From NCBI RefSeq assembly GCF_028595305.1, contig NZ_JAQQXS010000012.1:1-64000 (forward strand): a stretch of 64,000 nucleotides of DNA, written 5' to 3'. This DNA is from Roseateles koreensis (lineage in GTDB: Bacteria; Pseudomonadota; Gammaproteobacteria; Burkholderiales; Burkholderiaceae_C). This document shows positions 1-64,000 of this stretch, in pieces (position 1 is the stretch's first letter; each line of letters starts with the position of its first letter). A model generated the notes under the pieces. That model was not told the DNA's origin. It saw only the letters and a program-made list of their open reading frames with translations, and did no database searches. Position numbers and translations under genes: made by a program.

Positions 1-733
1 CTCAACGGCGCCATGGCCCACCAGAATGTCCGTCGCATTCAACTCGCTCCCTAACGGCGCAGACAGAGACGACCTCGTTCAGCCACACGCTGGGAAAAAC
101 GAATTTTGCAGGTCCGACTACGTCACAACACCGAACACAACACCGGATTTCGAGTTTCTGTGCTACATCGCCGGGGTCCTTTTGCTTAAACCCCGCGAGG
201 GCGGGGACGCAAAATTCGGCCTGCACGGCCTCACCCCTCTTGAGCGCGCCGCTCCCTGCACTCCGTGCCGGGGCTACCCGGGGTATTTGCCCCGTCCTTG
301 CCCCATTCGGGGCTCGTTCGGGACGTGTCCACTCGTCTGCGACTCGGGCACTGCAAAACCCCGGGTAGCCCCGGCCCTTGGCCGTGGCGGCGGGGAGCTA
401 AGGCGCTCCCCCACTGGCGGCTGCGAGCGAAGCTCTTGCTCTTGGACACGTTCGTATCCAAGAGGGCCGCTGCTGTCGCAGCGGCTCCCTGGCGGCGCCC
501 CCTCCGGTCTACGGGACCCAGCGAAGCCGGGCCTCGTCGGCTGGACGCCTCCGCCTGCTTTCGCAGCCTATTCTTTCGACTCTTCTTCAGAGCGTAAGCT
601 CACCCACCAAGTAGACAACTGAATTCAGAGAATGCGGCCCAACCCGAAAGTAACCTTCCGCCGATTTGCCAACCCGCCGTCATCTAGCCAGGCAAAAAAC
701 CTCGCCACACCTGCTGTTTGAGGCCAAGCGATT
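1..733. other. Gene-poor GC-rich segment of the integrated element
   Basis: I find no convincing gene here. The open frame spanning about 26-622 on the plus strand has a composition dominated by Pro, Arg, Gly and Ser with no recognisable motif, and the antisense frame over 2-226 is equally unconvincing. The stretch from about 190 to 490 holds a series of perfect hairpins, described separately. A 10-bp inverted pair (cgaattttgc at 100-109 and gcaaaattcg at 209-218) brackets the segment just before it. From about 600 to 733 nothing stands out. A protein gene could extend in from the left at the very first bases, but this cannot be judged. Confidence 0.5.
191..485. repeat. Dense hairpin array including a 17-bp perfect inverted repeat
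   Basis: Perfect stems seen by eye are: 191-196 with 201-206 (loop gagg); 267-283 with 359-375, a 17-bp exact inverted repeat around a 75-nt loop; 300-304 with 309-313 nested in that loop; 392-398 with 405-411; 425-428 with 432-435; 439-446 with 457-464; and 466-473 with 478-485. This density in under 300 bp is well above what the rest of the window shows outside terminators. It may be a structured RNA on either strand, a DNA-level element of the mobile island, or a mosaic of GC-rich hairpin repeats. No known RNA family could be recognised. Confidence 0.6.
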
Positions 734-1381
734 TCATGCCTCCATGGCTCGCAAGCGGTGAAGCTGCGCCGGCCTGAATGCCCCGGTTCGCATCGCCCCT
801 GGAACTTCACTGACCACACCGGCATCATCAAGCCTGCGCCGGAAACTCGACTTATCCAATCGTCGGCCGAGCAGCGCTTCACACATGGACTGCAATTCAC
901 CCAGAGTGAACTCGGCAGGCAAGTAGCCGGCCGGCAGCTGCAGGTTTTGCACCTCAGCGCGGGTTGAGGCGACAGCTTGGTCGATCAATTGCGCATGGTC
1001 AAAGGCTAAAGTCTGGTCGGCCATCGCCTCTTCAACCGGCACCCATTTCAGTGCTTCCACACGCTTGCCCGGCTCGGCCTCGAAGGAGCCCAGAGGAACC
1101 AGGGCTCGATAGACCACGCTGAGCGCCCAAGGCGCGCGGGGGTCGCGAATGGCCGAACCTTCTGCGCATTGCTGGCGCAGATAAGGCAGCGACACACCCA
1201 AGCGCTCTTGCGCCACCCGCTGTGCGGCAGCCTCCAAGTCCTTGTCGATATCGATGCGCAGCACGCCACCCGGCAAGGCCCAGCTGCCGGCATAGGGCGC
1301 TTGCTCACGCTTGATCAGCAATACGTGCAAGGCATCATTCAGCACCGACATCACCGCCAACTCGATACGAACGAAGGGCAT
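734..1381 (-). CDS. Nudix-domain regulator-like protein (NrtR/ADP-ribose-sensing type, degenerate Nudix box)
   Basis: The N-terminal half (about residues 1-140) is a Nudix fold. The loop reads ALPGGVLRID followed by AAAQRVAQERLG, so the catalytic RE-x2-EE pattern of active Nudix hydrolases is replaced by QR-VA-QE. Loss of catalysis with retention of the fold is typical of NrtR-type transcription factors, which sense ADP-ribose-like metabolites and repress NAD-related genes. The C-terminal part (SSFRRRLDDAGVV onward) resembles the winged-helix domain of that family. The start is uncertain: ATG at 1381 fits the family N-terminus, while an in-frame ATG at 1450 would add 23 low-complexity residues; neither has a clear ribosome site. 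The gene is divergent from the phosphatase at 1622, with a palindrome between them. Its own target genes are not known. Confidence 0.65.
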   Translation of the reverse strand: MPFVRIELAVMSVLNDALHVLLIKREQAPYAGSWALPGGVLRIDIDKDLEAAAQRVAQERLGVSLPYLRQQCAEGSAIRDPRAPWALSVVYRALVPLGSFEAEPGKRVEALKWVPVEEAMADQTLAFDHAQLIDQAVASTRAEVQNLQLPAGYLPAEFTLGELQSMCEALLGRRLDKSSFRRRLDDAGVVSEVPGAMRTGAFRPAQLHRLRAMEA

Positions 1382-1483
1382 GGGATGCAACGGCGGGGAC
1401 GTCCCAGAGGAGCGCGAACTAACGAGCTGTGGTTGATGATTTGCACGCATAGTTGCACTGTACTACTAACCGGCATATACTTT

Positions 1484-1498
1484 GTTGCAAGATGCAAC
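1484..1498. promoter_or_regulatory. Perfect palindrome in the divergent intergenic region, candidate operator
   Basis: The sequence gttgca-aga-tgcaac is a perfect 6-bp inverted repeat between the Nudix-type regulator (minus) and the phosphatase (plus). A related half-site, ttgcac, occurs twice nearby at 1441-1446 and 1452-1457. Position and symmetry suit autoregulation by the divergent regulator, but this is inference from location only. Confidence 0.35.
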
Positions 1499-1621
1499 GA
1501 AGGGCGGGGTAATGCGGTAAGTTTCATCAGAACCGCTTAGTCGCTTGGAACTGCATAGGTGGAGGCGGCCGAGCTCTATTGCCGCAAGACTCGACAAATC
1601 AAGTAGCGAAAGGGACGAGAT

Positions 1622-2560
1622 ATGTACGACATCATTGGTGACATCCACGGCCATGCCGAGAAGCTCGAAGGTCTGCTGCTGCAAATGGGCTACGTGCCCG
1701 ATGGATGCGCCTACCTTGCCCCCACCGGCCGCAAGGCGATCTTCCTTGGCGACCTGATTGATCGAGGGCCAGGGCAGATGCGGGTGTTGGAAATCGTGCG
1801 GCAGATGGTCGACAGTGGCAACGCTTTGTGCATCATGGGCAACCATGAATTCAACGCGATTGGCTGGGCAACGCCGGACCCGGCCAACGCAGGCCAATAC
1901 CTGCGCCCCAGGTCGCCAAAGAACCTCGCACAGCATGCAGAATTTTTAAAGCAGGTCGGCCAAGACTCGGCCCTGCATGCGGAGTTGATTGCCTGGTTCA
2001 AGACGCTGCCGCCGTTTCTGGACTTGGGTGGCATCCGGGTGACGCACGCCTGGTGGGACCCCGAGCGCATCGCCTACATCGAGTCACGTTTCTGGGACGC
2101 CTCGGGGCAAAGCATGTGTGAGGAATTTCTGGTCGACGCCTACAGCAAGCATTCGCTCGCGTACGAGGCGATGGAGGGCGTCTGCAAGGGCTTGGAGCTG
2201 AAGCTGCCGGCGGAAGGCTTCTTCATCGATCACGAAGGCCACAAGCGCTACGACGTGCGCTGCCGCTGGTGGCAGAATGACGCGAAGAGCTATCGCGACT
2301 ACGCCATCCTGGGGCCAAGCCAATCGGACTGCGTGCCAGACAAGGCCTTGCCGACCGGGCATCCACAGCCGGCAATTGAAGGCTCGCCGATTTTTGTGGG
2401 CCACTATTGGCTGCAAGGCACGCCAGGCCCCCTCGGTCCGAAGTTCGCTTGTCTGGACTACTCGGCCGCCAAGCGTGGGCCGCTGGTGGCCTATCAGTGG
2501 AGTGGCGAGTCGGAGTTGTCGGAAGCGAACTTTGTCGAGTTCGGCGCCGCTGAGTCATGA
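1622..2560 (+). CDS. PrpE/ApaH-like metallophosphoesterase
   Basis: A 312-residue calcineurin-like phosphoesterase. The metal-binding blocks are in order: GDIHGH near residue 6, GDLIDRGP near residue 44 and GNHEFNAI near residue 77, with later histidines in THAWWDP and GHYWLQG. This arrangement is that of PPP-type phosphatases and Ap4A hydrolases related to PrpE and ApaH, which cleave phosphoesters or dinucleoside polyphosphates with two divalent metals in the cytoplasm. The ATG is preceded by aagggacgag, a fair ribosome site. Its stop overlaps the start of the next gene by 4 bp (ATGA), so the two are translationally coupled. Its substrate cannot be read from sequence; pairing with an ADP-ribose-type sensor suggests nucleotide chemistry. 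Confidence 0.8.
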   Translation: MYDIIGDIHGHAEKLEGLLLQMGYVPDGCAYLAPTGRKAIFLGDLIDRGPGQMRVLEIVRQMVDSGNALCIMGNHEFNAIGWATPDPANAGQYLRPRSPKNLAQHAEFLKQVGQDSALHAELIAWFKTLPPFLDLGGIRVTHAWWDPERIAYIESRFWDASGQSMCEEFLVDAYSKHSLAYEAMEGVCKGLELKLPAEGFFIDHEGHKRYDVRCRWWQNDAKSYRDYAILGPSQSDCVPDKALPTGHPQPAIEGSPIFVGHYWLQGTPGPLGPKFACLDYSAAKRGPLVAYQWSGESELSEANFVEFGAAES

Positions 2561-3675
2561 GCGCCCTGCGCATTCCCAGCGATGCGCGTTGCCAAGAGGG
2601 CTCGGTCGCGGTGCTGGTGGGCGGCCGGACCGATAACCTTGGACAAATGGTGGTGGTCACCCGTCCTTATGGTTACGTGTCCCAGCCGAGCGTCGCCCCG
2701 GGCCCCGTGTTTTGTTGGCGTGTCGAAACCATGGCCCAGCAGATCCAGTGTGATGCAGGCTCGCGCTGGAACGGCTTTACCCCCGACCAAACTCTGTGCC
2801 CCATCGGACACTTGCCGGCGCGCGCGATTCGGGCGCTGGTACGGCGCCATGCCAAGGCCGATTTCAAGGAAGCCCTGGGCGAGTTGGCGCAACTCATGCG
2901 CACCGCCGAGGCGGCTGGCTGGCCAGAAGCAGGGGCAGCCTCACTGCCATCGACGGCTAGTCCGATGCGTTTAAGCCAGCGAGGTGAAGCAATGAATAGG
3001 GACGAACTCAAATGGTTGCTCGACACGGCGCCGACTCGGCAGGTGTTCGCAGAAGTCGGTTTCACGCCGGACGGGCCGCACAGTGAATGCCTGAGCTGGG
3101 TGGCAGAGTGCCAAGGTGTAGCGCTCAAATTTGGCGTTGGCCCCGACATGTTTGGTGACTGGCAGGGCACGGCGTCGGCAGTGGGGAAGCGCAGCGCTGT
3201 ATGGGGTGAATTGTTTTTCGCGACCGAGATGGTGCGCGGCGACGTGCTACTGCGTTTGGCGTCGGCATGGCGAGAGGCGTTTGGCGAGACGCCGCTGCCG
3301 ATTGAACTGTCCGGTGCCGCGAAGTTTGCGGAACACAAGCGCATCGGCAAAAAACTCGACCCCGGCCATCCGCGCTTGCTGGTCGATGGTGGTTTCCTGC
3401 GCTTCACCTTGACCCGGTTGCGCGCACGGCTTGACCTGTATGCGTCGACACCGGTCTCCTTCGAAGCCTTGCCGGGTCAGCTGTCCATCACCGTCAAGGA
3501 CGAAACCTTGCATTGCCCCGCGCGCGGCGTCTGGTTTGGCCATGCGACGGTGGATCTTGAGGCTTTGGTGGCCGGCGCGCCCAGACGCTTCAGCGCGAAG
3601 CATGTTTCGGTCGAGGCCAGGGCTGGGCGGCTGTGGATTGACCGGGTGGCGGTGCCGGCTGATTGGGCTGAATGA
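2557..3675 (+). CDS. Unknown two-part protein coupled to the phosphatase
   Basis: A 372-residue protein with no family I recognise. The first part (about 1-125) has a beta-rich start and a short helical end; residues 126-145 are a linker; from Met146 a second, separate-looking domain begins with MNRDELKWLLDTAP and ends with a beta-rich section. An internal ATG at 2992 is preceded by gaggtga at 2981-2987, a ribosome-binding-like site, so the second part may also be made alone or the frame may be a fusion of two former genes. There are no signal peptide or membrane segments, so it is probably cytoplasmic. The 4-bp overlap with the phosphatase gene argues for shared function. Existence is well supported; function is unknown. 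Confidence 0.6.
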   Translation: MSALRIPSDARCQEGSVAVLVGGRTDNLGQMVVVTRPYGYVSQPSVAPGPVFCWRVETMAQQIQCDAGSRWNGFTPDQTLCPIGHLPARAIRALVRRHAKADFKEALGELAQLMRTAEAAGWPEAGAASLPSTASPMRLSQRGEAMNRDELKWLLDTAPTRQVFAEVGFTPDGPHSECLSWVAECQGVALKFGVGPDMFGDWQGTASAVGKRSAVWGELFFATEMVRGDVLLRLASAWREAFGETPLPIELSGAAKFAEHKRIGKKLDPGHPRLLVDGGFLRFTLTRLRARLDLYASTPVSFEALPGQLSITVKDETLHCPARGVWFGHATVDLEALVAGAPRRFSAKHVSVEARAGRLWIDRVAVPADWAE

Positions 3676-3774
3676 CTTGGATAAGTTGAACAAGGCGAAG
3701 CAGTCCGCTCCAAAAGTAGCGACCCATCCCCATTCAAAATGGAAGCCCAATTCATTCAGAAAACTCGGATAGAT

Positions 3775-4257
3775 TCAGTTCTTTTCCCTTGCCATTAGCT
3801 TGCTAGCTCGTTGCTGTGCCTCGTCTTTCAAGTCGCGTTGCATGGTTGCTGGCATGGCATTGAACATCATCGAAGCGTGTCTTATGCAGTACGTGGCTTG
3901 TTCGCGGAGTTGCTCTGAGCCTAGCGCCTCCACACGCCGCCTCCAATCCAGCGTTTCCGCTTGCGTAGCTTGCTCGCGCGCAGCCTCGCGCATCCATACG
4001 AGTGCCAGCCTCATTGCATCGGTTGCATTTGATCGGCTCGTCGCGTCGGAGCTATGCGCAGCGGTTGTCGCCAGGAATGTGGTGTGTACGGTGCACGCGA
4101 ACGTGAGGTCGCGAGCGCTCAGCAGCTTGAACTCACGCGGAAGCTCCTGCGCTGAGACGAACGGAATGGAGGTCGTCAGGAGCATTGCTGTCACTGACCT
4201 TCTCAGTAGACCCAAAAGAGATAGAGGCGGCGGAACACGCCACGGTGGAAGCTTCAT
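3775..4257 (-). CDS. Small secreted protein of unknown function
   Basis: A 160-residue protein starting MKLPPW. Residues about 1-36 form a signal peptide with a hydrophobic core ending in VSAQ, where cleavage is likely. The mature part is helical and rich in Ala, Arg and Met, with three cysteines (Cys in TFACT, and TYCIRH). The open frame extends 80 codons upstream, but ATG at 4257 is preceded by acaggat and gives the signal peptide directly, so I chose it. It lies downstream of the integrase gene on the same strand, 254 bp away, and is probably cargo of the element. I recognise no family; it could be a lysozyme-inhibitor-like or other periplasmic protein. Confidence 0.55.
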   Translation of the reverse strand: MKLPPWRVPPPLSLLGLLRRSVTAMLLTTSIPFVSAQELPREFKLLSARDLTFACTVHTTFLATTAAHSSDATSRSNATDAMRLALVWMREAAREQATQAETLDWRRRVEALGSEQLREQATYCIRHASMMFNAMPATMQRDLKDEAQQRASKLMAREKN

Positions 4258-4511
4258 GTAATCCTGTTCGTCCGGGTGCGCGCCCCTGAGGGCGAAGTCC
4301 GAGACCGATTGTGTCGTCTGCTTATGACGCAAACGGTCGCGGGTCGCGCGAGGCCGACGCCAGCATTCGGCTGGTGGCGAAGGCTTGCGGCCACTCGCTG
4401 AAGTTGTGTGAGTGCATTTGGCTGAGGGGACCGCGCTGAAGCAAGCCAAGCCTTCTGACAAGGCTCTGCAGCCAAGTGCGAAGTGTAGGAAAACCATGCA
4501 GAGACCTCATC
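4258..4511. other. Gap between integrase gene and small secreted protein gene
   Basis: This stretch of 254 bp would carry the promoter of the leftward small secreted protein and any terminator of the integrase gene. No clear promoter pair, strong hairpin or copy of the tRNA-Ser 3' end was seen in it. Confidence 0.4.
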
Positions 4512-6329
4512 CTATTTGGGGTCAGTTTTTGGCTTTCCTTGCAGCCATTCGTCGTACGGCAAGGGTGGGGTGATGCCACTGAAATCTAGCCGGCTAACAA
4601 ACGGCATCATCGCGGCGGGCTGGTAGCCCCCACCGTACAGAGCTTCACTTCCTTCCGACAGTACAAAGTCTCTGTCTACAGGGCGAGTTTTCTTTCGCCC
4701 TGAGTATTGTTGACTCATGCCAGCGGGCCAGAGCCCAGATTTGGACTGAGTTTCGCGGAGGTGGTCCTCCAGTTGATGCCTAAAAGAGTGATTTCCGTAG
4801 CCGTTGCCGAAGCACAATTTGTCGCGTACGAAGCGTAAAAACGATTGTTCGTATGCCCTGCCCAGCTTTGGCGCTTTGCTGCCTGGCTCGGGTAGGCTTG
4901 ATGGAAACAGCAAGGCTTGGTTCCCTGACTCGCTACGGCGGGATTCGATGAATTCGGCGAATCCTAGGTCTGTCAACAGCGGGTGTACTGGCACAGTTCG
5001 CTCTGTGTGCTTGTTTTTCAGCCTTCGCAATCGTTCCAACTCGATCTCTTCTGCCGACAGGCCCTTTTCCGCGTTGACTGGCTCTGCTTTGTCTTCGTCG
5101 TCTTCTGAGTCAATTTCGACACGAAACGACAGAACCAATAGCCCGGCTCGATCATCGAAATCTGAAACGACCAGCTGTGCAGCCTCACTGACTCGATTTC
5201 CATGACAGAGACTGATCAATGGAATCCAGTAGCGTGCACCTAAATCAGTACGCATTTTCCCCCTGAACAATTGGCTTTCGTTGGGGTCGTACCATTCCGA
5301 TGAGAAGAGCGTGTTGAGCTGAGCGGAGGTGAATGGATGGCGTGGCTTCTTCCTCGATGACTCTGTAGCTTTACTCAAAGAGGGGAAAACTTCGAGACTG
5401 TCCACGGGGTTCGGAATGGTCATCAGCCCTTTGGTTCGAGCAAGACCGAAAATTTCTCTTAAGGATCGTTTGCCGAAATTTCTCGCTCGCTCTTCGCTCC
5501 AGGGCTTCTTTTCAGCATGCATTCGCGCGAGCATGAATTCGAAAATGTGCGCTGATTTGATGGTGTCAAACTGGACATCGCCGACATAGTCGATGAAGAG
5601 GCGCCAAGCGTTGAGGGTCGTGTCGATGTGCTTGGTTCTGCCGTTGACTGCTTTGTGCGCCAGATAAGCATCTGTGACGGACGACAGCGTGTTAAAAGCC
5701 GCAGCGGGCGGCGATGGGGTCGAACAGTCGTCGCCCTTGTTCCGCAGGCGCATGCCTTCGCTGGCTTTGCGCTCCACCTGTGCAAAACGGCGCATCAAGG
5801 TTGGCATGAACGTGTCCGTCGGGCTCAGTTCAAAGCCAATGTCCCTTGCCCAGGTTAAAACCCTGTCGACCAGGTCGGGCCAATGTGCCGAAGCGGGGCC
5901 CTGCGCTAGCGCGGCGCGCATGGATGTGTCAGTGTGGCGGCAGAATTCTTCGAGGTTCTGCAGCTCTTCTTCCGTCAGTCCTGTTTCGCGGTCTTCCTCG
6001 TCCGACTTCATCCACGCGTAGAGCCTTGCGCTACAGATTCCATCGATGATGGTCTCTGTGAGGACAGTTGGCTTAGCTTCTGAAGGGGCGCTGAGTTCAG
6101 CAAGCATGGACCACTCGCTCAGCTTCGCTCCGATCAGTTTGAATCCGACTTCTTCCGCCTTTTTCAGATTTGAATGGCCGGTGGTGATTCGGAACGGGCG
6201 GACGCCCACAACATGTTGGACATGTTTGGGGGGCACAAGACGGACGTACCAGCAACTTGAGTTTGCTGGCTTGTAAAAATGTTTCGGCACGGTGAGTTTT
6301 TGATCCGGGTTGTCATACGTTTTTGACAT
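4512..6329 (-). CDS. Long tyrosine recombinase (integrase) of a tRNA-Ser element
   Basis: A 605-residue site-specific recombinase, longer than the 350-450 typical of phage integrases because of an extended N-terminus and an acidic insertion (about DSEDDEDK). The first catalytic arginine is in HGNRVSEAAQL near residue 379; the H-x-x-R box is NHSFRHQ near residue 513; the likely nucleophile is Tyr in EALYGGGY near 565. The usual LGH box between them is not recognisable: the corresponding stretch reads QQYSGRK. The start ATG has an excellent ribosome site (aggagagagg). The gene begins 65 bp beyond the 3' end of tRNA-Ser, the classic position of an integrative element using the tRNA gene as attachment site, and would excise or insert the DNA to the left. 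Confidence 0.8.
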   Translation of the reverse strand: MSKTYDNPDQKLTVPKHFYKPANSSCWYVRLVPPKHVQHVVGVRPFRITTGHSNLKKAEEVGFKLIGAKLSEWSMLAELSAPSEAKPTVLTETIIDGICSARLYAWMKSDEEDRETGLTEEELQNLEEFCRHTDTSMRAALAQGPASAHWPDLVDRVLTWARDIGFELSPTDTFMPTLMRRFAQVERKASEGMRLRNKGDDCSTPSPPAAAFNTLSSVTDAYLAHKAVNGRTKHIDTTLNAWRLFIDYVGDVQFDTIKSAHIFEFMLARMHAEKKPWSEERARNFGKRSLREIFGLARTKGLMTIPNPVDSLEVFPSLSKATESSRKKPRHPFTSAQLNTLFSSEWYDPNESQLFRGKMRTDLGARYWIPLISLCHGNRVSEAAQLVVSDFDDRAGLLVLSFRVEIDSEDDEDKAEPVNAEKGLSAEEIELERLRRLKNKHTERTVPVHPLLTDLGFAEFIESRRSESGNQALLFPSSLPEPGSKAPKLGRAYEQSFLRFVRDKLCFGNGYGNHSFRHQLEDHLRETQSKSGLWPAGMSQQYSGRKKTRPVDRDFVLSEGSEALYGGGYQPAAMMPFVSRLDFSGITPPLPYDEWLQGKPKTDPK

Positions 6330-6394
6330 ACCTCTCTCCTACGAAGCCCCCTTGAACAGGGGAGTGTAGGCGAATCAACGACTTACCATGCATT

Positions 6395-6484
6395 TGGCGG
6401 AAGCTGTGAGATTCGAACTCACGGAGGGGATAAACCCTCGCCGGTTTTCAAGACCGGTGCCTTAAACCGCTCGGCCAAGCTTCC
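6395..6484 (-). tRNA. tRNA-Ser (anticodon UGA)
   Basis: Read on the minus strand, a 7-bp acceptor stem ggaagct/agcttcc is followed by discriminator G and an encoded CCA (complement of 6395-6397). The anticodon stem ccggt/accgg frames the loop cttgaaa with anticodon TGA, and the T arm contains gttcgaatc. A long variable arm (cgagggtttatcccctccg) is typical of serine tRNAs, giving 90 nt in all. It decodes UCA. The gene is intact and borders the integrase, so its 3' half is the likely attachment core. Confidence 0.95.
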
Positions 6485-6583
6485 TTTGGGTATCTTCGTT
6501 GTCACGGCGGGCTGGTTTTGCCTTGCGTGAGACGAGCATTGTAGCCTTGAAATGACGGGGCTTTGGGCCTGGGCGTGCAGGGG

Positions 6584-7411
6584 TCAGCGGCCAGGCTTTT
6601 GCGCTTGGTCGCAGGTCACCTGAATGAGTTCCAGCGTTTTGCCGGCTTCAACGCGGGCCGCGCTCAGGTGGCCGCCCCAGACGCAGCCAGTGTCGAGGGC
6701 CAGGAGGTTGGGGCGTGAGATCAGGCCCAGGGTGGACCAGTGGCCGAAGGCGATGGGCGTACCCGCGGTGCGGCGGCCGGGCGTTGCAAACCAAGGGTAG
6801 AAGCCCTCGGGTGCGGCGTCGGCCCCGTCTTTGGTCTTGAAGTCGAGGCGGCCGTCGGCGTTGCAGAACCTGAGCCGGGTGAGGGTGTTGATGACGAAGC
6901 GCAGGCGGTCGTTGCCCTGCAGCGAATCGGACCAACGCGAGGGCTCGTTGCCGTACATGTGCTGCAGAAAGTCATTCAGATCGGGGCCGCGTAGCAGGGC
7001 CTCCACCTCACCGCTGAGGCTCAGCGTTTGGGCGAGATCCCATTGGGGCACCACGCCCGCATGCACCATCAGCCAGCCTTGCTCAAATACCGCCATGCGT
7101 TGCTGGCAAAGCCAGTGCAGCAGGGCCTCGCGGTCCGGGGCGGCCAAAATGTCTTGCACGGTGTCGCTGCGGTGCGCGGGCCGTATTTCCTGGGCCACGG
7201 CCAGCAGGTGCAGGTCGTGGTTGCCCAGCAGGCAGGTGGCGGCATCGCCCAGCGCCATCAAACGCCGCAAGGTCGCCAGGGAGGCCGGACCGCGGTTGAC
7301 CAGGTCGCCCAGCAGGTAGAGCCGGTCCCGCGAGGGAGAAAAGTCGATTTTGGCCAGCAAACGCTCAAATGCGTTGCAGCAGCCCTGGAGGTCGCCGATC
7401 AAATAGTTCAT
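6584..7411 (-). CDS. apaH: Symmetrical bis(5'-nucleosyl)-tetraphosphatase
   Basis: A 275-residue protein of standard ApaH length. Metal-binding blocks are GDLQGC at residues 6-11, GDLVNRGP near 37 and GNHDLHLL near 63, with later HAGV and GHWSTLG. ApaH hydrolyses Ap4A to two ADP and also removes nucleoside caps from RNA in the cytoplasm. It lies just beyond the tRNA-Ser gene and is the first core-chromosome gene after the element. The next gene is divergent. In many proteobacteria apaH follows ksgA and apaG, but here it stands alone. Identification is firm because of full-length motif order and length. Confidence 0.93.
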   Translation of the reverse strand: MNYLIGDLQGCCNAFERLLAKIDFSPSRDRLYLLGDLVNRGPASLATLRRLMALGDAATCLLGNHDLHLLAVAQEIRPAHRSDTVQDILAAPDREALLHWLCQQRMAVFEQGWLMVHAGVVPQWDLAQTLSLSGEVEALLRGPDLNDFLQHMYGNEPSRWSDSLQGNDRLRFVINTLTRLRFCNADGRLDFKTKDGADAAPEGFYPWFATPGRRTAGTPIAFGHWSTLGLISRPNLLALDTGCVWGGHLSAARVEAGKTLELIQVTCDQAQKPGR

Positions 7412-7530
7412 TGCGGGATTGTGCTGTCAGAACTTTCATTGTGTTCTGATACCCTACGCGGCTCTTGCATCAATCAGCCTGCGCAAGCTGTAGGGCGGCT
7501 CGCGTCGCACTTTGCCCAGCGGCGCTTTTC

Positions 7531-8835
7531 ATGGATACCGCGCTTCTTCTTTTCTTGTTGCTCCTCAACGCATTTTTTGCGGCTTCGGAGATGGCTTTGT
7601 CGGCCAGTCGCAAAGCGCGTTTGCAGGTGTTGGTTGAAGCGTCGGAGTCTGGCGCCCAGGCGGCCATGAATTTGCATGACGATCCGACCAAATTTTTGTC
7701 CACGGTGCAGATCGGCATCACCTCGATCGGCGTGCTCAACGGCATCGTGGGCGACGCAGCATTCTCGAAGCCGCTCTCTAACTGGTTGACCGCCACATTC
7801 GGCTGGCACGACCGGGTGGTGGACATCACCGCCACGGCGATGGTGGTGATCATCATCACCGTGCTGACTATCATTTTTGGTGAATTGGTGCCCAAGCGCC
7901 TGGGGCAGATTTACCCTGAAACGGTGGCGCGCAAAGTGGCGCCGGTGATGGAATTTTTGTCGGTGGCGGCACGCCCGCTGGTGAAGTTTTTGACCTTTTG
8001 TACGGAGACCACCCTGGGCTTGATCGGGCAGGGCGGCCACACGCCGCGCAGCGTGACGGAAGAAGAAATCGCCGCCAGCCTGGATGAAGGGCGCGAGGCC
8101 GGCGTGATCGAGGCGCATGAGCACCAGATGGTGCGCAACGTGTTTCGCCTGGACGAGCGCGAGATCGGCTCGATGATGATTCCCCGCGCTGAAATTGCCT
8201 GGCTCGATGAGCGTGACGACCCGCAGCAGGTGCTGGCCGTGCTCAAGGCCCACGGCTACAGCCGCTACCCGGTGTGCCGGGGCAGTTTGGCCGAAGTGCA
8301 GGGCGTTGTCTCCGCGCAGATGCTGCTTCAGCGTGCGCTCAGTGGCCAGCCCATGGCCTTGACGGAAGATCTTGAGGCGCCCGTGTTTGTGCCCGAAACC
8401 TTGTCGGGCATGGAGTTGCTGGAGCAATTCCGGGTGTCTGAAGTGCCGTTGGTTTTTGTGGTGGATGAATATGGTGAAGTGCAAGGAGTGATCTCCGTGC
8501 GCGACGTGCTGGAAGCCATTGCGGGCGAATTCAACGCGCCCAGTGATGGGGATGCCTGGGCGGTGCAACGCGAGGATGGGAGCTGGCTTTTGGATGGCTT
8601 GATCCCGGTGCCCGAGTTGAAAGATCGGCTGGGCCTGAAAGAACTGCCCGAAGAGGATCGTGGGCGCTACAACACCCTGGCCGGCATGATCATGCTGCTG
8701 CTGGGGCGCTTGCCGCGCACGGCCGATGTGGTGGAGTGGAACGCCTGGAAATTCGAGGTGGTGGACCTCGATGGCAAGCGTGTGGACAAAGTGCTGGTCA
8801 GTCGACTGGCTGTTGATGGAGTAGATAAGTCATGA
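7531..8835 (+). CDS. CNNM/CBS-domain membrane protein (CorC/HlyC family, hemolysin-like)
   Basis: A 434-residue inner-membrane protein. The N-terminal DUF21/CNNM domain begins MDTALLLFLLLLNAFFAASEM and contains three to four hydrophobic segments up to about residue 155. A pair of CBS domains follows (about 200-325, for example MMIPRAEIAWL and VPLVFVVDEYGEVQGVI), then a CorC_HlyC transporter-associated domain (about 340-430). Members are linked to magnesium or cobalt efflux; the hemolysin label is historical. I placed the start at ATG 7531 rather than the upstream TTG at 7465 because the domain begins there. Its last bases overlap the start of the sapC-like gene (ATGA), so the two form an operon. 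Confidence 0.85.
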   Translation: MDTALLLFLLLLNAFFAASEMALSASRKARLQVLVEASESGAQAAMNLHDDPTKFLSTVQIGITSIGVLNGIVGDAAFSKPLSNWLTATFGWHDRVVDITATAMVVIIITVLTIIFGELVPKRLGQIYPETVARKVAPVMEFLSVAARPLVKFLTFCTETTLGLIGQGGHTPRSVTEEEIAASLDEGREAGVIEAHEHQMVRNVFRLDEREIGSMMIPRAEIAWLDERDDPQQVLAVLKAHGYSRYPVCRGSLAEVQGVVSAQMLLQRALSGQPMALTEDLEAPVFVPETLSGMELLEQFRVSEVPLVFVVDEYGEVQGVISVRDVLEAIAGEFNAPSDGDAWAVQREDGSWLLDGLIPVPELKDRLGLKELPEEDRGRYNTLAGMIMLLLGRLPRTADVVEWNAWKFEVVDLDGKRVDKVLVSRLAVDGVDKS

Positions 8836-9578
8836 GTACGCCCCCCCTTTACGGTAATTTGGTGCCCCTGGACCGCGAGGCCCACAAGCACCTGCGCCTG
8901 AAGACGGAACTGTCGACCGTGGAACGTGCGGCGGGCCTGAATTCGTTGTTCCTGGCCGTGGTGGAGTTTGCCGAAGCCTGCAAGGAATTCCCGATCGTGT
9001 TCGTTCGCGTCGGTGAAGTGCCGACGGACGGCAGCAAGCAATCGGTAGCGCCCCTGGCTGTGCTCGGCCTGAAAGCGGGCAGCAATCTGTTCGTCAAGGA
9101 TGGCCAGTGGACCGGCAATTACATGCCCGCTTATCTGCGCCGTTATCCCTTCGCGATGGCGCGTGTGGGCGACGATCCCAACACGGTGGCCGTTTGCTAT
9201 GACAGCGAATGGGCCGGCTTCTCGGTGACCGAAGGGCAGTCGCTGTTCGCCGCGGACGGCCAGCCCACCGAGTTCCTGGTGAACGCTCGCAACTTCCTCG
9301 AAAACTTCGAGCAAGAGTCCGAGCGTACTCGCAACGCCTGCCACGTGCTGATGGAGTTGGACCTGCTGCAAGACATGCGTTTTGAAGCCACCCTGGGCAA
9401 CGGCGAAAAGCTGGATGTCGAAGGCTTCCTGGCTGTGGACGAGAAGAAGCTGGCTGCGCTGCCGGATGAAAAAGTGGTTGAACTGCATCGCAACGGCCTG
9501 CTGGCGCTGATCGAAATTCATCGCCTCTCGATGACCAACATGACTCGCCTGGCCACGCTGGAAATCAACAAGGCCTAA
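8832..9578 (+). CDS. SapC-family protein
   Basis: A 248-residue protein that begins MSTPPLYGNLVPLDREAH and matches the SapC family remembered from Campylobacter S-layer loci and widespread in proteobacteria. There is no signal peptide or membrane segment. Family features visible are the early VPLDREAHKHLRLK block, the FPIVFVR strand and the MPAYLRRYPF block. The biochemical function of the family is not established. The 4-bp overlap with the CNNM/CBS gene shows co-translation, and a strong terminator follows 50 bp after the stop. Confidence 0.8.
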   Translation: MSTPPLYGNLVPLDREAHKHLRLKTELSTVERAAGLNSLFLAVVEFAEACKEFPIVFVRVGEVPTDGSKQSVAPLAVLGLKAGSNLFVKDGQWTGNYMPAYLRRYPFAMARVGDDPNTVAVCYDSEWAGFSVTEGQSLFAADGQPTEFLVNARNFLENFEQESERTRNACHVLMELDLLQDMRFEATLGNGEKLDVEGFLAVDEKKLAALPDEKVVELHRNGLLALIEIHRLSMTNMTRLATLEINKA

Positions 9579-9628
9579 CAATACGGAGTATGGGCTGAGC
9601 GCTCCGCGTTTTCGGCCTTTCGCACCGT

Positions 9629-9652
9629 CGCGCCCCCTTGATTGGGGGCGCG
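9629..9652. terminator. Bidirectional-position terminator hairpin between sapC-like gene and deacetylase
   Basis: A perfect 9-bp stem (cgcgccccc at 9629-9637 with gggggcgcg at 9644-9652) with loop ttgatt is followed by cttgttt. It lies between two convergent genes and could end both transcripts. Confidence 0.8.
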
Positions 9653-9658
9653 CTTGTT

Positions 9659-11122
9659 TCAGCGCTTCACTTTTTCTGGTTGGGCCGGTGACGACGCGGG
9701 TGCGGGTGCTTGGGCTGGGGCCAGGAATGAGGGCAAAGCGGCCGCTTCGGCCGGCGCAACTGGCAGTGGTGTGTTAGCGACCAGATGGCTGCCGTCCCAG
9801 TGCGCGAAGCGGAAACCGCGTTGCAGCAACTGCTCGATCACCTGCGGCAAGGCTTCAACGGTACGGGCATGGATATCGTGCATCAACACGATGCCGCGGC
9901 CATTTTTTTCGGCCTCGCTGACGATGCGGTGCGCGATAGAGCTGGGCAGGGGGTCGGCCCAATCTTCCGAGTCGATGTTCCAGATGACTGAGCGCAGGCC
10001 GTGCTGCTCGATTTCAGCCAACACCCGGTCATCACGCGCGCCAAAGGGCGGGCGGAAGGTGCCCGTGCGCGCAGGCCCCGTGGGCACATGGTGGTCGAGC
10101 AGTTTTTGGGTGTCTGCGATTTCTTGATCAACCTGAGGCGTGCTCAGCCGCGGCAGTTGCGGATGGGTGTAGGAGTGATTGCCGATGGCGTGGCCCTCGG
10201 CCACGATGCGCCGCTCAAGTGCCTCGTTACGTGTCGCGCTCACATGGCCGTCTTGTAGTTCGCCGAGATTGCGGCCCACCTGAAAGAAGATGGCTTTCAG
10301 GCCGTAGTGCTGCAGGATGTCGAGCACGGCGGGCGTGTGCACCGGGTGCGGGCCGTCGTCAAAGGTCAGCAGCAGGGTGCGCTCAGGCAATTCTTCGCCG
10401 TTCCACTCCAGCGCACGGGCCTTGAGGGCGCGTTGTTGTTCCGCCAGTTCAGGTACACCGGGCACGCCAGGGCCGGTAGCTTGGGTGGGCGCGCTGGCTG
10501 AGGCCTCGCCGCCGGGTTGCACCGTGTCTGCCAACTCACTCAAGATTTGCGTGCTGCTTTGCTGTTGCGCCAGGTGCTTGACGTAGTCCGTCCAACGCGG
10601 GCTGTAAGGGCGGGCTTTCAGGGGCACGGGATTGAAGGCGTCGAGAAAATCGGCGCCCAAGACGTGGCGCAGGGCGCTGAGGCGCTCCAACCTGGCGTCA
10701 GCGTCCTGATGCTCTTCGGCGCCCAGGCGGGGCAGGGCGGCTTCCAGGGGCCCGCGGAAGACGAGCCGGTCTTCATCGCTGAACTCCGGCTTGTCCATGG
10801 CCTCGGCCCAGCGCTTGAACTGGCGGGGCAGTGTGTCAGGGTTCTGGCCCAGTTCGGCCAGCAGGCTTTGGCCCAATTGGAGGTTGGTGAAATACAGGTA
10901 CTGACCCGCGCGACGCGCCTCGCCGCGGTTGGCCGGCGTGGCGTCGTCACGCAAGACCCAAATCTTGCGCTGGTTGCCGACCATGGCGTCGACCTTGGCG
11001 GCGATGTCTGCCCACGCCGTAAGGTGGGGGCAGCAAATCAGCAGCAGCGCAGCGCCATGGCACAGGCGCTTTGCCGGGGAAAAACGGGAAGCGTTGAACA
11101 AGCGGGGCATCGGGAGCAGCAT
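9659..11122 (-). CDS. Secreted polysaccharide deacetylase (NodB domain)
   Basis: A 487-residue exported protein. The N-terminus carries a signal peptide with hydrophobic core GAALLLICC before about residue 40. An unassigned region (about 40-255) precedes a carbohydrate-esterase 4 domain with ordered motifs: LLTFDDGPHP, GNHSYTHPQ, FRPPFGARDD, DSEDWADP and LMHDIHART. The two Asp and two His needed for metal binding and catalysis are present, so activity on an N-acetylated or O-acetylated glycan is expected. A Pro/Ala-rich tail closes the protein. Several in-frame starts exist (TTG 11218, ATG 11122, ATG 11110); I chose 11122 for the signal peptide. It lies about 110 bp after the dihaem peroxidase gene on the same strand and may be the last gene of that operon. 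Confidence 0.85.
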   Translation of the reverse strand: MLLPMPRLFNASRFSPAKRLCHGAALLLICCPHLTAWADIAAKVDAMVGNQRKIWVLRDDATPANRGEARRAGQYLYFTNLQLGQSLLAELGQNPDTLPRQFKRWAEAMDKPEFSDEDRLVFRGPLEAALPRLGAEEHQDADARLERLSALRHVLGADFLDAFNPVPLKARPYSPRWTDYVKHLAQQQSSTQILSELADTVQPGGEASASAPTQATGPGVPGVPELAEQQRALKARALEWNGEELPERTLLLTFDDGPHPVHTPAVLDILQHYGLKAIFFQVGRNLGELQDGHVSATRNEALERRIVAEGHAIGNHSYTHPQLPRLSTPQVDQEIADTQKLLDHHVPTGPARTGTFRPPFGARDDRVLAEIEQHGLRSVIWNIDSEDWADPLPSSIAHRIVSEAEKNGRGIVLMHDIHARTVEALPQVIEQLLQRGFRFAHWDGSHLVANTPLPVAPAEAAALPSFLAPAQAPAPASSPAQPEKVKR

Positions 11123-11230
11123 GAACGGCAGTGTGTGCGAGGCGCTGATGTTAACGGCGCCCGCATGTTGACCTTTGGCTGACTTTTGGCGGGCTTTTGC
11201 GCACATTTGCGGACGCAATGCGCCCCGCCT

Positions 11231-12559
11231 TCAGGGCTTGATCGCGCGCCGGCCGGGCTTGGGCGGCACGTAGCCATCTGACAAGGTGCCCAGAAAGGCG
11301 ACGATGTCATCAATCTCCCGGCCTGTCAGGCGCGACTGCCCATTGGCCAAGGGCTTGAATGGAATGCCGGTGTACACATTGCCTTGGTAGGGCTGGGGCA
11401 GGTCGTTGAAAGCCTCGGCCTTGCCGCCGGCGCCGCGCGGATACCACTGCTGCGGTGCGGTGTCGCGGGTGGCATAAAACGCCACGGCCTCGCGCAAGGT
11501 GTGCACCGCGCCGTTGTGGAAGAAGTTGTGGCGCAGCGCCACATTGCGCAGGGTGGGGGTGCGAAACATGCCGCAGTATTCGGTGCGTTCCTTGAGGTCC
11601 ACACGCAGCGGGCCGCACAGGCCGAGGTCGAAAAAGTCGGGCTTGCGGTTGGCGGGCAAAGCGACGTTGCGCGGCACGCCCAGGGCGTTGTAGCCCATGT
11701 CAGTGAACAGCGGAAACCGCACGCCCGCATTCTTGTGCGTGCTGGGGTGGCAGCTGGCGCAGTTGCCCTTCTTCATGTCGTTGAACACGGCCATGCCGCG
11801 CTGCTCCTGCGGGCTCAGCTGAACCTGGTCACGCAGATAGGCGTCAAACTTGCTGCTGAAGGGATGAAAGTCCGAAGGCGATTGCTCAAAGGTTTCCAGC
11901 GCCACGGTCATCCAGGCTACGGTGGCTTCCACATCGTCAAGTACGTTCTCGCCGTCGGGGCTGAGTGCCCTGGCAAAGTCGGCCGCATAGGGGCTCTTGC
12001 GCAGGCGGGCGGCGATGTCCTCATGGCTGGCATTGGCCATTTCATTGCCGTCCATCAAGGGCATCAGCGCCTGGTCATGGCCGCTGTCCACGCGCCCGTC
12101 CCAGGTGCGTCCGCCGGTGGGGCCTTGGTCGTCCTTGCCACCGGTGGGTTCGATCTCGAAGAAGTGCTCGGTGAACGCCATCGGAGAATGCAGATAGCGC
12201 AGCGAGGGCGTGTTGCGAAAGCCGAATCGGTCCATCTGCGGCCCGCCTGCTTGCACAGGCGCGCGGTTCGGCGGCCCGTAGGCTGAGGCCGGATCGTGGC
12301 AGCTCGCGCAAGACTGCCGGCCCGAGGCCGACAGGCTGGCGTCCGAGAAAATGCGCCGCCCGAGATCGGTCAATTGCGCTACGGTGGGCCGGTCGCCATA
12401 GACCCGCGGAAAGTGCGTGTCAGTGCCCGTTGGCTCCATCAGGTCGGAGCAGGCCTGAATCACACGCGAGGGCACGAAGGCCAACAGGGCCAGCGTGCCC
12501 GCCGCAGCGGCTGCACGAAATACGGCGGTCTTTCGAAAATAACTAACTTTCAATCTCAA
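11231..12559 (-). CDS. Secreted dihaem cytochrome c peroxidase/MauG-family protein
   Basis: A 442-residue exported protein with an N-terminal hydrophobic segment (about residues 12-30). Two haem-c motifs, CASCH at 84-88 and CASCH at 267-271, give the two-domain arrangement of bacterial cytochrome c peroxidases and MauG-like enzymes, which reduce hydrogen peroxide or oxidise protein side chains in the periplasm. The region between them contains GGRTWDGR, typical of the family. The start overlaps the stop of the upstream PEP-CTERM gene by 4 bp (ATGA), so the two are translationally coupled, an unusual pairing. Peroxidase and MauG-like roles cannot be separated from sequence alone. Confidence 0.88.
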   Translation of the reverse strand: MRLKVSYFRKTAVFRAAAAAGTLALLAFVPSRVIQACSDLMEPTGTDTHFPRVYGDRPTVAQLTDLGRRIFSDASLSASGRQSCASCHDPASAYGPPNRAPVQAGGPQMDRFGFRNTPSLRYLHSPMAFTEHFFEIEPTGGKDDQGPTGGRTWDGRVDSGHDQALMPLMDGNEMANASHEDIAARLRKSPYAADFARALSPDGENVLDDVEATVAWMTVALETFEQSPSDFHPFSSKFDAYLRDQVQLSPQEQRGMAVFNDMKKGNCASCHPSTHKNAGVRFPLFTDMGYNALGVPRNVALPANRKPDFFDLGLCGPLRVDLKERTEYCGMFRTPTLRNVALRHNFFHNGAVHTLREAVAFYATRDTAPQQWYPRGAGGKAEAFNDLPQPYQGNVYTGIPFKPLANGQSRLTGREIDDIVAFLGTLSDGYVPPKPGRRAIKP

Positions 12560-13182
12560 CGGCGCTTGACTCGGTTTGCACCTGCAAACAAGGCCATCAG
12601 GCCGATGCTCAACAAGGCGAGCGAGCCGGGCTCGGGCACGGCCGACACGGCGTCCACCTGCAGGCCGATGGACATCGGCACGGCGGTTGACTGATAGCCG
12701 CTGCCGCCGTTGAACGCAGTGGCAGCCACCGGCGTGGGCGCACCCGTGTCCAGCACGGGGCCAACGCTGTTGGTGCCCAGGGTGTCGCTGGCGCCCACTT
12801 CAAGGGCCACCCAGTAGCTGCCTGCCGTGACGTTCCAGCCCGAGAGGCCGGACACGCCGTTCCAGCCGTCAGCGCTGAAGGTGGCGGTGGCGGCATACAG
12901 CTGCTGGTCAGGCAGCTGGCTGGCGCTGTTGCTGAACAAGGCAATGGTGAAGGTCTCGCCGGCGGCACCGTTCAGCACGTGGGCGGCGATTGATTGCACC
13001 TGCGAGGCACTGGCGAAGTTCACCAGACCGGCGTAGCTGTCATTGCTGTCGAAGGTGTAGCCACCCACGGCCGCGCCGTTGGGCGTGCCGGTGTCCAGCA
13101 GCAGCGGCGAGGCACCTGCCGCGCCCACCGTCAGGGTGATCGCAGCTGCAACGAACAGCGAAGGCGTGTTGAATTTTTTCAT
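12556..13182 (-). CDS. PEP-CTERM surface-sorted protein
   Basis: A 208-residue protein with a signal peptide (MKKFNTPSLFVAAAITLTV) and a C-terminal sorting signal: VPEPGSLALL, a hydrophobic segment, then a basic end VKRR. Such tails are recognised by exosortase, which anchors or releases the protein at the cell surface, often together with exopolysaccharide. The mature part is rich in Ala, Gly, Ser and Thr and beta-prone, with a choice-of-anchor look and no catalytic motif. ATG at 13182 has ggaga nine bases upstream. It is sandwiched between a metallophosphoesterase gene 20 bp upstream and the dihaem peroxidase gene it overlaps. Confidence 0.85.
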   Translation of the reverse strand: MKKFNTPSLFVAAAITLTVGAAGASPLLLDTGTPNGAAVGGYTFDSNDSYAGLVNFASASQVQSIAAHVLNGAAGETFTIALFSNSASQLPDQQLYAATATFSADGWNGVSGLSGWNVTAGSYWVALEVGASDTLGTNSVGPVLDTGAPTPVAATAFNGGSGYQSTAVPMSIGLQVDAVSAVPEPGSLALLSIGLMALFAGANRVKRR

Positions 13183-13202
13183 ATCAAGCGTCTCCACGGG
13201 GC

Positions 13203-14429
13203 TCAAGGCAGGTAGATCTGTTGCAGCAACTGGGTCGGGCCGAAGTGCTCGTCAAAGCCATAACCCAGAACATCGACGCCACCGTCCTGGTGCACCTTGA
13301 CGGTGGCCCAGGCGTAGGAGCGGTCGGTGGCGGGGCTCTTGGTGACGTCGGTCGACTTGGCGTCGAAGGGCGAGCCGCCCGAGCCCACGATCACCTGATA
13401 GGCGCCGCCGCGAGGGCGCGAGATGTTGTAGATGTGCTCGTGCCCGCAGAAGTAGGTGGCGCCATTCGCTTCAATAACGTCCCAGAAGGCATCGCGCTCG
13501 GCGGTGCTGCCGGGGGCCGCGTCCAGGCCACCTGCGGCGGTGGCGGTGTTGGCGAGGTAGGCGTAGGTGTAGGCCGCCTTGTGGCCGAAGACAAAGCTCT
13601 TCTTCATGCCGCGAGCCTTGGCAGCAGCCAAGTCAGCGGACAGCCATTGGGTGGGTGCGCGGGACTCCATGCCCACCGGGTCGGTATTGATCACCGCAAA
13701 GTGCATGCCCTTGTAGTCGAAGCTGTAGGACAGCTTGCTTTGGTCGGTGCTCAAGCCGTCGGGGCTGCTGCCGACGGCGGGGCCGTAGTTCACGTTCTGC
13801 GGCGCGGTGCCGAGAATGCCGGTGAAACGGGAGGTGTCGAGCACGAGATCGCCCATATTGGCGGCCCAGGCGTTTTCGTTTTCAACCTTGGACTTCTTGC
13901 CGCAGGCCTTGCACTGCACCTCATGGTTGCCGGCCACCGGGAATACATAGGTGCCGGTTTCCATCATCGGGGCCATCAGGCCGCGCCAAAAACCGTACTG
14001 CTGGTAGAACTTGACCAGATCGCTGCTGACCACATCGCTCACCGAAGCCGGTGCCACTGGGCTGGCGTTGATGCTCGATTGCGCCGCGTTTGAGGTGTAG
14101 CCAAAGCCGGCCCAGCCGTAGCCGTGCACCATGTCGCCGTTGAAGAACAACATGCTGGCTTTTTGCGACTGGATGGTGCGCAGGATGCGGGTGGTGGCCT
14201 TGGTGTTTTGCAACCAGGTGGCGTCCTGGCCATTCAAGGTGCTGCCCACACTGGCTTTGTCGAAGTTGATCGGGTCTTGGCGCGAGTCGCCCACGGCCGA
14301 GAAGGTGAACACCACGGGCGTGGTGTTTTGTGCCCAGACCGAGCCTGCAAAGCTGGCTGCGGCCAAAGCCGCCAGCGTGAGGGCAGCGCGCAAGCGGCCT
14401 TGACCGGAGAAAACAGGTGCGTGAGACAT
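13203..14429 (-). CDS. Secreted metallophosphoesterase
   Basis: A 408-residue exported calcineurin-like phosphoesterase. The signal peptide ends near VWAQ (about residue 34). Metal-ligand blocks are GDSRQDP, NGDMVHGYGW, AGNHEVQCKACG, GHKAAYTY and GHEHIYN, in the order of purple-acid-phosphatase-like enzymes. A CxxC pair directly follows the GNHE block. It probably releases phosphate from organic phosphoesters outside the cytoplasm. ATG at 14429 has aaggtcc upstream. A Pho-box-like sequence lies 112-129 bp upstream, fitting induction by phosphate starvation. It heads the leftward operon with the PEP-CTERM and peroxidase genes. Confidence 0.85.
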   Translation of the reverse strand: MSHAPVFSGQGRLRAALTLAALAAASFAGSVWAQNTTPVVFTFSAVGDSRQDPINFDKASVGSTLNGQDATWLQNTKATTRILRTIQSQKASMLFFNGDMVHGYGWAGFGYTSNAAQSSINASPVAPASVSDVVSSDLVKFYQQYGFWRGLMAPMMETGTYVFPVAGNHEVQCKACGKKSKVENENAWAANMGDLVLDTSRFTGILGTAPQNVNYGPAVGSSPDGLSTDQSKLSYSFDYKGMHFAVINTDPVGMESRAPTQWLSADLAAAKARGMKKSFVFGHKAAYTYAYLANTATAAGGLDAAPGSTAERDAFWDVIEANGATYFCGHEHIYNISRPRGGAYQVIVGSGGSPFDAKSTDVTKSPATDRSYAWATVKVHQDGGVDVLGYGFDEHFGPTQLLQQIYLP

Positions 14430-14540
14430 GTTGGACCTTGAAATTGCCGATGGATGAAAGCCAGCAGGCAATCGGCGGATCGTCCAGGCGGACCGCTCAT
14501 GTCTTGCGCTGCGTTCTGCTCGGCACTTTATGAAATCGAG

Positions 14541-14558
14541 GTGACAACTTGATGGCAG
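14541..14558 (-). promoter_or_regulatory. Strong Pho-box-like PhoB site upstream of the metallophosphoesterase operon
   Basis: On the minus strand the 18 bp read CTGCCAT-CAAG-TTGTCAC: two 7-mers close to CTGTCAT at the required 11-bp period. It matches 12 of 14 positions in the repeats and is very close to the E. coli phoA box as I remember it. A -10-like TAAAGT begins after an 11-nt gap, near the phoA spacing. It lies about 110 bp before the start codon. Confidence 0.65.
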
Positions 14559-14585
14559 TGAGAGGCCCTGCCCGCCGCCGTGTGC

Positions 14586-15677
14586 TCAGGTCTTCTTTGA
14601 AATCGCCCGGGCGTTCTCAGGCATGGCATCGCCAATCCACGCCAGCAGCAGGGTATAGGTCACGGCCAGTACCACCGGGCCGACAAACAGCCCTACCAGG
14701 CCAAAGGCCAGGAGCCCGCCGATGACGCCCGAAAAAATCAGCAGCAGCGGCAAATCAGCGCCCTTCTTGATCAGCCATGGACGCAGAAAATTGTCGAGCG
14801 AGGTGATGACGACGGTGAGCACCAGCAGCACCGTGCCCGCGCTGTGCGCCCCCGACCAGTACAGCCAGGCCACGGCCGGTGCCAGCACCAGCACCGGGCC
14901 GATCTGCGCCAGGCACGACATGAACATCACCGCGCCAAGCAAGCCCGCAAACGGCACCCCGGAGACCCACAAGCTGATGCTGCCGAGCGTAGACTGCACG
15001 ATCGCCGTGACCACAATGCCCAACGCCACACCGCGAATGGCCTGCCCGGCCAGCGTGACGGCCTCGTCGCCTTGCGAGCCTGCCAGCCGGCGGGCGAAGC
15101 CGCGCACGCCGCGCGCTGCATCTTCGCCATAGCTGTACAGCACGCCACTGATGCCGACCGTGATCAAAAACTGGAGGCCGATCATGCCGACATTGCCGGC
15201 CTGGGACGCCACCCATTTCAGCGAGATGCCGATGTAGGGCTTGATCTGCGCCATCACATAGGCCAAGCCGTCAATCGCCACGCGATGCCAGATTTCGGCC
15301 AGGCTATCGCCCGCCAAGGGCAAGGCGGTCAGCCAGTGCGGGGGCGGCGGCAATTGGGCGTCTGCCAGGTCGTTGGCGAAGGCGATGATGCTGTCTGCAT
15401 GGGTGACCAGGGCGGTCAGCCCCACGCTCAAGGGCACGAACAGCACGAGCAGCAAGGCCGCTACCATCACGCCAGTGGCCAGGGCGCGGCGGCCCCACAG
15501 GCGCTGCTGCAGCGCCTTCATCATGGGCCATGTGGCCACCACCACCATGATGGCCCAGATCAGCGGGGCCAAGAATGGCCGCAGCACCCACAAGGAGGCA
15601 AACATCAGCAGCGCGATGCTCAGCAAGGCCAGCAGCGTGCGAGCCAGTTCGGGTTTGGGCGGCGTGGGCTGGGTCAT
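14586..15677 (-). CDS. AI-2E family transporter (YdiK/PerM-like)
   Basis: A 363-residue inner-membrane protein with about eight hydrophobic segments. The first pair (about residues 12-55) is followed by a periplasmic or peripheral stretch with LPPPPHWLTALP, then a membrane block containing the family-typical GLLGAVMFMSCLAQIGPVLVLAPA and the end GGLLAFGLVGLFVGPVVLAV. Members include autoinducer-2 exporters, Na+/H+ antiporters and proteins of unknown role, so the substrate is open. I chose ATG at 15677, which starts MTQPTPPKPELA; the upstream extension of the frame overlaps the divergent ybaK gene and is not protein-like. It stands alone on this strand. Confidence 0.85.
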   Translation of the reverse strand: MTQPTPPKPELARTLLALLSIALLMFASLWVLRPFLAPLIWAIMVVVATWPMMKALQQRLWGRRALATGVMVAALLLVLFVPLSVGLTALVTHADSIIAFANDLADAQLPPPPHWLTALPLAGDSLAEIWHRVAIDGLAYVMAQIKPYIGISLKWVASQAGNVGMIGLQFLITVGISGVLYSYGEDAARGVRGFARRLAGSQGDEAVTLAGQAIRGVALGIVVTAIVQSTLGSISLWVSGVPFAGLLGAVMFMSCLAQIGPVLVLAPAVAWLYWSGAHSAGTVLLVLTVVITSLDNFLRPWLIKKGADLPLLLIFSGVIGGLLAFGLVGLFVGPVVLAVTYTLLLAWIGDAMPENARAISKKT

Positions 15678-15761
15678 GGCGTGGGGGCTCAGTCGTTCGG
15701 TGTTGGAGGGGGCGAAGGTTGTTGGAGCGGATTCTGCAGGCTTTCGGCGAAAATGCGCGCC

Positions 15762-16256
15762 ATGTCCAAGAAAACAGCCCATGTCAGCGAGACGCCGGCC
15801 ACGCAGTTTCTGCGCCAGCGCGGCATTGTGTTTACCGAGCATGTTTACGACTATGTCGAGCATGGCGGCACCGCTGAGTCTTCACGCCAGCTGGGGGTGC
15901 CTGAACACGCCGTGGTTAAAACCCTGGTGATGCAGGACGAAAAAGCCCAGCCCCTGATCGTCTTGATGCACGGCGACCGGCAGGTCAGCCTGAAGGAGTT
16001 GGCGCGGCAGATCCCCTGCAAAAAGGTTGAGCCCTGCAAGCCTGACGTGGCCCAGCGCCACAGCGGCTATATGGTGGGCGGCACCTCGCCGTTTGGCCTG
16101 CGCAAGGCGATGCCGGTGTTTGTGGAGCAGGGCATTCTTGACTTGCCCCGCATCTGCATCAACGGCGGGCGGCGCGGTTATCTCGTTGGCATCGACCCCC
16201 GGCTGCTGCCGGATCTGGTCGCGGCGAGGCCGGTTCATTGCGCCAGTGCAGAATAG
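15762..16256 (+). CDS. ybaK: Cys-tRNA(Pro)/Cys-tRNA(Cys) deacylase YbaK/EbsC
   Basis: A 164-residue protein of the YbaK/ProX editing family, which hydrolyses Cys mischarged onto tRNA-Pro. Seen blocks are the early HVYDYVEHGG, the LGVPEHAVVKTLVM core, the substrate pocket GGTSPFGLRK and the terminal GGRRGYLVGIDP. Length and motif order match the family. Start at ATG 15762 (MSKKTAHVSE); another in-frame ATG lies 9 bp upstream. It is followed after 6 bp by plsY, and plsY by a RidA-family gene, suggesting one transcript. Confidence 0.9.
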   Translation: MSKKTAHVSETPATQFLRQRGIVFTEHVYDYVEHGGTAESSRQLGVPEHAVVKTLVMQDEKAQPLIVLMHGDRQVSLKELARQIPCKKVEPCKPDVAQRHSGYMVGGTSPFGLRKAMPVFVEQGILDLPRICINGGRRGYLVGIDPRLLPDLVAARPVHCASAE

Positions 16257-16262
16257 CGCCCC

Positions 16263-16997
16263 ATGCAAGAGACACTTCAAAACTTCCTCTACCCCGTTCT
16301 GGCCGCTGTTGCGGGCTATTTGATCGGTTCTTTGTCCTTCGCGGTGATCATTAGCCGCGCCATGGGTTTGTCTGACCCGCGCAGCTACGGCTCCGGTAAC
16401 CCAGGCGCCACCAATGTGCTGCGCTCCGGCAACAAGGCTGCTGCGGTGCTAACGCTGGTGTTCGACGCACTCAAGGGTTATGTGCCGGTGCTGCTGGTGA
16501 GCTTGTTCGGCGAGCGACTGGGCCTGGGCGAGGGCACGGCGGCGCTGGTGGGCCTGGGGGCTTTTCTGGGGCATTTGTGGCCGATTTTCTTCCGCTTCGA
16601 AGGCGGCAAGGGCGTGGCCACCGCGGCCGGCGTGATCCTGGCGCTGAACCCGGTGCTGGGTGCTGCGGCCCTGGCCACCTGGCTGATCATTGCTTATTTT
16701 TCGCGGTATTCCTCGCTGGCGTCATTGACAGCGGCGGCCTTCGCTCCCTTCTACCAAATGCTGATCTGGGGCACCGGCCCCATCGTCGGGGCGTTGATTT
16801 TGATGGCGTTGCTGTTGGTGTGGCGCCATGAGGGCAATATCCGCAAGCTGCTCAACGGCACCGAAAGCAAGCTGGGCCAAAAGGCTGGCGCTGATGCCAA
16901 CCCGGCGCCCGGCACGAGCAAGAAACATCCGCATGGCCAGGGTCCCAAGGCCCCTGGCCACTCGCACCATCATTCCACCAAAAAGAAAGGTTCTTGA
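16263..16997 (+). CDS. plsY: Glycerol-3-phosphate acyltransferase PlsY
   Basis: A 244-residue inner-membrane enzyme that transfers acyl groups from acyl-phosphate to glycerol-3-phosphate, the first step of phospholipid synthesis. The three conserved PlsY loops are visible: GSGNPGATNVLR, FFRFEGGKGVATA and WRHEGNIRKLLNGTE. The family is usually about 200 residues; here about 45 extra residues form a basic, His/Lys/Pro-rich cytoplasmic tail ending HSHHHSTKKKGS. The tail might bind metal or be disordered. It lies 6 bp after ybaK and 1 bp before the RidA-family gene. Confidence 0.93.
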   Translation: MQETLQNFLYPVLAAVAGYLIGSLSFAVIISRAMGLSDPRSYGSGNPGATNVLRSGNKAAAVLTLVFDALKGYVPVLLVSLFGERLGLGEGTAALVGLGAFLGHLWPIFFRFEGGKGVATAAGVILALNPVLGAAALATWLIIAYFSRYSSLASLTAAAFAPFYQMLIWGTGPIVGALILMALLLVWRHEGNIRKLLNGTESKLGQKAGADANPAPGTSKKHPHGQGPKAPGHSHHHSTKKKGS

Positions 16998-16998
16998 A

Positions 16999-17355
16999 AT
17001 GACAACAGCAGCCATCCAGCGCTTTGATGCCGGCGCCCGCATGTGTGAAATGTCCGTGCACAACGGCGTGGCCTATCTGGCAGGCCAGGTGGCCGCCGAT
17101 GGCAGCCAAGACATCACGGGCCAGACCGCTCAGGTGCTGAAAGCCATTGATGACTTGCTGGCCCGTGCCGGTTCCGACAAGAGCAAAATCTTGCGTGCCC
17201 AGATTTTTCTGGCCAATGTGGCCGACTTCCCGGGCATGAACGCAGCCTGGGACGCTTGGGTGTCTGCGGGCAATCCGCCCGCCCGTGCCACTGTTGAAGC
17301 CAAGCTGGCCCGCCCGGAGTGGAAGGTTGAGATCGTCATCACCGCCGCAGTCTGA
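16999..17355 (+). CDS. RidA/YjgF-family protein
   Basis: A 118-residue trimeric-fold protein starting MTTAAIQRFD. The family strand blocks are VAYLAGQVAAD, the middle LRAQIFLANVADFPGMNAAWDAWV and the terminal RATVEAKLARPEWKVEIVITA; the conserved Arg and Glu of the active pocket (RATVEA) are present. RidA proteins hydrolyse reactive enamine/imine intermediates; this one looks like the RutC/YoaB-side subgroup. ATG 16999 begins one base after the plsY stop and has aaagg upstream. The previous frame is open far upstream but overlaps plsY. Confidence 0.85.
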   Translation: MTTAAIQRFDAGARMCEMSVHNGVAYLAGQVAADGSQDITGQTAQVLKAIDDLLARAGSDKSKILRAQIFLANVADFPGMNAAWDAWVSAGNPPARATVEAKLARPEWKVEIVITAAV

Positions 17356-17390
17356 CGGCCTCATCCCTCTCGCGATCAGCGCCTGCCGCC

Positions 17391-17753
17391 ATGAAGCGCA
17401 AACCCAAGGCCGATCTATGGGCCTTGGCGCTGATCCTGGCGCTGGTGCTGGTGGCCAGCCAAGGTGCCGCGTGGTTCAGCTCGCGCACGCAGGCTGAGCA
17501 GATGCGCCGTTGGGCGGCGCCGGGCGACATCGCAATGCTGTCGTCCACCACCTGCATCTATTGCGAAAAAGCCCGGGCCTGGATGACCCGGGCCGGCGTG
17601 CCTTTTCATGAGTGTTTCATCGAGCAGGACGCGGCCTGCCGGGCCGAGTTCGAAGCCCGGGGCGCACGGGGCACGCCCACCCTGATCGTGCGCGGCCAGA
17701 CCTTGGTCGGCTTTGACCGCCCTCGTGTGATTGAAATCCTCAGTCTTCGCTGA
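17391..17753 (+). CDS. Membrane-anchored glutaredoxin-like protein (CIYC)
   Basis: A 120-residue protein. Residues about 9-28 (LWALALILALVLVASQGAAW) form a single N-terminal anchor or uncleaved signal. The rest is a glutaredoxin/thioredoxin fold: CIYC near residues 55-58, then the cis-Pro block RGTPTLIV and GFDR. A second pair of cysteines (CFIEQDAAC) lies after the first strand. It probably carries out thiol-disulfide exchange at the outer face of the inner membrane. The 3' end overlaps the end of the convergent threonylcarbamoyladenylate-synthase-type gene by 14 bp. The exact partner is unknown. Confidence 0.7.
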   Translation: MKRKPKADLWALALILALVLVASQGAAWFSSRTQAEQMRRWAAPGDIAMLSSTTCIYCEKARAWMTRAGVPFHECFIEQDAACRAEFEARGARGTPTLIVRGQTLVGFDRPRVIEILSLR

Positions 17754-18378
17754 AGCTCAGGCCCAGCTTTTCGGGGTCGCCCTGGCCGCGCCGCACCAGC
17801 ACCGGCTCGGGGCCGCTCAGGTCGATCACGGTGGTGGGCTGCAGCGTGCAGGCACCGGCGTCCACCACGGCTTGCAAGACCTTGTCGAAACGCTCGGCAA
17901 TCTCCTGGGCGTCGTTCATCGGCTCGTCTTCACCCGGCGGGATCAAGGTTGTCGAAATCAGCGGCTCGCCAAAAAGCGCCAGCAGGTCTTGTGTCACCCG
18001 GTGATCGGGAACGCGCAAGCCGATGGTGCGGCGCGACGGGTGCGAGAGGCGCCGCGGCACCTCTTTCGTGGCTTCCAGAATGAAGGCAAAAGGCCCTGGC
18101 GTGGCCAGTTTCAACAGCCGGTACTGCTGGTTGTCGACACGGGCGTAGCTGGCCAACTCACTCAGGTCGCGGCACAGCAGGGTGAGATGGTGTTTGTCGT
18201 CCACCCCACGGATGCGGCGCAGGTGCTCAACTGCCGCTTTGTCGTCGAGCCGGCAGACCAGGGCGTAGCTCGAATCGGTCGGGATCGCCAACACGCCGCC
18301 GGCATGCAGCAGCTGCGCAGCTTGTTTCAGAAAGCGCGCCTGCGGGTTCTCGGGGTGAACTTCAAAATATTGAGCCAT
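17740..18378 (-). CDS. L-threonylcarbamoyladenylate synthase family protein (YciO/Sua5/YrdC)
   Basis: A 212-residue protein starting MAQYFEVHPENP. The YrdC-type nucleotide/phosphate pocket is seen as GGVLAIPTDSSYALVCRLDD, then KHHLTLLCRDLSELASYA and LISTTLIPPGE. These proteins make threonylcarbamoyl-AMP for the universal t6A37 tRNA modification; the YciO branch, which this resembles in length and in the start, has weaker or different activity. The gene could therefore be the YciO paralogue with a separate TsaC elsewhere. Start chosen at ATG 18378 because upstream codons overlap the PHP gene in another frame. It is 64 bp downstream of that gene on the same strand. Confidence 0.85.
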   Translation of the reverse strand: MAQYFEVHPENPQARFLKQAAQLLHAGGVLAIPTDSSYALVCRLDDKAAVEHLRRIRGVDDKHHLTLLCRDLSELASYARVDNQQYRLLKLATPGPFAFILEATKEVPRRLSHPSRRTIGLRVPDHRVTQDLLALFGEPLISTTLIPPGEDEPMNDAQEIAERFDKVLQAVVDAGACTLQPTTVIDLSGPEPVLVRRGQGDPEKLGLSFSED

Positions 18379-18442
18379 GCCGCATTGTCCATCGACACGG
18401 CCATTGCATGCCGGCGGGCGTGGGCGCCACGCGACGGTGGGC

Positions 18443-19351
18443 TCAGACGCACGCCGGCCAGTGCACCCGATGTTCCAGCACTTGCCAGATGGGTTTGAGC
18501 CGGCCGGAGAGGCCGTCCAGTCGGCCCAGATCGACGCGGCTTTCTTCGGGTGAATGGAAGTCAGAGCCGCGTGAGGCGAAGAGATCAAACTCCAGCGCCG
18601 TCTGCGCGTACTTGACCGCCTCGGCGGCTGAGTGGCTGCCGGTCACCACCTCGATACCTTGGCCGCCGTGGGCCATGAATTCGGTGATCAAGGCGTACTC
18701 TTCAGTGGGTGTGAAGGCGTAGCGGGCCGGATGGGCAATCACCGCCGCGCCACCGGCCTCGCGGATCCAGCGCACCGCATCGCCCAGGCGTGCCCATCGA
18801 TGTTCGACATAACCCGGCTTTCCCTCGGTCAGGTAGCGGCGGAACACCTCGTTGACATCATGGCAGTGGCCCGCTTCAACCAGAAAGCGGGCAAAGTGGG
18901 TGCGCGAAATCAATTCGGGGTTGCCGACAAAGGTCAAAGCGCCTTCGAAAGTCCCGTGAATGCCCACTTGCGCGAGCCCGGCGGCCATGTCGCGCGCACG
19001 CTGCTCGCGCCCGCCCCGCGTGGCGTGCAGGCCTTCAATCAGCGCGGTGTTGTGGTGGTCGAAACCCAGCCCCACGATGTGCACGACGCGGCCCGCAAAG
19101 CTGACTGAAATTTCCACGCCCGTCAGGTAAGGCAAGCCCAAGGCCAGCGCAGCGTCCAAAGCGCGTTGCTGGCCGCCCACCTCGTCGTGATCGGTCAATG
19201 CCCACAAGGCCACGCCGTTGGCAACCGCCCGCTGGGCCAGGGCTTCAGGCGTCAGCGTGCCGTCCGACAGGGTGGAGTGGCAATGCAGATCGGCATTGCT
19301 GACCACGCTGACCGTGTGGGCGCGGGAGGGGATCGGGAGTGGTGTGTTCAC
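18443..19351 (-). CDS. PHP-domain 3',5'-nucleoside bisphosphate phosphatase (RnaAM/TrpH-like)
   Basis: A 302-residue cytoplasmic metallophosphatase. PHP motifs are ADLHCHSTLSDG near residue 20, ALTDHDEV near 50, HIVGLGFD near 92, VIAHPARYA near 203 and SRGSDFHSP near 262. RnaAM-type enzymes remove the 3' phosphate from pAp and short nucleotides and trim 5' ends of rRNA. Order and length match. It is probably transcribed together with the threonylcarbamoyladenylate-synthase-type gene downstream. The paralogous PHP fold at 27077-29329 is very different: secreted and 750 residues. Confidence 0.88.
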   Translation of the reverse strand: MNTPLPIPSRAHTVSVVSNADLHCHSTLSDGTLTPEALAQRAVANGVALWALTDHDEVGGQQRALDAALALGLPYLTGVEISVSFAGRVVHIVGLGFDHHNTALIEGLHATRGGREQRARDMAAGLAQVGIHGTFEGALTFVGNPELISRTHFARFLVEAGHCHDVNEVFRRYLTEGKPGYVEHRWARLGDAVRWIREAGGAAVIAHPARYAFTPTEEYALITEFMAHGGQGIEVVTGSHSAAEAVKYAQTALEFDLFASRGSDFHSPEESRVDLGRLDGLSGRLKPIWQVLEHRVHWPACV

Positions 19352-19491
19352 ACTCCCATTTTAGGTCGTTGTGTTTGAGACTGGGCTGGTGAGGGCCATT
19401 TTCAAGCCCAGCCCTGACGGCAAGACTGGACGGACTCCGTGATTCAGTCACCCAATGGCTTGGCGCGAGGGCTTGGCGCCGGGGCGTGGGG

Positions 19492-21387
19492 TCAGAGGCG
19501 AAAGGCCTGCACCGCCGTTTCCATCGCCGTGGCTTGCAGGCGCAGGGTGTCGGCCGACGCTGCGGATTGCTCCACCAGGGCGGCGTTTTGCTGTGTCATC
19601 GCGTCGATGGCACGCACGGCTCGACTCAGCTCTTCGGTTTGGCTCGCCTGTGTGCGTGCTTGCTGGTCCATGCCGCGCACCACGGTGCTCACCTCATGGA
19701 CCTTGCTGACAATCTGCTGCATGGCTTGGCCCGCGTCGGCAGCCAGGACCGCGCCACTCTCCACCCGCTCCACAGAGCGGGCAATCAGGCTGCGGATCTC
19801 CCGCACCGCGGTAGTGCTGCGTCCTGCCAGGGCGCGCACTTCAGAGGCCACTACCGCAAAGCCGCGCCCTTGTTCACCTGCACGCGCCGCTTCCACCGCG
19901 GCGTTGAGCGCGAGGATGTTGGTCTGGAACGCAATGCCGTCAATCAGGCCGGTGATGTCGGCGATCTGACGCGAGGCGTCCTGAATGCCGCGCATCGTTT
20001 CGACCACCTGCCCGACGACGCTGTCGCCGCTGTTGGCCATGTCGCTGGCGGAGTCGGTCAGGGCGGCCGCGCTGGCGCGGGCTTGGGCGCTTTGCTGAAC
20101 AGACTGATCCAACAAATCGACATTGGAAGTGGTTTGCTGCAAATGGCTGGCTGCCATCTCGGTGCGCTGGGCCAGGTCGAGATTTCCGCCCGAAATTTCC
20201 TCGGCCGCTGTGCGGATACTGCCCGCGCCTTGATGAATTTGTTCAACCAATTCGCGCAATCGGTCTTGCATGTTTTTCATCGCCGTGAGCACGCCGCCTA
20301 TTTCATCACGCCGTCCTTCAGGTACCGGTTGGGTCAGGTCGCCGCTGGCGATGCGATCGGTCACCTGCAGAATCTGCCCAATCGCCGTCAGCAACTGCTT
20401 CATGCTGCGGTACAGCACCCCGCCCAGCAGGCTCAGCAGGCCGACGACACCACCCAGCAGCAGCACGCCTTGAACCGTGGCGACCTGGGCGCGATGCTGC
20501 AATTCAGACTCCAAAAAATGCAGCAGCTGCGCGGACAGTTGCGATTGAAGCTGCGCCGCCTTGGCAAAGCTGGCCGCCAATACCGGCAATGGATAGTTCA
20601 CGTCATGGGCCGCCGCGCGCAGCGCGGTGTCCACCAATTCGCGCTGCTGGCGGGCTTGCTCGATCATGGGCGCCAGGGCCTTGTCTCTTGCGTGGTCTGC
20701 CCGCTGTGCGGCCAGCAGGGCCCGCAGCATGGCGTCGGCACGCTCGTGATAACGGGTTACGGCGGAGGCCACGGCATCCACATCGTCCACCGCCGCAGCG
20801 GTGGCGATGGTGCTCAACTCGGCCAGCGCGGCGTTGACCAGCGGGGCTGATTGCAGGCCAGCCATGAAGCCAAAGTAGCTGGCCCGGTCGGGGTCGTGCA
20901 GCAGGCCTGCGTCGTCGTTGAAATCGGTGATTGCGTCAACCGCTTTCACTTCAATAGCCTGCCGCTCGCGCATCAAATGGGCGACGTTGATGCCCGGCGT
21001 ATTCAAGGCCTGATCCAGCGATGCGATTTGTTGGCTCAGCGCCTGAATGGCTTGGGCGTGGCGGGCGTCGAATTGGGGGGGTAGTTCGGCTTGCAAGACT
21101 TTCAGGGCTTCATCGCGCGCGTGGGCGGCGGCAGGGAGTTCGTCTTTAGCGGCTAGGCGTGTGGAGACCGATTCAGCGGCCAGGCTTTGATGCTTTTGCA
21201 TCGCTGTCATGCTGGCTTGCCAGAGGCGATTGACGGGCAGGCCCTGGGCTTCCAGTTTGAGCTGTCCGATCTGTGTCTGCATGCCGCGCAGCAGCCAGAT
21301 GCTGGGCAGCAGGCCCAGGACCATGGCCAGCGCGGCAACCAGCAGAAGGCGTGAGCGCAGGCTTGAGTTTGAAGTGGGGGACGGCAT
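19492..21387 (-). CDS. Methyl-accepting chemotaxis protein
   Basis: A 631-residue chemoreceptor. The first membrane segment is at about 14-35 and the second near 300-322, leaving a large periplasmic helical sensor of about 265 residues. A HAMP linker follows ([20 protein letters not shown]), then the cytoplasmic coiled coil whose tip reads [18 protein letters not shown], the region that contacts CheA and CheW. There is no C-terminal NWETF-like pentapeptide for CheR/CheB docking. The ligand is not evident from sequence. No other chemotaxis genes flank it. Confidence 0.92.
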
Positions 21388-21747
21388 AGAAATACTGAAT
21401 TCGGTAAGAGAGAACGACGAGGTCGGGCCGTGGAGGCTTTGAGCCGTTGCGATGTTGCGCGTGATGGTGCAGGGGTTCTCGTTGAATGATTAACTAACTA
21501 GTTATTTAAGCGGTAACTAAATCATCATCAAACAGCGGGATGGACACGGCAGATGTGGCGCGGTTACGCATGCGGCAGCGTATGGCGACGAATTAGAAAA
21601 TTTAAATATGACAAAAGAGCTACAGCGGGCGTCGCCGCGGAGAGCCCCCAAGAATTAGGGGGTTCTTCCGTGAATTACTCACAAAAATCAGGTGCCGTGG
21701 CAACGAGTTGGATGACCTTGGCGGCCTGCGTTGCAGACCGCTGAATG
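21388..21747. other. 360-bp intergenic region with AT-rich repeats
   Basis: No gene is seen. It contains the promoter of the leftward chemoreceptor gene, a cluster of overlapping taact/agtta repeats at about 21487-21518 that could be an operator, an AT-rich stretch at 21590-21612 (gaaaatttaaatatgac), and a small stem of five C and five G around aagaatta near 21648-21665. No sigma-28 flagellar promoter (TAAA-N15-GCCGATAA) was found. Confidence 0.35.
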
Positions 21748-24387
21748 TCAGGGCCTCAGGGATTGCTGAAGCAACGCTGCGGCCTCGGGGCGGGCGGGTT
21801 GCAAGGTCTGCAGGTCTTGCAGCAGAGTGAGCGCTGCATCGGGACTTTGCGCCGCCAGGGCGCGGGCCATGCGCAGGAGTGGGTCGTAGGCGGGCCGGAA
21901 ATCGGGGCTGATGCGCAGCACGTCCAGCAAGGGCGCTCTGACCTGGGTCAGCATTTGTTGTACGTCGGTCGTAGGGCGCACCGTGCGGCCCGCTTCCAGA
22001 AAGCGTTGGCGGGCCTGCCAGTAGGCGGCGAGGCGGGCCGCAGACGGGTCATCCTTGATGACGTTAGCCGGCTGGATGGAGACGGCACGCAGCAAGGTCA
22101 TCAAACGGTCGGCGGGTGTGCTGTCTGGCGCGTAGCTGATGCGCGGGGCAAGGTAGGCGACGATGGGGTGGTCATCGGTGTTGGCCGGGGCTTGATCAGC
22201 GAATTGTGCCAACGCCGCAGGCCCGGCCACAAACATGCCGAGCAAGGCCCATTCGTCCTCGATGCCAAAGACTGCCGGCGGTGTTGGGAAGGAATTGTGG
22301 GCCAAGCGGGCCCGGATGGTCGCCATGTCAAAGCCGTTGGCATTGGCCCGCCCGATCAGGCCCAGCGTGGGCGTTTCCAGGCTGTTGTTGGCCAGCAGGG
22401 CAGTTGCGTCGGGGAAAGCCTGCAGAAACGATTGCACGATGCTTTGCAGGGTCTGCAAATCGAGTTGATGCAGCGGCAGCCATTGGCAGAACAGGCCCCC
22501 AGGTGCGAGGCGTTGGCGCACGGCCTGAAAGTGTTCCACCGTGTACAGCGCCGCCGAGCCCGCCCGCGCCGGGTGAAAGTTGTCGGCGACGATCACGTCG
22601 TAAGGCGTTGGCGCATTGCGCACATAACGCCTTGCGTCAGCGTTGACGGTATGCAGCCGGGGCTCGCCCTGCTCGACGGCCTGGGTGAAATGCATGGAAG
22701 CGGCGATGACTTCGGGCAGCAACTCAACGGCGTCCACGTGCAGGCTGGGGTCTTGGGCGCCTGACGCCGCCGTCATGCCCGTGCCCAAGCCCAGAAACAA
22801 TGCCGTGTGGGGTGCGGGGTGCAGCAGCAGGGGCAGCAACGCCTGGCGGGCGTCGAACAAGAGGCTTGAACTGCTGCCTTCCTGCTGGCGGTTGTTGATG
22901 CGCAGGCGCGATACGCCCTGGGCGTCTTCCACCACGCTCACCGCGGCCATGGCACCCTCGCGATAGCTGACGATGTGGCCGCCCTCAGGCAAGGTGATGA
23001 AGCGCAGCGGTGGGGCAATGGCGGCCAGGGCTAAGGTGGCGATCGCAGGCACCCACACCCGCGCCCGCAGCCAGGCCGCACCGCCGCACAGCCCAAGGTA
23101 GGCCAAAGGCAACAGCAGCAGGGTCAGTTTGGCGCCCAGGGCTGGCGCAAGCAGAACGCCGAAAATCAGCGGTGCCAGCGCCGCCGCCAAAGTGTTGATG
23201 CCCACGGCTTGCCCAAAGCTCAGGCCTGCGCGGTGCGCATTGGCGCAAAGCTGGCTGAATAAGGCACCCATCACCAGCGTGGGCAGGGCAAAGGCGGCGA
23301 GCGCGAGGAGGGCTTCGGCGCTAAGTGCCCAGGCCAGGCTCCCCTCGCCGTTGCCTATCCATTGGTCTTTGAGCGCTTGCGCCCCCCACAAGCTTGCGCC
23401 CCCCAGCAGGCCGGCGATGGCGAGCGCGACGAGCAGGCCTTGGGTGCGGGATTCAGCGCTTGCGTCGCTCTGCTGGAGGCGACTCCAGCGCTGCCAGGCA
23501 GCGGCGCCCAGGGCCGTGCCGATCAGGTACACGGCCAGCAGCATCGCAAAGGTGTAAACGGTGTCTTCGGTGACTTGGCTGAGTACGCGCAAGACCAGCA
23601 CTTCATAGCCTACGCCGAGCAGGCCGGTAGCGGCCAAGCGGAGGACGGACCGGCTGCGTGCAGCTTGGGATGGCGCCGATTTCGCCAGCCCGATTTCATG
23701 GGTCTGCGCCACGCCGCGGGGCAGCGCAACCCAGGCCAGAGCCGCACACATCAGGTTCAGCGTTACGCACAAGCCGGCCGTGCGAGACAAACCGAATTGA
23801 GGCAGGGCATAAAAGGCGGTGACCAGCACCCCCAGTACGGCGCCACCGGTGTTGGCCGCGTAGAAAAGGGCGACTGAGCGCTGCCCGCTTGCCGATGCGG
23901 AGGGGTAAAAATCCGCCATCACCCGCTCCAGCGCTGGCAGTGTGGCGCCCATGGCGGCGGTGGCCGGCAGGAGCAGCAAGAAGCAGCCCACAAATGCCAC
24001 GCTCCATTGCCACAGCGGCGAGGCGTCGATGCCGCCGATGGCTTGCAGCCGTGCCGTCAGGGTAGGCAATGCCACCAGCAGCAACAGGCCCCACAACGCA
24101 ATCACCAACTCGAAGATGACATAGGCCAGGCGGGGTCGCCGGCTGCGTTCGATGCGGGGACCCAAGGCCAGCGCGCCGCAGGCCATTCCACCGAAAAACG
24201 CACTCACCACGGCCAGCACGGCGGCCGACTCATGCCCCAACCACAGGCCGCATTGCTGGGTCCAGACGATTTGATAGCCCAGGCCCGCAAAGCCCGAGGC
24301 GCCCATCACCAGCAGGGCTACGGCGGCCTGCCGCGCTGGGGCGGCATGGAGGGTAGGCGCAGCGCGCAAAGCAGCAGAATCTTGCAT
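21748..24387 (-). CDS. Membrane-fused spermidine-synthase-like protein
   Basis: An 879-residue protein with an N-terminal block of about 12 or more hydrophobic segments (residues about 20-480) and a C-terminal soluble Rossmann-type domain. The latter has LFLGLGTGMTAA and VDAVELLPEVI, the cofactor site of spermidine-synthase folds, and the catalytic-loop-like ADNFHPARAGSAALYTVEHF near residue 620. The C-terminus (about 790-879) is helical. Fusions of this kind are common but uncharacterised; a true polyamine product is not proven. The gene directly abuts the Fe(II)/2OG oxygenase-like gene (TGA then ATG), so it is the last gene of the operon that starts at 26989. Confidence 0.8.
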   Translation of the reverse strand: MQDSAALRAAPTLHAAPARQAAVALLVMGASGFAGLGYQIVWTQQCGLWLGHESAAVLAVVSAFFGGMACGALALGPRIERSRRPRLAYVIFELVIALWGLLLLVALPTLTARLQAIGGIDASPLWQWSVAFVGCFLLLLPATAAMGATLPALERVMADFYPSASASGQRSVALFYAANTGGAVLGVLVTAFYALPQFGLSRTAGLCVTLNLMCAALAWVALPRGVAQTHEIGLAKSAPSQAARSRSVLRLAATGLLGVGYEVLVLRVLSQVTEDTVYTFAMLLAVYLIGTALGAAAWQRWSRLQQSDASAESRTQGLLVALAIAGLLGGASLWGAQALKDQWIGNGEGSLAWALSAEALLALAAFALPTLVMGALFSQLCANAHRAGLSFGQAVGINTLAAALAPLIFGVLLAPALGAKLTLLLLPLAYLGLCGGAAWLRARVWVPAIATLALAAIAPPLRFITLPEGGHIVSYREGAMAAVSVVEDAQGVSRLRINNRQQEGSSSSLLFDARQALLPLLLHPAPHTALFLGLGTGMTAASGAQDPSLHVDAVELLPEVIAASMHFTQAVEQGEPRLHTVNADARRYVRNAPTPYDVIVADNFHPARAGSAALYTVEHFQAVRQRLAPGGLFCQWLPLHQLDLQTLQSIVQSFLQAFPDATALLANNSLETPTLGLIGRANANGFDMATIRARLAHNSFPTPPAVFGIEDEWALLGMFVAGPAALAQFADQAPANTDDHPIVAYLAPRISYAPDSTPADRLMTLLRAVSIQPANVIKDDPSAARLAAYWQARQRFLEAGRTVRPTTDVQQMLTQVRAPLLDVLRISPDFRPAYDPLLRMARALAAQSPDAALTLLQDLQTLQPARPEAAALLQQSLRP

Positions 24388-25011
24388 TCAGCCAGTGAAT
24401 CCGATGGTGTAGCCCCAGGAATCGAGGCGTGCCGGGATGGCGTTGAAGGCCAGCGTGATGCGTTGGCCTCCCTCGTTAGGGGGCACGGCATGCATGAGAT
24501 AGCTGGGAAACAGCACCAGATCGCCCGGGCTGGGCTGGGGGCTGATCCACTTGTCGGCATTGAAGGGACCGGTGACCATGCCGGGATGGTCGTTCTTGAA
24601 CGCGAAGTCGTTGCCGCCGGGCGCTTTCATGAACACGGTGCGTGAGGATGCGTGGGTGGGTGTCAGGTAGAGCACGCCCGAGATGAAGCTGTTGGCGTGG
24701 TTGTGCATGGCCTGGCGGCCACCTTCATCCAGCACGTTGACCCACATCTCTTTCAGCGACCAAGGCATGCGCTCGCCAAACATGTGGGCGCCGAATTCGC
24801 TCAATTTTGGCGTTAGCAATTGGGCCAACTCGATCAGCAAGGGGCTGTCGCTAGGGCGCAGCATGCGGGTGTGGGAGAGCTGGCTTGAGGCGTTGTTCTC
24901 TTGCCGGGCCTCGGCGCTGAAATGCGCCAGAAGGCCTTGCCGCAAAGGTTCCGGCACCGCCCCGGGAGCGCGAAAGAAGGGCGTGGGAAACAGGCTGATG
25001 ACTTCGTCCAT
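24388..25011 (-). CDS. Putative Fe(II)/2-oxoglutarate oxygenase (TIGR02466-like)
   Basis: A 207-residue protein beginning MDEVISLFPTPFFRA. It shows the double-stranded beta-helix pattern of small Fe(II)/2OG oxygenases: a likely first ligand block AMHNHANSFISGVLYL, distal His in YLMHAVPPNEGGQRITLAFN and the Arg that would hold 2-oxoglutarate in the same block. FPTP at the start is characteristic of the TIGR02466 family. The substrate is unknown. ATG at 25011 was chosen because upstream codons overlap the HupE gene. It lies 11 bp after that gene and abuts the next. Confidence 0.7.
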   Translation of the reverse strand: MDEVISLFPTPFFRAPGAVPEPLRQGLLAHFSAEARQENNASSQLSHTRMLRPSDSPLLIELAQLLTPKLSEFGAHMFGERMPWSLKEMWVNVLDEGGRQAMHNHANSFISGVLYLTPTHASSRTVFMKAPGGNDFAFKNDHPGMVTGPFNADKWISPQPSPGDLVLFPSYLMHAVPPNEGGQRITLAFNAIPARLDSWGYTIGFTG

Positions 25012-25022
25012 GGCGACCGGGT

Positions 25023-26039
25023 TCAACTGAAAATGGTGACAACACGCAGCCAGGACCAATAGGCCGCCAGCGTGCCGATGAGGTAGAGCAGCACGGTGCG
25101 GGCCTTGCGGGTCTGCTCCGACTGCGGCCAACGCGTGCTCAGGCGCCACAGCAGCCAGGCGGCGCCGACCGTCAGCAACTGGCCGATCTCGACCCCCACA
25201 TTGAAGGTCAGCAAAGCGACCAGCAGATGCTGCTCGGGCAGACCAATTTCTTTCAGCGCGCCGGCAAAGCCAAGGCCATGCACCAGTCCGAAGATGAAGG
25301 CCACCAGGGCCGGCCAGCGCCGCGCCAGGGTCTGGCGCTGATGCAGTGCCTCACCCGCCACAAGCACGATGGAAAGCGCGATCGTGGCTTCCACGGGGGG
25401 CGAGCGCAGCACCAGCCAACCCAGCGCGCTGCTGGCCAGCGTGAGGCTGTGCGCGGCGGTGAAGGCGGTGATGGTCCACAGCAATTGGCGGCCAAAGCCC
25501 ACCAGCAACAGCAGGCTGATGACGAACAGCAGGTGATCGACACCGGTGAGGATGTGCTCAACGCCCAGCAGCGTGTAGGCGGAGGCAATCTCGCCCATGC
25601 CGCGCTGGTCTTGCGCCGAGCCGTACAGGTGCACGTTGGGCTGGCCGGCGGTGAGCGTGTAGACGCGCGACTGTTCGTCAAGCCAGAACACTTTCACCAA
25701 CACGGCGGAGTAGGCTTTGCCCACGCCCTCGATGCGCAATTGGCCCTGCAGGCCTTTGGCGCCGCAATGCAGCACATTGACTTCGACCTGGCACTCTTCA
25801 GGCCAGACGGGGGTGAGTACATCGGCCGGTGCCGCTTTTTCGCTGGCGGTCCATTGCCACAGGAATTCGCCGTGCGCAACTTCGCGGAGCTGCATCTCGA
25901 CCATGCTCATCTCGTGGGCGTGGGCAGGGTTTGCGGCCAGCAACAGTGTGAGCGCCAGCAGGCAGGCCGACCCAAGCTGGTGCTTGAGCAAACCTGCAGC
26001 GGCGGCGATGAGGCGGGCGATCATGGTGAGGCGGCTCAT
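25023..26039 (-). CDS. HupE/UreJ-family membrane protein
   Basis: A 338-residue protein. A signal or first membrane segment (about residues 10-40) ends at AHAHEMS. An extracytoplasmic domain (about 42-150) precedes a C-terminal membrane block with the family motif HILTGVDHLLFVISLLLL, then FTAAHSLTLA, FGLVHGLGFA and FNVGVEIGQLL. The histidines in these helices suggest metal handling; HupE and UreJ relatives transport nickel, but this subfamily with an extra domain is not characterised. Its start overlaps the PpiC gene stop by 4 bp. It is the second gene of the PpiC-HupE-oxygenase-synthase operon. Confidence 0.8.
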   Translation of the reverse strand: MSRLTMIARLIAAAAGLLKHQLGSACLLALTLLLAANPAHAHEMSMVEMQLREVAHGEFLWQWTASEKAAPADVLTPVWPEECQVEVNVLHCGAKGLQGQLRIEGVGKAYSAVLVKVFWLDEQSRVYTLTAGQPNVHLYGSAQDQRGMGEIASAYTLLGVEHILTGVDHLLFVISLLLLVGFGRQLLWTITAFTAAHSLTLASSALGWLVLRSPPVEATIALSIVLVAGEALHQRQTLARRWPALVAFIFGLVHGLGFAGALKEIGLPEQHLLVALLTFNVGVEIGQLLTVGAAWLLWRLSTRWPQSEQTRKARTVLLYLIGTLAAYWSWLRVVTIFS

Positions 26040-26989
26040 TGATCTTCTGCCTTGTTGGTAGGCTTGCTGCTCGTGCTGCTCGTGCTGCTCGTACCAGATT
26101 TGGCGTCAACGCTGGGCGAAGGGGCTTTGATCTTGTACTTCTGCGCCAAGGTGTGAACGGCGGCGCTGCGTTGTTCGGCCATCACCGTGTCGGTCCAGTC
26201 TTGCAGCACCACGCCGCGCAGGGATTCAAAGTCACCGGGCTTGCCGGAGGTCAGTGCGTCCAGGCGAATTGCGCGCCAGCCGTCTTGCGTGGGCTGGGCA
26301 CGCCATTCGCCCACTGGTGCCGCCGCCAATGATTTGGCGAATTCGGCGCCGTAGCTTTGCAGCAGATTGGCTTGCGGGCGGCCCTTGAAGACGCGCAGGC
26401 CCGCCTTGGCGTCGCCGGGTGTGCCGGCATTCAGGGCGTCGACAAAGGCGCGCACCGCGGCTTCGGTGGGCGTGCCGTCCAGCACGGCTTCTTGAAAGTC
26501 ATAACGCGGTGGCTCGTCGTACTTGACGCGATGGCTTTCGAACCAACTGCGCAGGGTCTTGTCATCGTATTTGGGCAATTTGACGTTGGCGTCCACCACG
26601 CTCAAGGCCTTGAAGATGACGCGCTCACGAATGCTGGCGTCGCCTTTGTCCACTTGCAGGGCGAGGCCTTCGCGATAGAGCACCTCGTTGTCCAGCCACA
26701 CCTGACGCAGCGCAGCCAGTTCCTCGGCGTTGGGTGCGTGGCCACGCGTGGCGCTGAAGATCTGGGTGGCTTCGGCATCCACCTCGGGGCCCATGACGAT
26801 GGTGCGTGGGTCGTCAGCGCGCGTCATCAGCCAGTGGTCCGCCAGAAACAGCATGCCACCCAGCAGCACAAAGTGCAGCAGAGGTTCGCGCAGCGCCGCC
26901 TGCAGGCGTGAGTGGCCTTGGCTGCGGGGTGTTGCAGGGGGCTTGGATGCGGTGGCCGGGGTTGCTGACGTGGAGAGGGAAGCGGACAT
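26036..26989 (-). CDS. Membrane-anchored PpiC-type peptidyl-prolyl isomerase
   Basis: A 317-residue protein with a short cytoplasmic N-terminus, one membrane anchor (about residues 36-55, LLHFVLLGGMLFLADHW) and a periplasmic parvulin-like region. The EVLYREGLALQVDKGD and RERVIFKALSVV helices resemble the SurA/PrsA-type N-domain, and the C-terminal half has a degenerate rotamase domain (residues about 165-275). The tail is Ser/Thr-rich because of three copies of a 9-bp unit at about 26065-26092. It probably folds or escorts an exported partner, such as the large PHP-domain protein encoded just upstream. Confidence 0.75.
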   Translation of the reverse strand: MSASLSTSATPATASKPPATPRSQGHSRLQAALREPLLHFVLLGGMLFLADHWLMTRADDPRTIVMGPEVDAEATQIFSATRGHAPNAEELAALRQVWLDNEVLYREGLALQVDKGDASIRERVIFKALSVVDANVKLPKYDDKTLRSWFESHRVKYDEPPRYDFQEAVLDGTPTEAAVRAFVDALNAGTPGDAKAGLRVFKGRPQANLLQSYGAEFAKSLAAAPVGEWRAQPTQDGWRAIRLDALTSGKPGDFESLRGVVLQDWTDTVMAEQRSAAVHTLAQKYKIKAPSPSVDAKSGTSSTSSTSSKPTNKAEDQ

Positions 26990-27020
26990 GGAGGACTCAA
27001 CTCGGTTCTTGAAACGGAAA

Positions 27021-27048
27021 AAGCGCCACGCGAAAACGCGTGGCGCTT
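27021..27048 (-). terminator. Rho-independent terminator of the PHP-domain gene
   Basis: A perfect 12-bp stem (aagcgccacgcg with cgcgtggcgctt) around a 4-nt loop lies 29 bp after the PHP gene stop. On the minus strand it is followed by TTTCC, giving five T in a row including the stem end. Confidence 0.85.
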
Positions 27049-27076
27049 GGCTGCGGGAACCCGCAGAACTAATGCC

Positions 27077-29329
27077 TTACTTGACGCCAGCCACCGTGGT
27101 GGAGCCGTTCACTTGGACGTAGATCGGGTTGCTGTAGAACCACAGGTCAGACCAGGCGGCCACGTCGTAGGCCACCATCTTCTGGCCATTGACCACTGGC
27201 AAATGGGCCGGGCAACCGTCGATCGAATTGCCGGTGTACGTCACACCTGCTGCCGGGACATTGCTGCCCACGGTGGTGCAGGGGATGCGCAACATCGTGC
27301 TGTCGTTGGCGTTGGTATAGACGTCGGCCAGCGGGTTGCCGTTGCCATCGGTCTCGTAAGGCACCGCGGCGGGCATGTTGGTGCCGCGCAGACGCACATA
27401 CTGCGACGCTTGAACAGCCGGGATGCGGTAGCTCATCTTCAGGAAGGCGCTGTTGTCGACGCCCGACTGCACGGTGGTCCAGGGGGTGCTGCCGCTGTTG
27501 CTGAAGGTTTTGATCACAGCAGTGCTGGTGTTCTTGGCGGCGTCAGGCACAGCGGATAGACCCACGGTGGTGCCGTCAGCGCGCAGCCAAGCCGTATTGC
27601 GCGGCCATTCGCCCGAGTAGTCGCTGGCACCGGGCGTCTTGTAGCCGGTGACCATGCCGCGCACCAAATCCACGTGGTCCAGCACGGGCTGGTTGATCGG
27701 CTGGTTGATGCCCACTTGGAGCAGCGAGGGGTTGGCGAAGGTATAGGGCGAGTAGTTGGCGCCGTCAGGGTCACGCAGCACCACGGCCACCACGATTTCG
27801 GCACCGGGGCGAACCACGAGCTTTTCGCCCATGGTGGCGCAGCCGGAGACGTCGATGTCGGTGTTGTGGGTGGCGGCGGCCACGGCGATGGCTTCCACAG
27901 CGGCGTTGCTGCGGGCAGCGATGCCGGGGTAGGAGGCACAGGCGACGAAGGCCAGGCGGTCGATCAACTGGCCGTTGGCGACGAAGCTGTTGCCGGTGCG
28001 CAGACCATCAACAATGGTTTGCGGGCGCAGCTTGTCGGCACCGTTGCGCACCATCACGAAGTCGCGTGCATATTCGCCGGGGAAGAAGTCTTGCGACGAG
28101 CGGCGGTCATCCGGGCCGAAGCTGCCCCGGTTGTGCCAGTCGGAGCTGGCGAAGTACCACCAGTTGCGGCCTTCGCCCAGCAGCGCGTCCCAGACGCCGC
28201 CAACCTGACCGGCATACACGCCGGTGCCGCCGTAGGTGGTGCCACCGACCGAGTCGGTCAACACGCCGTTGATGTTGTTGCGCTTGACCTGGTATTCACC
28301 GCGGTTATTGGCCGCGCCGTGGCCGGGCTGCGATTCGAAGCCAAAGGCGATGTTCGGCGCGGTGTTGTTGAAGTTTCGCAAGTGCTCAATGTTGAAGCCG
28401 TTGTTGCCGTCCGGGTTAAAGGGGCCGGCGCGCTCCAGGTGGGCGGGCACGTAGTAGCTGGCATTGGTGTGGTTCTGGGCCATCCACTTGATGCCCTCCA
28501 ACGTCTTCAGGTGGCCCTTGCTGCCGTTGCCGGTGCCGCTGGCGGGCATCAGCTTTTGGGCGGTGGCGTTCCAGCTGACGTCGCCACTGTTCAGGCTGCC
28601 GGTGACCGAGCAGTTCCAGTTGTTGCCAATGCTGGTGCCGGTGGTGTTGCCACGGCTGGTGTCGGTGTCGCCACGGTCGAAGCAGTAAGACCACTGAGCC
28701 AGGCCATTGGCATTGCCCAGCGCGGTATAGCCGGCGCTGGTGGGCAGCGAGGTGTTGTCGAGCGACAGGGGCATCTGGCCCGTAACGACCGACATGGAGG
28801 TGTGCTCATGGCCTGCGACGACCGATTCCATGCCGATGAACAGGGGCAGGCTCTTGGCGGCCGACAAGTATTCCAGCAAGGGGTACTGGAACTCTTGAAT
28901 CGACTGCCAACGCCACATATTGCCTGTGCCGCCCACGCCGCCGCCCAGGCCCTTCAGATTGGCTGCGCCAATGCTGTTGGTCCAGGTGGTGGTGGGGCCA
29001 GTGCCGGCGGTGTAGGGATAGGCGGGGGTGCTCAGGGTGGCGTCTTCAACCAAGGTGCAGTTGCGGTTGCCGTTGCCGCCGTGGCCGGCTTGCACGAACC
29101 AATCCAGACCCCAGGGCGTGTCGTTTTTGTCGGTGGCCTTCTTGACCAGCTTCTGCATCGAGATGGAGCCGTCCGAGCAGGTGGTGTGGTTGTGGAAGTC
29201 ACCGGTCACGTATTGGCCGGCCGTTTTACCGGCGGCCGTGGCCATCGTGGGCGCAACAACCAGGCTGGCGGTGCTGATGGCGGCCAGTGCGGCCAGTGCG
29301 AGAGGGGTTTTGTTGAAACCGAGTTTCAT
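27077..29329 (-). CDS. Large secreted PHP-domain (DUF3604-like) phosphoesterase-like protein
   Basis: A 750-residue exported protein. The signal peptide ends near TMATAAG (about residue 33). It opens with a PHP metal-binding block, GDFHNHTTCSDGS at about residues 43-55, then WFVQAGHGG, MESVVAGHEHTS, YVPAHLERAG and ASSDWHNRG, so most metal ligands of a PHP enzyme are in place. A beta-rich C-terminal half (about 470-750) is of unknown role. It likely cleaves phosphoesters outside the cytoplasm. ATG 29329 is preceded by ccggag. A Pho-box-like sequence lies about 100 bp upstream. It is followed by its own terminator, then the PpiC operon, which may serve it. Confidence 0.7.
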   Translation of the reverse strand: MKLGFNKTPLALAALAAISTASLVVAPTMATAAGKTAGQYVTGDFHNHTTCSDGSISMQKLVKKATDKNDTPWGLDWFVQAGHGGNGNRNCTLVEDATLSTPAYPYTAGTGPTTTWTNSIGAANLKGLGGGVGGTGNMWRWQSIQEFQYPLLEYLSAAKSLPLFIGMESVVAGHEHTSMSVVTGQMPLSLDNTSLPTSAGYTALGNANGLAQWSYCFDRGDTDTSRGNTTGTSIGNNWNCSVTGSLNSGDVSWNATAQKLMPASGTGNGSKGHLKTLEGIKWMAQNHTNASYYVPAHLERAGPFNPDGNNGFNIEHLRNFNNTAPNIAFGFESQPGHGAANNRGEYQVKRNNINGVLTDSVGGTTYGGTGVYAGQVGGVWDALLGEGRNWWYFASSDWHNRGSFGPDDRRSSQDFFPGEYARDFVMVRNGADKLRPQTIVDGLRTGNSFVANGQLIDRLAFVACASYPGIAARSNAAVEAIAVAAATHNTDIDVSGCATMGEKLVVRPGAEIVVAVVLRDPDGANYSPYTFANPSLLQVGINQPINQPVLDHVDLVRGMVTGYKTPGASDYSGEWPRNTAWLRADGTTVGLSAVPDAAKNTSTAVIKTFSNSGSTPWTTVQSGVDNSAFLKMSYRIPAVQASQYVRLRGTNMPAAVPYETDGNGNPLADVYTNANDSTMLRIPCTTVGSNVPAAGVTYTGNSIDGCPAHLPVVNGQKMVAYDVAAWSDLWFYSNPIYVQVNGSTTVAGVK

Positions 29330-29432
29330 GGAGGTGTCTCCGGGGTTTGGATGGCGGTTCATGGACCGACAGCACAGCGGCTGGGCCGCTGCGGTCGGCG
29401 TTTGGATTCAGCGAGCATGCTAGGGACGGGCG

Positions 29433-29450
29433 ATGACTGGGGCGTGACGA
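29433..29450 (-). promoter_or_regulatory. Weaker Pho-box-like site upstream of the PHP-domain gene
   Basis: On the minus strand TCGTCAC-GCCC-CAGTCAT keeps the 11-bp period of PhoB sites; the second 7-mer matches six of seven positions and the first about half. A -10-like TAGCAT follows after ten bases. The site is 104-121 bp before the start codon. Confidence 0.4.
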
Positions 29451-29483
29451 GGCGCCCCTGCCTGTCGGCTCATTCGTGGGGGG

Positions 29484-29960
29484 TCAGGCCGGCAATGCCT
29501 CGTAATCGATGCTGAGATCGGCCTCGACGACACCTCCGATCGCAAAGGTCAGGGTGAGCGGATAGCTGCGGGCGATTTCAAGCGGGTGGCGCAGCCCGGT
29601 GAGGCGCAGATGCACGCCCGTCTCGGTGAATTCAGTCACTTGGTCGGCTGAAATCAGGAAGTTGATGGGTACATCACCTCGCGAGTTGGCGGCGACTTGT
29701 GATGTGTTCGCCCGCTGGATCAGTGCGCCCGCAGCAACTGGTGTGCTGATGTGGATGAGCCGGTCAGCCTGAGTCACTTCGTCAAAGCGCATGCAGACCA
29801 CGGCGTCGCTGTCGCCCGGGCGGGAGGCACGCGTCCAGGGATGAGTCACGCGCAGCGTCGTGGTGAAAAATTCGCAGGCGCGTGCCTCGGGCAGCACAAA
29901 GCCCAGGCCGCAGGCGAGAGTGCCTTGCAGCCAGCGGCGTCGAGGGAGGGTGAATGTCAT
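29484..29960 (-). CDS. PCu(A)C-like exported protein with altered metal ligands
   Basis: A 158-residue protein with a twin-arginine-like signal (RRRWLQGTLACGLGF). The body follows the PCu(A)C copper-chaperone fold: THPWTRASRPGDSDAVVCMRF, then ADRLIHISTPVAA, LTGLRHPLEIARSYPLTLTF and a final beta strand. In classical PCu(A)C the ligand pattern is H-M spaced with a later H-x-M; here the later His-Met block is missing (GALIQRANTSQ), so copper binding may be weak or different. Start at ATG 29960 gives the signal peptide. It is divergent from the PEP-CTERM gene, with Pho-box-like sites in the gap. Confidence 0.6.
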   Translation of the reverse strand: MTFTLPRRRWLQGTLACGLGFVLPEARACEFFTTTLRVTHPWTRASRPGDSDAVVCMRFDEVTQADRLIHISTPVAAGALIQRANTSQVAANSRGDVPINFLISADQVTEFTETGVHLRLTGLRHPLEIARSYPLTLTFAIGGVVEADLSIDYEALPA

Positions 29961-30078
29961 GGGCGTTCTTCGTGCTTGATGCGGGGACTCCACGCGGCCT
30001 GAGCGCCGGGCGGGGCGCAGGTGCTGCAGGCGCATGGGCGTGCACATGGAGAGGGTGGGCGCAGGCTAAGGTGCAGCG

Positions 30079-30096
30079 GTGAAGGCTTGATGACAG
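30079..30096 (-). promoter_or_regulatory. Pho-box-like site toward the PCu(A)C-like gene
   Basis: On the minus strand CTGTCAT-CAAG-CCTTCAC contains one exact CTGTCAT and a second repeat matching five of seven positions at the correct 11-bp period. It shares 15 of 18 bases with the site at 14541-14558. The distance to the start codon is about 120 bp. Confidence 0.5.
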
Positions 30097-30168
30097 GGGG
30101 CGGCGCGATCCCGCTGTACCCCCGCCTTTGGGGGGTGTGGTCTGAATAGCGGGGTTCAGACCTGGTGG

Positions 30169-30186
30169 CCGTCATCGTCCTGTCGC
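30169..30186 (+). promoter_or_regulatory. Pho-box-like site toward the second PEP-CTERM gene
   Basis: On the plus strand CCGTCAT-CGTC-CTGTCGC matches 12 of 14 repeat positions at an 11-bp period. A -10-like TAGACT begins after a 12-nt gap, nearly as at the 14541 site. It lies about 77 bp upstream of the start codon. Confidence 0.55.
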
Positions 30187-30262
30187 GAGTGCACTCATAG
30201 ACTGCGCTGCATGTCGGCATGGGTGCCGTCGCAACGATTTAGATTCAACTGGAGAAACCTCG

Positions 30263-30889
30263 ATGAAGCCGTCACGACTTGCCGCTCTTGCCTTGTTCGC
30301 CTGCGCACCAGCCTTTGCTGCCCCGGTGGCCTTCACGCTCGATTTCGAAAAAACCTGGGCCTTTGGCACCGGCGTGGCCGAGTATTACAACGGGGGGACG
30401 GCGGACGATGGATCCACTGCCAGCGCCAATGTGGGTGTTTCCTTCACGAACGTGTTCGGCTTTTCGAACGACGCTGCCAGCACCAACTTCGCCAATGCGC
30501 CCAGCTCCTTGGGCGTGGCCTACGCTGACAACACCAACGGCGCAGCCTACATGAACGTGGCCGCGGGTGTGGACAGCAGCCTGAGTTTCTACTACGCCGC
30601 CGTCGGTGACGCGGCGGGCGCCATCAAGGTGTATTCGGGCCTGAACGGCACCGGGACCCTGCTGGGCACGTTCGACCTGGCCGCCACCAGCACCACCGGC
30701 GCTTTTGACAGCTGGAAGCAGCAAACCATCAGCTTCAGCGGCGTGGCGCAGTCGTTTGACCTGAGCGGCACCACCGGAGTGGCCGCGCTGGACAATGTCT
30801 CGGCCGTGCCTGAGCCTAGCAGTGTCACCTTGATGTTGGCTGGCGTTGCCGTGCTGGTGGGCATGCGCACGGGCCGCCGCCAAGCTTGA
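30263..30889 (+). CDS. PEP-CTERM surface-sorted protein (second copy)
   Basis: A 208-residue exported protein. The signal peptide is MKPSRLAALALFACAPAFA; the C-terminal sorting signal is VPEPSSVTLMLAGVAVLVGM followed by RTGRRQA. The mature part is a Ser/Thr/Ala/Gly-rich beta sandwich-like sequence (DFEKTWAFGTGVAEYYNG at the start) without catalytic motif. It differs clearly from the protein at 12556-13182 except in the sorting tail. The start has ctggagaaa upstream. It is a single-gene transcript with its own terminator, and a Pho-box-like site precedes it. Confidence 0.85.
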   Translation: MKPSRLAALALFACAPAFAAPVAFTLDFEKTWAFGTGVAEYYNGGTADDGSTASANVGVSFTNVFGFSNDAASTNFANAPSSLGVAYADNTNGAAYMNVAAGVDSSLSFYYAAVGDAAGAIKVYSGLNGTGTLLGTFDLAATSTTGAFDSWKQQTISFSGVAQSFDLSGTTGVAALDNVSAVPEPSSVTLMLAGVAVLVGMRTGRRQA

Positions 30890-30949
30890 TTGATGCGTTG
30901 ACCGGCGTCTGGTGCTGAACGCCGGGCGTGGTCAAAAATACAAAAAAAG

Positions 30950-30982
30950 CAGGGGTGGCTGTGGCCGCGCCTGTTTTTTTTT
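30950..30982. terminator. Terminator between the PEP-CTERM gene and recJ
   Basis: A 10-bp stem with one mismatch (caggggtggc with gccgcgcctg, loop tgtg) is followed on the plus strand by nine T at 30974-30982 and preceded by seven A, so it can act in both directions for these convergent genes. Confidence 0.8.
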
Positions 30983-31153
30983 CGGGGATCAGCCCGTTGA
31001 CCTGAGGGCTCCGTCCTGCCATGCGGTCAAAAATGACAATGGCCAAGTGAGAGCAGGCTGCTGTGACCGCATCCCGTTCATACCAGCGCGGCGTTGGAAT
31101 CGTTGATTCAAGTGTGTTGATCTTCGCAATTCCGGGGCGCTATACCCAGAGAT

Positions 31154-32887
31154 TTACACCAAAGCTTCTACCACCAGTTGCACGCGTTGTTGGCCTTGGT
31201 ATTCATCCAGGCTCAATCGGTAGGCCAGCCTGCCGCTGGAGGGTACTGGGTCGGTGTGGCCGAACCAGATGGCGTCGCGCAGCAGGCCGGCTTGGCGGAC
31301 GCGCAACTTCAAGTGGCGCTCGCCGACGATGCGCTGTGAAATCACGTCGACTTGATCGCAAAACAGTGGCGCTTCAAAGGCTTGGCCCCAGACCTGCGCT
31401 TCCAGGCTGCGCACGGTTTCTGCGGTGTGCTGATCTGGCGGGAGCGGGCCGTCGGTGCGCAGATTGCGGGTCAGCGCGGCGGTGTCCAGCCATTCGGCAG
31501 CAACTTGTTGCAGTGCGAGGTTGAAGGCCTCGAATTGGCCGTCTTCAAGGGTGCAGCCGGCGGCCATGGCGTGGCCCCCAAATTTTTTCAGCAAGTCGGG
31601 CTGGCGCTTGCTGACGAGGTCCAGCGCGTCGCGCAGATGAAAGCCGGGGATGGAGCGGCCCGAGCCTTTGAGCAGGCCGTCGGCACCGCGCGCAAACACA
31701 AAGGTGGGGCGGTGCACACGGTCTTTCAGGCGCGAGGCGATGATGCCCACAACGCCTTCGTGAAAATCAGGGTCAAACAGGCACAGCGCGGGCGGGGCTT
31801 CGCCGGAGAGGGCGCCCATCAGCGCGTCGAGCTTCAGCTCGGCCTGCTCTTTCATGCCGGCTTCGATTTCGCGGCGCTCGCGGTTGATGGCGTCCAGTTG
31901 CTTGGCGAGTTCCAGTGCACGGCTGGGTTCGTCGCACAGCAGGCATTCGATGCCGAGCGTCATGTCGGACAAGCGCCCGGCGGCATTGATGCGTGGGCCC
32001 AGCGCAAAGCCCAGGTCGAAGGCATTGGCGCGGCTGCAATCGCGGCCCGCTGCGGTGAACAAGGCGGCAATGCCGGGCTGAATGCGGCCGGCGCGCATGC
32101 GTTTCAGGCCCTGGGCGACGAGGCGACGGTTGTTGGCGTCCAGTCGCACCACGTCGGCCACGGTGCCCAGGGCGACGAGGTCGAGCAGGCCGTCGAGCTT
32201 GGGTTGCTGGGCGGCGTCGAAGCGGCCGCGGCGGCGCAATTCGCCCCGCAAGGCCAGCAGCACATAGAAGGCCACACCCACGCCGGCCAGATTTTTGCTT
32301 TCGAACGGGCAGTCGGGTTGATTGGGGTTGACCAAGGCGTCGGCGGCGGGCAGGGCGACCTGGCCGTCGATCAGCGCAGGCAGGTGGTGGTCGGTGACCA
32401 GCACCTTGAGCCCCAACGCTTTGGCATGGGCCACGCCGGCCAGGCTGGCGATGCCGTTGTCCACAGTCATCAGGAGTTGGGGGCTCAGGGGCAGGGCCAT
32501 GTCGACGATGGCGGGTGTCAGGCCGTAGCCGTGAATCGCGCGGTCCGGCACGACATAGCTCAGTTGCTCGGGGCGGGCCCCAAGCAGGGCCAGGCCGCGC
32601 AGGGCGACGGCGCAGGCGGTGGCGCCGTCGCAGTCGTAGTCGGCCACCAGGCAGATGCGTGCGCCGGCGTCCAGCGTGTCGGCCAGCAGGGTGGCGGCTT
32701 GCGCCGCGCCCTTCAGTTGTTCGGGGGGCAGCAGGCGGGCCAGGCCGTCGTCCAGTTCGGCGGCTTCTTGCACGCCGCGTGCGGCAAACAGGCGCGCCAG
32801 CAGGGGCGGCAGGCCGGCTTGTTCTAAGGCCCATGCCGCACGGGGCGGTACGTCGCGGGTGAGCAGTTGGGGGCTGGTGCCGGGCAT
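31154..32887 (-). CDS. recJ: Single-stranded-DNA-specific exonuclease RecJ
   Basis: A 577-residue 5'-3' single-strand exonuclease used in recombination and mismatch repair. The DHH-family metal motifs are VADYDCDGATA near residue 80, the DNG block LMTVDNGIAS near 140, VTDHHLPAL near 165 and the family GPRINAAGRL near 300; the DHHA1 domain carries SGRSIPGFHL and KFGGHAMAAG. Length matches RecJ. ATG at 32887 overlaps the stop of the upstream gene; GTG at 32890 is an alternative. Identification is firm. Confidence 0.94.
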   Translation of the reverse strand: MPGTSPQLLTRDVPPRAAWALEQAGLPPLLARLFAARGVQEAAELDDGLARLLPPEQLKGAAQAATLLADTLDAGARICLVADYDCDGATACAVALRGLALLGARPEQLSYVVPDRAIHGYGLTPAIVDMALPLSPQLLMTVDNGIASLAGVAHAKALGLKVLVTDHHLPALIDGQVALPAADALVNPNQPDCPFESKNLAGVGVAFYVLLALRGELRRRGRFDAAQQPKLDGLLDLVALGTVADVVRLDANNRRLVAQGLKRMRAGRIQPGIAALFTAAGRDCSRANAFDLGFALGPRINAAGRLSDMTLGIECLLCDEPSRALELAKQLDAINRERREIEAGMKEQAELKLDALMGALSGEAPPALCLFDPDFHEGVVGIIASRLKDRVHRPTFVFARGADGLLKGSGRSIPGFHLRDALDLVSKRQPDLLKKFGGHAMAAGCTLEDGQFEAFNLALQQVAAEWLDTAALTRNLRTDGPLPPDQHTAETVRSLEAQVWGQAFEAPLFCDQVDVISQRIVGERHLKLRVRQAGLLRDAIWFGHTDPVPSSGRLAYRLSLDEYQGQQRVQLVVEALV

Positions 32888-33936
32888 CACAGGGCCTCCA
32901 GGATGGCGGCCACGTCGGCGCGGGGCGGCAGCCAGCGTTGCAGGGTTTTTTGTAAGGTGCTGCGTTGTGGCAGTGCGTAGCTTTGGGCAAACCGTTCGCC
33001 ACAGAGGGTCAGTCGCACGGATTCACCCAGGCTGGCTCGCTCACGCAGGGTCAGGATGGGCCCGGCGTCAAGCGCGGCCCAGGCATCGCCCCAGCTTGCC
33101 CAATCGCCTTCGATCATGGGTGTTTGCAGTCGCAAGTCGATGCAAAAGTTTTTGTCGGTCGGCGTTGCACTGGCTATGGCCGGGTCATGGTTTGGCAGCG
33201 GTGCGCTGAAAGGATGAAACGGCGGCAGCGCGGGAGCGGTGCTGCTGTCACTCCCGCAGCCGCTGATCCAAACCGAGTTCAGCGCCAGCTTGCCTTGGGC
33301 TTCTCTCGCTTCGTTGAGGGGTTGGCGGTGCAAGAGCATTTGCACTTCATTTTGCAAGGTGCGCAGGTGGCGGACCTCGGGCATCCATGCGTCCACATTG
33401 CGGTGTATCACGCGCTCCAGGCTGGCGCTGGCCACGCCTTCGAAACAGGGATGGGTCAGCAGCCATTGGTAGCGCGATACCCAGCGGGCCTGCCAGCCTT
33501 CGGCGGTGGGCCACAGCTCGGCCAAGGCATTGAAGTAGGCCTGGGATTCGTCGTCGGTCAAATTCAGCGCGCTGGGTGGGTAGGCGCTGATACCGTCGCT
33601 GCCGACTGTCAGGTGCAAGGGTGTCAGCAAGGCCCAGGGCAAGCGGGGGTCTTCACCTGCTGCTTGGGCCAGCCAAGCGGCTACCGGCAAATGGCCGTCG
33701 CTTATCGCTTGGGGCTGCGCCCGGCTCAGCCCTTTGTCAGGGGCCGATGGCGCGATGCGCAGGCGGGCCAGCATGGCTTCAAACGGCGTGTTGAAACAGG
33801 TCGCGTCGCCGCCCACCGGGGGGCTGTCTGGCGTCAGCAGCCCGAGCAGACCCGCGAGCTGGGGCAGCTTCAGGTGGCTGCGCGTATGTTGGCAGGCTTC
33901 GCCCAGGGCGCTTGCAGAGGGAATCATCAAATGCAT
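32887..33936 (-). CDS. Protein of the recJ-linked 'phosphoglycerate mutase'-annotated type
   Basis: A 349-residue protein starting MHLMIPSASALGEAC. I recognise it as the gene that commonly precedes recJ in this group and is often labelled phosphoglycerate mutase or regulatory protein, but I see no phosphohistidine RHG motif or alkaline-phosphatase-type metal motif to support an enzyme. The C-terminal half has conserved-looking Trp and Asp (EGDWASWGDAWAALDAGP). Start at ATG 33936 is preferred over 34002 because the latter adds 22 residues of no clear character. It overlaps recJ, so the two are co-translated. Function remains open. Confidence 0.6.
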   Translation of the reverse strand: MHLMIPSASALGEACQHTRSHLKLPQLAGLLGLLTPDSPPVGGDATCFNTPFEAMLARLRIAPSAPDKGLSRAQPQAISDGHLPVAAWLAQAAGEDPRLPWALLTPLHLTVGSDGISAYPPSALNLTDDESQAYFNALAELWPTAEGWQARWVSRYQWLLTHPCFEGVASASLERVIHRNVDAWMPEVRHLRTLQNEVQMLLHRQPLNEAREAQGKLALNSVWISGCGSDSSTAPALPPFHPFSAPLPNHDPAIASATPTDKNFCIDLRLQTPMIEGDWASWGDAWAALDAGPILTLRERASLGESVRLTLCGERFAQSYALPQRSTLQKTLQRWLPPRADVAAILEAL

Positions 33937-34054
33937 GGGTGCATTATCCAGGGCCGCCGCGACGGCTTCGCGCCGCGCCTGAAGCCAAGATGCGTCACAC
34001 AAGCTTCACGTAGCTGCCATGGCGCAGACACGGCGTTTGCTCAGACTCCCTCGC

Positions 34055-34966
34055 ATGCAGAACGACCACGCCTTGATGCGCGCCGCCGCCACTGCAGCGG
34101 GTGCCTTTGTTGCCGAACCGTCTGAGCAGGACGCCGGCGACAAGCCCAGCCGTCACTACCGAACGGTGTGGATCTCTGATCTGCACCTGGGTACGCCGGG
34201 CTGCCAGGCTGCTGCCTTGCTTGAATTTTTGCGCGAGGTGGAATGCGAGCAGTTGTTTTTGGTGGGCGACATCATCGATGGTTGGCAGTTGCGACGCAGT
34301 TGGTATTGGCCGCAGGCCCATAACGACGTGGTGCAAAAACTCCTGCGCAAGGCGCGCAAGGGTTGCAAGGTGTATTTTGTGCCTGGCAACCATGACGAGT
34401 TCGCTCGCAAGTACTTGAATCACAACTTCGGCGGCATCGAGGTGGTGAAGGAGTGGATTCATGAGACTGCGGACGGCCGCAAGCTGTGGATCACCCACGG
34501 TGACTTGTTTGATGGTGTGATCCAGTGCGCCAAATGGCTGGCCCATGTGGGCGACACGGCGTATGAGTTCACCCTCAAACTAAATCGTTACCTCAACCAC
34601 CTGCGTGCCAAGTTTGGTCTGCCGTATTGGAGCTTGTCCAAGTATCTGAAGCAAAAGGTTAAACGGGCTGTCAGCTACGTGTCGGACTTCGAGGTGGCCG
34701 TTGCCCGCGAGGCCCGCAAGCGCGGCGTGTACGGTGTTGTTTGTGGACATATTCACCATGCTGAAATGCGCGAAATCGACGGCATCCTCTATTGCAATGA
34801 TGGCGACTGGGTGGAAAGCCTGACGGCACTGGTGGAACATGCCGACGGCCGGCTTGAAATTCTCGATTGGACGCAGATTGGGACGGTGCTTCCGGGACAC
34901 CTTGGCGCGGTGCAGCCTGCGCTGGTCGCAGATGCGGCCCTGGCGCGGCCTAGAATCAATGCATGA
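34055..34966 (+). CDS. LpxH-like UDP-2,3-diacylglucosamine diphosphatase family protein
   Basis: A 303-residue calcineurin-like phosphoesterase of the COG2908 branch. Motifs in order are ISDLHLG, GDIIDGWQL, PGNHDEFA, THGDLFDG and GHIHHAEM. The LpxH branch removes UMP from UDP-diacylglucosamine in lipid A assembly, but this longer relative (LpxH2-like) often has no proven substrate. Start is ambiguous among 34019, 34055 and 34076; I used 34055. Its stop overlaps the start of ppk1 by 4 bp, so it is co-translated with the polyphosphate kinase. Confidence 0.75.
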   Translation: MQNDHALMRAAATAAGAFVAEPSEQDAGDKPSRHYRTVWISDLHLGTPGCQAAALLEFLREVECEQLFLVGDIIDGWQLRRSWYWPQAHNDVVQKLLRKARKGCKVYFVPGNHDEFARKYLNHNFGGIEVVKEWIHETADGRKLWITHGDLFDGVIQCAKWLAHVGDTAYEFTLKLNRYLNHLRAKFGLPYWSLSKYLKQKVKRAVSYVSDFEVAVAREARKRGVYGVVCGHIHHAEMREIDGILYCNDGDWVESLTALVEHADGRLEILDWTQIGTVLPGHLGAVQPALVADAALARPRINA

Positions 34967-37041
34967 TTTCTGTTGATGGAACGACCCCTGATGTCTCGCC
35001 CGCCGTGGCGCTGTTGAATCGCGAACAAGCCATTCTTGAGTTCAATCGGCGGGTGCTGGCGCAAGCCCAGCGTCTTGATGTGCCTTTGCTGGAACGACTG
35101 CGTTATGTTTGCATCGTGTCGTCCAATCTGGATGAGTTCTTCGAGGTGCGCTTTGCCGACATGCTGGATGCGGCGCGTGATCCGCAGGCGCAGGTCGATA
35201 ACCGTGACGTTGAGCGGGTTGCCCGTGCGGCCCACAGCCTGATTGACGAGCAGTACTCGATCTTCAACGAGCAGTTGACGCCACTGCTGGCTGCGCAGGA
35301 CATTGTGGTGCTCAACCACGCGGACCGCAACGAGGTGCAACGCGCCTGGGTGGCCAAATTTTTCGAGCGTGAAGTTCGGCCCTTGCTGATCCCGGTGGGG
35401 CTGGATCCAGCACATCCGTTTCCGCAAGTGGCGAACAAATCGCTGCACTTCATTGCCCGGCTTTCGGGCAAAGATGCGTTTGGGCGCGACAACCGCATCG
35501 CCATTGTCAAGGTGCCTCGGGTCCTGCCCCGTGTTATTCGCCTGCCCGGCAATATCAGCGCCGGGCAGCAGGCGTTTGTGCTCTTGACCAGCGTCATTCG
35601 GGCGCATCTGGAGGAGTTGTTCTCCGGGCGCAAGGTGGAGGCGTTTTCGCAGTTTCGTGTGACCCGCGACTCCGACTTGGAGGTGGACGAAGAAGAAATC
35701 GCCAACCTGCGCAACGCCTTGCGATCCGGCCTGACCACGCGGCATTTCGGCCGGGCGGTTCGCCTGGAGGTGGTGAACACTTGCCCGACCGAACTCTCTG
35801 AGTTCTTGCTGGAGCAGTTCGATCTGCCGGTAGCGGCCCTGTACCGGGTCAACGGGCCGGTCAACTTGGTGCGCCTGAATGAGTTGATCGACCAGACCGA
35901 CGCGCCGTCGCTGCGCTTCGAACCGCATGAGCCCGTATGGCCGCAGGCGACGCTGCCGCGGCAGAAGTCTATCTTCGAGCGCATTCGCAAGGGCGACGTG
36001 CTGCTGCACCATCCCTTCGAGAGTTTTGACCCGGTGGTGGAATTTCTGCGCGAAGCGGTGGAAGACCCTGATGTGCTGGCGATCAAGCAGACGATCTACC
36101 GCACGGGCAACAAGTCCGTGCTGGGCGATCTGCTGATTGAGGCGGCACGCCGTGGCAAGGAAGTGATGGCCGTGGTGGAGCTGAAGGCGCGTTTTGATGA
36201 AGAGGCCAACATCAATTGGGCGGAACGCCTGGAGGCGGTTGGTGCGCAGGTGGTGTACGGCGTGGTGGGGTTCAAGACGCACGCTAAGCTGCTGCTGGTG
36301 ACTCGGCGCGAGGGCACTAAATTTCGGCGTTATGCACATTTGTCGACGGGCAATTACAACCCTCGCACGGCACGCTTTTATACCGATCTGGGCTACCTCA
36401 CGGCAGACCCTGAGTTGACGGGCGATGCGGATTCGGTATTCCGCCAACTGGCTTCGCTGGGCAAGATCAAGACGCCCAAGCGGCTGCTGCTGGCGCCCTT
36501 CAATATGCACAGCCGCATGATGGAGCACCTGGCCCAGGTGGAAGCCGCTGCCCGCGCCGGCAAGCCGGCCCGTCTGGTCATCAAGATCAACGCCTTGACG
36601 GATGCCGAGTTGATTGGCGGCATTTTGCGCGCCGGTCAGGCCGGGGCGGCGGTGGACCTCATCGTGCGGGGCGCCTGCATGTTGCCGCCTGGCTTGCCTG
36701 GGGTCAGCGACAACATTGTGGTGCGCTCGGTGGTGGGGCGTTTTCTTGAACACACGCGGGTCTGCTATTTCAGCTGGGGCGCGGGCGAAGACGAGGTCGC
36801 CCTGTACCTTTCCAGCGCCGATTGGATGAGCCGCAACATGTTCCGGCGCATCGAGATTGCCTGGCCGGTGACCGATCCGAAGCTGCGGCAGCGCATCATC
36901 GACGAGGCTTTGGTGCCCTATCTGCATGATCGCCAGGACGCTTGGCAATTGGGACCGGACGGACGCTCCACCCGCATTTCAACGGAGGGGCCGAATGCGC
37001 AGCAAGCGTTGATGCTGCGCTACAAGGCCCATCGCGACTGA
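34963..37041 (+). CDS. ppk1: Polyphosphate kinase 1
   Basis: A 692-residue PPK1 that makes inorganic polyphosphate from ATP. The N-terminal helical domain has NLDEFFEVRFADML; the PLD-like catalytic domains contain YRTGNKS, VVGFKTHAKLLLV (likely the phosphorylated histidine), FNMHSRMMEHL and ADWMSRNMFRRIE. Length and motif order match. The gene is coupled to the LpxH-like gene upstream, is followed after 16 bp by sixA, and faces ppx. This is a complete make/break pair for polyphosphate. Confidence 0.95.
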   Translation: MISVDGTTPDVSPAVALLNREQAILEFNRRVLAQAQRLDVPLLERLRYVCIVSSNLDEFFEVRFADMLDAARDPQAQVDNRDVERVARAAHSLIDEQYSIFNEQLTPLLAAQDIVVLNHADRNEVQRAWVAKFFEREVRPLLIPVGLDPAHPFPQVANKSLHFIARLSGKDAFGRDNRIAIVKVPRVLPRVIRLPGNISAGQQAFVLLTSVIRAHLEELFSGRKVEAFSQFRVTRDSDLEVDEEEIANLRNALRSGLTTRHFGRAVRLEVVNTCPTELSEFLLEQFDLPVAALYRVNGPVNLVRLNELIDQTDAPSLRFEPHEPVWPQATLPRQKSIFERIRKGDVLLHHPFESFDPVVEFLREAVEDPDVLAIKQTIYRTGNKSVLGDLLIEAARRGKEVMAVVELKARFDEEANINWAERLEAVGAQVVYGVVGFKTHAKLLLVTRREGTKFRRYAHLSTGNYNPRTARFYTDLGYLTADPELTGDADSVFRQLASLGKIKTPKRLLLAPFNMHSRMMEHLAQVEAAARAGKPARLVIKINALTDAELIGGILRAGQAGAAVDLIVRGACMLPPGLPGVSDNIVVRSVVGRFLEHTRVCYFSWGAGEDEVALYLSSADWMSRNMFRRIEIAWPVTDPKLRQRIIDEALVPYLHDRQDAWQLGPDGRSTRISTEGPNAQQALMLRYKAHRD

Positions 37042-37057
37042 CGAAGGGCCGCCAAGC

Positions 37058-37519
37058 ATGGACTTGATTTTGTGGCGCCATGCCGAGGCGGAGTTGCTGC
37101 GCGAAGGCGGCAGTGATTTGACCCGCTGCCTGACCCGCAAGGGCGAACGTCAGGCCTTGCGCATGGCCGAGTGGTTGAACCATCGGCTGGCGGCCTCGAC
37201 TCGTGTGCTGGTGAGCCCGGCGCTGCGGGCACGCGGCACGGCGGCGGCCTTGGGACGGGAGGTTCGCATCGTGGACAGCATTGCGCCCGATGCTTCGGTG
37301 GACGCCTTGTTACGCGCCTCACGCTGGCCCCATGCCACCGAGCCTGTGTTGCTGGTGGGTCATCAACCCACGCTGGGCCAGTTGGCAGCCCTGTTGTTGA
37401 CCGGAGAGGCCAAGCCCTGGGCGATAAAAAAAGGCGCCGTTTGGTGGTTGCGCTCGCGCACTCGCGACGGCCATTCCGAAGTGGTGTTGCAGGCCGTGCA
37501 GGCGCCGGACTTTCTGTAG
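37058..37519 (+). CDS. sixA: Phosphohistidine phosphatase SixA
   Basis: A 153-residue histidine-phosphatase-fold protein. The catalytic RHG-type motif is LWRHAEAE at residues 5-12; the second histidine is in LLVGHQPTLG near residue 106; the SP-x-LRARGTA helix is also present. SixA removes phosphate from histidine in signalling proteins such as ArcB and PtsN-type carriers. It lies 16 bp after ppk1 on the same strand, giving a natural link to phosphate metabolism, and converges with ppx. Confidence 0.88.
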   Translation: MDLILWRHAEAELLREGGSDLTRCLTRKGERQALRMAEWLNHRLAASTRVLVSPALRARGTAAALGREVRIVDSIAPDASVDALLRASRWPHATEPVLLVGHQPTLGQLAALLLTGEAKPWAIKKGAVWWLRSRTRDGHSEVVLQAVQAPDFL

Positions 37520-37569
37520 CTTAGGGGCGAGGATTCAGGCGCTTTAGACGAACGCAGCGGCCCCGGCGA

Positions 37570-39096
37570 TTACCAGGCCAACCTCATGTCCAGCACCCCG
37601 CTGCGGCTCCAGGCGGCGGCTTCTTCTTGTAGCAAAAAGGCGGTGCGCGGGTTGAGTTGAGGCCAAGCCTTGGGCATCGACAGCGTGACCCGGCGGCTTT
37701 GCCGCGTGAGGTGCACGGCCTCGGAGTCAACCGCTTCACGGGCATGGCTCTTGATCACGGCCAGGCGCAAGCTCAGCAGTTGCCACAGCAGGCTCTCGTC
37801 GGCGAACAGGCCGTCCAGCTTGCGCAGCCCGCCGCGCTGACCCAGCGCCAGATCGCCCAGGCGCTTGAGCTGGCTTTGAGAGAAGCCAGCGGCATCCACA
37901 TGCGCCAGCAGATAGGCACTGTGGCGGTGGTGGTCGTGGTGGGAGACCATCATGCCGATTTCATGCAGTGCCGCGGCCCAATCCAATTCGCGTTGGCGCT
38001 CGCGTGGGGCGCGGGGTTGCAGTTGCCGGTAGATGTTGGCCGCAATCGTCTGCACCCGCTCGGCTTGGGGAAGATCCACGGCAAAGCGCTTTTGCAGCGC
38101 GGCGACCGAGGCCTCGCGCATGTCCAGCCGGGTCTCGCCGTCGATGGCTTCGGCGGCTTCCAGGCGTTCTACCAAATCGAAAATCACCCCCTGGCGCAAG
38201 GCTCCCTTGGCCGGCACCAGCTCGTCAATGCCAAACTGGGTCAGCAGGGTGTAGAGGATGCACAGGCCCCCGCCAACCACCGCACGGCGGTCTTCCTTGA
38301 GCCCCGGCAGGTCGAGACGATTCATGCTGCCAGCCAGCAGGCATTGCTCGATGCACCAGCGCAGCGCAGCCGGGGTGATGCGGCCATCGGTCACGCCGGT
38401 GGCCGCGAGAATCTGCGCTACCGCGCCCACCGTGCCGGACGAGCCCAGCGCGCGTTTCCACAGCTCAGGCTTGAACAGCGTCAGGGCTTCTTCCAGTTCG
38501 GCCCCGGCAGCCACTTGTGCGGCGCGAAAGGCTTCGGCCGTGAATTGCCCTTCCGGGAAAAAACGCAGCGACAAGCTGACGCTGCCCACCTGGAAGGATT
38601 CGGCCGATATCGGGCGGCGGCCCCGGCCCAGGATCATCTCGGTTGAACGCCCGCCAATGTCAATCACCAGGCGCCGCTCGTCCGAGGGCTGAAGCCGCGC
38701 TACGCCGGCAAAGATCAGGCGCGCTTCTTCGCGGCCTGAGATGACTTCGATCGGGTAACCCAGCACTTCCTGGGCACGGGCCAGGAAGTCATTTCGGTTG
38801 CGGGCTTCGCGCAGCGTTTGCGTGGCAACCGCACGCACCCGCGCGGCAGGGAAACCCTGCAAGCGCAAGGCAAAGCGCTGCAGGCAATCCAGCCCGCGCA
38901 GCATGGCCGACTCGGTGAGCATGCCTTCACTGTCCAGGCCGGCACCCAGCCGCACGGTCTCCTTCAGGTACTCCATGCGCTTGTACTGGCCTCGCGCCAT
39001 TTGCGCAATTTCCAGCCGAAAGCTGTTGGAGCCCATGTCGATGGCGGCAAGTGGGGCGGCGAGATCGTGCAGGACTGGGTTGGGCAACAAATTCAT
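37570..39096 (-). CDS. ppx: Exopolyphosphatase (Ppx/GppA family)
   Basis: A 508-residue member of the Ppx/GppA family. The ASKHA phosphate motifs are AAIDMGSNSFRLEI near residue 20, EVISGREEARLIF near 115, LVIDIGGRSTEMI near 143 and the GVVGAVAQ-like SSGTVGAVAQ near 225; a C-terminal HD-like helical domain contains ALHEIGMMVSHHDHH. It degrades polyphosphate from the ends and may also act on pppGpp. Its position convergent to ppk1-sixA is shared by many betaproteobacteria. ATG 39096 is preferred over 39126. Confidence 0.9.
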   Translation of the reverse strand: MNLLPNPVLHDLAAPLAAIDMGSNSFRLEIAQMARGQYKRMEYLKETVRLGAGLDSEGMLTESAMLRGLDCLQRFALRLQGFPAARVRAVATQTLREARNRNDFLARAQEVLGYPIEVISGREEARLIFAGVARLQPSDERRLVIDIGGRSTEMILGRGRRPISAESFQVGSVSLSLRFFPEGQFTAEAFRAAQVAAGAELEEALTLFKPELWKRALGSSGTVGAVAQILAATGVTDGRITPAALRWCIEQCLLAGSMNRLDLPGLKEDRRAVVGGGLCILYTLLTQFGIDELVPAKGALRQGVIFDLVERLEAAEAIDGETRLDMREASVAALQKRFAVDLPQAERVQTIAANIYRQLQPRAPRERQRELDWAAALHEIGMMVSHHDHHRHSAYLLAHVDAAGFSQSQLKRLGDLALGQRGGLRKLDGLFADESLLWQLLSLRLAVIKSHAREAVDSEAVHLTRQSRRVTLSMPKAWPQLNPRTAFLLQEEAAAWSRSGVLDMRLAW

Positions 39097-39268
39097 GGGC
39101 GCGATTGTCGCGGTAAATGGCGGCAATTTGAGGTCAACGTTGGGCCTGGGCTGTCTCTAAAATGCGCCGCTTTGGTCATCTCGGCACCTTCCTGTCTAAC
39201 GAGGCGTTTCGGCTGCGCCGTTTGCCCGCCCGTGTTTCGGTTTGCCCACCTCTTGGAGTTTGTTGAAG

Positions 39269-40129
39269 ATGGAAAAAAATAGTGCTGAACAACTTGTGGG
39301 CACGCGCGCGACACATGCCGGATTCGCGGCAGCGGTGCAGCCCGTCTGCGAACCGCAGATCGTCCACACCCCGACGGAGGGTCTGCAGGCGGATTGGGTG
39401 CACATTTCGGTCGACGGGTTCGAGGTGCCTGCTTATGTGGCCTATCCCCAGGGGGCGATTCCTCCGGCGGCGGGGGCCAAGGCGCCCCCTGTGCTTTTGG
39501 TGATTCATGAAATATTTGGCGTGCACGAACACATTGCCGATGTGGTGCGGCGTTTTGCACAGCAGGGCTATTTGGCCATCGCACCCGCCTTGTTGCTGCG
39601 GCAGGGCGATGCGGCGTCGTTCTCCAGCATCGAGGCCTTGATGTCGCAAGTGATCCGCAAAGTGCCGGACGCGCAAGTGATGCGCGACCTTGATGCGGTC
39701 GTTGATTGGGCGCACGCCCAGGGTGGCGACACGGGGCGCTTGGCCGTGACCGGTTTTTGCTGGGGAGGGCGCGTCACGTGGTTGTACGCCGCGCATCAGC
39801 CCGCGATCAGGGCGGGCGTGGCATGGTACGGGCGCTTGGTGGGGCCGGTGAGTGAACTGGCACCGCAGCATCCCGTGGATGTTGTGGGCCGCCTGGCTGG
39901 CCCGGTATTGGGCCTGTATGCCGGACAGGACAGCGGCATTCCGCTTGACACGGTTGATAAGATGAAATCGACCCTGCGTCGAGGGTCAGAATCGGCACGC
40001 CGCAGCGAGATTGAAGTCTATGCTGAGGCGTCGCATGCTTTTTATGCCGACTATCGCCCCAGCTATCACCCGGAAGCCGCCGCTGATGCATGGCGCCGTT
40101 GCCTGGCATGGTTTGAGCGGCATGTTTGA
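39269..40129 (+). CDS. Dienelactone hydrolase-family protein
   Basis: A 286-residue alpha/beta-hydrolase. The nucleophile elbow is GFCWGG near residue 160 with Cys as in dienelactone hydrolases; Asp in YAGQDSGIP and His in EASHAFYADYRPSYH complete the triad. The N-terminus (about 1-40) is an extra leader not typical of secreted forms. Members act on dienelactones or other esters; the natural substrate is not shown. ATG 39269 has ggag 12 bp upstream; the open frame's first codon (TTG 39242) is less likely. It is divergent from ppx. Confidence 0.85.
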   Translation: MEKNSAEQLVGTRATHAGFAAAVQPVCEPQIVHTPTEGLQADWVHISVDGFEVPAYVAYPQGAIPPAAGAKAPPVLLVIHEIFGVHEHIADVVRRFAQQGYLAIAPALLLRQGDAASFSSIEALMSQVIRKVPDAQVMRDLDAVVDWAHAQGGDTGRLAVTGFCWGGRVTWLYAAHQPAIRAGVAWYGRLVGPVSELAPQHPVDVVGRLAGPVLGLYAGQDSGIPLDTVDKMKSTLRRGSESARRSEIEVYAEASHAFYADYRPSYHPEAAADAWRRCLAWFERHV

Positions 40130-40248
40130 CGGGCTCGCTGATGGCAGGCCCATTGAACGCTGGGGCGGTGCCTTTGAGGGTGTTTGTTGCGCTTGCGGGT
40201 TTTGTGTACTTGGAAGTTTTTTGAGCGCGTGAATCACGCGTCACTGAA

Positions 40249-41022
40249 ATGACTCTTTTTTATATCGTGCTGGCAACCTTTATCGGTGGCTTGCTGTCGG
40301 TGGTGATCGCGGCGAGCCTTACGGTAAGCTTGCTGAGCCGCATCGTCCAGAATTTGGTCAGCCTGTCGACGGGCGTGCTCTTGAGCACCGCCTTGCTGCA
40401 CGTGCTGCCTGAGGCCTTTGAAAGCAAGGCGAGCCCGCATGCCTTGTTCGCGGTGTTACTCGGCGGCTTGATGTTTTTTTTCTTGTTGGAAAAGGTGGAG
40501 TTGTACCGGCACAACCACCACCATGAGGGGGACGGGCACCATCATCATCACCATTTCGATGCCGAGCAGGCGGGGCGGGGGGGCTTGAGTGTGTTGGTGG
40601 GTGACAGCATCCACAATTTCTGCGACGGCATCATCATTGCCGCAGCATTTCTGGCCGACCCGCACCTCGGCTTGGTCACGTCGCTGGCCATCATCGCGCA
40701 TGAAATTCCGCAGGAGGTGGGCGACTACATCGTGCTGTTGAACGCCGGTTTTTCACGCGCCAAGGCTTTGTTCTTCAACGCGGTGTCGGGCTTGGCGGCG
40801 GTCTTGGGCGGCGTGGTTGGCTACTTTGTGGTCGGCCCTTGGGAGAGCCTGTTCCCTTACCTGTTGGTGGCGGCCAGCAGCAGCTTTGTCTATGTGGCCG
40901 TGGCTGACTTGATTCCGCAACTGCAGCGCCGTCTGCCCTGGCGGGACACGGCGCTGCAACTGGCCTGGCTGGCCGCAGGCATCGCCCTGGTGGTTGTGGT
41001 GGTCAGGGTGTCTGCACACTGA
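40249..41022 (+). CDS. ZIP-family metal transporter
   Basis: A 257-residue inner-membrane protein with eight hydrophobic segments. A His-rich loop (HNHHHEGDGHHHHHH) lies between segments 3 and 4; the binuclear metal site is formed by HNFCDG in segment 4 and HEIPQEVGD in segment 5. ZIP proteins bring zinc, iron or manganese into the cytoplasm. The family range fits the length. It stands alone, 119 bp after the hydrolase gene, and converges with usp. Confidence 0.9.
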   Translation: MTLFYIVLATFIGGLLSVVIAASLTVSLLSRIVQNLVSLSTGVLLSTALLHVLPEAFESKASPHALFAVLLGGLMFFFLLEKVELYRHNHHHEGDGHHHHHHFDAEQAGRGGLSVLVGDSIHNFCDGIIIAAAFLADPHLGLVTSLAIIAHEIPQEVGDYIVLLNAGFSRAKALFFNAVSGLAAVLGGVVGYFVVGPWESLFPYLLVAASSSFVYVAVADLIPQLQRRLPWRDTALQLAWLAAGIALVVVVVRVSAH

Positions 41023-41041
41023 CCTTGAGCCTCAACCCAAG

Positions 41042-41476
41042 TTAGCGCACCACCAACACCGGCGTGGTGCAGTGCGTCAGCACTTTTTGGGTTTCGCTGC
41101 CCAGCAGCAGGGCCTGCACGCCGCGGCGGCCGTGTGAGGCCATAACGACCAAGTCGCACTGCTTGTTGGCGGCGTGGTCGATGATGGCTTCCCAGGCGTG
41201 GAGGGCTTCGACAGTGTGGCCTTCGCAAGAGACTTCGGCCTTGGCGGCTTCGTCCATGGCTGCTTTCACGCGGGCACTGGCAATGCGTTCTTGCGCGTCG
41301 AAGAATTCTTGCGGCGGCGTGGGCTGCATTTCGGACACTGCGCTGTACGGAAAGGGCTCTTTGACGCTCAGCGCGTAAATCTTGGCGCCGTGAACCCGGG
41401 CCATGCCGATGGCGGTGTTGAGCGCCTTGGCGCTGATGTCGGAACCGTCTGTGGGAACGAGAATGCGCTTGAACAT
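41042..41476 (-). CDS. Universal stress protein
   Basis: A 144-residue UspA-like protein. It starts MFKRILVPTDGS, the family signature, and has the ATP-site pattern VVMASHGRRGVQALLLGSETQKVL near the C-terminus (G-2x-G-9x-G-S/T). It probably binds ATP and supports stress tolerance. ATG 41476 has a perfect ribosome site (cacaggaggt), so upstream codons of the frame are excluded. It converges with the ZIP gene. Confidence 0.9.
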   Translation of the reverse strand: MFKRILVPTDGSDISAKALNTAIGMARVHGAKIYALSVKEPFPYSAVSEMQPTPPQEFFDAQERIASARVKAAMDEAAKAEVSCEGHTVEALHAWEAIIDHAANKQCDLVVMASHGRRGVQALLLGSETQKVLTHCTTPVLVVR

Positions 41477-41625
41477 GATGGAACCTCCTGTGCGTGGATG
41501 CAAGGCGTTGATCGGCGGATACCGATCAACTCATCCGTTATATGGACGGCTTCAGTTTGGCCTCGCTGACAGGTCTTGATCTTGCGCTAAATCAAGGTCT
41601 TTGGGGAGTGGGGTGATCGTGCAGA

Positions 41626-42477
41626 TCAGCCTTGCGCCAGGGGGCGCCCGGGTGTGGATGACCACTCGCTCCAGGAGCCGGGGTAGAGCTGCGCGCCAGG
41701 TAGGCCCGCGTGCATCATGGCCAGCAAGTTGTGGCAGGCAGTCACGCCGGAGCCGCATTGGTGCACGGTTTGCTCAGCGCTGAAGGGCCCCAGCAGGCTC
41801 AAAAATTCCTCGCGCAAGCGAGCGGCGGGCTTGAACGTGCCGTCAGCTTGCAGATTGTTTTTGAAGAGGCGGTTGCTGGCACCGGGGATGTGTCCGGCTT
41901 TTGCGTCAAGCGGTTCAACATCGCCGCGGAAGCGCTCGGGCGCGCGGGCGTCGATCAGGCGCACGCGGCCGAGTTGTGCCTGCAGGTGATCGGCGTCGAT
42001 CTGTGCGACCAGCGAGGGGCCAGTTTGAAATACGCTGGGATTCGCCGCCGGCGAGACGGTGTCCGCGACTGCGCCGCCTGCTGCCACCCAGGCCTGGAGA
42101 CCGCCGTCCAGTACGGCAACTTCGGCATGGCCCACCCAGCGCAGCAACCACCAGAGCCGTGCCGCATACATGCCACCTTGGGCGTCGTAGGCGACTACTT
42201 GCTGCCCGGCCCTGACGCCCAGATTTGACAGACAACGCGCCCAGGCCTCTGGTGCCGGCAGGGGATGGCGGCCGTTGCGGCCAGTCTTCGCACCGCTGAG
42301 GTCGCGGTCCAGATGCAGGTAGTGGGCGCCCGGCAAATGGGCTGCGCGGTAGGCCCGCTCACCCGCGTCGGTCTCGCCCAGGTCAAAGCTGACATCGATG
42401 AGGAGCGGTGCCTGGCCTTGGGCCAACAAGCCCTTCAGTTCGGCGGCGCTGATCAGGGCTTGGTGGCTGCTGGGCAT
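41626..42477 (-). CDS. sseA: Sulfurtransferase (3-mercaptopyruvate type)
   Basis: A 283-residue two-domain rhodanese. The N-terminal domain is inactive (YDAQGGMYAARLWWLL), and the C-terminal domain carries the catalytic loop CGSGVTA with Cys241; this loop, rather than CRKGVT, marks the 3-mercaptopyruvate sulfurtransferase branch. It moves sulfur to cyanide or thiols. It stands alone, separated by 62 bp from the Rieske gene on the same strand. Confidence 0.85.
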   Translation of the reverse strand: MPSSHQALISAAELKGLLAQGQAPLLIDVSFDLGETDAGERAYRAAHLPGAHYLHLDRDLSGAKTGRNGRHPLPAPEAWARCLSNLGVRAGQQVVAYDAQGGMYAARLWWLLRWVGHAEVAVLDGGLQAWVAAGGAVADTVSPAANPSVFQTGPSLVAQIDADHLQAQLGRVRLIDARAPERFRGDVEPLDAKAGHIPGASNRLFKNNLQADGTFKPAARLREEFLSLLGPFSAEQTVHQCGSGVTACHNLLAMMHAGLPGAQLYPGSWSEWSSTPGRPLAQG

Positions 42478-42539
42478 GATGGGGCAGGCTTTCGGTCAGA
42501 GAGGGGGCGGGTTGGCCGATGGATTACCGGGTTAGCGGG

Positions 42540-43646
42540 TTAGCGCTGCATTTCACGCCGGTACCATTCATGAAAGTGCTGCATGCCGTCTTCCATCGGG
42601 CTTTGGTAGGGGCCGACTTCGTTGTCGCCGCGTTGCATGAGGGCTTTGCGACCCATGTCCATGCGCAGCGCGATTTCGTCGTCTTCGATGCAGGTTTCCA
42701 TGTAGGCCGCCTGGTGGGCTTCCACAAAATCGCGCTCGAAGGCGGCGATTTCTTCCGGGTAGTAGAACTCGACGATGTTGGCGGTTTTTTGCGGCCCTTG
42801 CGGAAACAAGGTCGAAACCACCAGCACATGCGGGTACCACTCCACCATGATGTGCGGATAGTAGGTCAGCCAGATGGCGCCCGACTTGGGGGGCTCGCCC
42901 GAGCGGAACTTCAGCAGCTGATCGTGCCAGCGCTGATAGACGGGTGAGCCTGGCCTTTCCAGGTCTTTATGGATGCCGACGGTTTGCACCGAATGGTTGC
43001 GCCCGAACTCCCAGGCCAAATCGTCGCAAGTGACAAACTGACCCAGTCCGGGATGAAACGGCCCGACGTGGTAGTCCTCAAGATAGACCTCGATGAAGGT
43101 CTTCCAGTTGTAGTCGCACTCGTGCACATGGACTTTGTCGAGCACGTAGCCGCTGAAATCCAGCTCGCTGCGCGGGCCGAGGCTTTGCAGGTGCGCGGCC
43201 ACATCGTGCCCGTTGTCTTCGAACAGCAGGCCGTTCCATTCGCGCAGTTTGTAGCGGTTCAGGTTCAGGCAGGGATCGTGGTCGAAGTGCGGGGCGCCGA
43301 TGAGTTCGCCCTTCAGGTCGTAGGTCCAACGGTGCAGCGGACAGACGATATTGCTGCGCGTATTGCCGCGCCCCCGCAGCATCACGGCCTGGCGGTGGCG
43401 GCACACATTGGAGATCAATTCCAGACCTTGCGGCGTGCGCACCAGCGCCCGGCCTTCGCCTTCTTGGGGTAGTGCGTAATAGTCGCCCACCTCAGGCACC
43501 GCCAAAGCGTGGCCGAGGTAGCGCGGGCCAGGTCGGAAAATCAACTCCTGTTCTTTGCGGAACAGGGCCTCGTCGAAGTAGGAGCTAACAGGCAGCTGCG
43601 TGGTGCTGCGTTCAAGTGCCGCGCGGGAAATACTCAGGTCGGACAT
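42540..43646 (-). CDS. Rieske non-haem iron oxygenase, large subunit
   Basis: A 368-residue ring-hydroxylating-oxygenase-type protein. The Rieske 2Fe-2S ligands are CRHRQAV and CPLHRWTY (about residues 81-105). The mononuclear iron site is suggested by the later block DYHVGPFHPGLGQF with two His and a distal Asp. The reductase partner is not encoded next to it. The relative closeness to aromatic, carnitine or glycine-betaine oxygenases cannot be decided by eye. ATG 43646 is used rather than TTG 43673. A possible structured RNA is upstream. Confidence 0.85.
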   Translation of the reverse strand: MSDLSISRAALERSTTQLPVSSYFDEALFRKEQELIFRPGPRYLGHALAVPEVGDYYALPQEGEGRALVRTPQGLELISNVCRHRQAVMLRGRGNTRSNIVCPLHRWTYDLKGELIGAPHFDHDPCLNLNRYKLREWNGLLFEDNGHDVAAHLQSLGPRSELDFSGYVLDKVHVHECDYNWKTFIEVYLEDYHVGPFHPGLGQFVTCDDLAWEFGRNHSVQTVGIHKDLERPGSPVYQRWHDQLLKFRSGEPPKSGAIWLTYYPHIMVEWYPHVLVVSTLFPQGPQKTANIVEFYYPEEIAAFERDFVEAHQAAYMETCIEDDEIALRMDMGRKALMQRGDNEVGPYQSPMEDGMQHFHEWYRREMQR

Positions 43647-44165
43647 GATCCAAGTGGGTCTCCAGGAAACCAATAGCGATCCCCATCATGCCAGTTCGCC
43701 TGACACGGTTGGGGTAACGCCCCGGAACGTCGGGTATGTAACAAAAGCCCGGCAATAGTTACCAATTGCTGTGCCGGGAAGGCGGTTCGCGAGCGGAGGG
43801 ACTAAACAGGCAAAACGCCGCTGCAAAGTACGAAGGACTATGCACGTGAATGGCCTGTTGAACCTTGTTTCAGTTCAACGGACCGGGGCAGCGTCACTTT
43901 TCAGGGCGAGCCATTGAAGAACATGCCGGTGAAGCCATGAAGAACCCGTCACCGAGAACCCCTCATCGCCGCTTGCCTTGTTTTGCCTCGTTTTACCTTA
44001 ACCTGCCCAGGTTTGAGTGAACCGCGCACGTCGCGAGCCGGGGATTGTACCCGTTGACAGCCGCAAGTCGGCGGGCTTGTCAAGTTGGAGTCCTGGGCGG
44101 GCGTGGTGCTGGGATGACAATTGCTGCGGTGGCACTGACTACAATCGCCGTTTTCGCTTGTAGTC
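43647..44165. other. 519-bp intergenic region between Rieske and xseB genes
   Basis: No credible protein gene is seen. It holds a candidate structured RNA at about 43768-43892 and, near 44140-44155, a weak -10-like tacaat before xseB. The rest shows no repeat or palindrome of note. Confidence 0.5.
43768..43892 (+). ncRNA. Candidate structured RNA, possibly 6S-like
   Basis: A closing stem pairs 43768-43777 with 43883-43892 (nine of ten pairs, one G-T). Inside, aacaggc pairs with gcctgtt (about 43804-43859), and a hairpin gttgaac/gttcaac lies on its 3' side. The 5' strand has gttcgcgagcgg, similar to the gttcgcaagcgg of E. coli 6S RNA, which also has a ttgaac/gttcaa hairpin on its 3' side. The core is short for 6S (usually near 180 nt), so it could instead be another RNA or a minus-strand leader of the Rieske gene. 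Strand is uncertain. Confidence 0.35.
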
Positions 44166-44417
44166 ATGACCAAAAGCAGCCTTTCCACCAAAAACGCGTC
44201 CAAAGACGCAGCGGCGCCCAGCTATGAGCAGGCGCTGGCCGAGCTGGAACGCTTGGTCATGGACATGGAAGCGGGCCAGTTGCCGCTGGATCAGTTACTT
44301 GAGAGCTATCGTCGGGGCGCAGAACTGCTGGGACTTTGCCGCTCTCGCCTTCAGGCCGTTGAACAACAAGTCAAGGTGCTGGAGGGCGAGGGATTGAAAC
44401 AATGGGGAGATTCCTGA
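44166..44417 (+). CDS. xseB: Exodeoxyribonuclease VII small subunit
   Basis: An 83-residue protein with the compact helical family pattern: [33 protein letters not shown], then [19 protein letters not shown]. XseB binds XseA to form the single-strand nuclease. It opens the xseB-ispA-dxs operon, a common order in this class, and its 3' end overlaps ispA by 16 bp. Confidence 0.92.
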
Positions 44418-45316
44418 GCGTGGATGCAGGTATTTTTGAACAATGGATGCAGCGTTCGCTGGCGTCTTGTGAGCAGGCTCTGGATCAATGGGTTCCGGCA
44501 AATGCGCCTGCCGGCCTGGGTGAGGCCATGCGCTATGCGGTGCTGGACGGTGGCAAGCGTTTGCGGCCCTTGCTGGTGTTGGCTGCTTGTGACGCGGTGC
44601 GTGGCGATACCGAGGCTGCCATGCGCGCGGCCTGCGCCGTTGAGTTGATTCACGCTTATTCACTGGTGCACGACGACATGCCCTGCATGGACGACGACGT
44701 TTTGCGCCGTGGCAAGCCCACCGCGCATGTCAAGTTCGGCGAGGCCCAGGCCATGTTGGCGGGGGACGCCATGCAGGCGCTGGCCTTTGAGGTACTGACT
44801 CCGGAGCCTGCTGATTCGACCATGGCGCCCGCGCTGCAGGCCCGTTTGTGCTCCCTGCTGGCGCGTTCGGCCGGGCATGCCGGCATGGCCGGCGGGCAGG
44901 CGATTGACCTGGCCAGCGTGGGCCAGCAACTCGATGAATGCACGCTGCGGGACATGCATCGCCGCAAGACCGGCGTGCTGCTGCAGGCCAGTGTGATGAT
45001 GGGCGCGGCTTGCGGGCAGTCGTCCAACAAAGCCACGCAAGCCTTGTCGGAGTACGGCGCGGCCCTGGGTCTGGCGTTTCAGGTGGTGGACGACATTCTC
45101 GACGTCACGCAAGACTCTGCCGTGCTTGGCAAAACGGCCGGCAAAGATCAAGATGCCAACAAACCGACCTACGTCAGTGTGCTGGGCCTGGAGCCGGCTC
45201 GCGAGTTGGCTGCGCAACTGCGCACCCAGGCGCACCAAGCGCTTGCGGCGAGTGGTTTGACCCATACGGCTTGGCTAAGCCTGTTGGCTGACATGGTGGT
45301 TGAGCGTCAAAGCTGA
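44402..45316 (+). CDS. ispA: (2E,6E)-farnesyl diphosphate synthase
   Basis: A 304-residue isoprenyl synthase that joins dimethylallyl and isopentenyl diphosphate to farnesyl diphosphate. The first Asp-rich motif is DDMPCMDDD, the second DDILD, with GGKRLRP at the start. Length matches short-chain bacterial synthases. It overlaps xseB by 16 bp, and dxs follows, so precursor supply and use are linked. Confidence 0.94.
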
Positions 45317-45352
45317 ATGCTCCCGCCGAAAAATGCATGCAATCGATACGCG

Positions 45353-47314
45353 ATGACCTATTCCCTTCTGCAGACGATCAACAGCCCGGCTGACCTGCGT
45401 CGCTTGCCGCGCTCCGAGTTGGTCAGGCTCGCCAGTGAGTTGCGCGCCTTTGTGCTGGACTCGGTGTCTCGCTCCAAGGTGGGGGGGCATCTCGGCTCCA
45501 ACCTTGGCGCGGTTGAATTGACCGTGGCTCTGCATTACGTGTTCAACACCCCTCAGGACCGGTTGGTGTGGGATGTGGGCCACCAAACTTATCCGCACAA
45601 GGTGCTGACAGGGCGCCGCGAGCAAATGAATCTGTTGCGCCAATTCGGCGGCATCAGCGGATTTCCGCGCCGCGATGAAAGCGAGTACGACACCTTTGGC
45701 ACGGGGCATTCTTCCACGTCCATCTCAGCGGCCCACGGCATGGCCATGGCCGCCAAGCTCAAAGGTGAAGACCGCAAAGCGGTAGCCATCATCGGTGATG
45801 GTTCGATGACGGCCGGCATGGCTTTCGAGGCCTTGAACAATGCCGGCGTGTCGCATGGCGGCTTGCTGGGCGATGTGCTGGTGATCCTGAACGACAACGA
45901 CATGTCGATCAGCCCACCCGTCGGCGCGCTTAACAAATATCTGGCCCGCCTGATGAGTGGCAGCATTTATAGCGCCGCCCGCGAAGGCGCCAAGAGCGTG
46001 TTGAAAAACACGCCGCTGTACGAGTTTGCCCGCCGCTTTGAAGAGCACACCAAGGGCATGGTCGTGCCGGGCACGATTTTCGAAGAATTCGGCTTTAACT
46101 ATGTCGGCCCCATCGACGGGCACGACCTGGACTCTCTGATCCCGACGCTTGAAAACCTGCGCGACAAAAAGGGTCCGCAATTCCTGCACGTGGTCACCAA
46201 AAAGGGCCAGGGTTACAAACTGGCTGAGGCCGACCCGGTCAAATACCACGCAGCGTCCGGCGTGTTCGATCCCGCCATCGGCTTTGTTAAATCGACGACC
46301 CCTGCCAAAACTACCTTCACGCAGGTGTTTGGCGAGTGGCTGTGCGATATGGCGGAGCAGGACAAACGCCTGGTGGGCATCACCCCCGCCATGCGCGAGG
46401 GCTCGGGCATGGTGGAGTTCCACAAGCGCTTCCCAACCCGCTACCACGACGTGGGCATCGCTGAGCAACATGCGGTTACCTTTGCCGCCGGCTTGGCTTG
46501 CGAGGGGCTCAAGCCTGTCGTTGCGATCTACTCCACCTTTTTGCAGCGCGCCTACGACCAAATGGTGCACGACGTGGCCTTGCAGAATTTGCCAGTGGTG
46601 TTTGCGCTGGACCGTGCCGGGTTGGTGGGGGCTGACGGTGCCACCCACGCGGGTAATTACGACATTGCCTACACCCGCTGCATCCCCAAGATGGCGGTGC
46701 TGACACCGGCGGATGAAAACGAGTGCCGGCAGGCCTTGTTCACCGCCTTCCAGCACGACGGCCCGTCTACCGTGCGGTATCCGCGTGGGGCTGGTGCGGG
46801 GGTGCCGATTCAAAAGGAAATGGCCGCATTGGCCTGGGGCAAGGGCGAAATTCGCCGGAGTTCGAGCCGTGCGCAACGTGCCGGCGGGAGCAACAACAGC
46901 GGTGCCGCCGGCGTCCAGGGGCAGGCGCGCGTGGCCATTCTGGCTTTTGGCACGGTGTTGTATCCCGCCTTGGTCGCTGGTGAAAGCCTGGACGCGACTG
47001 TCGTCAATATGCGCTTCGTCAAGCCGCTGGACCACGAGTTGGTCGCCGAAATCGCACGCACGCACGACGCCTTGGTCACAGTGGAAGAGGGCTGTGTGAT
47101 GGGCGGCGCGGGTTCTGCGGTGCTGGAGTCGCTGATGGCGGCCGGCTTGAACGTACCTGTGTTGCAGCTTGGCTTGCCGGATGAATTCATCGAGCACGGT
47201 GACGCCGGCAAGCTCATGGCCCTGTGCGGCCTGGACGCTGACGGCATCGAGCAAGCCATTCTCAAACGCTTCGGCGCTCGGCCTGCGCTGGTGAGGCCTG
47301 CCGCCAATCAGTAA
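45353..47314 (+). CDS. dxs: 1-deoxy-D-xylulose-5-phosphate synthase
   Basis: A 653-residue thiamine-diphosphate enzyme condensing pyruvate and glyceraldehyde-3-phosphate, the first step of the MEP isoprenoid pathway. Seen blocks include [42 protein letters not shown] (cofactor site) and [13 protein letters not shown] chose ATG 45353 ([12 protein letters not shown]) as in relatives; ATG 45317 directly follows the ispA stop. An extra Ser/Gly/Gln-rich stretch at about residues 498-522, before the C-terminal domain, is not in the relatives I remember. Confidence 0.94.
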
Positions 47315-47431
47315 ACTTCTTCGAAGACCTTGTCTGTGCAGGTCTACTGATTTGCTGTCATCCTTGCGGTGTCATGGGCTCATCGCCCACCTTACTTTTT
47401 TGCGGCGGCTGCTGCACGCTGATAATTTCGC

Positions 47432-48235
47432 ATGAACCAAGTCACGAGCACCTTGCATATTCCCGACACCCAGAGTGAGCGCGACGAGCGGCATCTGCTC
47501 ATCCAACGTGTGGGCGTCAAGGATGTGCGTTATCCCTTGCAGATTCAGGTTGGCAAGCAAGCCCAGGGCACGGTCGGCCAATGGACGCTCGATGTAGCGC
47601 TGCCTGCCGAGAAAAAAGGCACCCACATGTCGCGCTTCGTGGCGTGGCTGGATGCCTTGAAGACACCGCTCGATGCGCAAAGCCTGCGCAAGCTGCACGG
47701 TGAAATGCTGACCCGGCTGGAGGCTGTGGATGGCCGCATTGAGGTGCGTTTCCCCTTCTTCATCCGCAAGCGTGCGCCGGTATCGGGCATTGAGAGCATG
47801 CTGGATTACCAAGGTGCCTTGATGTCAGAAACTCGCGACGGGCGCACCTCGGTGTGGGCTGAAGTAGCGGTGCCGGTCAAAAGCCTGTGCCCTTGCTCCA
47901 AGGAGATCTCAGACTACGGCGCGCACAACCAGCGCTCGCTGGTGACGATTCGCGCTGAAATGTCCGAGTCGCCTGACGCAGCCGTTAGCTGGCAGGAACT
48001 GGTGCGTTATGCCGAAGAAAGCGCCTCCAGCGAAATTTGGCCGCTGCTCAAGCGCAGCGACGAAAAGTGGATCACCGAGCATGCCTACGAGAACCCCAAG
48101 TTCGTCGAAGACTTGGTGCGCGATGTGGCACTGCGTCTGAATGCTGACGCGCGCATTGCGCGTTATGCGGTGGATGTCGAAAACTTCGAATCAATCCACA
48201 ACCACAGCGCCTATGCGCGCATTGAGCACAACTGA
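47432..48235 (+). CDS. folE2: GTP cyclohydrolase FolE2 (type IB)
   Basis: A 267-residue enzyme that converts GTP to dihydroneopterin triphosphate, feeding folate or queuosine synthesis. The family metal Cys block is LCPCSKEIS near residue 155, with the HNQRSLV block after it and the terminal [12 protein letters not shown]. Length matches FolE2 rather than FolE. FolE2 uses various metals and is often used when zinc is scarce. It lies 117 bp after dxs, with a weak agacct/aggtct hairpin between. Confidence 0.92.
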
Positions 48236-48271
48236 CCTCAATGGCGTTGAGCCCGAGTTGAGCTGAACTGT

Positions 48272-49207
48272 TCAGGGCTTGTTGGGCCCCAAGGCGCTTT
48301 GCAGTGAGGCCTCCAGCGCGCTGATCTGCGCCCGCAAGCACCCCAGCATGTCGGGTACCAAGGCTTGCGCCGGGCGAAATTGTGGCAGCAAAGCGTTGAC
48401 CTGAAAAGGCACGGACACGCTCAGCCGCCGCAGTTGCAACCCATCTTTCAAGCTCATCAAAGCGGTAAGCGGGTTGACGATGGCCAGGCCCAAACCCTCG
48501 CCCACCATGGCACACACCGCGTTGGCACTGTGGGTTTCCAGGCGCAACTGGCGTTGCACGCCGTGCTCGGCGAAGAGCCGGTCCAGCTGCTGGCGATAGG
48601 AGTCATCGGCAGCCAGGCTGATGAAAGGCTGACCCTCAAAATCAGCGGGCTGCAAGCGGCGCCGTTTCAAAAGCGGGTGGCCGGTGGGCAGCACGCACAC
48701 CTCGTCCCAGCTCAGCAGCGGCTGCAGCGTGGTGCCCGGCGCTGCATGGCTTTGCTCGGTCAGGCCAAGGTCAAAGCGCTGGCCGCTCATCCATTCTTCC
48801 AGCAAGGGTGACTCTTGCGGCACCAGCGACAGGCGGGCGTTTGCGTGCTGGGCGAAAAAGCTTTTGCAGGCCCCTGGCATCAACGCGTGGCAGAGGGTAG
48901 GCAGGCACAGCAGTGAGAGTTCTGCCTGGTCCGAACGCCCCAACTGCACGGCGCGTTGATGAATCCGGTCCAGCCCTTGGTAAGAGCGCTGAACTTCTTC
49001 GAACAAGGCGAGCCCGCGCGCCGTCGGCTTCAGCCGCCCATGGGCTCGCTCAAACAAGGCGTAAGCCAGCAAGTGCTCCAAGCGCGCCAACTCCCGGCTG
49101 ATCGTCGGCTGCGAGGTGTGTAGCAAGCCGGCGGCCCCCGTGACGCTGCCGGCCGTCATCACCGCCCGAAAAACTTCAATATGTCGGTGGGTGACGTTCA
49201 GGCTCAT
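48272..49207 (-). CDS. lysR: LysR-family regulator divergent from lysA
   Basis: A 311-residue LysR-type regulator. The N-terminal helix-turn-helix reads HRHIEVFRAVMTAGSVTGAAGLLHTSQPTISRELARLE (positions 7-44); a substrate-binding-like effector domain follows (about 90-300). It is transcribed away from lysA over a 105-bp gap, the same arrangement as lysR-lysA in E. coli, where LysR activates lysA and senses diaminopimelate and lysine. That role here is inference from position. Confidence 0.85.
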   Translation of the reverse strand: MSLNVTHRHIEVFRAVMTAGSVTGAAGLLHTSQPTISRELARLEHLLAYALFERAHGRLKPTARGLALFEEVQRSYQGLDRIHQRAVQLGRSDQAELSLLCLPTLCHALMPGACKSFFAQHANARLSLVPQESPLLEEWMSGQRFDLGLTEQSHAAPGTTLQPLLSWDEVCVLPTGHPLLKRRRLQPADFEGQPFISLAADDSYRQQLDRLFAEHGVQRQLRLETHSANAVCAMVGEGLGLAIVNPLTALMSLKDGLQLRRLSVSVPFQVNALLPQFRPAQALVPDMLGCLRAQISALEASLQSALGPNKP

Positions 49208-49211
49208 AGTT

Positions 49212-49259
49212 ATTCATATCAAAATTGAATGATGTGAGTAATTTTAAGCATTTGAATGA
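49212..49259. promoter_or_regulatory. Candidate LysR operator in the lysR-lysA gap
   Basis: Two direct copies of ttgaatga occur at 49225-49232 and 49252-49259, 27 bp apart, and attca at 49212-49216 faces tgaat at 49226-49230. Such T-N-A-type dyads between divergent genes are usual for LysR proteins. Confidence 0.4.
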
Positions 49260-49312
49260 ATGATTGGTCTGAGGCATTCTGTGGGCCTTGATCGCTTCAA
49301 TCGATACGCAAC

Positions 49313-50596
49313 ATGACAACCCCGCTTTGTTCCGCCGCGCCAGTGACCTTCACCCCTGCTCGACTGACGGCTCTGGCCCAAGGTTTTGGCACGCCCTTGT
49401 GGGTTTATGACGCCGACACGATCCGTTCGCACATCGCCGCACTGCGTGCTTTTGACCGGATTCGTTTTGCCCAGAAGGCTTGCTCTAATGTCCATATCCT
49501 GCGTCTGATGCGGGAGCAGGGCGTGAAGGTGGACGCGGTGTCGCGCGGCGAAATCCTGCGTGCGCTGGCGGCCGGTTTTCAAGGTGGCTTTGATGCGGCG
49601 GAGATTGTGTTTACCGCTGACTTGCTTGACCGTGAAACCCTGGCCACCGTGGTGCAACACCAGGTGGCGGTGAACGCCGGCAGCATCGACATGTTGGACC
49701 AACTGGGCGAGGCCTCGCCGGGCCATGCTGTGTGGCTGCGCATCAACCCCGGCTTTGGCCACGGGCACAGCAACAAGACCAACACCGGAGGCGAGCACAG
49801 CAAGCATGGCATTTGGCATACCGACCTGGGCGCGGCCCTGGCGACGGTTCGCCGTCATGGTTTGAAGTTGGTCGGTCTGCACATGCACATCGGCTCGGGC
49901 GTGGACTACGGGCATTTGTCCGAAGTCTGCGGCGCCATGGTGGGCCTGGTGCGCCAAGCCCACGCGGCGGGGCACGATGTGCATGCGATTTCGGCGGGGG
50001 GCGGCTTGTCGATTCCCTACCGTGCGGGCGAGCCCGTGATTGACACGGCTCACTACTTCGGCCTGTGGGACGCTGCCCGGCAAGAAGCGGCTGCCGTGCT
50101 GGGTCATGCCCTGCAATTGGAGATCGAGCCGGGGCGCTATCTGGTGGCTGAATCCGGCGGGCTGTTGACGGAGGTGCGCGCTACCAAGCAAGCCGGTGCC
50201 AATCATTTCACCTTGGTGGATGCAGGCTTTAGCGAGTTGATGCGCCCCGCCATGTATGGCAGTTATCACGCCATGAGCCTGTTGCCGCTTGACGGCACCA
50301 ACGGCGCCAACGGCAACCCGCGCCCGGTGCGGCCCACCGTGGTGGCCGGGCCGCTGTGTGAATCGGGCGATGTGTTCACGCAGGGCGAGGGCGGCGTGGT
50401 GCTGCAACGCGACTTGCCTGAAGCGCGGGTGGCTGACTTGCTGCTGATCCATGACACCGGCGCATATGGCGCGTCGATGTCCAGCAACTACAACAGCCGT
50501 CCGCTGGCCGCCGAGGTGCTGCTGGACGGTGCAACCGAGCGCCTGATCCGCCACCGTCAGACGGTGGAGGCCTTGTTGGCGCTGGAAGACCTGTGA
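49313..50596 (+). CDS. lysA: Diaminopimelate decarboxylase
   Basis: A 427-residue PLP enzyme that makes L-lysine from meso-diaminopimelate. The PLP lysine lies in RFAQKACSN near residue 55 (YAVKAN in many relatives). Later blocks HMHIGSG, ISAGGGLSIPY, EIEPGRYLVAESGG and CESGDVF match the family, including the final Cys of the active site. ATG 49313 follows the divergent regulator gap. Confidence 0.92.
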   Translation: MTTPLCSAAPVTFTPARLTALAQGFGTPLWVYDADTIRSHIAALRAFDRIRFAQKACSNVHILRLMREQGVKVDAVSRGEILRALAAGFQGGFDAAEIVFTADLLDRETLATVVQHQVAVNAGSIDMLDQLGEASPGHAVWLRINPGFGHGHSNKTNTGGEHSKHGIWHTDLGAALATVRRHGLKLVGLHMHIGSGVDYGHLSEVCGAMVGLVRQAHAAGHDVHAISAGGGLSIPYRAGEPVIDTAHYFGLWDAARQEAAAVLGHALQLEIEPGRYLVAESGGLLTEVRATKQAGANHFTLVDAGFSELMRPAMYGSYHAMSLLPLDGTNGANGNPRPVRPTVVAGPLCESGDVFTQGEGGVVLQRDLPEARVADLLLIHDTGAYGASMSSNYNSRPLAAEVLLDGATERLIRHRQTVEALLALEDL

Positions 50597-50645
50597 CTAC
50601 CTGGGGTGCGTGAATGACAGGGGGATGTCACACGGCACGCGTTGG

Positions 50646-50710
50646 ATAGCCTGCGCCAATGACCGCGATTTGATTAATCAAAACTAAGACCTAGGTGTTA
50701 TCGATATGAT
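50646..50710 (+). promoter_or_regulatory. OxyR-like site and promoter of ahpC
   Basis: Four tetramers at the OxyR spacing ATAG-N7-CAAT-N7-ATTT-N7-CAAA (50646-50682) match 11 of 16 consensus positions. The last overlaps the -35 region of a TATGAT -10 (50705-50710) that has no good -35, as usual for OxyR-activated promoters. A 14-bp palindrome tttgattaatcaaa (50669-50682) lies within it. Confidence 0.5.
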
Positions 50711-50748
50711 TCCGTCATCCCTTAACCACCACGGAAGAAAGAAGCACC

Positions 50749-51312
50749 ATGTCTTTGATTAACACCCAAGTTCAACCGTTCAAGGCCTCCGCTTTCCATA
50801 ACGGCAAGTTCATCGACCTGACCGAAGCCAGCCTGAAGGGCAAGTGGTCGGTTCTGATTTTCATGCCCGCGGCTTTCACCTTCAACTGCCCGACCGAAGT
50901 GGAAGACGCGGCTGAGCATTACGCCGAGTTCCAGAAGGCTGGCGCCGAGGTTTACATTGTCACGACCGACACGCACTTCGCCCACAAGGTGTGGCACGAA
51001 ACTTCGCCTGCCGTCGGCAAGGCCAAATTTCCCCTGATCGGTGACCCAACGCACCAACTGACCCGCGCTTTCGGCGTGCACATCGATGAAGAAGGCCTGG
51101 CGCTGCGCGGCACCTTCATCATCAACCCTGAAGGCGTGATCAAGACGGTGGAAGTGCACGACAACGCCATCGCCCGCGACGTCAAGGAAACCGTGCGCAA
51201 GCTGGCAGCCGCCCAGTACGTGGCCAGCCACCCCGGCCAAGTCTGCCCCGCCAAGTGGCAAGAAGGCGCCAAGACGCTGACACCTTCGCTGGATCTGGTT
51301 GGCAAGATCTGA
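50749..51312 (+). CDS. ahpC: Alkyl hydroperoxide reductase subunit C (peroxiredoxin)
   Basis: A 187-residue typical 2-Cys peroxiredoxin. The peroxidatic Cys47 is in FNCPTE and the resolving Cys166 in GQVCPAKW, near E. coli numbering. It reduces hydrogen peroxide and organic peroxides and is recharged by AhpF. A good ribosome site (ggaagaaagaa) precedes the ATG. The promoter region shows an OxyR-like pattern. ahpF follows after 292 bp. Confidence 0.95.
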   Translation: MSLINTQVQPFKASAFHNGKFIDLTEASLKGKWSVLIFMPAAFTFNCPTEVEDAAEHYAEFQKAGAEVYIVTTDTHFAHKVWHETSPAVGKAKFPLIGDPTHQLTRAFGVHIDEEGLALRGTFIINPEGVIKTVEVHDNAIARDVKETVRKLAAAQYVASHPGQVCPAKWQEGAKTLTPSLDLVGKI

Positions 51313-51334
51313 GCTTGCGGGACTGAGCCCGCAC

Positions 51335-51362
51335 CTACAACAGCCCCTGGAGGCTGTTGTAG
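51335..51362 (+). other. Perfect hairpin between ahpC and ahpF
   Basis: An 11-bp perfect stem (ctacaacagcc with ggctgttgtag, loop cctgga) lies 23 bp after the ahpC stop. It has no T run, so it may be an RNA stabiliser or partial terminator that sets a higher ahpC than ahpF level. The remaining 51363-51604 shows nothing else clear. Confidence 0.6.
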
Positions 51363-51604
51363 GGCTGGCAGATCGCCCCAGCGCAGCGAGCCGCTCTGAC
51401 CCCAACTGAATAGATAGAGATTGCCCGTTCAAATTGATTGAACCAGCCGTCGCCAGTCCCGCCGCCCGGCGGGAGCTTGCGCGTCCCCAGCGTCGACCTC
51501 AGTCACGCTGAAAGCATCCCACAGGCCGTCTGACGGAATCTCGGGGTGTTTTCAGAGTGGCTTGAACTGCCACGCCTGATCATCACCGCCTAGGAGAACC
51601 GAAT

Positions 51605-53164
51605 ATGTTGGACGACACCCTGAAGACCCAGCTCAAAAGCTATCTTGAGCGCGTCACGCAGCCGTTTGAAATCGTCGCCTCGCTGAACGACAGCGAGTCT
51701 GCCCGCGAGATGCAAACCCTGCTGCAAGACATCGCCGCGATGTCGGACATGATCACCCTGAAGACGGATGGGCAAGACGCCCGCAAGCCCTCATTCAGCC
51801 TGCAGCGCACCGGTACCGAGATGAGCCTGCGCTTTGCGGCCATTCCGCTGGGCCATGAATTCACGTCGCTGGTGCTGGCGCTGTTGTGGGTGGGGGGGCA
51901 CCCGCCCAAGGTCGAGCCCGAAGTGATCGAGCAGATCCAGTCGCTGGACGGGGACTACAACTTCGAGGTCTATATGTCCTTGAGTTGCCACAACTGCCCG
52001 GACGTGGTGCAGGCCTTGAGCTTGATGGCGGTGAACAACCCGCGTGTCCGAACCGTCATCATCGACGGGGCCCTGTACCAGGACGAAGTCAACGCCCGCG
52101 AGATCATGGCGGTGCCAACGGTTTATCTCAACGGGGCCGAATTTGGCGCCGGCCGCATGAATGTGGAAGAGATCGTGGCCAAGCTGGACACCGGCGCGGC
52201 GGCGCGGGATGCCGTCAAGCTGAGTGCCAAGGCGCCGTATGAGGTGTTGATCGTCGGCGGTGGCCCCGCAGGGGCCGCGGCAGCGGTGTACGCGGCGCGC
52301 AAGGGGATTCGCACCGGCGTGGCTGCCGAGCGCTTTGGTGGGCAGGTTAACGACACCCTGGCCATCGAGAACTACATTTCGGTGCTTGAAACCGACGGCC
52401 CCAAGTTCGCTGCGGCGCTCGAAGCCCATGTCAAGGCTTACGACGTGGACATCATGAATCTGCAGCGCGCCGACCAACTCGTGCCCGCCACCCACGAAGG
52501 CGGTTTGATCGAAGTGAAGCTCGCCAACGGCGGGGTGCTCAAGAGCAAGACCGTGATCTTGTCCACCGGCGCGCGCTGGCGCAATGTCAATGTGCCCGGC
52601 GAGCAAGAGTACAAGAACAAGGGCGTGGCTTACTGCCCGCACTGTGACGGCCCGCTGTTCAAGGGCAAGCGCGTGGCGGTGATTGGTGGCGGCAATTCAG
52701 GTGTCGAGGCCGCCATCGATCTGGCCGGTATCGTGGCGCATGTCACCTTGCTCGAATTTGGTGATGCGTTGCGTGCAGACGCTGTGTTGGTCAACAAACT
52801 GCGCAGCCTGCCCAATGTGGAGATTCACACCAGTGCCCAAACAACTGAACTCACCGGTGCCGACGGCAAGCTGAATGGCCTGAACTATGTGGACCGGGTC
52901 AGCAACGAGGCACATCGCATCGAGTTGGAAGGTGTGTTCGTGCAGATCGGCCTGGTGCCCAATACCGAGTGGCTGAAGGGCGTGGTTGAGTTGTCCAAAC
53001 ATGGCGAAATCATCGTCGACGCGCGTGGTCAGACCTCTGTGCCCGGCGTGTTCGCCGCAGGTGACGTGACAACCGTGCCCTTCAAGCAGATCGTGATTGC
53101 CGCGGGCGATGGCGCCAAGGCTGCTCTGGGCGCTTTTGACCACCTGATGCGCATGCCGGCTTGA
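51605..53164 (+). CDS. ahpF: Alkyl hydroperoxide reductase subunit F
   Basis: A 519-residue flavoprotein that passes electrons from NAD(P)H to AhpC. The N-terminal domain has the redox pair CHNC (Cys128 and Cys131); the FAD site is [13 protein letters not shown]; the thioredoxin-reductase pair is CPHC (Cys344 and Cys347); the NAD site is [13 protein letters not shown]. Numbering follows E. coli AhpF closely. ATG 51605 has gagaacc upstream. Confidence 0.96.
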
Positions 53165-53181
53165 GCGTCAGGCCTGAGTCA

Positions 53182-54072
53182 TCAAGCCTTGGGCCGCGTG
53201 CGTTGGTTGAACCACAGCCCTTCGGCGCTGTACACCGCCAACGCGGCCCAGATCAAGGCGAACCCGACCAAGCGTGTGGGCTGCAAGGGTTCGTGAAAAA
53301 TCCAGACCCCCAGCAGAAATTGCAGGGACGGTGAAATGTACTGAAGCAGCCCCAGCGTGCTCATCGGAATGCGCCGTGCGCCCGCAGCAAACAACAGCAG
53401 CGGAATCGCCGTCAACGGCCCGGCAAACAGCAACCAGGCGGCGGTGGACGGCGGGCCCTGCACCAGCACGCCCTGCCCGCGCAGGGTGAGCAGCGCCATC
53501 GCCACCAGCGCGATGGGGGTCAGCAACATCGTCTCCAACGCCAACCCTTCTAAAGCACCGAGACTGGCCACTTTGCGCATCAGGCCGTAGAAGCCAAAGG
53601 TGAGCGCCAAGGCCAAGGCCACCCAGGGCATATGGCCGGTTTGAATGCCCAGCCACAACACGCCGGCGCCGGCCAGCCCCACCGCCACCCATTGCAAGCG
53701 GCGTGGCCGCTCATGCAGCACGATGAAGCCGAGCGTCACGTTGACCAGCGGGTTGATGAAATAGCCCAGGCTGGCGTCCAACACGTGACCGTTTTGCACC
53801 GCCCAGACGTAGATCAACCAGTTGCAGGACAGCAGCAAGGCCGACACGCCAAACCCAGCCAGCAGGCGGGGATTCTTGAGCACAAGGGGCAGCCAGGCCC
53901 AGCGCTGGAGCACCAGTAGAACGCCGAAAACAAACACCATCGACCACAGGGTGCGGTGCATGATCACCTCCAGTGCTGGCACCTGACCAATCTGGTGGAA
54001 ATAGAGTGGAAACAAGCCCCAGGCGAAATACGCCAAGCCGGCGCTGATGACGCCTTTGTTCATGTCTTTCAT
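53182..54072 (-). CDS. rarD: EamA-family transporter RarD-like
   Basis: A 296-residue inner-membrane protein with ten hydrophobic segments in two repeated EamA halves. The beginning GVISAGLAYFAWGLFPLYF and the central NWLIYVWAVQNGHVLDASLGYFINPL are the RarD signature. The transported substrate is unknown (the name came from a chloramphenicol-sensitivity observation). ATG 54072 overlaps the truC stop by 4 bp; the two are co-translated. It converges with ahpF. Confidence 0.88.
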   Translation of the reverse strand: MKDMNKGVISAGLAYFAWGLFPLYFHQIGQVPALEVIMHRTLWSMVFVFGVLLVLQRWAWLPLVLKNPRLLAGFGVSALLLSCNWLIYVWAVQNGHVLDASLGYFINPLVNVTLGFIVLHERPRRLQWVAVGLAGAGVLWLGIQTGHMPWVALALALTFGFYGLMRKVASLGALEGLALETMLLTPIALVAMALLTLRGQGVLVQGPPSTAAWLLFAGPLTAIPLLLFAAGARRIPMSTLGLLQYISPSLQFLLGVWIFHEPLQPTRLVGFALIWAALAVYSAEGLWFNQRTRPKA

Positions 54073-54827
54073 GGGCAGGATGCTTTCAGGGGGGGCGGTG
54101 GCGCGGGGTCGATAGGCAGTTCGGCATCTTGGCAGATGCCGTGCTGCGTCAGCAAAGCCCACTCCGGCCCCAGCGGCGCTTCAAGGAGCAAAGGCTCCTG
54201 CGTAACTGGGTGGGTGAGGGCCAGGCTGAGGCCATGCAGCCACAGGCGTTGCAGGCCCAGAAATTGGGCCACGCTGCGGTTCAACGGCCCTTTGCCGTGG
54301 GTGGCGTCACCCACGATGGGGTGGGCAATGTGCTTGAGGTGCCGGCGAATCTGGTGGCGGCGCCCGGTCAGGGGTCGGGCTTCGATCAGCGAAAAGCGCG
54401 TGTCGGCGTGCCGAGGGTCGCTGCTGATGGGCCAGCTCAGGCGCGCCAGGCGTTGCCAGTCGGTGTGTGATTCCAGCCGTGTCTGCCCCGCGGAGGGCAG
54501 GTCGGGATCGCGTGCCAGAGGGTGGTCGATATGCCCCTGCGCATCGGGCCATCCCCGCACCAGCGCTCGGTAGCGTTTGCGTGGCAATCCTTGTTCAAAC
54601 TGCTGCCCCAGCGCGGAGGCCACCTCGGCACTGAGGGCGAACAGCAGCAGGCCTGACGTCCCTTTGTCCAGGCGGTGCGCGGGCCACACGGGGCGGCCCA
54701 GTTGGTCGCGCAGGAGTTGCAGCGCAAACACGGTCTCCTGCGCGTCCAGGTCCGTGCGGTGCACCAGCATGCCGGCCGGTTTATTGATGGCGACGAGGTG
54801 CTCGTCGCTGTAGATGATTTGCAACAT
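54069..54827 (-). CDS. truC: tRNA pseudouridine(65) synthase TruC
   Basis: A 252-residue RluA-type pseudouridine synthase. The catalytic Asp is in PAHRLDKGTSG near residue 54, with the RPLTGRRHQIRRH block and LHGLSLAL near the end. The lack of an S4 domain and the length suit TruC, which modifies U65 of tRNA-Ile and tRNA-Asp. The last residues are Pro-rich. It overlaps rarD. Confidence 0.88.
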   Translation of the reverse strand: MLQIIYSDEHLVAINKPAGMLVHRTDLDAQETVFALQLLRDQLGRPVWPAHRLDKGTSGLLLFALSAEVASALGQQFEQGLPRKRYRALVRGWPDAQGHIDHPLARDPDLPSAGQTRLESHTDWQRLARLSWPISSDPRHADTRFSLIEARPLTGRRHQIRRHLKHIAHPIVGDATHGKGPLNRSVAQFLGLQRLWLHGLSLALTHPVTQEPLLLEAPLGPEWALLTQHGICQDAELPIDPAPPPPLKASCP

Positions 54828-54958
54828 TGAACTTGTGAACTCTTACCCTGCTGCGAGGCGAACCCCGTTGATTGAGTGCGCAATCTCACGGATACACATG
54901 CTGTTACTTGCGGCCCCCCAAGAGGTGGGGGTGGCATCGGCAGGGGGGGACCGAAAGA

Positions 54959-55408
54959 ATGCTGACACAGACGCCGCGCATCATCCGCAGTGTCCACCCC
55001 CCGGAGTTGGCCATGCCGCAAGTTTTCAACGTTGGATACCGTTCGCCCCTCGTCAATGGTTTGGCGTGGTTGTTAATGATTCTGGGCTTGCTGGGTCTGG
55101 GGCTGTGCGGTTACTTGCTCGGCTTCTCTGCGGCGGGCCGCAGCCTAGCCGGCTTGATTGGCCTGCCGACGCTGACCGTTATTTCTGGCTTGGCAATCGC
55201 AGCGGGGCAAGCCCTGCTGCGGCGCTATGAATGGGGCCGCCGACTCAGCCTGGGCCTGCTGCTGGCTTGCGCGCCCAGTCTGCCTGCTTTGCCCTGGTTG
55301 ACTGGCTCGCATCTCATGCTTGCTGTGGTCTACCTGGGCCTGAGCGCCAGTCTGCTGTGGGCCGCAGCCCGTTTGAATTCACGCGGGGTGCGGCAAGAGT
55401 TTGCTTGA
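54959..55408 (+). CDS. Small integral membrane protein of unknown function
   Basis: A 149-residue protein with four hydrophobic segments (about residues 34-58, 66-86, 94-112 and 117-135). I recognise no family. ATG 54959 has a purine-rich ribosome site (agggggggacc); ATG at 55013 is a possible shorter start and would leave the segments intact. It lies divergent from truC and 30 bp before the ychJ stop on the other strand. Confidence 0.55.
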   Translation: MLTQTPRIIRSVHPPELAMPQVFNVGYRSPLVNGLAWLLMILGLLGLGLCGYLLGFSAAGRSLAGLIGLPTLTVISGLAIAAGQALLRRYEWGRRLSLGLLLACAPSLPALPWLTGSHLMLAVVYLGLSASLLWAAARLNSRGVRQEFA

Positions 55409-55438
55409 GAGCCTTGCCCATGAAAGGGCGGCTCTCTG

Positions 55439-55843
55439 TCATTTGAGCAAGCCGTCCCGGTACAACCAGTCTGCGTTCACTCGCTCGAAGCTGCTCACCT
55501 CGTGCAGGCGGTGAGCCCGGCCGCCGAGCTTGCTGCGGGCCACGAATTCAACGAAAGCATGGTTCTCGTCTTGGCGAACATGTTTTTTCACGTCCAGCCC
55601 CAGCCACCGCAAGCCCGCCTCATTGGGCTGCAACAGGGCGGGGCGGGTGTCGGGGTGCCAAGTGGCACGCAGGTAATCCAGCAGGTCCAGTGCATAGGCG
55701 CTGTAGCGCGAGCGCATCAGGGCTTCGGCATCTGGGGCGCTGAGTTGCCCGGTCTGAGTAAACAGGGCGTGAAAGCGGCCGCAACACGCGGCGTAGGCGC
55801 TGGGGTGGCCGCAGGGGCAGGCATTCGTCTTGTCTTCTTTCAT
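55439..55843 (-). CDS. ychJ: YchJ-family SEC-C protein (UPF0225)
   Basis: A 134-residue protein with a zinc-type cysteine cluster CPCGHPSAYAACCG at residues 9-22 and the family block ALMRSRYSAYAL. The C-terminal half resembles an NTF2-like fold (FVEFVARSKLGGRAHRLHEVSSF). The role of the family is not established. It is divergent from uvrD by 75 bp. Confidence 0.88.
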   Translation of the reverse strand: MKEDKTNACPCGHPSAYAACCGRFHALFTQTGQLSAPDAEALMRSRYSAYALDLLDYLRATWHPDTRPALLQPNEAGLRWLGLDVKKHVRQDENHAFVEFVARSKLGGRAHRLHEVSSFERVNADWLYRDGLLK

Positions 55844-55918
55844 CGGCCGGCATCATGCCCGAAATCCAGGCCGCTTGCCCGCGCCGGACGGTCTCGCGGC
55901 AAGCCCTAAAATTCAGCC

Positions 55919-58330
55919 ATGCACCTGCCTCCCCAAGACGATTTGTTCACCGCCCCGCCTGCTGTCGAGAGCCAGGGCCTGCTGAAAAACATCAATCCTG
56001 AACAATTGGCCGCCGTAACGGCGCCGGCCGAGCCGATGTTGATTCTGGCCGGTGCCGGTTCGGGCAAGACCCGTGTGTTGACCACGCGCATTGCCTGGTT
56101 GATGCAAACCGGCCAGGTGTCGCCCGGCGGCCTGATGGCCGTGACCTTCACCAACAAAGCCGCCAAGGAGATGCAGACGCGTCTGGGCGCGATGCTGCCG
56201 GTGAATGTGCGTGGCATGTGGATTGGCACCTTCCACGGGCTGTGCAATCGGTTCTTGCGGGCCCACTGGAAGCTGGCAGGCCTGCCGCAGGGTTTTCAAA
56301 TTCTGGATTCGAGTGACAGCGTGTCTGCCATCAAGCGCGTCATCAAGGCGATGAAGCTGGACGAAGAGCGCTATGTCGCCAAGCAAGTCAGCTGGTTCAT
56401 CGCCTCCGCCAAGGAAGAGGCGCAGCGCCCTGGCGACATCGTGCCGCACGACGAGCAGACCCGCACCATGGTGGCAATCTATCAAGCCTACGAGGACCAA
56501 TGCAAGCGCGAAGGCGTGGTGGACTTCGCGGAGTTAATGCTGCGCTGCTATGAGCTGCTGCGCGACAACAAGCCGGTTCGCGAGCACTACCAGCAGCGCT
56601 TTCAGCACTTGCTGGTGGATGAATTTCAGGACACCAACAAGCTGCAGTACGCCTGGCTCAAGATGTTTGCGCCGCCCGGTCGTCAGCAGGCGGTGTTTGC
56701 CGTGGGGGACGATGACCAGAGCATCTACGCTTTCCGCGGTGCACGCGTGGGCAATATGGTTGATTTCGAGCGCGAATACCGCGTGAGCCGGGTTATCAAG
56801 CTGGAGCAGAACTACCGCAGCTTCGGCAACATCCTCGATTCGGCCAATGAGTTGATCGGCCACAACAGCAAGCGTTTGGGCAAGAATCTGCGCACCGACG
56901 CTGGGCCCGGCGAGCCGGTGCGCGTGTATGAGGCGGCCAGTGATTTCGCCGAGGCGCAATGGTTGATCGAGGAAGCCCAGGCTCTGCATCGCCAAGGCCT
57001 GGCCCGCAAGGAAATTGCGGTGCTCTACCGCAGCAACGCGCAGTCGCGGGTGATTGAGTCAGCGCTGTTCAATGCGGGCATTCCGTACCGGGTGTATGGC
57101 GGCTTGCGCTTTTTTGAGCGGGCTGAGGTGAAGCACGCCTTGTCGTATCTGCGCCTGCTCGAAAATCCCAACGACGACACCAGCTTTTTGCGGGTGGTCA
57201 ACTTCCCAACCCGCGGCATCGGCGCGCGCACCATCGAGCTGCTGCAGGACGCGGCGCGCGCGTCGGGCCGCAGCCTGTACCAGAGCGTGGGCGCGGTGGC
57301 GGGCAAGGGGGGCAACAACCTGATGGCGTTCACTGGCCTGGTTGACAGCACCCGTAACTTGACACAAGGACTGACCCTGCGCGAGATCATCGAGCAGGTG
57401 CTGGAAACTTCCGGCCTGGCCGAGTTCTATCGCAACGACAAAGACGGTGCCGAGCGACTGGAGAACTTGGGCGAACTGATCAACGCGGCGGAAGCATTTG
57501 TCACGCAAGAAGGGTTTGGCAAGGACGCAGTGGCGCTGCCGGTGGATGAACTCTCGCCCGGTGCAATCGCCGAGGGCTTCCCGGCTGCGGTGGCGCCGGC
57601 CAACTTCACGCCAGATGCCGAGACGGGCGAAATCATGTCGCCCTTAGCGGCCTTTTTGACCCACGCATCGCTGGAGGCGGGTGACAACCAGGCGCAGGCC
57701 GGGCAAGACGCGGTGCAGCTCATGACCGTCCATTCGGCCAAGGGCCTGGAGTTCGACGCGGTTTTTATCACCGGGCTGGAAGAGGGGCTGTTTCCACATG
57801 AAAACAGCCTGACCGATCACGACGGCGTTGAAGAAGAACGCCGCCTGATGTACGTGGCCATCACCCGTGCCCGCCAGCGCCTGTACCTGTGTTTCAGCCA
57901 GACCCGCATGCTGCACGGCCAAACCCGCTACAACGTCAAGAGCCGCTTCTTTGACGAGTTACCTGAAGGGGCGCTGAAATGGCTGACGCCGCGCAATCAG
58001 GGCTTTGGGTCGGGCTTCGCCAAAGAGTATCAAGATGCCTGGTCACGCGGCTCGGGGCTCAAGTCGATGGTGGGCGCCGGTCGTGTCGAGAAGCCGGCCT
58101 ATGTGGCCGCGCCCGTCCCGCGCAGCATGAAGGCTGCAGCGGCTGAAAAAGTTGCCGCTGAGTTTGGCGGTTTGCGCGTGGGCAAAGGGGTGTTCCACAC
58201 CAAGTTTGGCGAGGGCATGCTGATGACGCTCGAAGGCACCGGGCAAGACGCCCGCGCGCAGGTCAACTTTGGGCGCCACGGCATGAAGTGGCTGGCGCTG
58301 TCGGTGGCGAAATTGACGCCGATTGATTGA
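55919..58330 (+). CDS. uvrD: UvrD/PcrA-type DNA helicase
   Basis: An 803-residue superfamily-1 helicase that unwinds DNA 3'-5' in nucleotide-excision and mismatch repair. Walker A is AGAGSGKT near residue 44; then VTFTNKAAKEM, GTFHGLCNRFL, VDEFQDTN (Walker B), VGDDDQSIYAFRGA, LEQNYRS, TVHSAKGLEFD and VAITRARQRL. The C-terminal tail (about 700-803) holds a Tudor-like RNA-polymerase-binding part (VFHTKFGEGMLMTLEG). Length and motifs are complete. Confidence 0.94.
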   Translation: MHLPPQDDLFTAPPAVESQGLLKNINPEQLAAVTAPAEPMLILAGAGSGKTRVLTTRIAWLMQTGQVSPGGLMAVTFTNKAAKEMQTRLGAMLPVNVRGMWIGTFHGLCNRFLRAHWKLAGLPQGFQILDSSDSVSAIKRVIKAMKLDEERYVAKQVSWFIASAKEEAQRPGDIVPHDEQTRTMVAIYQAYEDQCKREGVVDFAELMLRCYELLRDNKPVREHYQQRFQHLLVDEFQDTNKLQYAWLKMFAPPGRQQAVFAVGDDDQSIYAFRGARVGNMVDFEREYRVSRVIKLEQNYRSFGNILDSANELIGHNSKRLGKNLRTDAGPGEPVRVYEAASDFAEAQWLIEEAQALHRQGLARKEIAVLYRSNAQSRVIESALFNAGIPYRVYGGLRFFERAEVKHALSYLRLLENPNDDTSFLRVVNFPTRGIGARTIELLQDAARASGRSLYQSVGAVAGKGGNNLMAFTGLVDSTRNLTQGLTLREIIEQVLETSGLAEFYRNDKDGAERLENLGELINAAEAFVTQEGFGKDAVALPVDELSPGAIAEGFPAAVAPANFTPDAETGEIMSPLAAFLTHASLEAGDNQAQAGQDAVQLMTVHSAKGLEFDAVFITGLEEGLFPHENSLTDHDGVEEERRLMYVAITRARQRLYLCFSQTRMLHGQTRYNVKSRFFDELPEGALKWLTPRNQGFGSGFAKEYQDAWSRGSGLKSMVGAGRVEKPAYVAAPVPRSMKAAAAEKVAAEFGGLRVGKGVFHTKFGEGMLMTLEGTGQDARAQVNFGRHGMKWLALSVAKLTPID

Positions 58331-58341
58331 TGGATCGGGCG

Positions 58342-58359
58342 ATCGCGCCTGGGCGCGAT
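58342..58359. terminator. Hairpin between convergent uvrD and methyltransferase genes
   Basis: An 8-bp perfect stem atcgcgcc/ggcgcgat with a 2-nt loop lies in the 57-bp gap between the convergent stops; there is no T run, so termination strength is uncertain. Confidence 0.4.
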
Positions 58360-58387
58360 GTGCGCGATGTGCGCCTCAAGTATTGAT

Positions 58388-59329
58388 TCAGTCCGGTGCC
58401 TTGTAGACCAGCACCTTCAGCGCTCGGTCGGCGTCCACGTCGGCAAAGGCGGGCGGATTGGCCAGGCGTTCCACAAAGGTCAGCTCGGGCGCCAGTTCCT
58501 GCATTTGATCCTGCAGAAAGCTAACGCCGAGTTTTGGCGTGTTCAGGCACAGCAAGGCGTGGCCGCCCGGCATGAGCAGGTTGGGCAGGCGGCGCATCAG
58601 GCGGGCGTAGTCTTTGGTTGCGACAAAGCTGCCTTTCTGGAAGCTTGGCGGGTCGAGAATGATGAGGTCGTAGGGCCCGCCGCGTGTGATCTTGCCCCAG
58701 GAGGTGAAAACGTCGTGTGGCATGAAGCTGGCGCCGGCCGTGAGGCCGTTGAGGGCATGGTTTTGTTTGCCGATGGACAGGGCGCCGGGGCTCATGTCCA
58801 TATTCAGCACGCGCTCGGCACCGGCCTGCAGGGCTACCACTGAAAACGCGCAGGTGTAGGCGAACAGGTTGAGCACTTTGATGCCCCGTGGGGCCGGGTG
58901 CTGCGTGGTGAACTCACGCACCCAGCGCCGCCCCTCGGCCATGTCAAGAAACAGGCCGTGGTTTTGGCCCTTCAACACATGCACCCCGTATTGCGCGAGG
59001 CCTTCGCTCACCCGGTGTGGCGTGGGCACGCTGCCTGACATCAAGCGGGTTTCGGCCTCAGTGCCTTCTTCCCGGCACTGGTAGACCCAGTTCAGCGTGT
59101 CCAGGGGGGTGTCCGCGCTCAGGATCTTCCAGCGCGCTGCCAGGGCTTCGTGAATTTGGGTCAACTCGTCTTCGCTGACCGACTTGAAGCTGGTCAGCAC
59201 CCAGACCGGGGGATAGAAATCGAGCGTCCAGTGTTCACATCCCGGGTGCAGGCCGCCCCGGCCGTGGAAGATGCGGGTGGCGTCGGTGGACAGCTCCGTG
59301 AGGGCGATGGCATTGAGCAGAGCTTGCAT
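58388..59329 (-). CDS. Class I SAM-dependent methyltransferase (RlmI/RlmK-like)
   Basis: A 313-residue protein. The SAM site reads KVLNLFAYTCAFSVVALQAGAERVLNMD (about 152-180), and the catalytic motif IV is IILDPPSFQKGSF near residue 226. This NPPY/DPPS type and the FLDMAEGRRWV block before it are those of the 23S rRNA cytosine methyltransferases RlmI/RlmK, but there is no PUA domain, so the target may differ. It is 48 bp after the next gene on the same strand. Confidence 0.85.
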   Translation of the reverse strand: MQALLNAIALTELSTDATRIFHGRGGLHPGCEHWTLDFYPPVWVLTSFKSVSEDELTQIHEALAARWKILSADTPLDTLNWVYQCREEGTEAETRLMSGSVPTPHRVSEGLAQYGVHVLKGQNHGLFLDMAEGRRWVREFTTQHPAPRGIKVLNLFAYTCAFSVVALQAGAERVLNMDMSPGALSIGKQNHALNGLTAGASFMPHDVFTSWGKITRGGPYDLIILDPPSFQKGSFVATKDYARLMRRLPNLLMPGGHALLCLNTPKLGVSFLQDQMQELAPELTFVERLANPPAFADVDADRALKVLVYKAPD

Positions 59330-59377
59330 GGCGGCGGTTCGATAGGGGAGGGGGGCCGCCAGGGAGGCGTGGGCTGA

Positions 59378-60193
59378 TCAGGCCTTGTTGTCGGGCAATT
59401 CGGTGGGCGCGCCAAACATGAAGCAGTCGATGAAGGTGAAATACAGCGAGGCATAGAACACCGTGGAAAGCAGCAGGCCGCAAGCCATGCCCAGCACCGG
59501 CAAGATCTGTGCGAGCCCGAGTACCTCGGCCAGCAGGCTTGCGCTCAGGCCCAGGCTCATCACCAAGGTGCCCCAGAGCAAGGCGTTGTACGCAAAGGCG
59601 CCGCGATTGCGCCACAGGGCGATGGTGCTGGAGAACAGCGCTTGCATCAGGCCTTGGCCACCCCAGTGCACCAGGGCAGGCGCATGCCAGAAGGGGATGG
59701 AAATCAGCGCCGCCAGCACCAGCCGCGTGATGGCGCCCCACAGCAAGGCGGGGTTGGCGGCAGCCTCGGCCAACTTTTCAGGCGCGGCACCGTCGGCCAT
59801 CAATTGCTGCAATTGGTCCATGCTACCGCCGTCCACCCAGCCCGCCAGCAGGCTGATGCCCAGCGTCAGCAAGGCATAGCAGGCGCCCAGCAGCAATTGG
59901 GTGTTCCGGCGCTTCGGTGTGAGCTTGAAGGGCAGCAGGAACACCACCGCGGAGGGCGTCTGGTTCTGCAGCACCAGATGGGTGGCCAGCATGAAGCCCA
60001 GCGACAACTGCGGCAGCGCCATCAGCAAGAGCAGCACGCCTGCGCCCGGCACCATGAGCATCAGCATGGAGGCAAACAGGAACAGCGAAAACAGGCCGGC
60101 CAAGGCCACCGGGCGGCGCTGGAAGACCTTGAACCCGTGCCGTAACCACAACATGCCGTTGCGGGCGGGCACGGTTTGCAGGTGCAAGATCAT
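59378..60193 (-). CDS. BPSS1780-family membrane protein
   Basis: A 271-residue inner-membrane protein with about six to seven hydrophobic segments. The start MILHLQTVPARNGMLWLRHGFKVFQRRP followed by a Pro and a membrane segment is how I recognise this Burkholderiales family. The long cytoplasmic or periplasmic loop has GSMDQLQQLMADGAAPEKL. No function is known. ATG 60193 is used; TTG 60223 is possible. It follows thrB by 62 bp and is likely co-transcribed with it. Confidence 0.8.
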   Translation of the reverse strand: MILHLQTVPARNGMLWLRHGFKVFQRRPVALAGLFSLFLFASMLMLMVPGAGVLLLLMALPQLSLGFMLATHLVLQNQTPSAVVFLLPFKLTPKRRNTQLLLGACYALLTLGISLLAGWVDGGSMDQLQQLMADGAAPEKLAEAAANPALLWGAITRLVLAALISIPFWHAPALVHWGGQGLMQALFSSTIALWRNRGAFAYNALLWGTLVMSLGLSASLLAEVLGLAQILPVLGMACGLLLSTVFYASLYFTFIDCFMFGAPTELPDNKA

Positions 60194-60255
60194 GGGGCGA
60201 GTGTTCAAAGTCAAAGGGTTCAAGGGAAAGTTGGTTCAGGTGGCCGCGCGAAGCC

Positions 60256-61239
60256 TCAGGCTTGTGCCATAGCATGCCAAGGGCGTTGGATGCGTTCACG
60301 CAGCACGCGCTCGAAATGGCTGGGGTCATGGGGCTTGAGCAAGCTGGCCTCGCGCGGCAGGTGAAAGTCCCAAAGGCGCGAAACCCAGAAACGCAGCGCT
60401 GCCGCACGCAGCATGGCGGGCAGCAGGCGCCGCTCGGTGCCAGATAGCGGCCGCACCCGTTCATAGGCGCTGACAAAGGCCTGCGCGCGGGTTTCGTCCA
60501 GGCGGCCGTCGTCCAGGTTGATGCACCAGTCGTTCAGGCAGACGGCCACATCGAACAACCAAGCGTCCACACCCGCGAAATAGAAGTCAAAGAAGCCGGT
60601 CAGGCGTTCGCGGCCCGGCAGGCCGTGGTCCAGATCGAACATCACGTTGTCGCGAAACAGGTCAGCGTGAATGGGGCCCCGTGGCAATTCGGCGTAACTG
60701 GCCGACGCGGCGAGTTGCTGCTGGTAAAGCAACTCGCCCGAGATCAACTCGTTTTGCGTTTGCGTCAGATGGGGCAGCAGCACGGGCACCGTCTCGGTCC
60801 ACCACGCCAAACCCCGTAAATTGGGCTGGTGCAGCGCAAAGTCCTGGCCGGCCAGATGCATACGGGCCAACGCTGCGCCGACTTGTTCGCAGTGAAACAT
60901 GTCAGGCGCCAACTGGTGGCGGCCAGCCAATTTGTTGACCACCGCGGCGGGCTTGCCTTGCAACTCGAACAGAATCTGCCCGGCGGCGTCGGCTTGCGGG
61001 TCCGGCACCGCCAAGCCGCGCGCGGCCAGGTGCTTCATCAGCTGCAGATAAAAAGGCAGTTGCTCGAAGCTGAGGCGCTCGAACACGGTCAACACAAATT
61101 CGCCCGCGTCGGTGGTGAGGAAATAGTTGGTGTTTTCGATGCCGGCTTTGATGCCGCGCAAGGACTGCACTTGGCCCAGATTCAGGCGGGACGCCAGAGC
61201 TTGTGCCTGCGCGTCGGTGATTTCGGTAAATACGGCCAT
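60256..61239 (-). CDS. thrB: Homoserine kinase (type II, aminoglycoside-phosphotransferase fold)
   Basis: A 327-residue kinase that phosphorylates homoserine for threonine synthesis. Seen blocks are the N-terminal GIKAGIENTNYFL, the catalytic-loop GPIHADLFRDNVMF and the DFYFAGVDAWLFDVAV metal motif. This is the APH-like ThrB of betaproteobacteria, not the GHMP type. Its neighbours (DUF2782-like protein, BPSS1780 family, polA) match the group's usual order. Confidence 0.93.
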   Translation of the reverse strand: MAVFTEITDAQAQALASRLNLGQVQSLRGIKAGIENTNYFLTTDAGEFVLTVFERLSFEQLPFYLQLMKHLAARGLAVPDPQADAAGQILFELQGKPAAVVNKLAGRHQLAPDMFHCEQVGAALARMHLAGQDFALHQPNLRGLAWWTETVPVLLPHLTQTQNELISGELLYQQQLAASASYAELPRGPIHADLFRDNVMFDLDHGLPGRERLTGFFDFYFAGVDAWLFDVAVCLNDWCINLDDGRLDETRAQAFVSAYERVRPLSGTERRLLPAMLRAAALRFWVSRLWDFHLPREASLLKPHDPSHFERVLRERIQRPWHAMAQA

Positions 61240-61344
61240 GTCAACAGCGGCTTATGGGCAACAAAAAAAGTGGGGGACGAAGCTTCGAGCTGGCTGGAGC
61301 GCCAAGCTGAGGTTCAGGCGAAATCCCGGCGGCGCATCAGAAGT

Positions 61345-61722
61345 TCAAAAGCTCAGCAGGCGCCAAACTCGGGCACCCGCAGAACCGCGGCTGGCGCCAT
61401 TGCCTTGCGACAAGTCGTGTCCCGCGTCGCTCATGATGATTTCGTAGCCGGGCAGCGGGCTGTTTTTCGGGTGCACGGCGACTTTTTGGGTCTGGCCGCG
61501 AACGCGCGTTTCTTCGACACGGTTGCTGTCGTCTTCGATCACCGTTTGTTCGACTTTTGCGTCGGGCACTTTTTGGGCGCTCTGGGTCGGCTTATCCGCC
61601 TTTTTTTCAGCAGGCTCGGCGACCTCTGCTGCCTGAGCCGCAAACATCGTGCTGTTGAGGCAAAGGGCAAGCAGCAGTGCCAAGGGCCTGGCTGATCGAG
61701 TTGGGGTGGAGGTGCTGACCAT
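61345..61722 (-). CDS. DUF2782-like exported protein
   Basis: A 125-residue protein with a signal peptide (hydrophobic core about residues 12-31, ending AAQAAE) and an Ala/Glu/Lys-rich linker. The compact C-terminus VIEDDSNRVEETRVRG followed by VHPKNSPLPGYEI and a final RVWRLLSF resembles DUF2782. Its role is unknown. It is the gene between thrB and polA in relatives and is divergent from polA. Confidence 0.75.
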   Translation of the reverse strand: MVSTSTPTRSARPLALLLALCLNSTMFAAQAAEVAEPAEKKADKPTQSAQKVPDAKVEQTVIEDDSNRVEETRVRGQTQKVAVHPKNSPLPGYEIIMSDAGHDLSQGNGASRGSAGARVWRLLSF

Positions 61723-61849
61723 GGCTTATTCTATTCTGCCCGCTGTATTCAGCCCGTTGACCCCGGGCGAGTGCATGCGCGAGCCTGCTGGTGCGGGTGG
61801 GGTGTGCATGTGGGGGCCGGAGACATCAGCATGAATGACAATGCGGCCC

Positions 61850-64000
61850 ATGAGCAAACCCATTCTTTTGCTGGTCGACGGTTCCAGCTATCTGTACCGT
61901 GCCTATCACGCCATGCCCGATCTGCGCGGCCCTGCCGGGGTGCCTACGGGCGCCGTGCATGGCATGGTGGCAATGATGAAGCGGCTGCGGGAGCAGGTGG
62001 CGGCGGAGCACGCGGTGTGTGTGTTCGATGCCAAGGGCCCGACCTTCCGCGACGAGTGGTATCCCGAGTACAAGGCGCAGCGCGCGCCCATGCCCGACGC
62101 CTTGCGCGAGCAGATTGCGCCGATCCACGAGGTGGTCAAGCTGCTGGGGTGGCCGATTCTGGAAGTGCCCGGCATCGAGGCCGACGACGCCATCGGCACG
62201 CTCGCCCGCGTGGCGGTGGAGAGCGGGCACGCGGTGGTGGTGTCCACCGGCGATAAAGATATGGCGCAGTTGGTCAATGCCGACGTCACCCTGATCAACA
62301 CCATGAGCAATGAAACGCTGGACGTGGCGGGCGTGACGGCCAAGTTCGGCGTGCCGCCCGATCGCATCATCGACTACCTGACCTTGATGGGCGACACCGT
62401 GGACAACGTGCCCGGCGTCGAGAAGGTCGGCCCCAAAACCGCGGCGAAGTGGATTGCTGAATATGGCTCGCTCGATGGCGTGATCGCCCAGGCTGACAAG
62501 GTCAAAGGCGTGGCGGGCGAGAATTTGCGCAAGGCGCTGGACTGGCTGCCCATGGGCCGTAAGCTGGTGACCATTCGCCTGGACTGCGATTTGACGGGCC
62601 ATGTTCCCGCTTGGCCTCAGCTTGAGGCGCTGGCCCTGCAGGCCGCAGACCCTGTGGCGCTGCAAGACTTTTACACCCGCTACGGTTTCAAGACCTGGTT
62701 GAAGGAGTTGGCGGGTGGTGCCGCCAAGGTGGCCGCGCCCGCCGAGGTAGGCTCAACGACATCCGCCAGCGGTGATTTGTTCGCGGGGGCGTCTGATGCC
62801 GTGGTGCCCGTGCTTGCCGTGCAGGATCGCCATTACGACACCATTTTGGATTGGCCGAGCTTTGACGCTTGGCTGGCGCGGCTGCAGGCGGCGCCCCTCG
62901 TGTCGCTGGACACCGAGACGAACTCGCTGGACCCCTTGCAGGCACGCATTGTCGGCATTTCCTTTAGCGTCAAAGCGGGGGAGGCGGCGTACATCCCGTT
63001 GTGCCATGAAGGCCCTGATGCGCCTGAACAATTGCCGCTGGACGCGGTGCTGGCCAAGCTCAAACCCTGGCTGGAAGATGCGGCAGCCGCCAAGCTCGGG
63101 CAGAACCTGAAGTACGACACCCATGTCTTCGCCAACCACGGCATCGCTTTGCGCGGCGTGGTGCATGACACTATGTTGGAGAGTTATGTGCTGGAGGCGC
63201 ACAAGACCCACGGCCTGGGGGCTTTGGGCGAGCGCTATCTGGGCCGTGCCGGTGTGAGCTACGAAGATCTGTGCGGCAAGGGCGTGCATCAAATCCCGTT
63301 TGCCCAGGTGGATGTGGCCAAGGCGGCCGAATACTCCAGCGAAGACTCGGACATGTGTCTGCAAGTGCACGAGGCCCTTTGGCCGCAGATCGAAGCCGAC
63401 GCCGGTTTGCTGCGCGTGTACCGCGACATTGAGATGCCTACCAGCGCGCTGCTGGCCCGCATCGAGCGCACGGGGGTGCTGATCGAAGCCCCTCGGCTGC
63501 AGGCGCAAAGCCATGAACTGGGCCAGCGTTTGCTCACGCTGGAGCAGGAGGCTTACGTCATCGCGGGGCAGCCCTTCAATATGGGTTCGCCAAAACAAAT
63601 CGGTGAAATTCTCTTCAACAAGCTGGGCCTGCCCATCGTCAAGAAGACCGCGACGGGCGCGCCGTCGACCGACGAAGAGGTGCTGGACAAGCTGGCGTTG
63701 GACTATCCCTTGCCCGCCAAGATTCTTGAGTTCCGCGGCCTGGCCAAGCTCAAGAGCACTTACACCGATAAATTGCCCCTGATGATCAACGCGCAGACCG
63801 GTCGGGTGCACACCAACTACGCGCAGGCGGTGGCGGTGACCGGGCGTTTGTCCAGCAATGAGCCGAATCTGCAGAACATTCCGATCCGTACCGCTGAAGG
63901 GCGCCGCGTGCGTGAAGCCTTCGTGGCGCCGCTTGGGCATTTGATCGTCAGCGCTGACTATTCGCAGATCGAGCTGCGCATCATGGCCCACATCAGCGAA
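61850..64000 (+). CDS. polA: DNA polymerase I, 3' end beyond the window
   Basis: At least 717 residues of DNA polymerase I, cut by the window end. The 5'-nuclease domain opens MSKPILLLVDGSSYLYRAYH and has STGDKDMAQLV and LMGDTVDNVPGV. The proofreading domain has its DxE (LDTETNSLDPLQ) near residue 350, so this activity is probably intact. The polymerase domain shows FNMGSPKQIGEIL, VAVTGRLSSNEPNLQNIP and motif A SADYSQIELRIMAHI at the last bases. ATG 61850 is chosen; in-frame ATG 61841 and 61835 are also possible, the latter with ggaga upstream. Confidence 0.95.
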   Translation, partial: MSKPILLLVDGSSYLYRAYHAMPDLRGPAGVPTGAVHGMVAMMKRLREQVAAEHAVCVFDAKGPTFRDEWYPEYKAQRAPMPDALREQIAPIHEVVKLLGWPILEVPGIEADDAIGTLARVAVESGHAVVVSTGDKDMAQLVNADVTLINTMSNETLDVAGVTAKFGVPPDRIIDYLTLMGDTVDNVPGVEKVGPKTAAKWIAEYGSLDGVIAQADKVKGVAGENLRKALDWLPMGRKLVTIRLDCDLTGHVPAWPQLEALALQAADPVALQDFYTRYGFKTWLKELAGGAAKVAAPAEVGSTTSASGDLFAGASDAVVPVLAVQDRHYDTILDWPSFDAWLARLQAAPLVSLDTETNSLDPLQARIVGISFSVKAGEAAYIPLCHEGPDAPEQLPLDAVLAKLKPWLEDAAAAKLGQNLKYDTHVFANHGIALRGVVHDTMLESYVLEAHKTHGLGALGERYLGRAGVSYEDLCGKGVHQIPFAQVDVAKAAEYSSEDSDMCLQVHEALWPQIEADAGLLRVYRDIEMPTSALLARIERTGVLIEAPRLQAQSHELGQRLLTLEQEAYVIAGQPFNMGSPKQIGEILFNKLGLPIVKKTATGAPSTDEEVLDKLALDYPLPAKILEFRGLAKLKSTYTDKLPLMINAQTGRVHTNYAQAVAVTGRLSSNEPNLQNIPIRTAEGRRVREAFVAPLGHLIVSADYSQIELRIMAHISE

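Follow-up and report, generated by a model that had tools for sequence, protein, structure and literature searches.

Background

Whether a bacterium can use organic phosphate is commonly judged from its phoA, phoX and phoD genes. The closest described system for the promoters treated here is the Pho regulon (PhoR-PhoB), in whose pstS- and phoA-type promoters an 11-bp direct repeat lies over the -35 position at a fixed distance from the -10 hexamer; in E. coli, PhoB sites overlap the -35 (PMC3348028). Two further systems bear on the proteins encoded nearby. Anglerase (Ang-1) systems comprise HupE/UreJ-2 permeases of Pseudomonadota that belong to PF13795 and possess an extracytoplasmic domain starting with histidine after the signal peptide; the described neighbours of Ang-1 are mostly unknown proteins, DUF4198 proteins, indigoidine-synthase-A-like proteins and PfkB kinases (PMC12537917). 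The CehA/McbA metallohydrolases, finally, belong to the PHP superfamily.

Here we examine a window of 64,000 nucleotides from Roseateles koreensis (the whole stretch of DNA analysed), in which an initial annotation had noticed four Pho-box-like sites. We consider it likely, judging from sequence comparison, that all four are PhoB-activated promoters, i.e. Pho boxes set in activator-dependent sigma-70 promoters. On this reading a regulon already known would gain a new branch concerned with the cell surface and with metals. The 11-bp repeat and its distance to the -10, the element of the genus pstS promoters and the presence of phosphate-related genes downstream are shared with described Pho promoters. 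In contrast, a PHP cassette that contains an anglerase-type permease is among the predicted targets, as are a PCu(A)C protein and surface proteins of the PEP-CTERM type, and the half-sites read GTCAY/GTCGY instead of the full CTGTCAT. The open-licence literature searched did not yield any description of Pho regulon members among PEP-CTERM, PCu(A)C or PHP-cassette genes. Pho-type promoters here precede two secreted hydrolases other than those commonly used for prediction, and, if confirmed, they would extend the phosphate response to metal capture in the periplasm and to surface proteins with PEP-CTERM motifs, provide an uncharacterised cassette, whose PHP protein has 263 confirmed relatives, with a testable expression condition, and offer a possible client enzyme for anglerase permeases.

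Results and Discussion

Four sites with a common architecture

The following promoter-like elements were recognised:

14525..14558, minus strand: Pho-type promoter element preceding the metallophosphoesterase operon, with the repeat units CTGCCAT, TTGTCAC and ATTTCAT at 11-bp intervals and -10-like TAAAGT 10 bp past the second unit
29417..29450, minus strand: Pho-type element preceding the PHP gene, with the sequence GTCAC-N6-GTCAT-N10-TAGCAT
30063..30096, minus strand: Pho-type element preceding the PCu(A)C gene, with the sequence GTCAT-N6-TTCAC-N10-TAGCCT
30169..30203, plus strand: Pho-type element of PEP-CTERM protein B (PEP-B), GTCAT-N6-GTCGC-N11-TAGACT

The sites are present where they had been reported, at 14541-14558 (minus strand, CTGCCATCAAGTTGTCAC), 29433-29450 (minus, TCGTCACGCCCCAGTCAT), 30079-30096 (minus, CTGTCATCAAGCCTTCAC) and 30169-30186 (plus, CCGTCATCGTCCTGTCGC). 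Each consists of two direct half-sites with a period of 11 bp, and each is followed after 10 or 11 bp by a -10-like hexamer, which is the arrangement of a box over the -35 with the -10 about 10 bp downstream. These hexamers had escaped the first reading, as had the three repeats spaced by 11 bp at 14530-14558. The distances to the likeliest start codons, read by eye, are about 112, 104, 119 and 77 bp. That three sites match 12 of 14 positions holds only if C or T is accepted at base 7 (12, 11, 12 and 12 matches); against strict CTGTCAT pairs the values are 11, 10, 11 and 11. The closest pair (14541 and 30079) has 14 of 18 bases in common, one fewer than the 15 first reported.

Measured against the E. 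coli consensus, the four sites are unremarkable, and that consensus excludes chance weakly at best. With up to two mismatches, CTGTCAYN4CTGTCAY occurs four times in the window (the fourth match at 50614) against 1.09 expected, and 4 of 100 shuffles reach four; with up to three there is no excess (14 matches, 13.7 expected), and strict CTGTCAT pairs at that tolerance number 5 against 3.7 expected. Across the genome, strict pairs with up to two mismatches occupy 22 places, compared with 4 in the control, and the four sites are not among them. Equal or better matches at random intergenic positions across the genome had been named in the initial annotation as what would speak against the sites; were this consensus the yardstick, the outcome would be adverse. 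The initial observation is confirmed in part. The E. coli-style consensus was dropped as sole scorer and a matrix of the lineage adopted, because the former fails to separate the sites from chance.

Likeness to the pstS promoters of the genus

All 11 pstS promoters inspected within the genus (the genome's own and 10 others) carry the pattern GTCAC-N6-GTCAY-N10-TANNAT, i.e. the Pho-type repeat with its spacing. A matrix was built from 8 of these 11 alone, with the -10 included; the second pstS of G008 (L048), which has no 12-of-14 site, was left out. The initial annotation had proposed scoring with a matrix from pst promoters, and with genus pstS promoters and the window as scope this bore out the sites: among 127,930 window positions, 29433 ranks first, 30079 third, 14541 fourth and 30169 sixth, with 0.00, 0.10, 0.23 and 1.10 matches expected per 64 kb at the respective scores. 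The weakest site of the first reading (29433) is the strongest by this matrix.

A composite pattern, devised after inspection of pstS and the window genes, gave 41 matches in 11 genus genomes against 7 in the control, 20 of the 41 lying outside the loci behind its design; 7 genomes of other families yielded 8 against 5. At one mismatch, the class of the 14541 site, the own genome contains 32 matches and the reversed control 32, on which ground this version was dropped as a genome-wide regulon finder.

The PHP cassette and the conservation of its promoter-like elements

Three of the elements precede genes of a conserved cassette. Numbers of loci refer to the best 80 of 263 confirmed relatives of the PHP protein in a species-level genome collection.

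27077..29362, minus strand: apparently secreted metallohydrolase of PHP type, about 760 aa long, with metal-ligand-like motifs (likely ATG 29329)
27021..27048, minus strand: terminator-like hairpin after the PHP gene, 12-pair stem and T run
26036..26989, minus strand: PPIC-type peptidyl-prolyl isomerase (PPIase; PF13145, 40.7 bits; 79/80 loci)
25023..26039, minus strand: HupE/UreJ-2 permease, anglerase-like, with His right behind the apparent signal peptide (PF13795, 152.8 bits; 75/80 loci)
24388..25149, minus strand: 2OG-Fe(II) oxygenase (TIGR02466; 71/80 loci)
21748..24387, minus strand: membrane protein with spermidine-synthase-like (SpeE-like) domain (PF01564, 37.8 bits; 71/80 loci)
29484..30047, minus strand: PCu(A)C copper-chaperone-like protein (likely ATG 29960; PF04314, 49.1 bits; 46/80 loci)
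30263..30889, plus strand: PEP-CTERM protein B (PF07589, 23.2 bits, above the cut-off of 20.7; 55/80 loci)

The remainder of the cassette, from 26989 down to 21748, had been overlooked in the first reading. The PHP protein has no Pfam match in the profile search, and its score with the NCBIfam CehA/McbA profile (NF038032) is 40.2 bits against a curated cut-off of 80; a weak match to this profile occurs in 25 of 26 members. The motifs GHEH, P.HLER, QPGH and SSDWHNRG are present in 26/26 members and HNHT.CSDG in 23/26, and we take them to be PHP motifs. The weak profile match and these motifs recall the CehA/McbA enzymes, from which the protein differs by its score below the cut-off, its length and its apparent secretion. 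The assignments to CehA/McbA (below cut-off) and to DUF3604 (no Pfam match whatever) were dropped; a phosphoesterase activity is predicted from the motifs only. The permease combines PF13795 with a histidine directly after the apparent signal peptide, and His-Glu stands at this place in 75 of 75 homologues by eye and 72 of 75 by regular expression. In these features it resembles Ang-1; unlike the neighbours described for Ang-1, those found here are a PHP hydrolase, a PPIase, a 2OG oxygenase and a SpeE-like protein. PDB sequence searches gave no match up to E = 1 with alignment A3 and one match at chance level with alignment A1.

Upstream of the PHP gene, GTCAY-N6-GTCAY occurs in 39 of 78 loci (from the best 80 of 263; L147 and L158, whose match starts at the contig edge, were left out), with a shuffle mean of 0.16 and one case on the opposite strand; the other 39 lack the exact repeat. 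The period is exactly 11 bp in these 39, while none of the remaining periods between 5 and 25 bp is found in more than three loci, and a -10-like hexamer lies exactly 10 bp further on in 33 of the 39, where all 33 hexamers found are located. As the 80 loci are related (L140, L145 and L179 have elements identical to those of G006, G003 and G005), locus counts are not independent events. In the same best 80 of 263 (rows in which the upstream sequence is shorter than 150 bases are left out wherever PCu(A)C, PEP-B, 2OG or SpeE is counted), the strict composite precedes PCu(A)C in 11/46 loci (shuffles 0) and PEP-B in 14/55 (shuffles 0, opposite strand 7); the second half reads GTCGY in all 14 PEP-B matches. 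The pstS matrix reaches 13 or more before the PHP gene in 57/78, PCu(A)C in 16/46 and PEP-B in 12/55 of these loci, and before the control genes hupE, SpeE and 2OG of the cassette in 0/75, 1/65 and 2/69. Scores on the opposite strand are high for PEP-B (29/55) and notable for PCu(A)C (9/46) and 2OG (10/69), which probably stems from divergent neighbours.

These counts bear on the view that composition generates CTGTCAY-like pairs and that the reader chose those near genes. Loose matches are equally many in shuffled sequence, as such a view predicts, but across the 78 loci (of the best 80 of 263) conservation is confined to a single period and a single distance to the -10, the ranks come from an independent pstS matrix, and the hupE and SpeE genes of the same cassette are practically devoid of the element; chance is therefore a very improbable source of the four sites.

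The metallophosphoesterase operon

13203..14471, minus strand: secreted calcineurin-type metallophosphoesterase (likely ATG 14429; PF00149, 27.6 bits, above the cut-off of 21.5)
12556..13206, minus strand: PEP-CTERM protein A (C-terminal motif PF07589, 25.0 bits, cut-off 20.7)
11231..12559, minus strand: dihaem cytochrome c peroxidase / MauG-type protein (PF03150, 114.5 bits)
9659..11218, minus strand: polysaccharide deacetylase (PF01522, 109.9 bits), with which the run ends; at most a possible member of the programme

Perfect elements precede the metallophosphoesterase homologues of G003 and G005, both in different surroundings. A box with at most one mismatch is found in 5 of 14 homologues and lacking in 9, two weak matches (G021, G057) being omitted; among 300 genomes of the order, 12 (own included) have a metallophosphoesterase match, mostly without box. 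A PDB sequence search with homologue alignment A2 gave no match.

Possibly not every one of the sites is a Pho promoter: the element before PEP-B (30169), and conceivably also 14541, would then be a degenerate or differently read copy unused by PhoB. The former has the lowest rank and the GTCGY second half, the latter contains a mismatch, and the box is missing before most wider homologues of its gene. Against this, the PEP-B architecture including the -10 is retained in the 14 of 55 loci (best 80 of 263) where shuffles give none, a PEP-CTERM gene elsewhere in G004 bears the same element, and the 14541 site has three repeats and perfect counterparts before both genus homologues. We regard a reduced set as rather unlikely, and all four as Pho promoters remains our preferred reading; the element is kept before orthologues of all four genes.

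Other genes preceded by the element

In relatives, the element also precedes pstS-type and GDPD genes and those of phytase-like PEP-CTERM proteins; it stands before acetate kinase as well. PEP-CTERM genes are repeatedly joined to it (30263, one protein of G004, the phytase-like proteins of G001 and G007). It was found before 8 of 12 PhoX-family genes and on the opposite strand of none of them (four fragmentary matches of 16, L242, L244, L245 and L246, left out). PhoD promoters, intended as a positive control, had it in 1/19 and on the opposite strand in 2/19 (19 scored of 27 rows, leaving out the fetched locus L258 and rows without locus).

The genome encodes a pst-phoU-response regulator-sensor operon, in which a response regulator (PF00072, PF00486) and a sensor-like ORF directly follow phoU, the former being named PhoB from its position and sequence. 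The genome has no PhoA or PhoX match, one modest PhoD match and two PF04185 phosphoesterases.

Another OmpR/PhoB-family response regulator, e.g. a metal-responsive one with a near-identical 11-bp direct repeat, could make the cassette respond to copper or nickel instead of phosphate. The PCu(A)C protein and the anglerase-like HupE would suit such a regulator, copper and nickel are bound by Ang-1 of a relative (PMC12537917), and the PEP-B and PPIase elements deviate consistently from the pstS half-sites. Yet the PHP element is the best match of a matrix made from pstS promoters alone, and the same element stands before phytase-like, PhoX-family, GDPD and pstS-type genes, which makes a metal regulator an unlikely alternative to PhoB.

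A candidate phosphate-starvation programme

The proposed PhoB-controlled programme including PEP-CTERM proteins is supported by the likeness to pstS promoters, the conservation before all four genes and the other phosphate-related targets, all of them sequence evidence. When phosphate is scarce, PhoR would phosphorylate PhoB, a dimer of which would bind two GTCAY-like half-sites 11 bp apart, cover the -35 position and recruit polymerase to a -10 starting 10 or 11 bp beyond them. Exhaustion of phosphate would thereby probably switch on a group of proteins made up of secreted enzymes, surface proteins and proteins that handle metals. A first set of targets would consist of the secreted calcineurin-type phosphoesterase, a PEP-CTERM protein and the dihaem peroxidase, and a second of the secreted PHP-type metallohydrolase together with PCu(A)C and PEP-CTERM proteins, as part of the conserved cassette with PPIase, N-terminal-histidine HupE/UreJ permease, 2OG oxygenase and SpeE-like protein; cassette genes beyond the terminator-like hairpin at 27021-27048 may respond here as well. 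The enzymes may act on organic esters outside the cytoplasm and so make their phosphate available, and metal capture may serve the metalloenzymes. More tentatively, the whole PHP/PCu(A)C/PEP-CTERM/PPIase/anglerase-HupE/2OG oxygenase/SpeE-like cassette might be an unrecognised, PhoB-switched phosphate-acquisition system, i.e. a secreted metalloenzyme with its own metal-capture permease and chaperones, replacing PhoA and PhoX where these are absent.

The place of the dihaem peroxidase, likewise counted to the programme in the initial annotation, is divided: here its gene is part of the first operon, but behind the phosphoesterase of G005 there is a PEP-CTERM gene and no peroxidase. The genome has a second dihaem peroxidase gene, which lies opposite a phosphoesterase gene; the interval between the two contains elements with one mismatch, a stringency at which the genome has no excess over the control.

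The four sites and the pstS promoters of the genus

In the 4.37 Mb draft genome of Roseateles koreensis, the four sites named by the initial annotation are present, each 5' of a gene as follows:

14541-14558, minus strand, before the metallophosphoesterase operon
29433-29450, minus strand, before the gene for a putative secreted PHP-type metallohydrolase (PHP; 27077..29362, minus strand)
30079-30096, minus strand, before the gene for a copper-chaperone-like PCu(A)C protein (29484..30047, minus strand)
30169-30186, plus strand, before the gene for PEP-CTERM protein B (PEP-B; 30263..30889, plus strand)

Against strict CTGTCAT pairs these sites match at 11, 10, 11 and 11 of 14 positions, and at 12, 11, 12 and 12 if base 7 may be C or T; in the closest pair 14 of 18 bases are identical, one fewer than the 15 reported. 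With up to three mismatches CTGTCAYN4CTGTCAY occurs 14 times in the window versus 13.7 in shuffled sequence, and with up to two mismatches 4 times versus 1.09. Strict CTGTCAT pairs with up to two mismatches number 22 in the whole genome (control 4), none of them being any of the four sites. The CTGTCAT-type match is by itself weak evidence, and the original observation is partly confirmed: the sites exist, with counts slightly off and a poor fit to the consensus then used.

A lineage-specific description was obtained from pstS, which was located in the R. koreensis genome and in relatives, with a strong match in 11 genomes of the genus. All 11 carry GTCAC-N6-GTCAY-N10-TANNAT in the pstS promoter, most with a third repeat (the second pstS of G008, L048, was left out of the promoter set). 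The R. koreensis pst operon runs on into pstB and phoU, after which come a response regulator gene (receiver plus winged-helix domains) and a sensor-like gene, these two occupying the usual phoB-phoR position. Eight different pstS promoters, that of R. koreensis among them, were used to build a matrix of the shared half-site columns and the -10 at a spacing of 10 or 11 bp. Over 127,930 window positions it places the four sites at ranks 1 (29433), 3 (30079), 4 (14541) and 6 (30169); at their scores a first-order Markov model expects 0.00, 0.10, 0.23 and 1.10 matches per 64 kb, respectively. Rank 5 overlaps the 14541 site, which holds three repeats, and rank 2 (50614-50649) lies in the gap 5' of an ORF at 50749. 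By eye, this ORF resembles an AhpC-type peroxiredoxin.

Conservation of the element

The repeat upstream of PHP is exact in 8 of 11 homologues (own included), carries one mismatch in one and is absent from the two most distant. Relatives of PHP were confirmed at 263 loci in named genomes, of which the best 80 were fetched, 78 with sufficient upstream sequence. Among these 78, GTCAY-N6-GTCAY stands on the coding strand in 39 (on average 0.16 and at most 2 in shuffles; 1 on the opposite strand), and the composite of both half-sites and a -10-like hexamer in 37 (none in shuffles, 7 on the opposite strand). The 11-bp period of the repeat is specific: it is found in 39 loci, and no other period between 5 and 25 in more than three. 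A TAVNNT hexamer follows 4-17 bp downstream in 33 of the 39 repeat-bearing loci, at a spacing of exactly 10 bp in all 33.

Promoters of PHP and its neighbours with a pstS-matrix score of 13 or more, among loci drawn from the best 80 of 263 PHP relatives (gene; coding strand; opposite strand)
PHP; 57/78; 6
PPIase; 22/79; 0
PCu(A)C; 16/46; 9
PEP-B; 12/55; 29
2OG oxygenase (same-cassette control); 2/69; 10
SpeE-like (same-cassette control); 1/65; 0
hupE (same-cassette control); 0/75; 1

The high opposite-strand counts of PEP-B, PCu(A)C and the 2OG oxygenase probably belong to divergent neighbour genes. In the same sample the strict composite marks 11 PCu(A)C promoters out of 46 and 14 PEP-B promoters out of 55; shuffles give 0 for either gene, and the opposite strand gives 0 for PCu(A)C and 7 for PEP-B. 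In all 14 of these PEP-B promoters the second half-site is GTCGY. The two metallophosphoesterase homologues found within the genus have perfect elements in different gene surroundings, and 5 of 14 homologues have an element with at most one core mismatch. As an independent control, 8 of 12 PhoX-family promoters reach 13 on the pstS matrix (opposite strand 0/12), six of these eight belonging to distant family members (E about 1e-16 to 1e-19); among PhoD promoters 1 of 19 does so (opposite strand 2/19).

Many relatives show a variant element 5' of the PPIase gene, in the PHP-PPIase gap (L134-L173; e.g. GTCGT-N6-GTCTT-N10-TAGCAT), whose half-sites deviate consistently from GTCAY.

PMC3348028 describes the phoA promoter of E. 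coli as having PhoB sites that overlap its -35; here too the repeat spans the -35 position, and the spacing to the -10 is fixed. A simple sigma-70 scan of 21700-30900 returned no -35/-10 pair, with a chance expectation of only 1.0. The matrix ranks and the conserved elements are comparative evidence that supports an interpretation as Pho regulation. We infer PhoB as the binder, the main rival being that another regulator of PhoB's family binds the element.

Gene content of the two clusters

Operon 1 encodes a calcineurin-type phosphoesterase, a PEP-CTERM protein, a CCP/MauG dihaem protein and a polysaccharide deacetylase; in G005, a relative, a PEP-CTERM gene follows the phosphoesterase, with neither the peroxidase nor the deacetylase after it. 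Cluster 2 extends beyond the genes first noted. Partners were counted by tblastn in the fetched flanks (E up to 1e-4, any orientation or distance): of the best 80 of 263 PHP loci, 79 have PPIase, 75 a HupE/UreJ-2 permease, 71 the 2OG oxygenase, 71 the SpeE-like protein, 55 PEP-B and 46 PCu(A)C. The PHP-PPIase gap is long in 20 of these loci, most with an extra gene inside that by eye resembles PCu(A)C or a PEP-CTERM-type protein, sometimes PEP-B-like, which ties such genes to the cassette. In R. koreensis, a strong terminator-like hairpin (27048-27021) after PHP separates it from the remaining cassette, and no Pho-type element was seen between this hairpin and the PPIase gene.

His-Glu directly follows the apparent signal-peptide cleavage site in 75 of 75 HupE homologues by eye and in 72 by regular expression (same best 80 loci). 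They have this in common with Ang-1 anglerases, for which PMC12537917 gives His directly past the signal peptide as a hallmark and reports one member binding copper and nickel.

Searches of the R. koreensis genome for PhoX and PhoA found no match; PhoD gave a single modest one and PF04185 two. The regulon is of a known kind; in the open-licence literature searched, no report was found of a surface, PEP-CTERM or metal-capture branch.

The element at other genes

GTCAYN6KTCRYN{10,11}TAGNNT, a pattern designed after inspection of pstS and the window genes, has 41 matches in 11 genus genomes, 20 of them outside those loci, versus 7 for the reversed pattern; seven genomes of other families yield 8 versus 5. 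Family scans place the composite 5' of phytase-like PEP-CTERM proteins (G001, G007; similar protein in G009) and of a secreted subtilase (own L102; similar by eye L076 and L090, in G008 and G010). It also precedes genes for acetate kinase (L095 in G009, by scan; similar in L081, G002) and a STAS protein (G003). At TAtT protein genes it occurs in G009 (family scan) and, for a similar protein, in G002; G009 also has it before a pstS-type binding protein, and G004 before a PEP-CTERM protein, PEP-B-like by eye. Genes adjoining some matches, e.g. own C3:102605, were read and told nothing, and outside the genus one match lies 5' of a GDPD gene (G019). Where it treats phosphate starvation, a study of D. 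vulgaris (PMC3333781) lists pta-ack genes among the targets. In all three genomes the subtilase composite stands about 40 bp 5' of the start.

Matches with one mismatch are leads only, because their number in the R. koreensis genome equals the control (32 versus 32). They include a PPK2 gene, and a separate such element accompanies a fasciclin-domain gene opposite pstS (L120). At G000:C2:191614-191738 (L107, L108, L224), one-mismatch elements lie between the facing genes for a PF04185 phosphoesterase and a second dihaem peroxidase.
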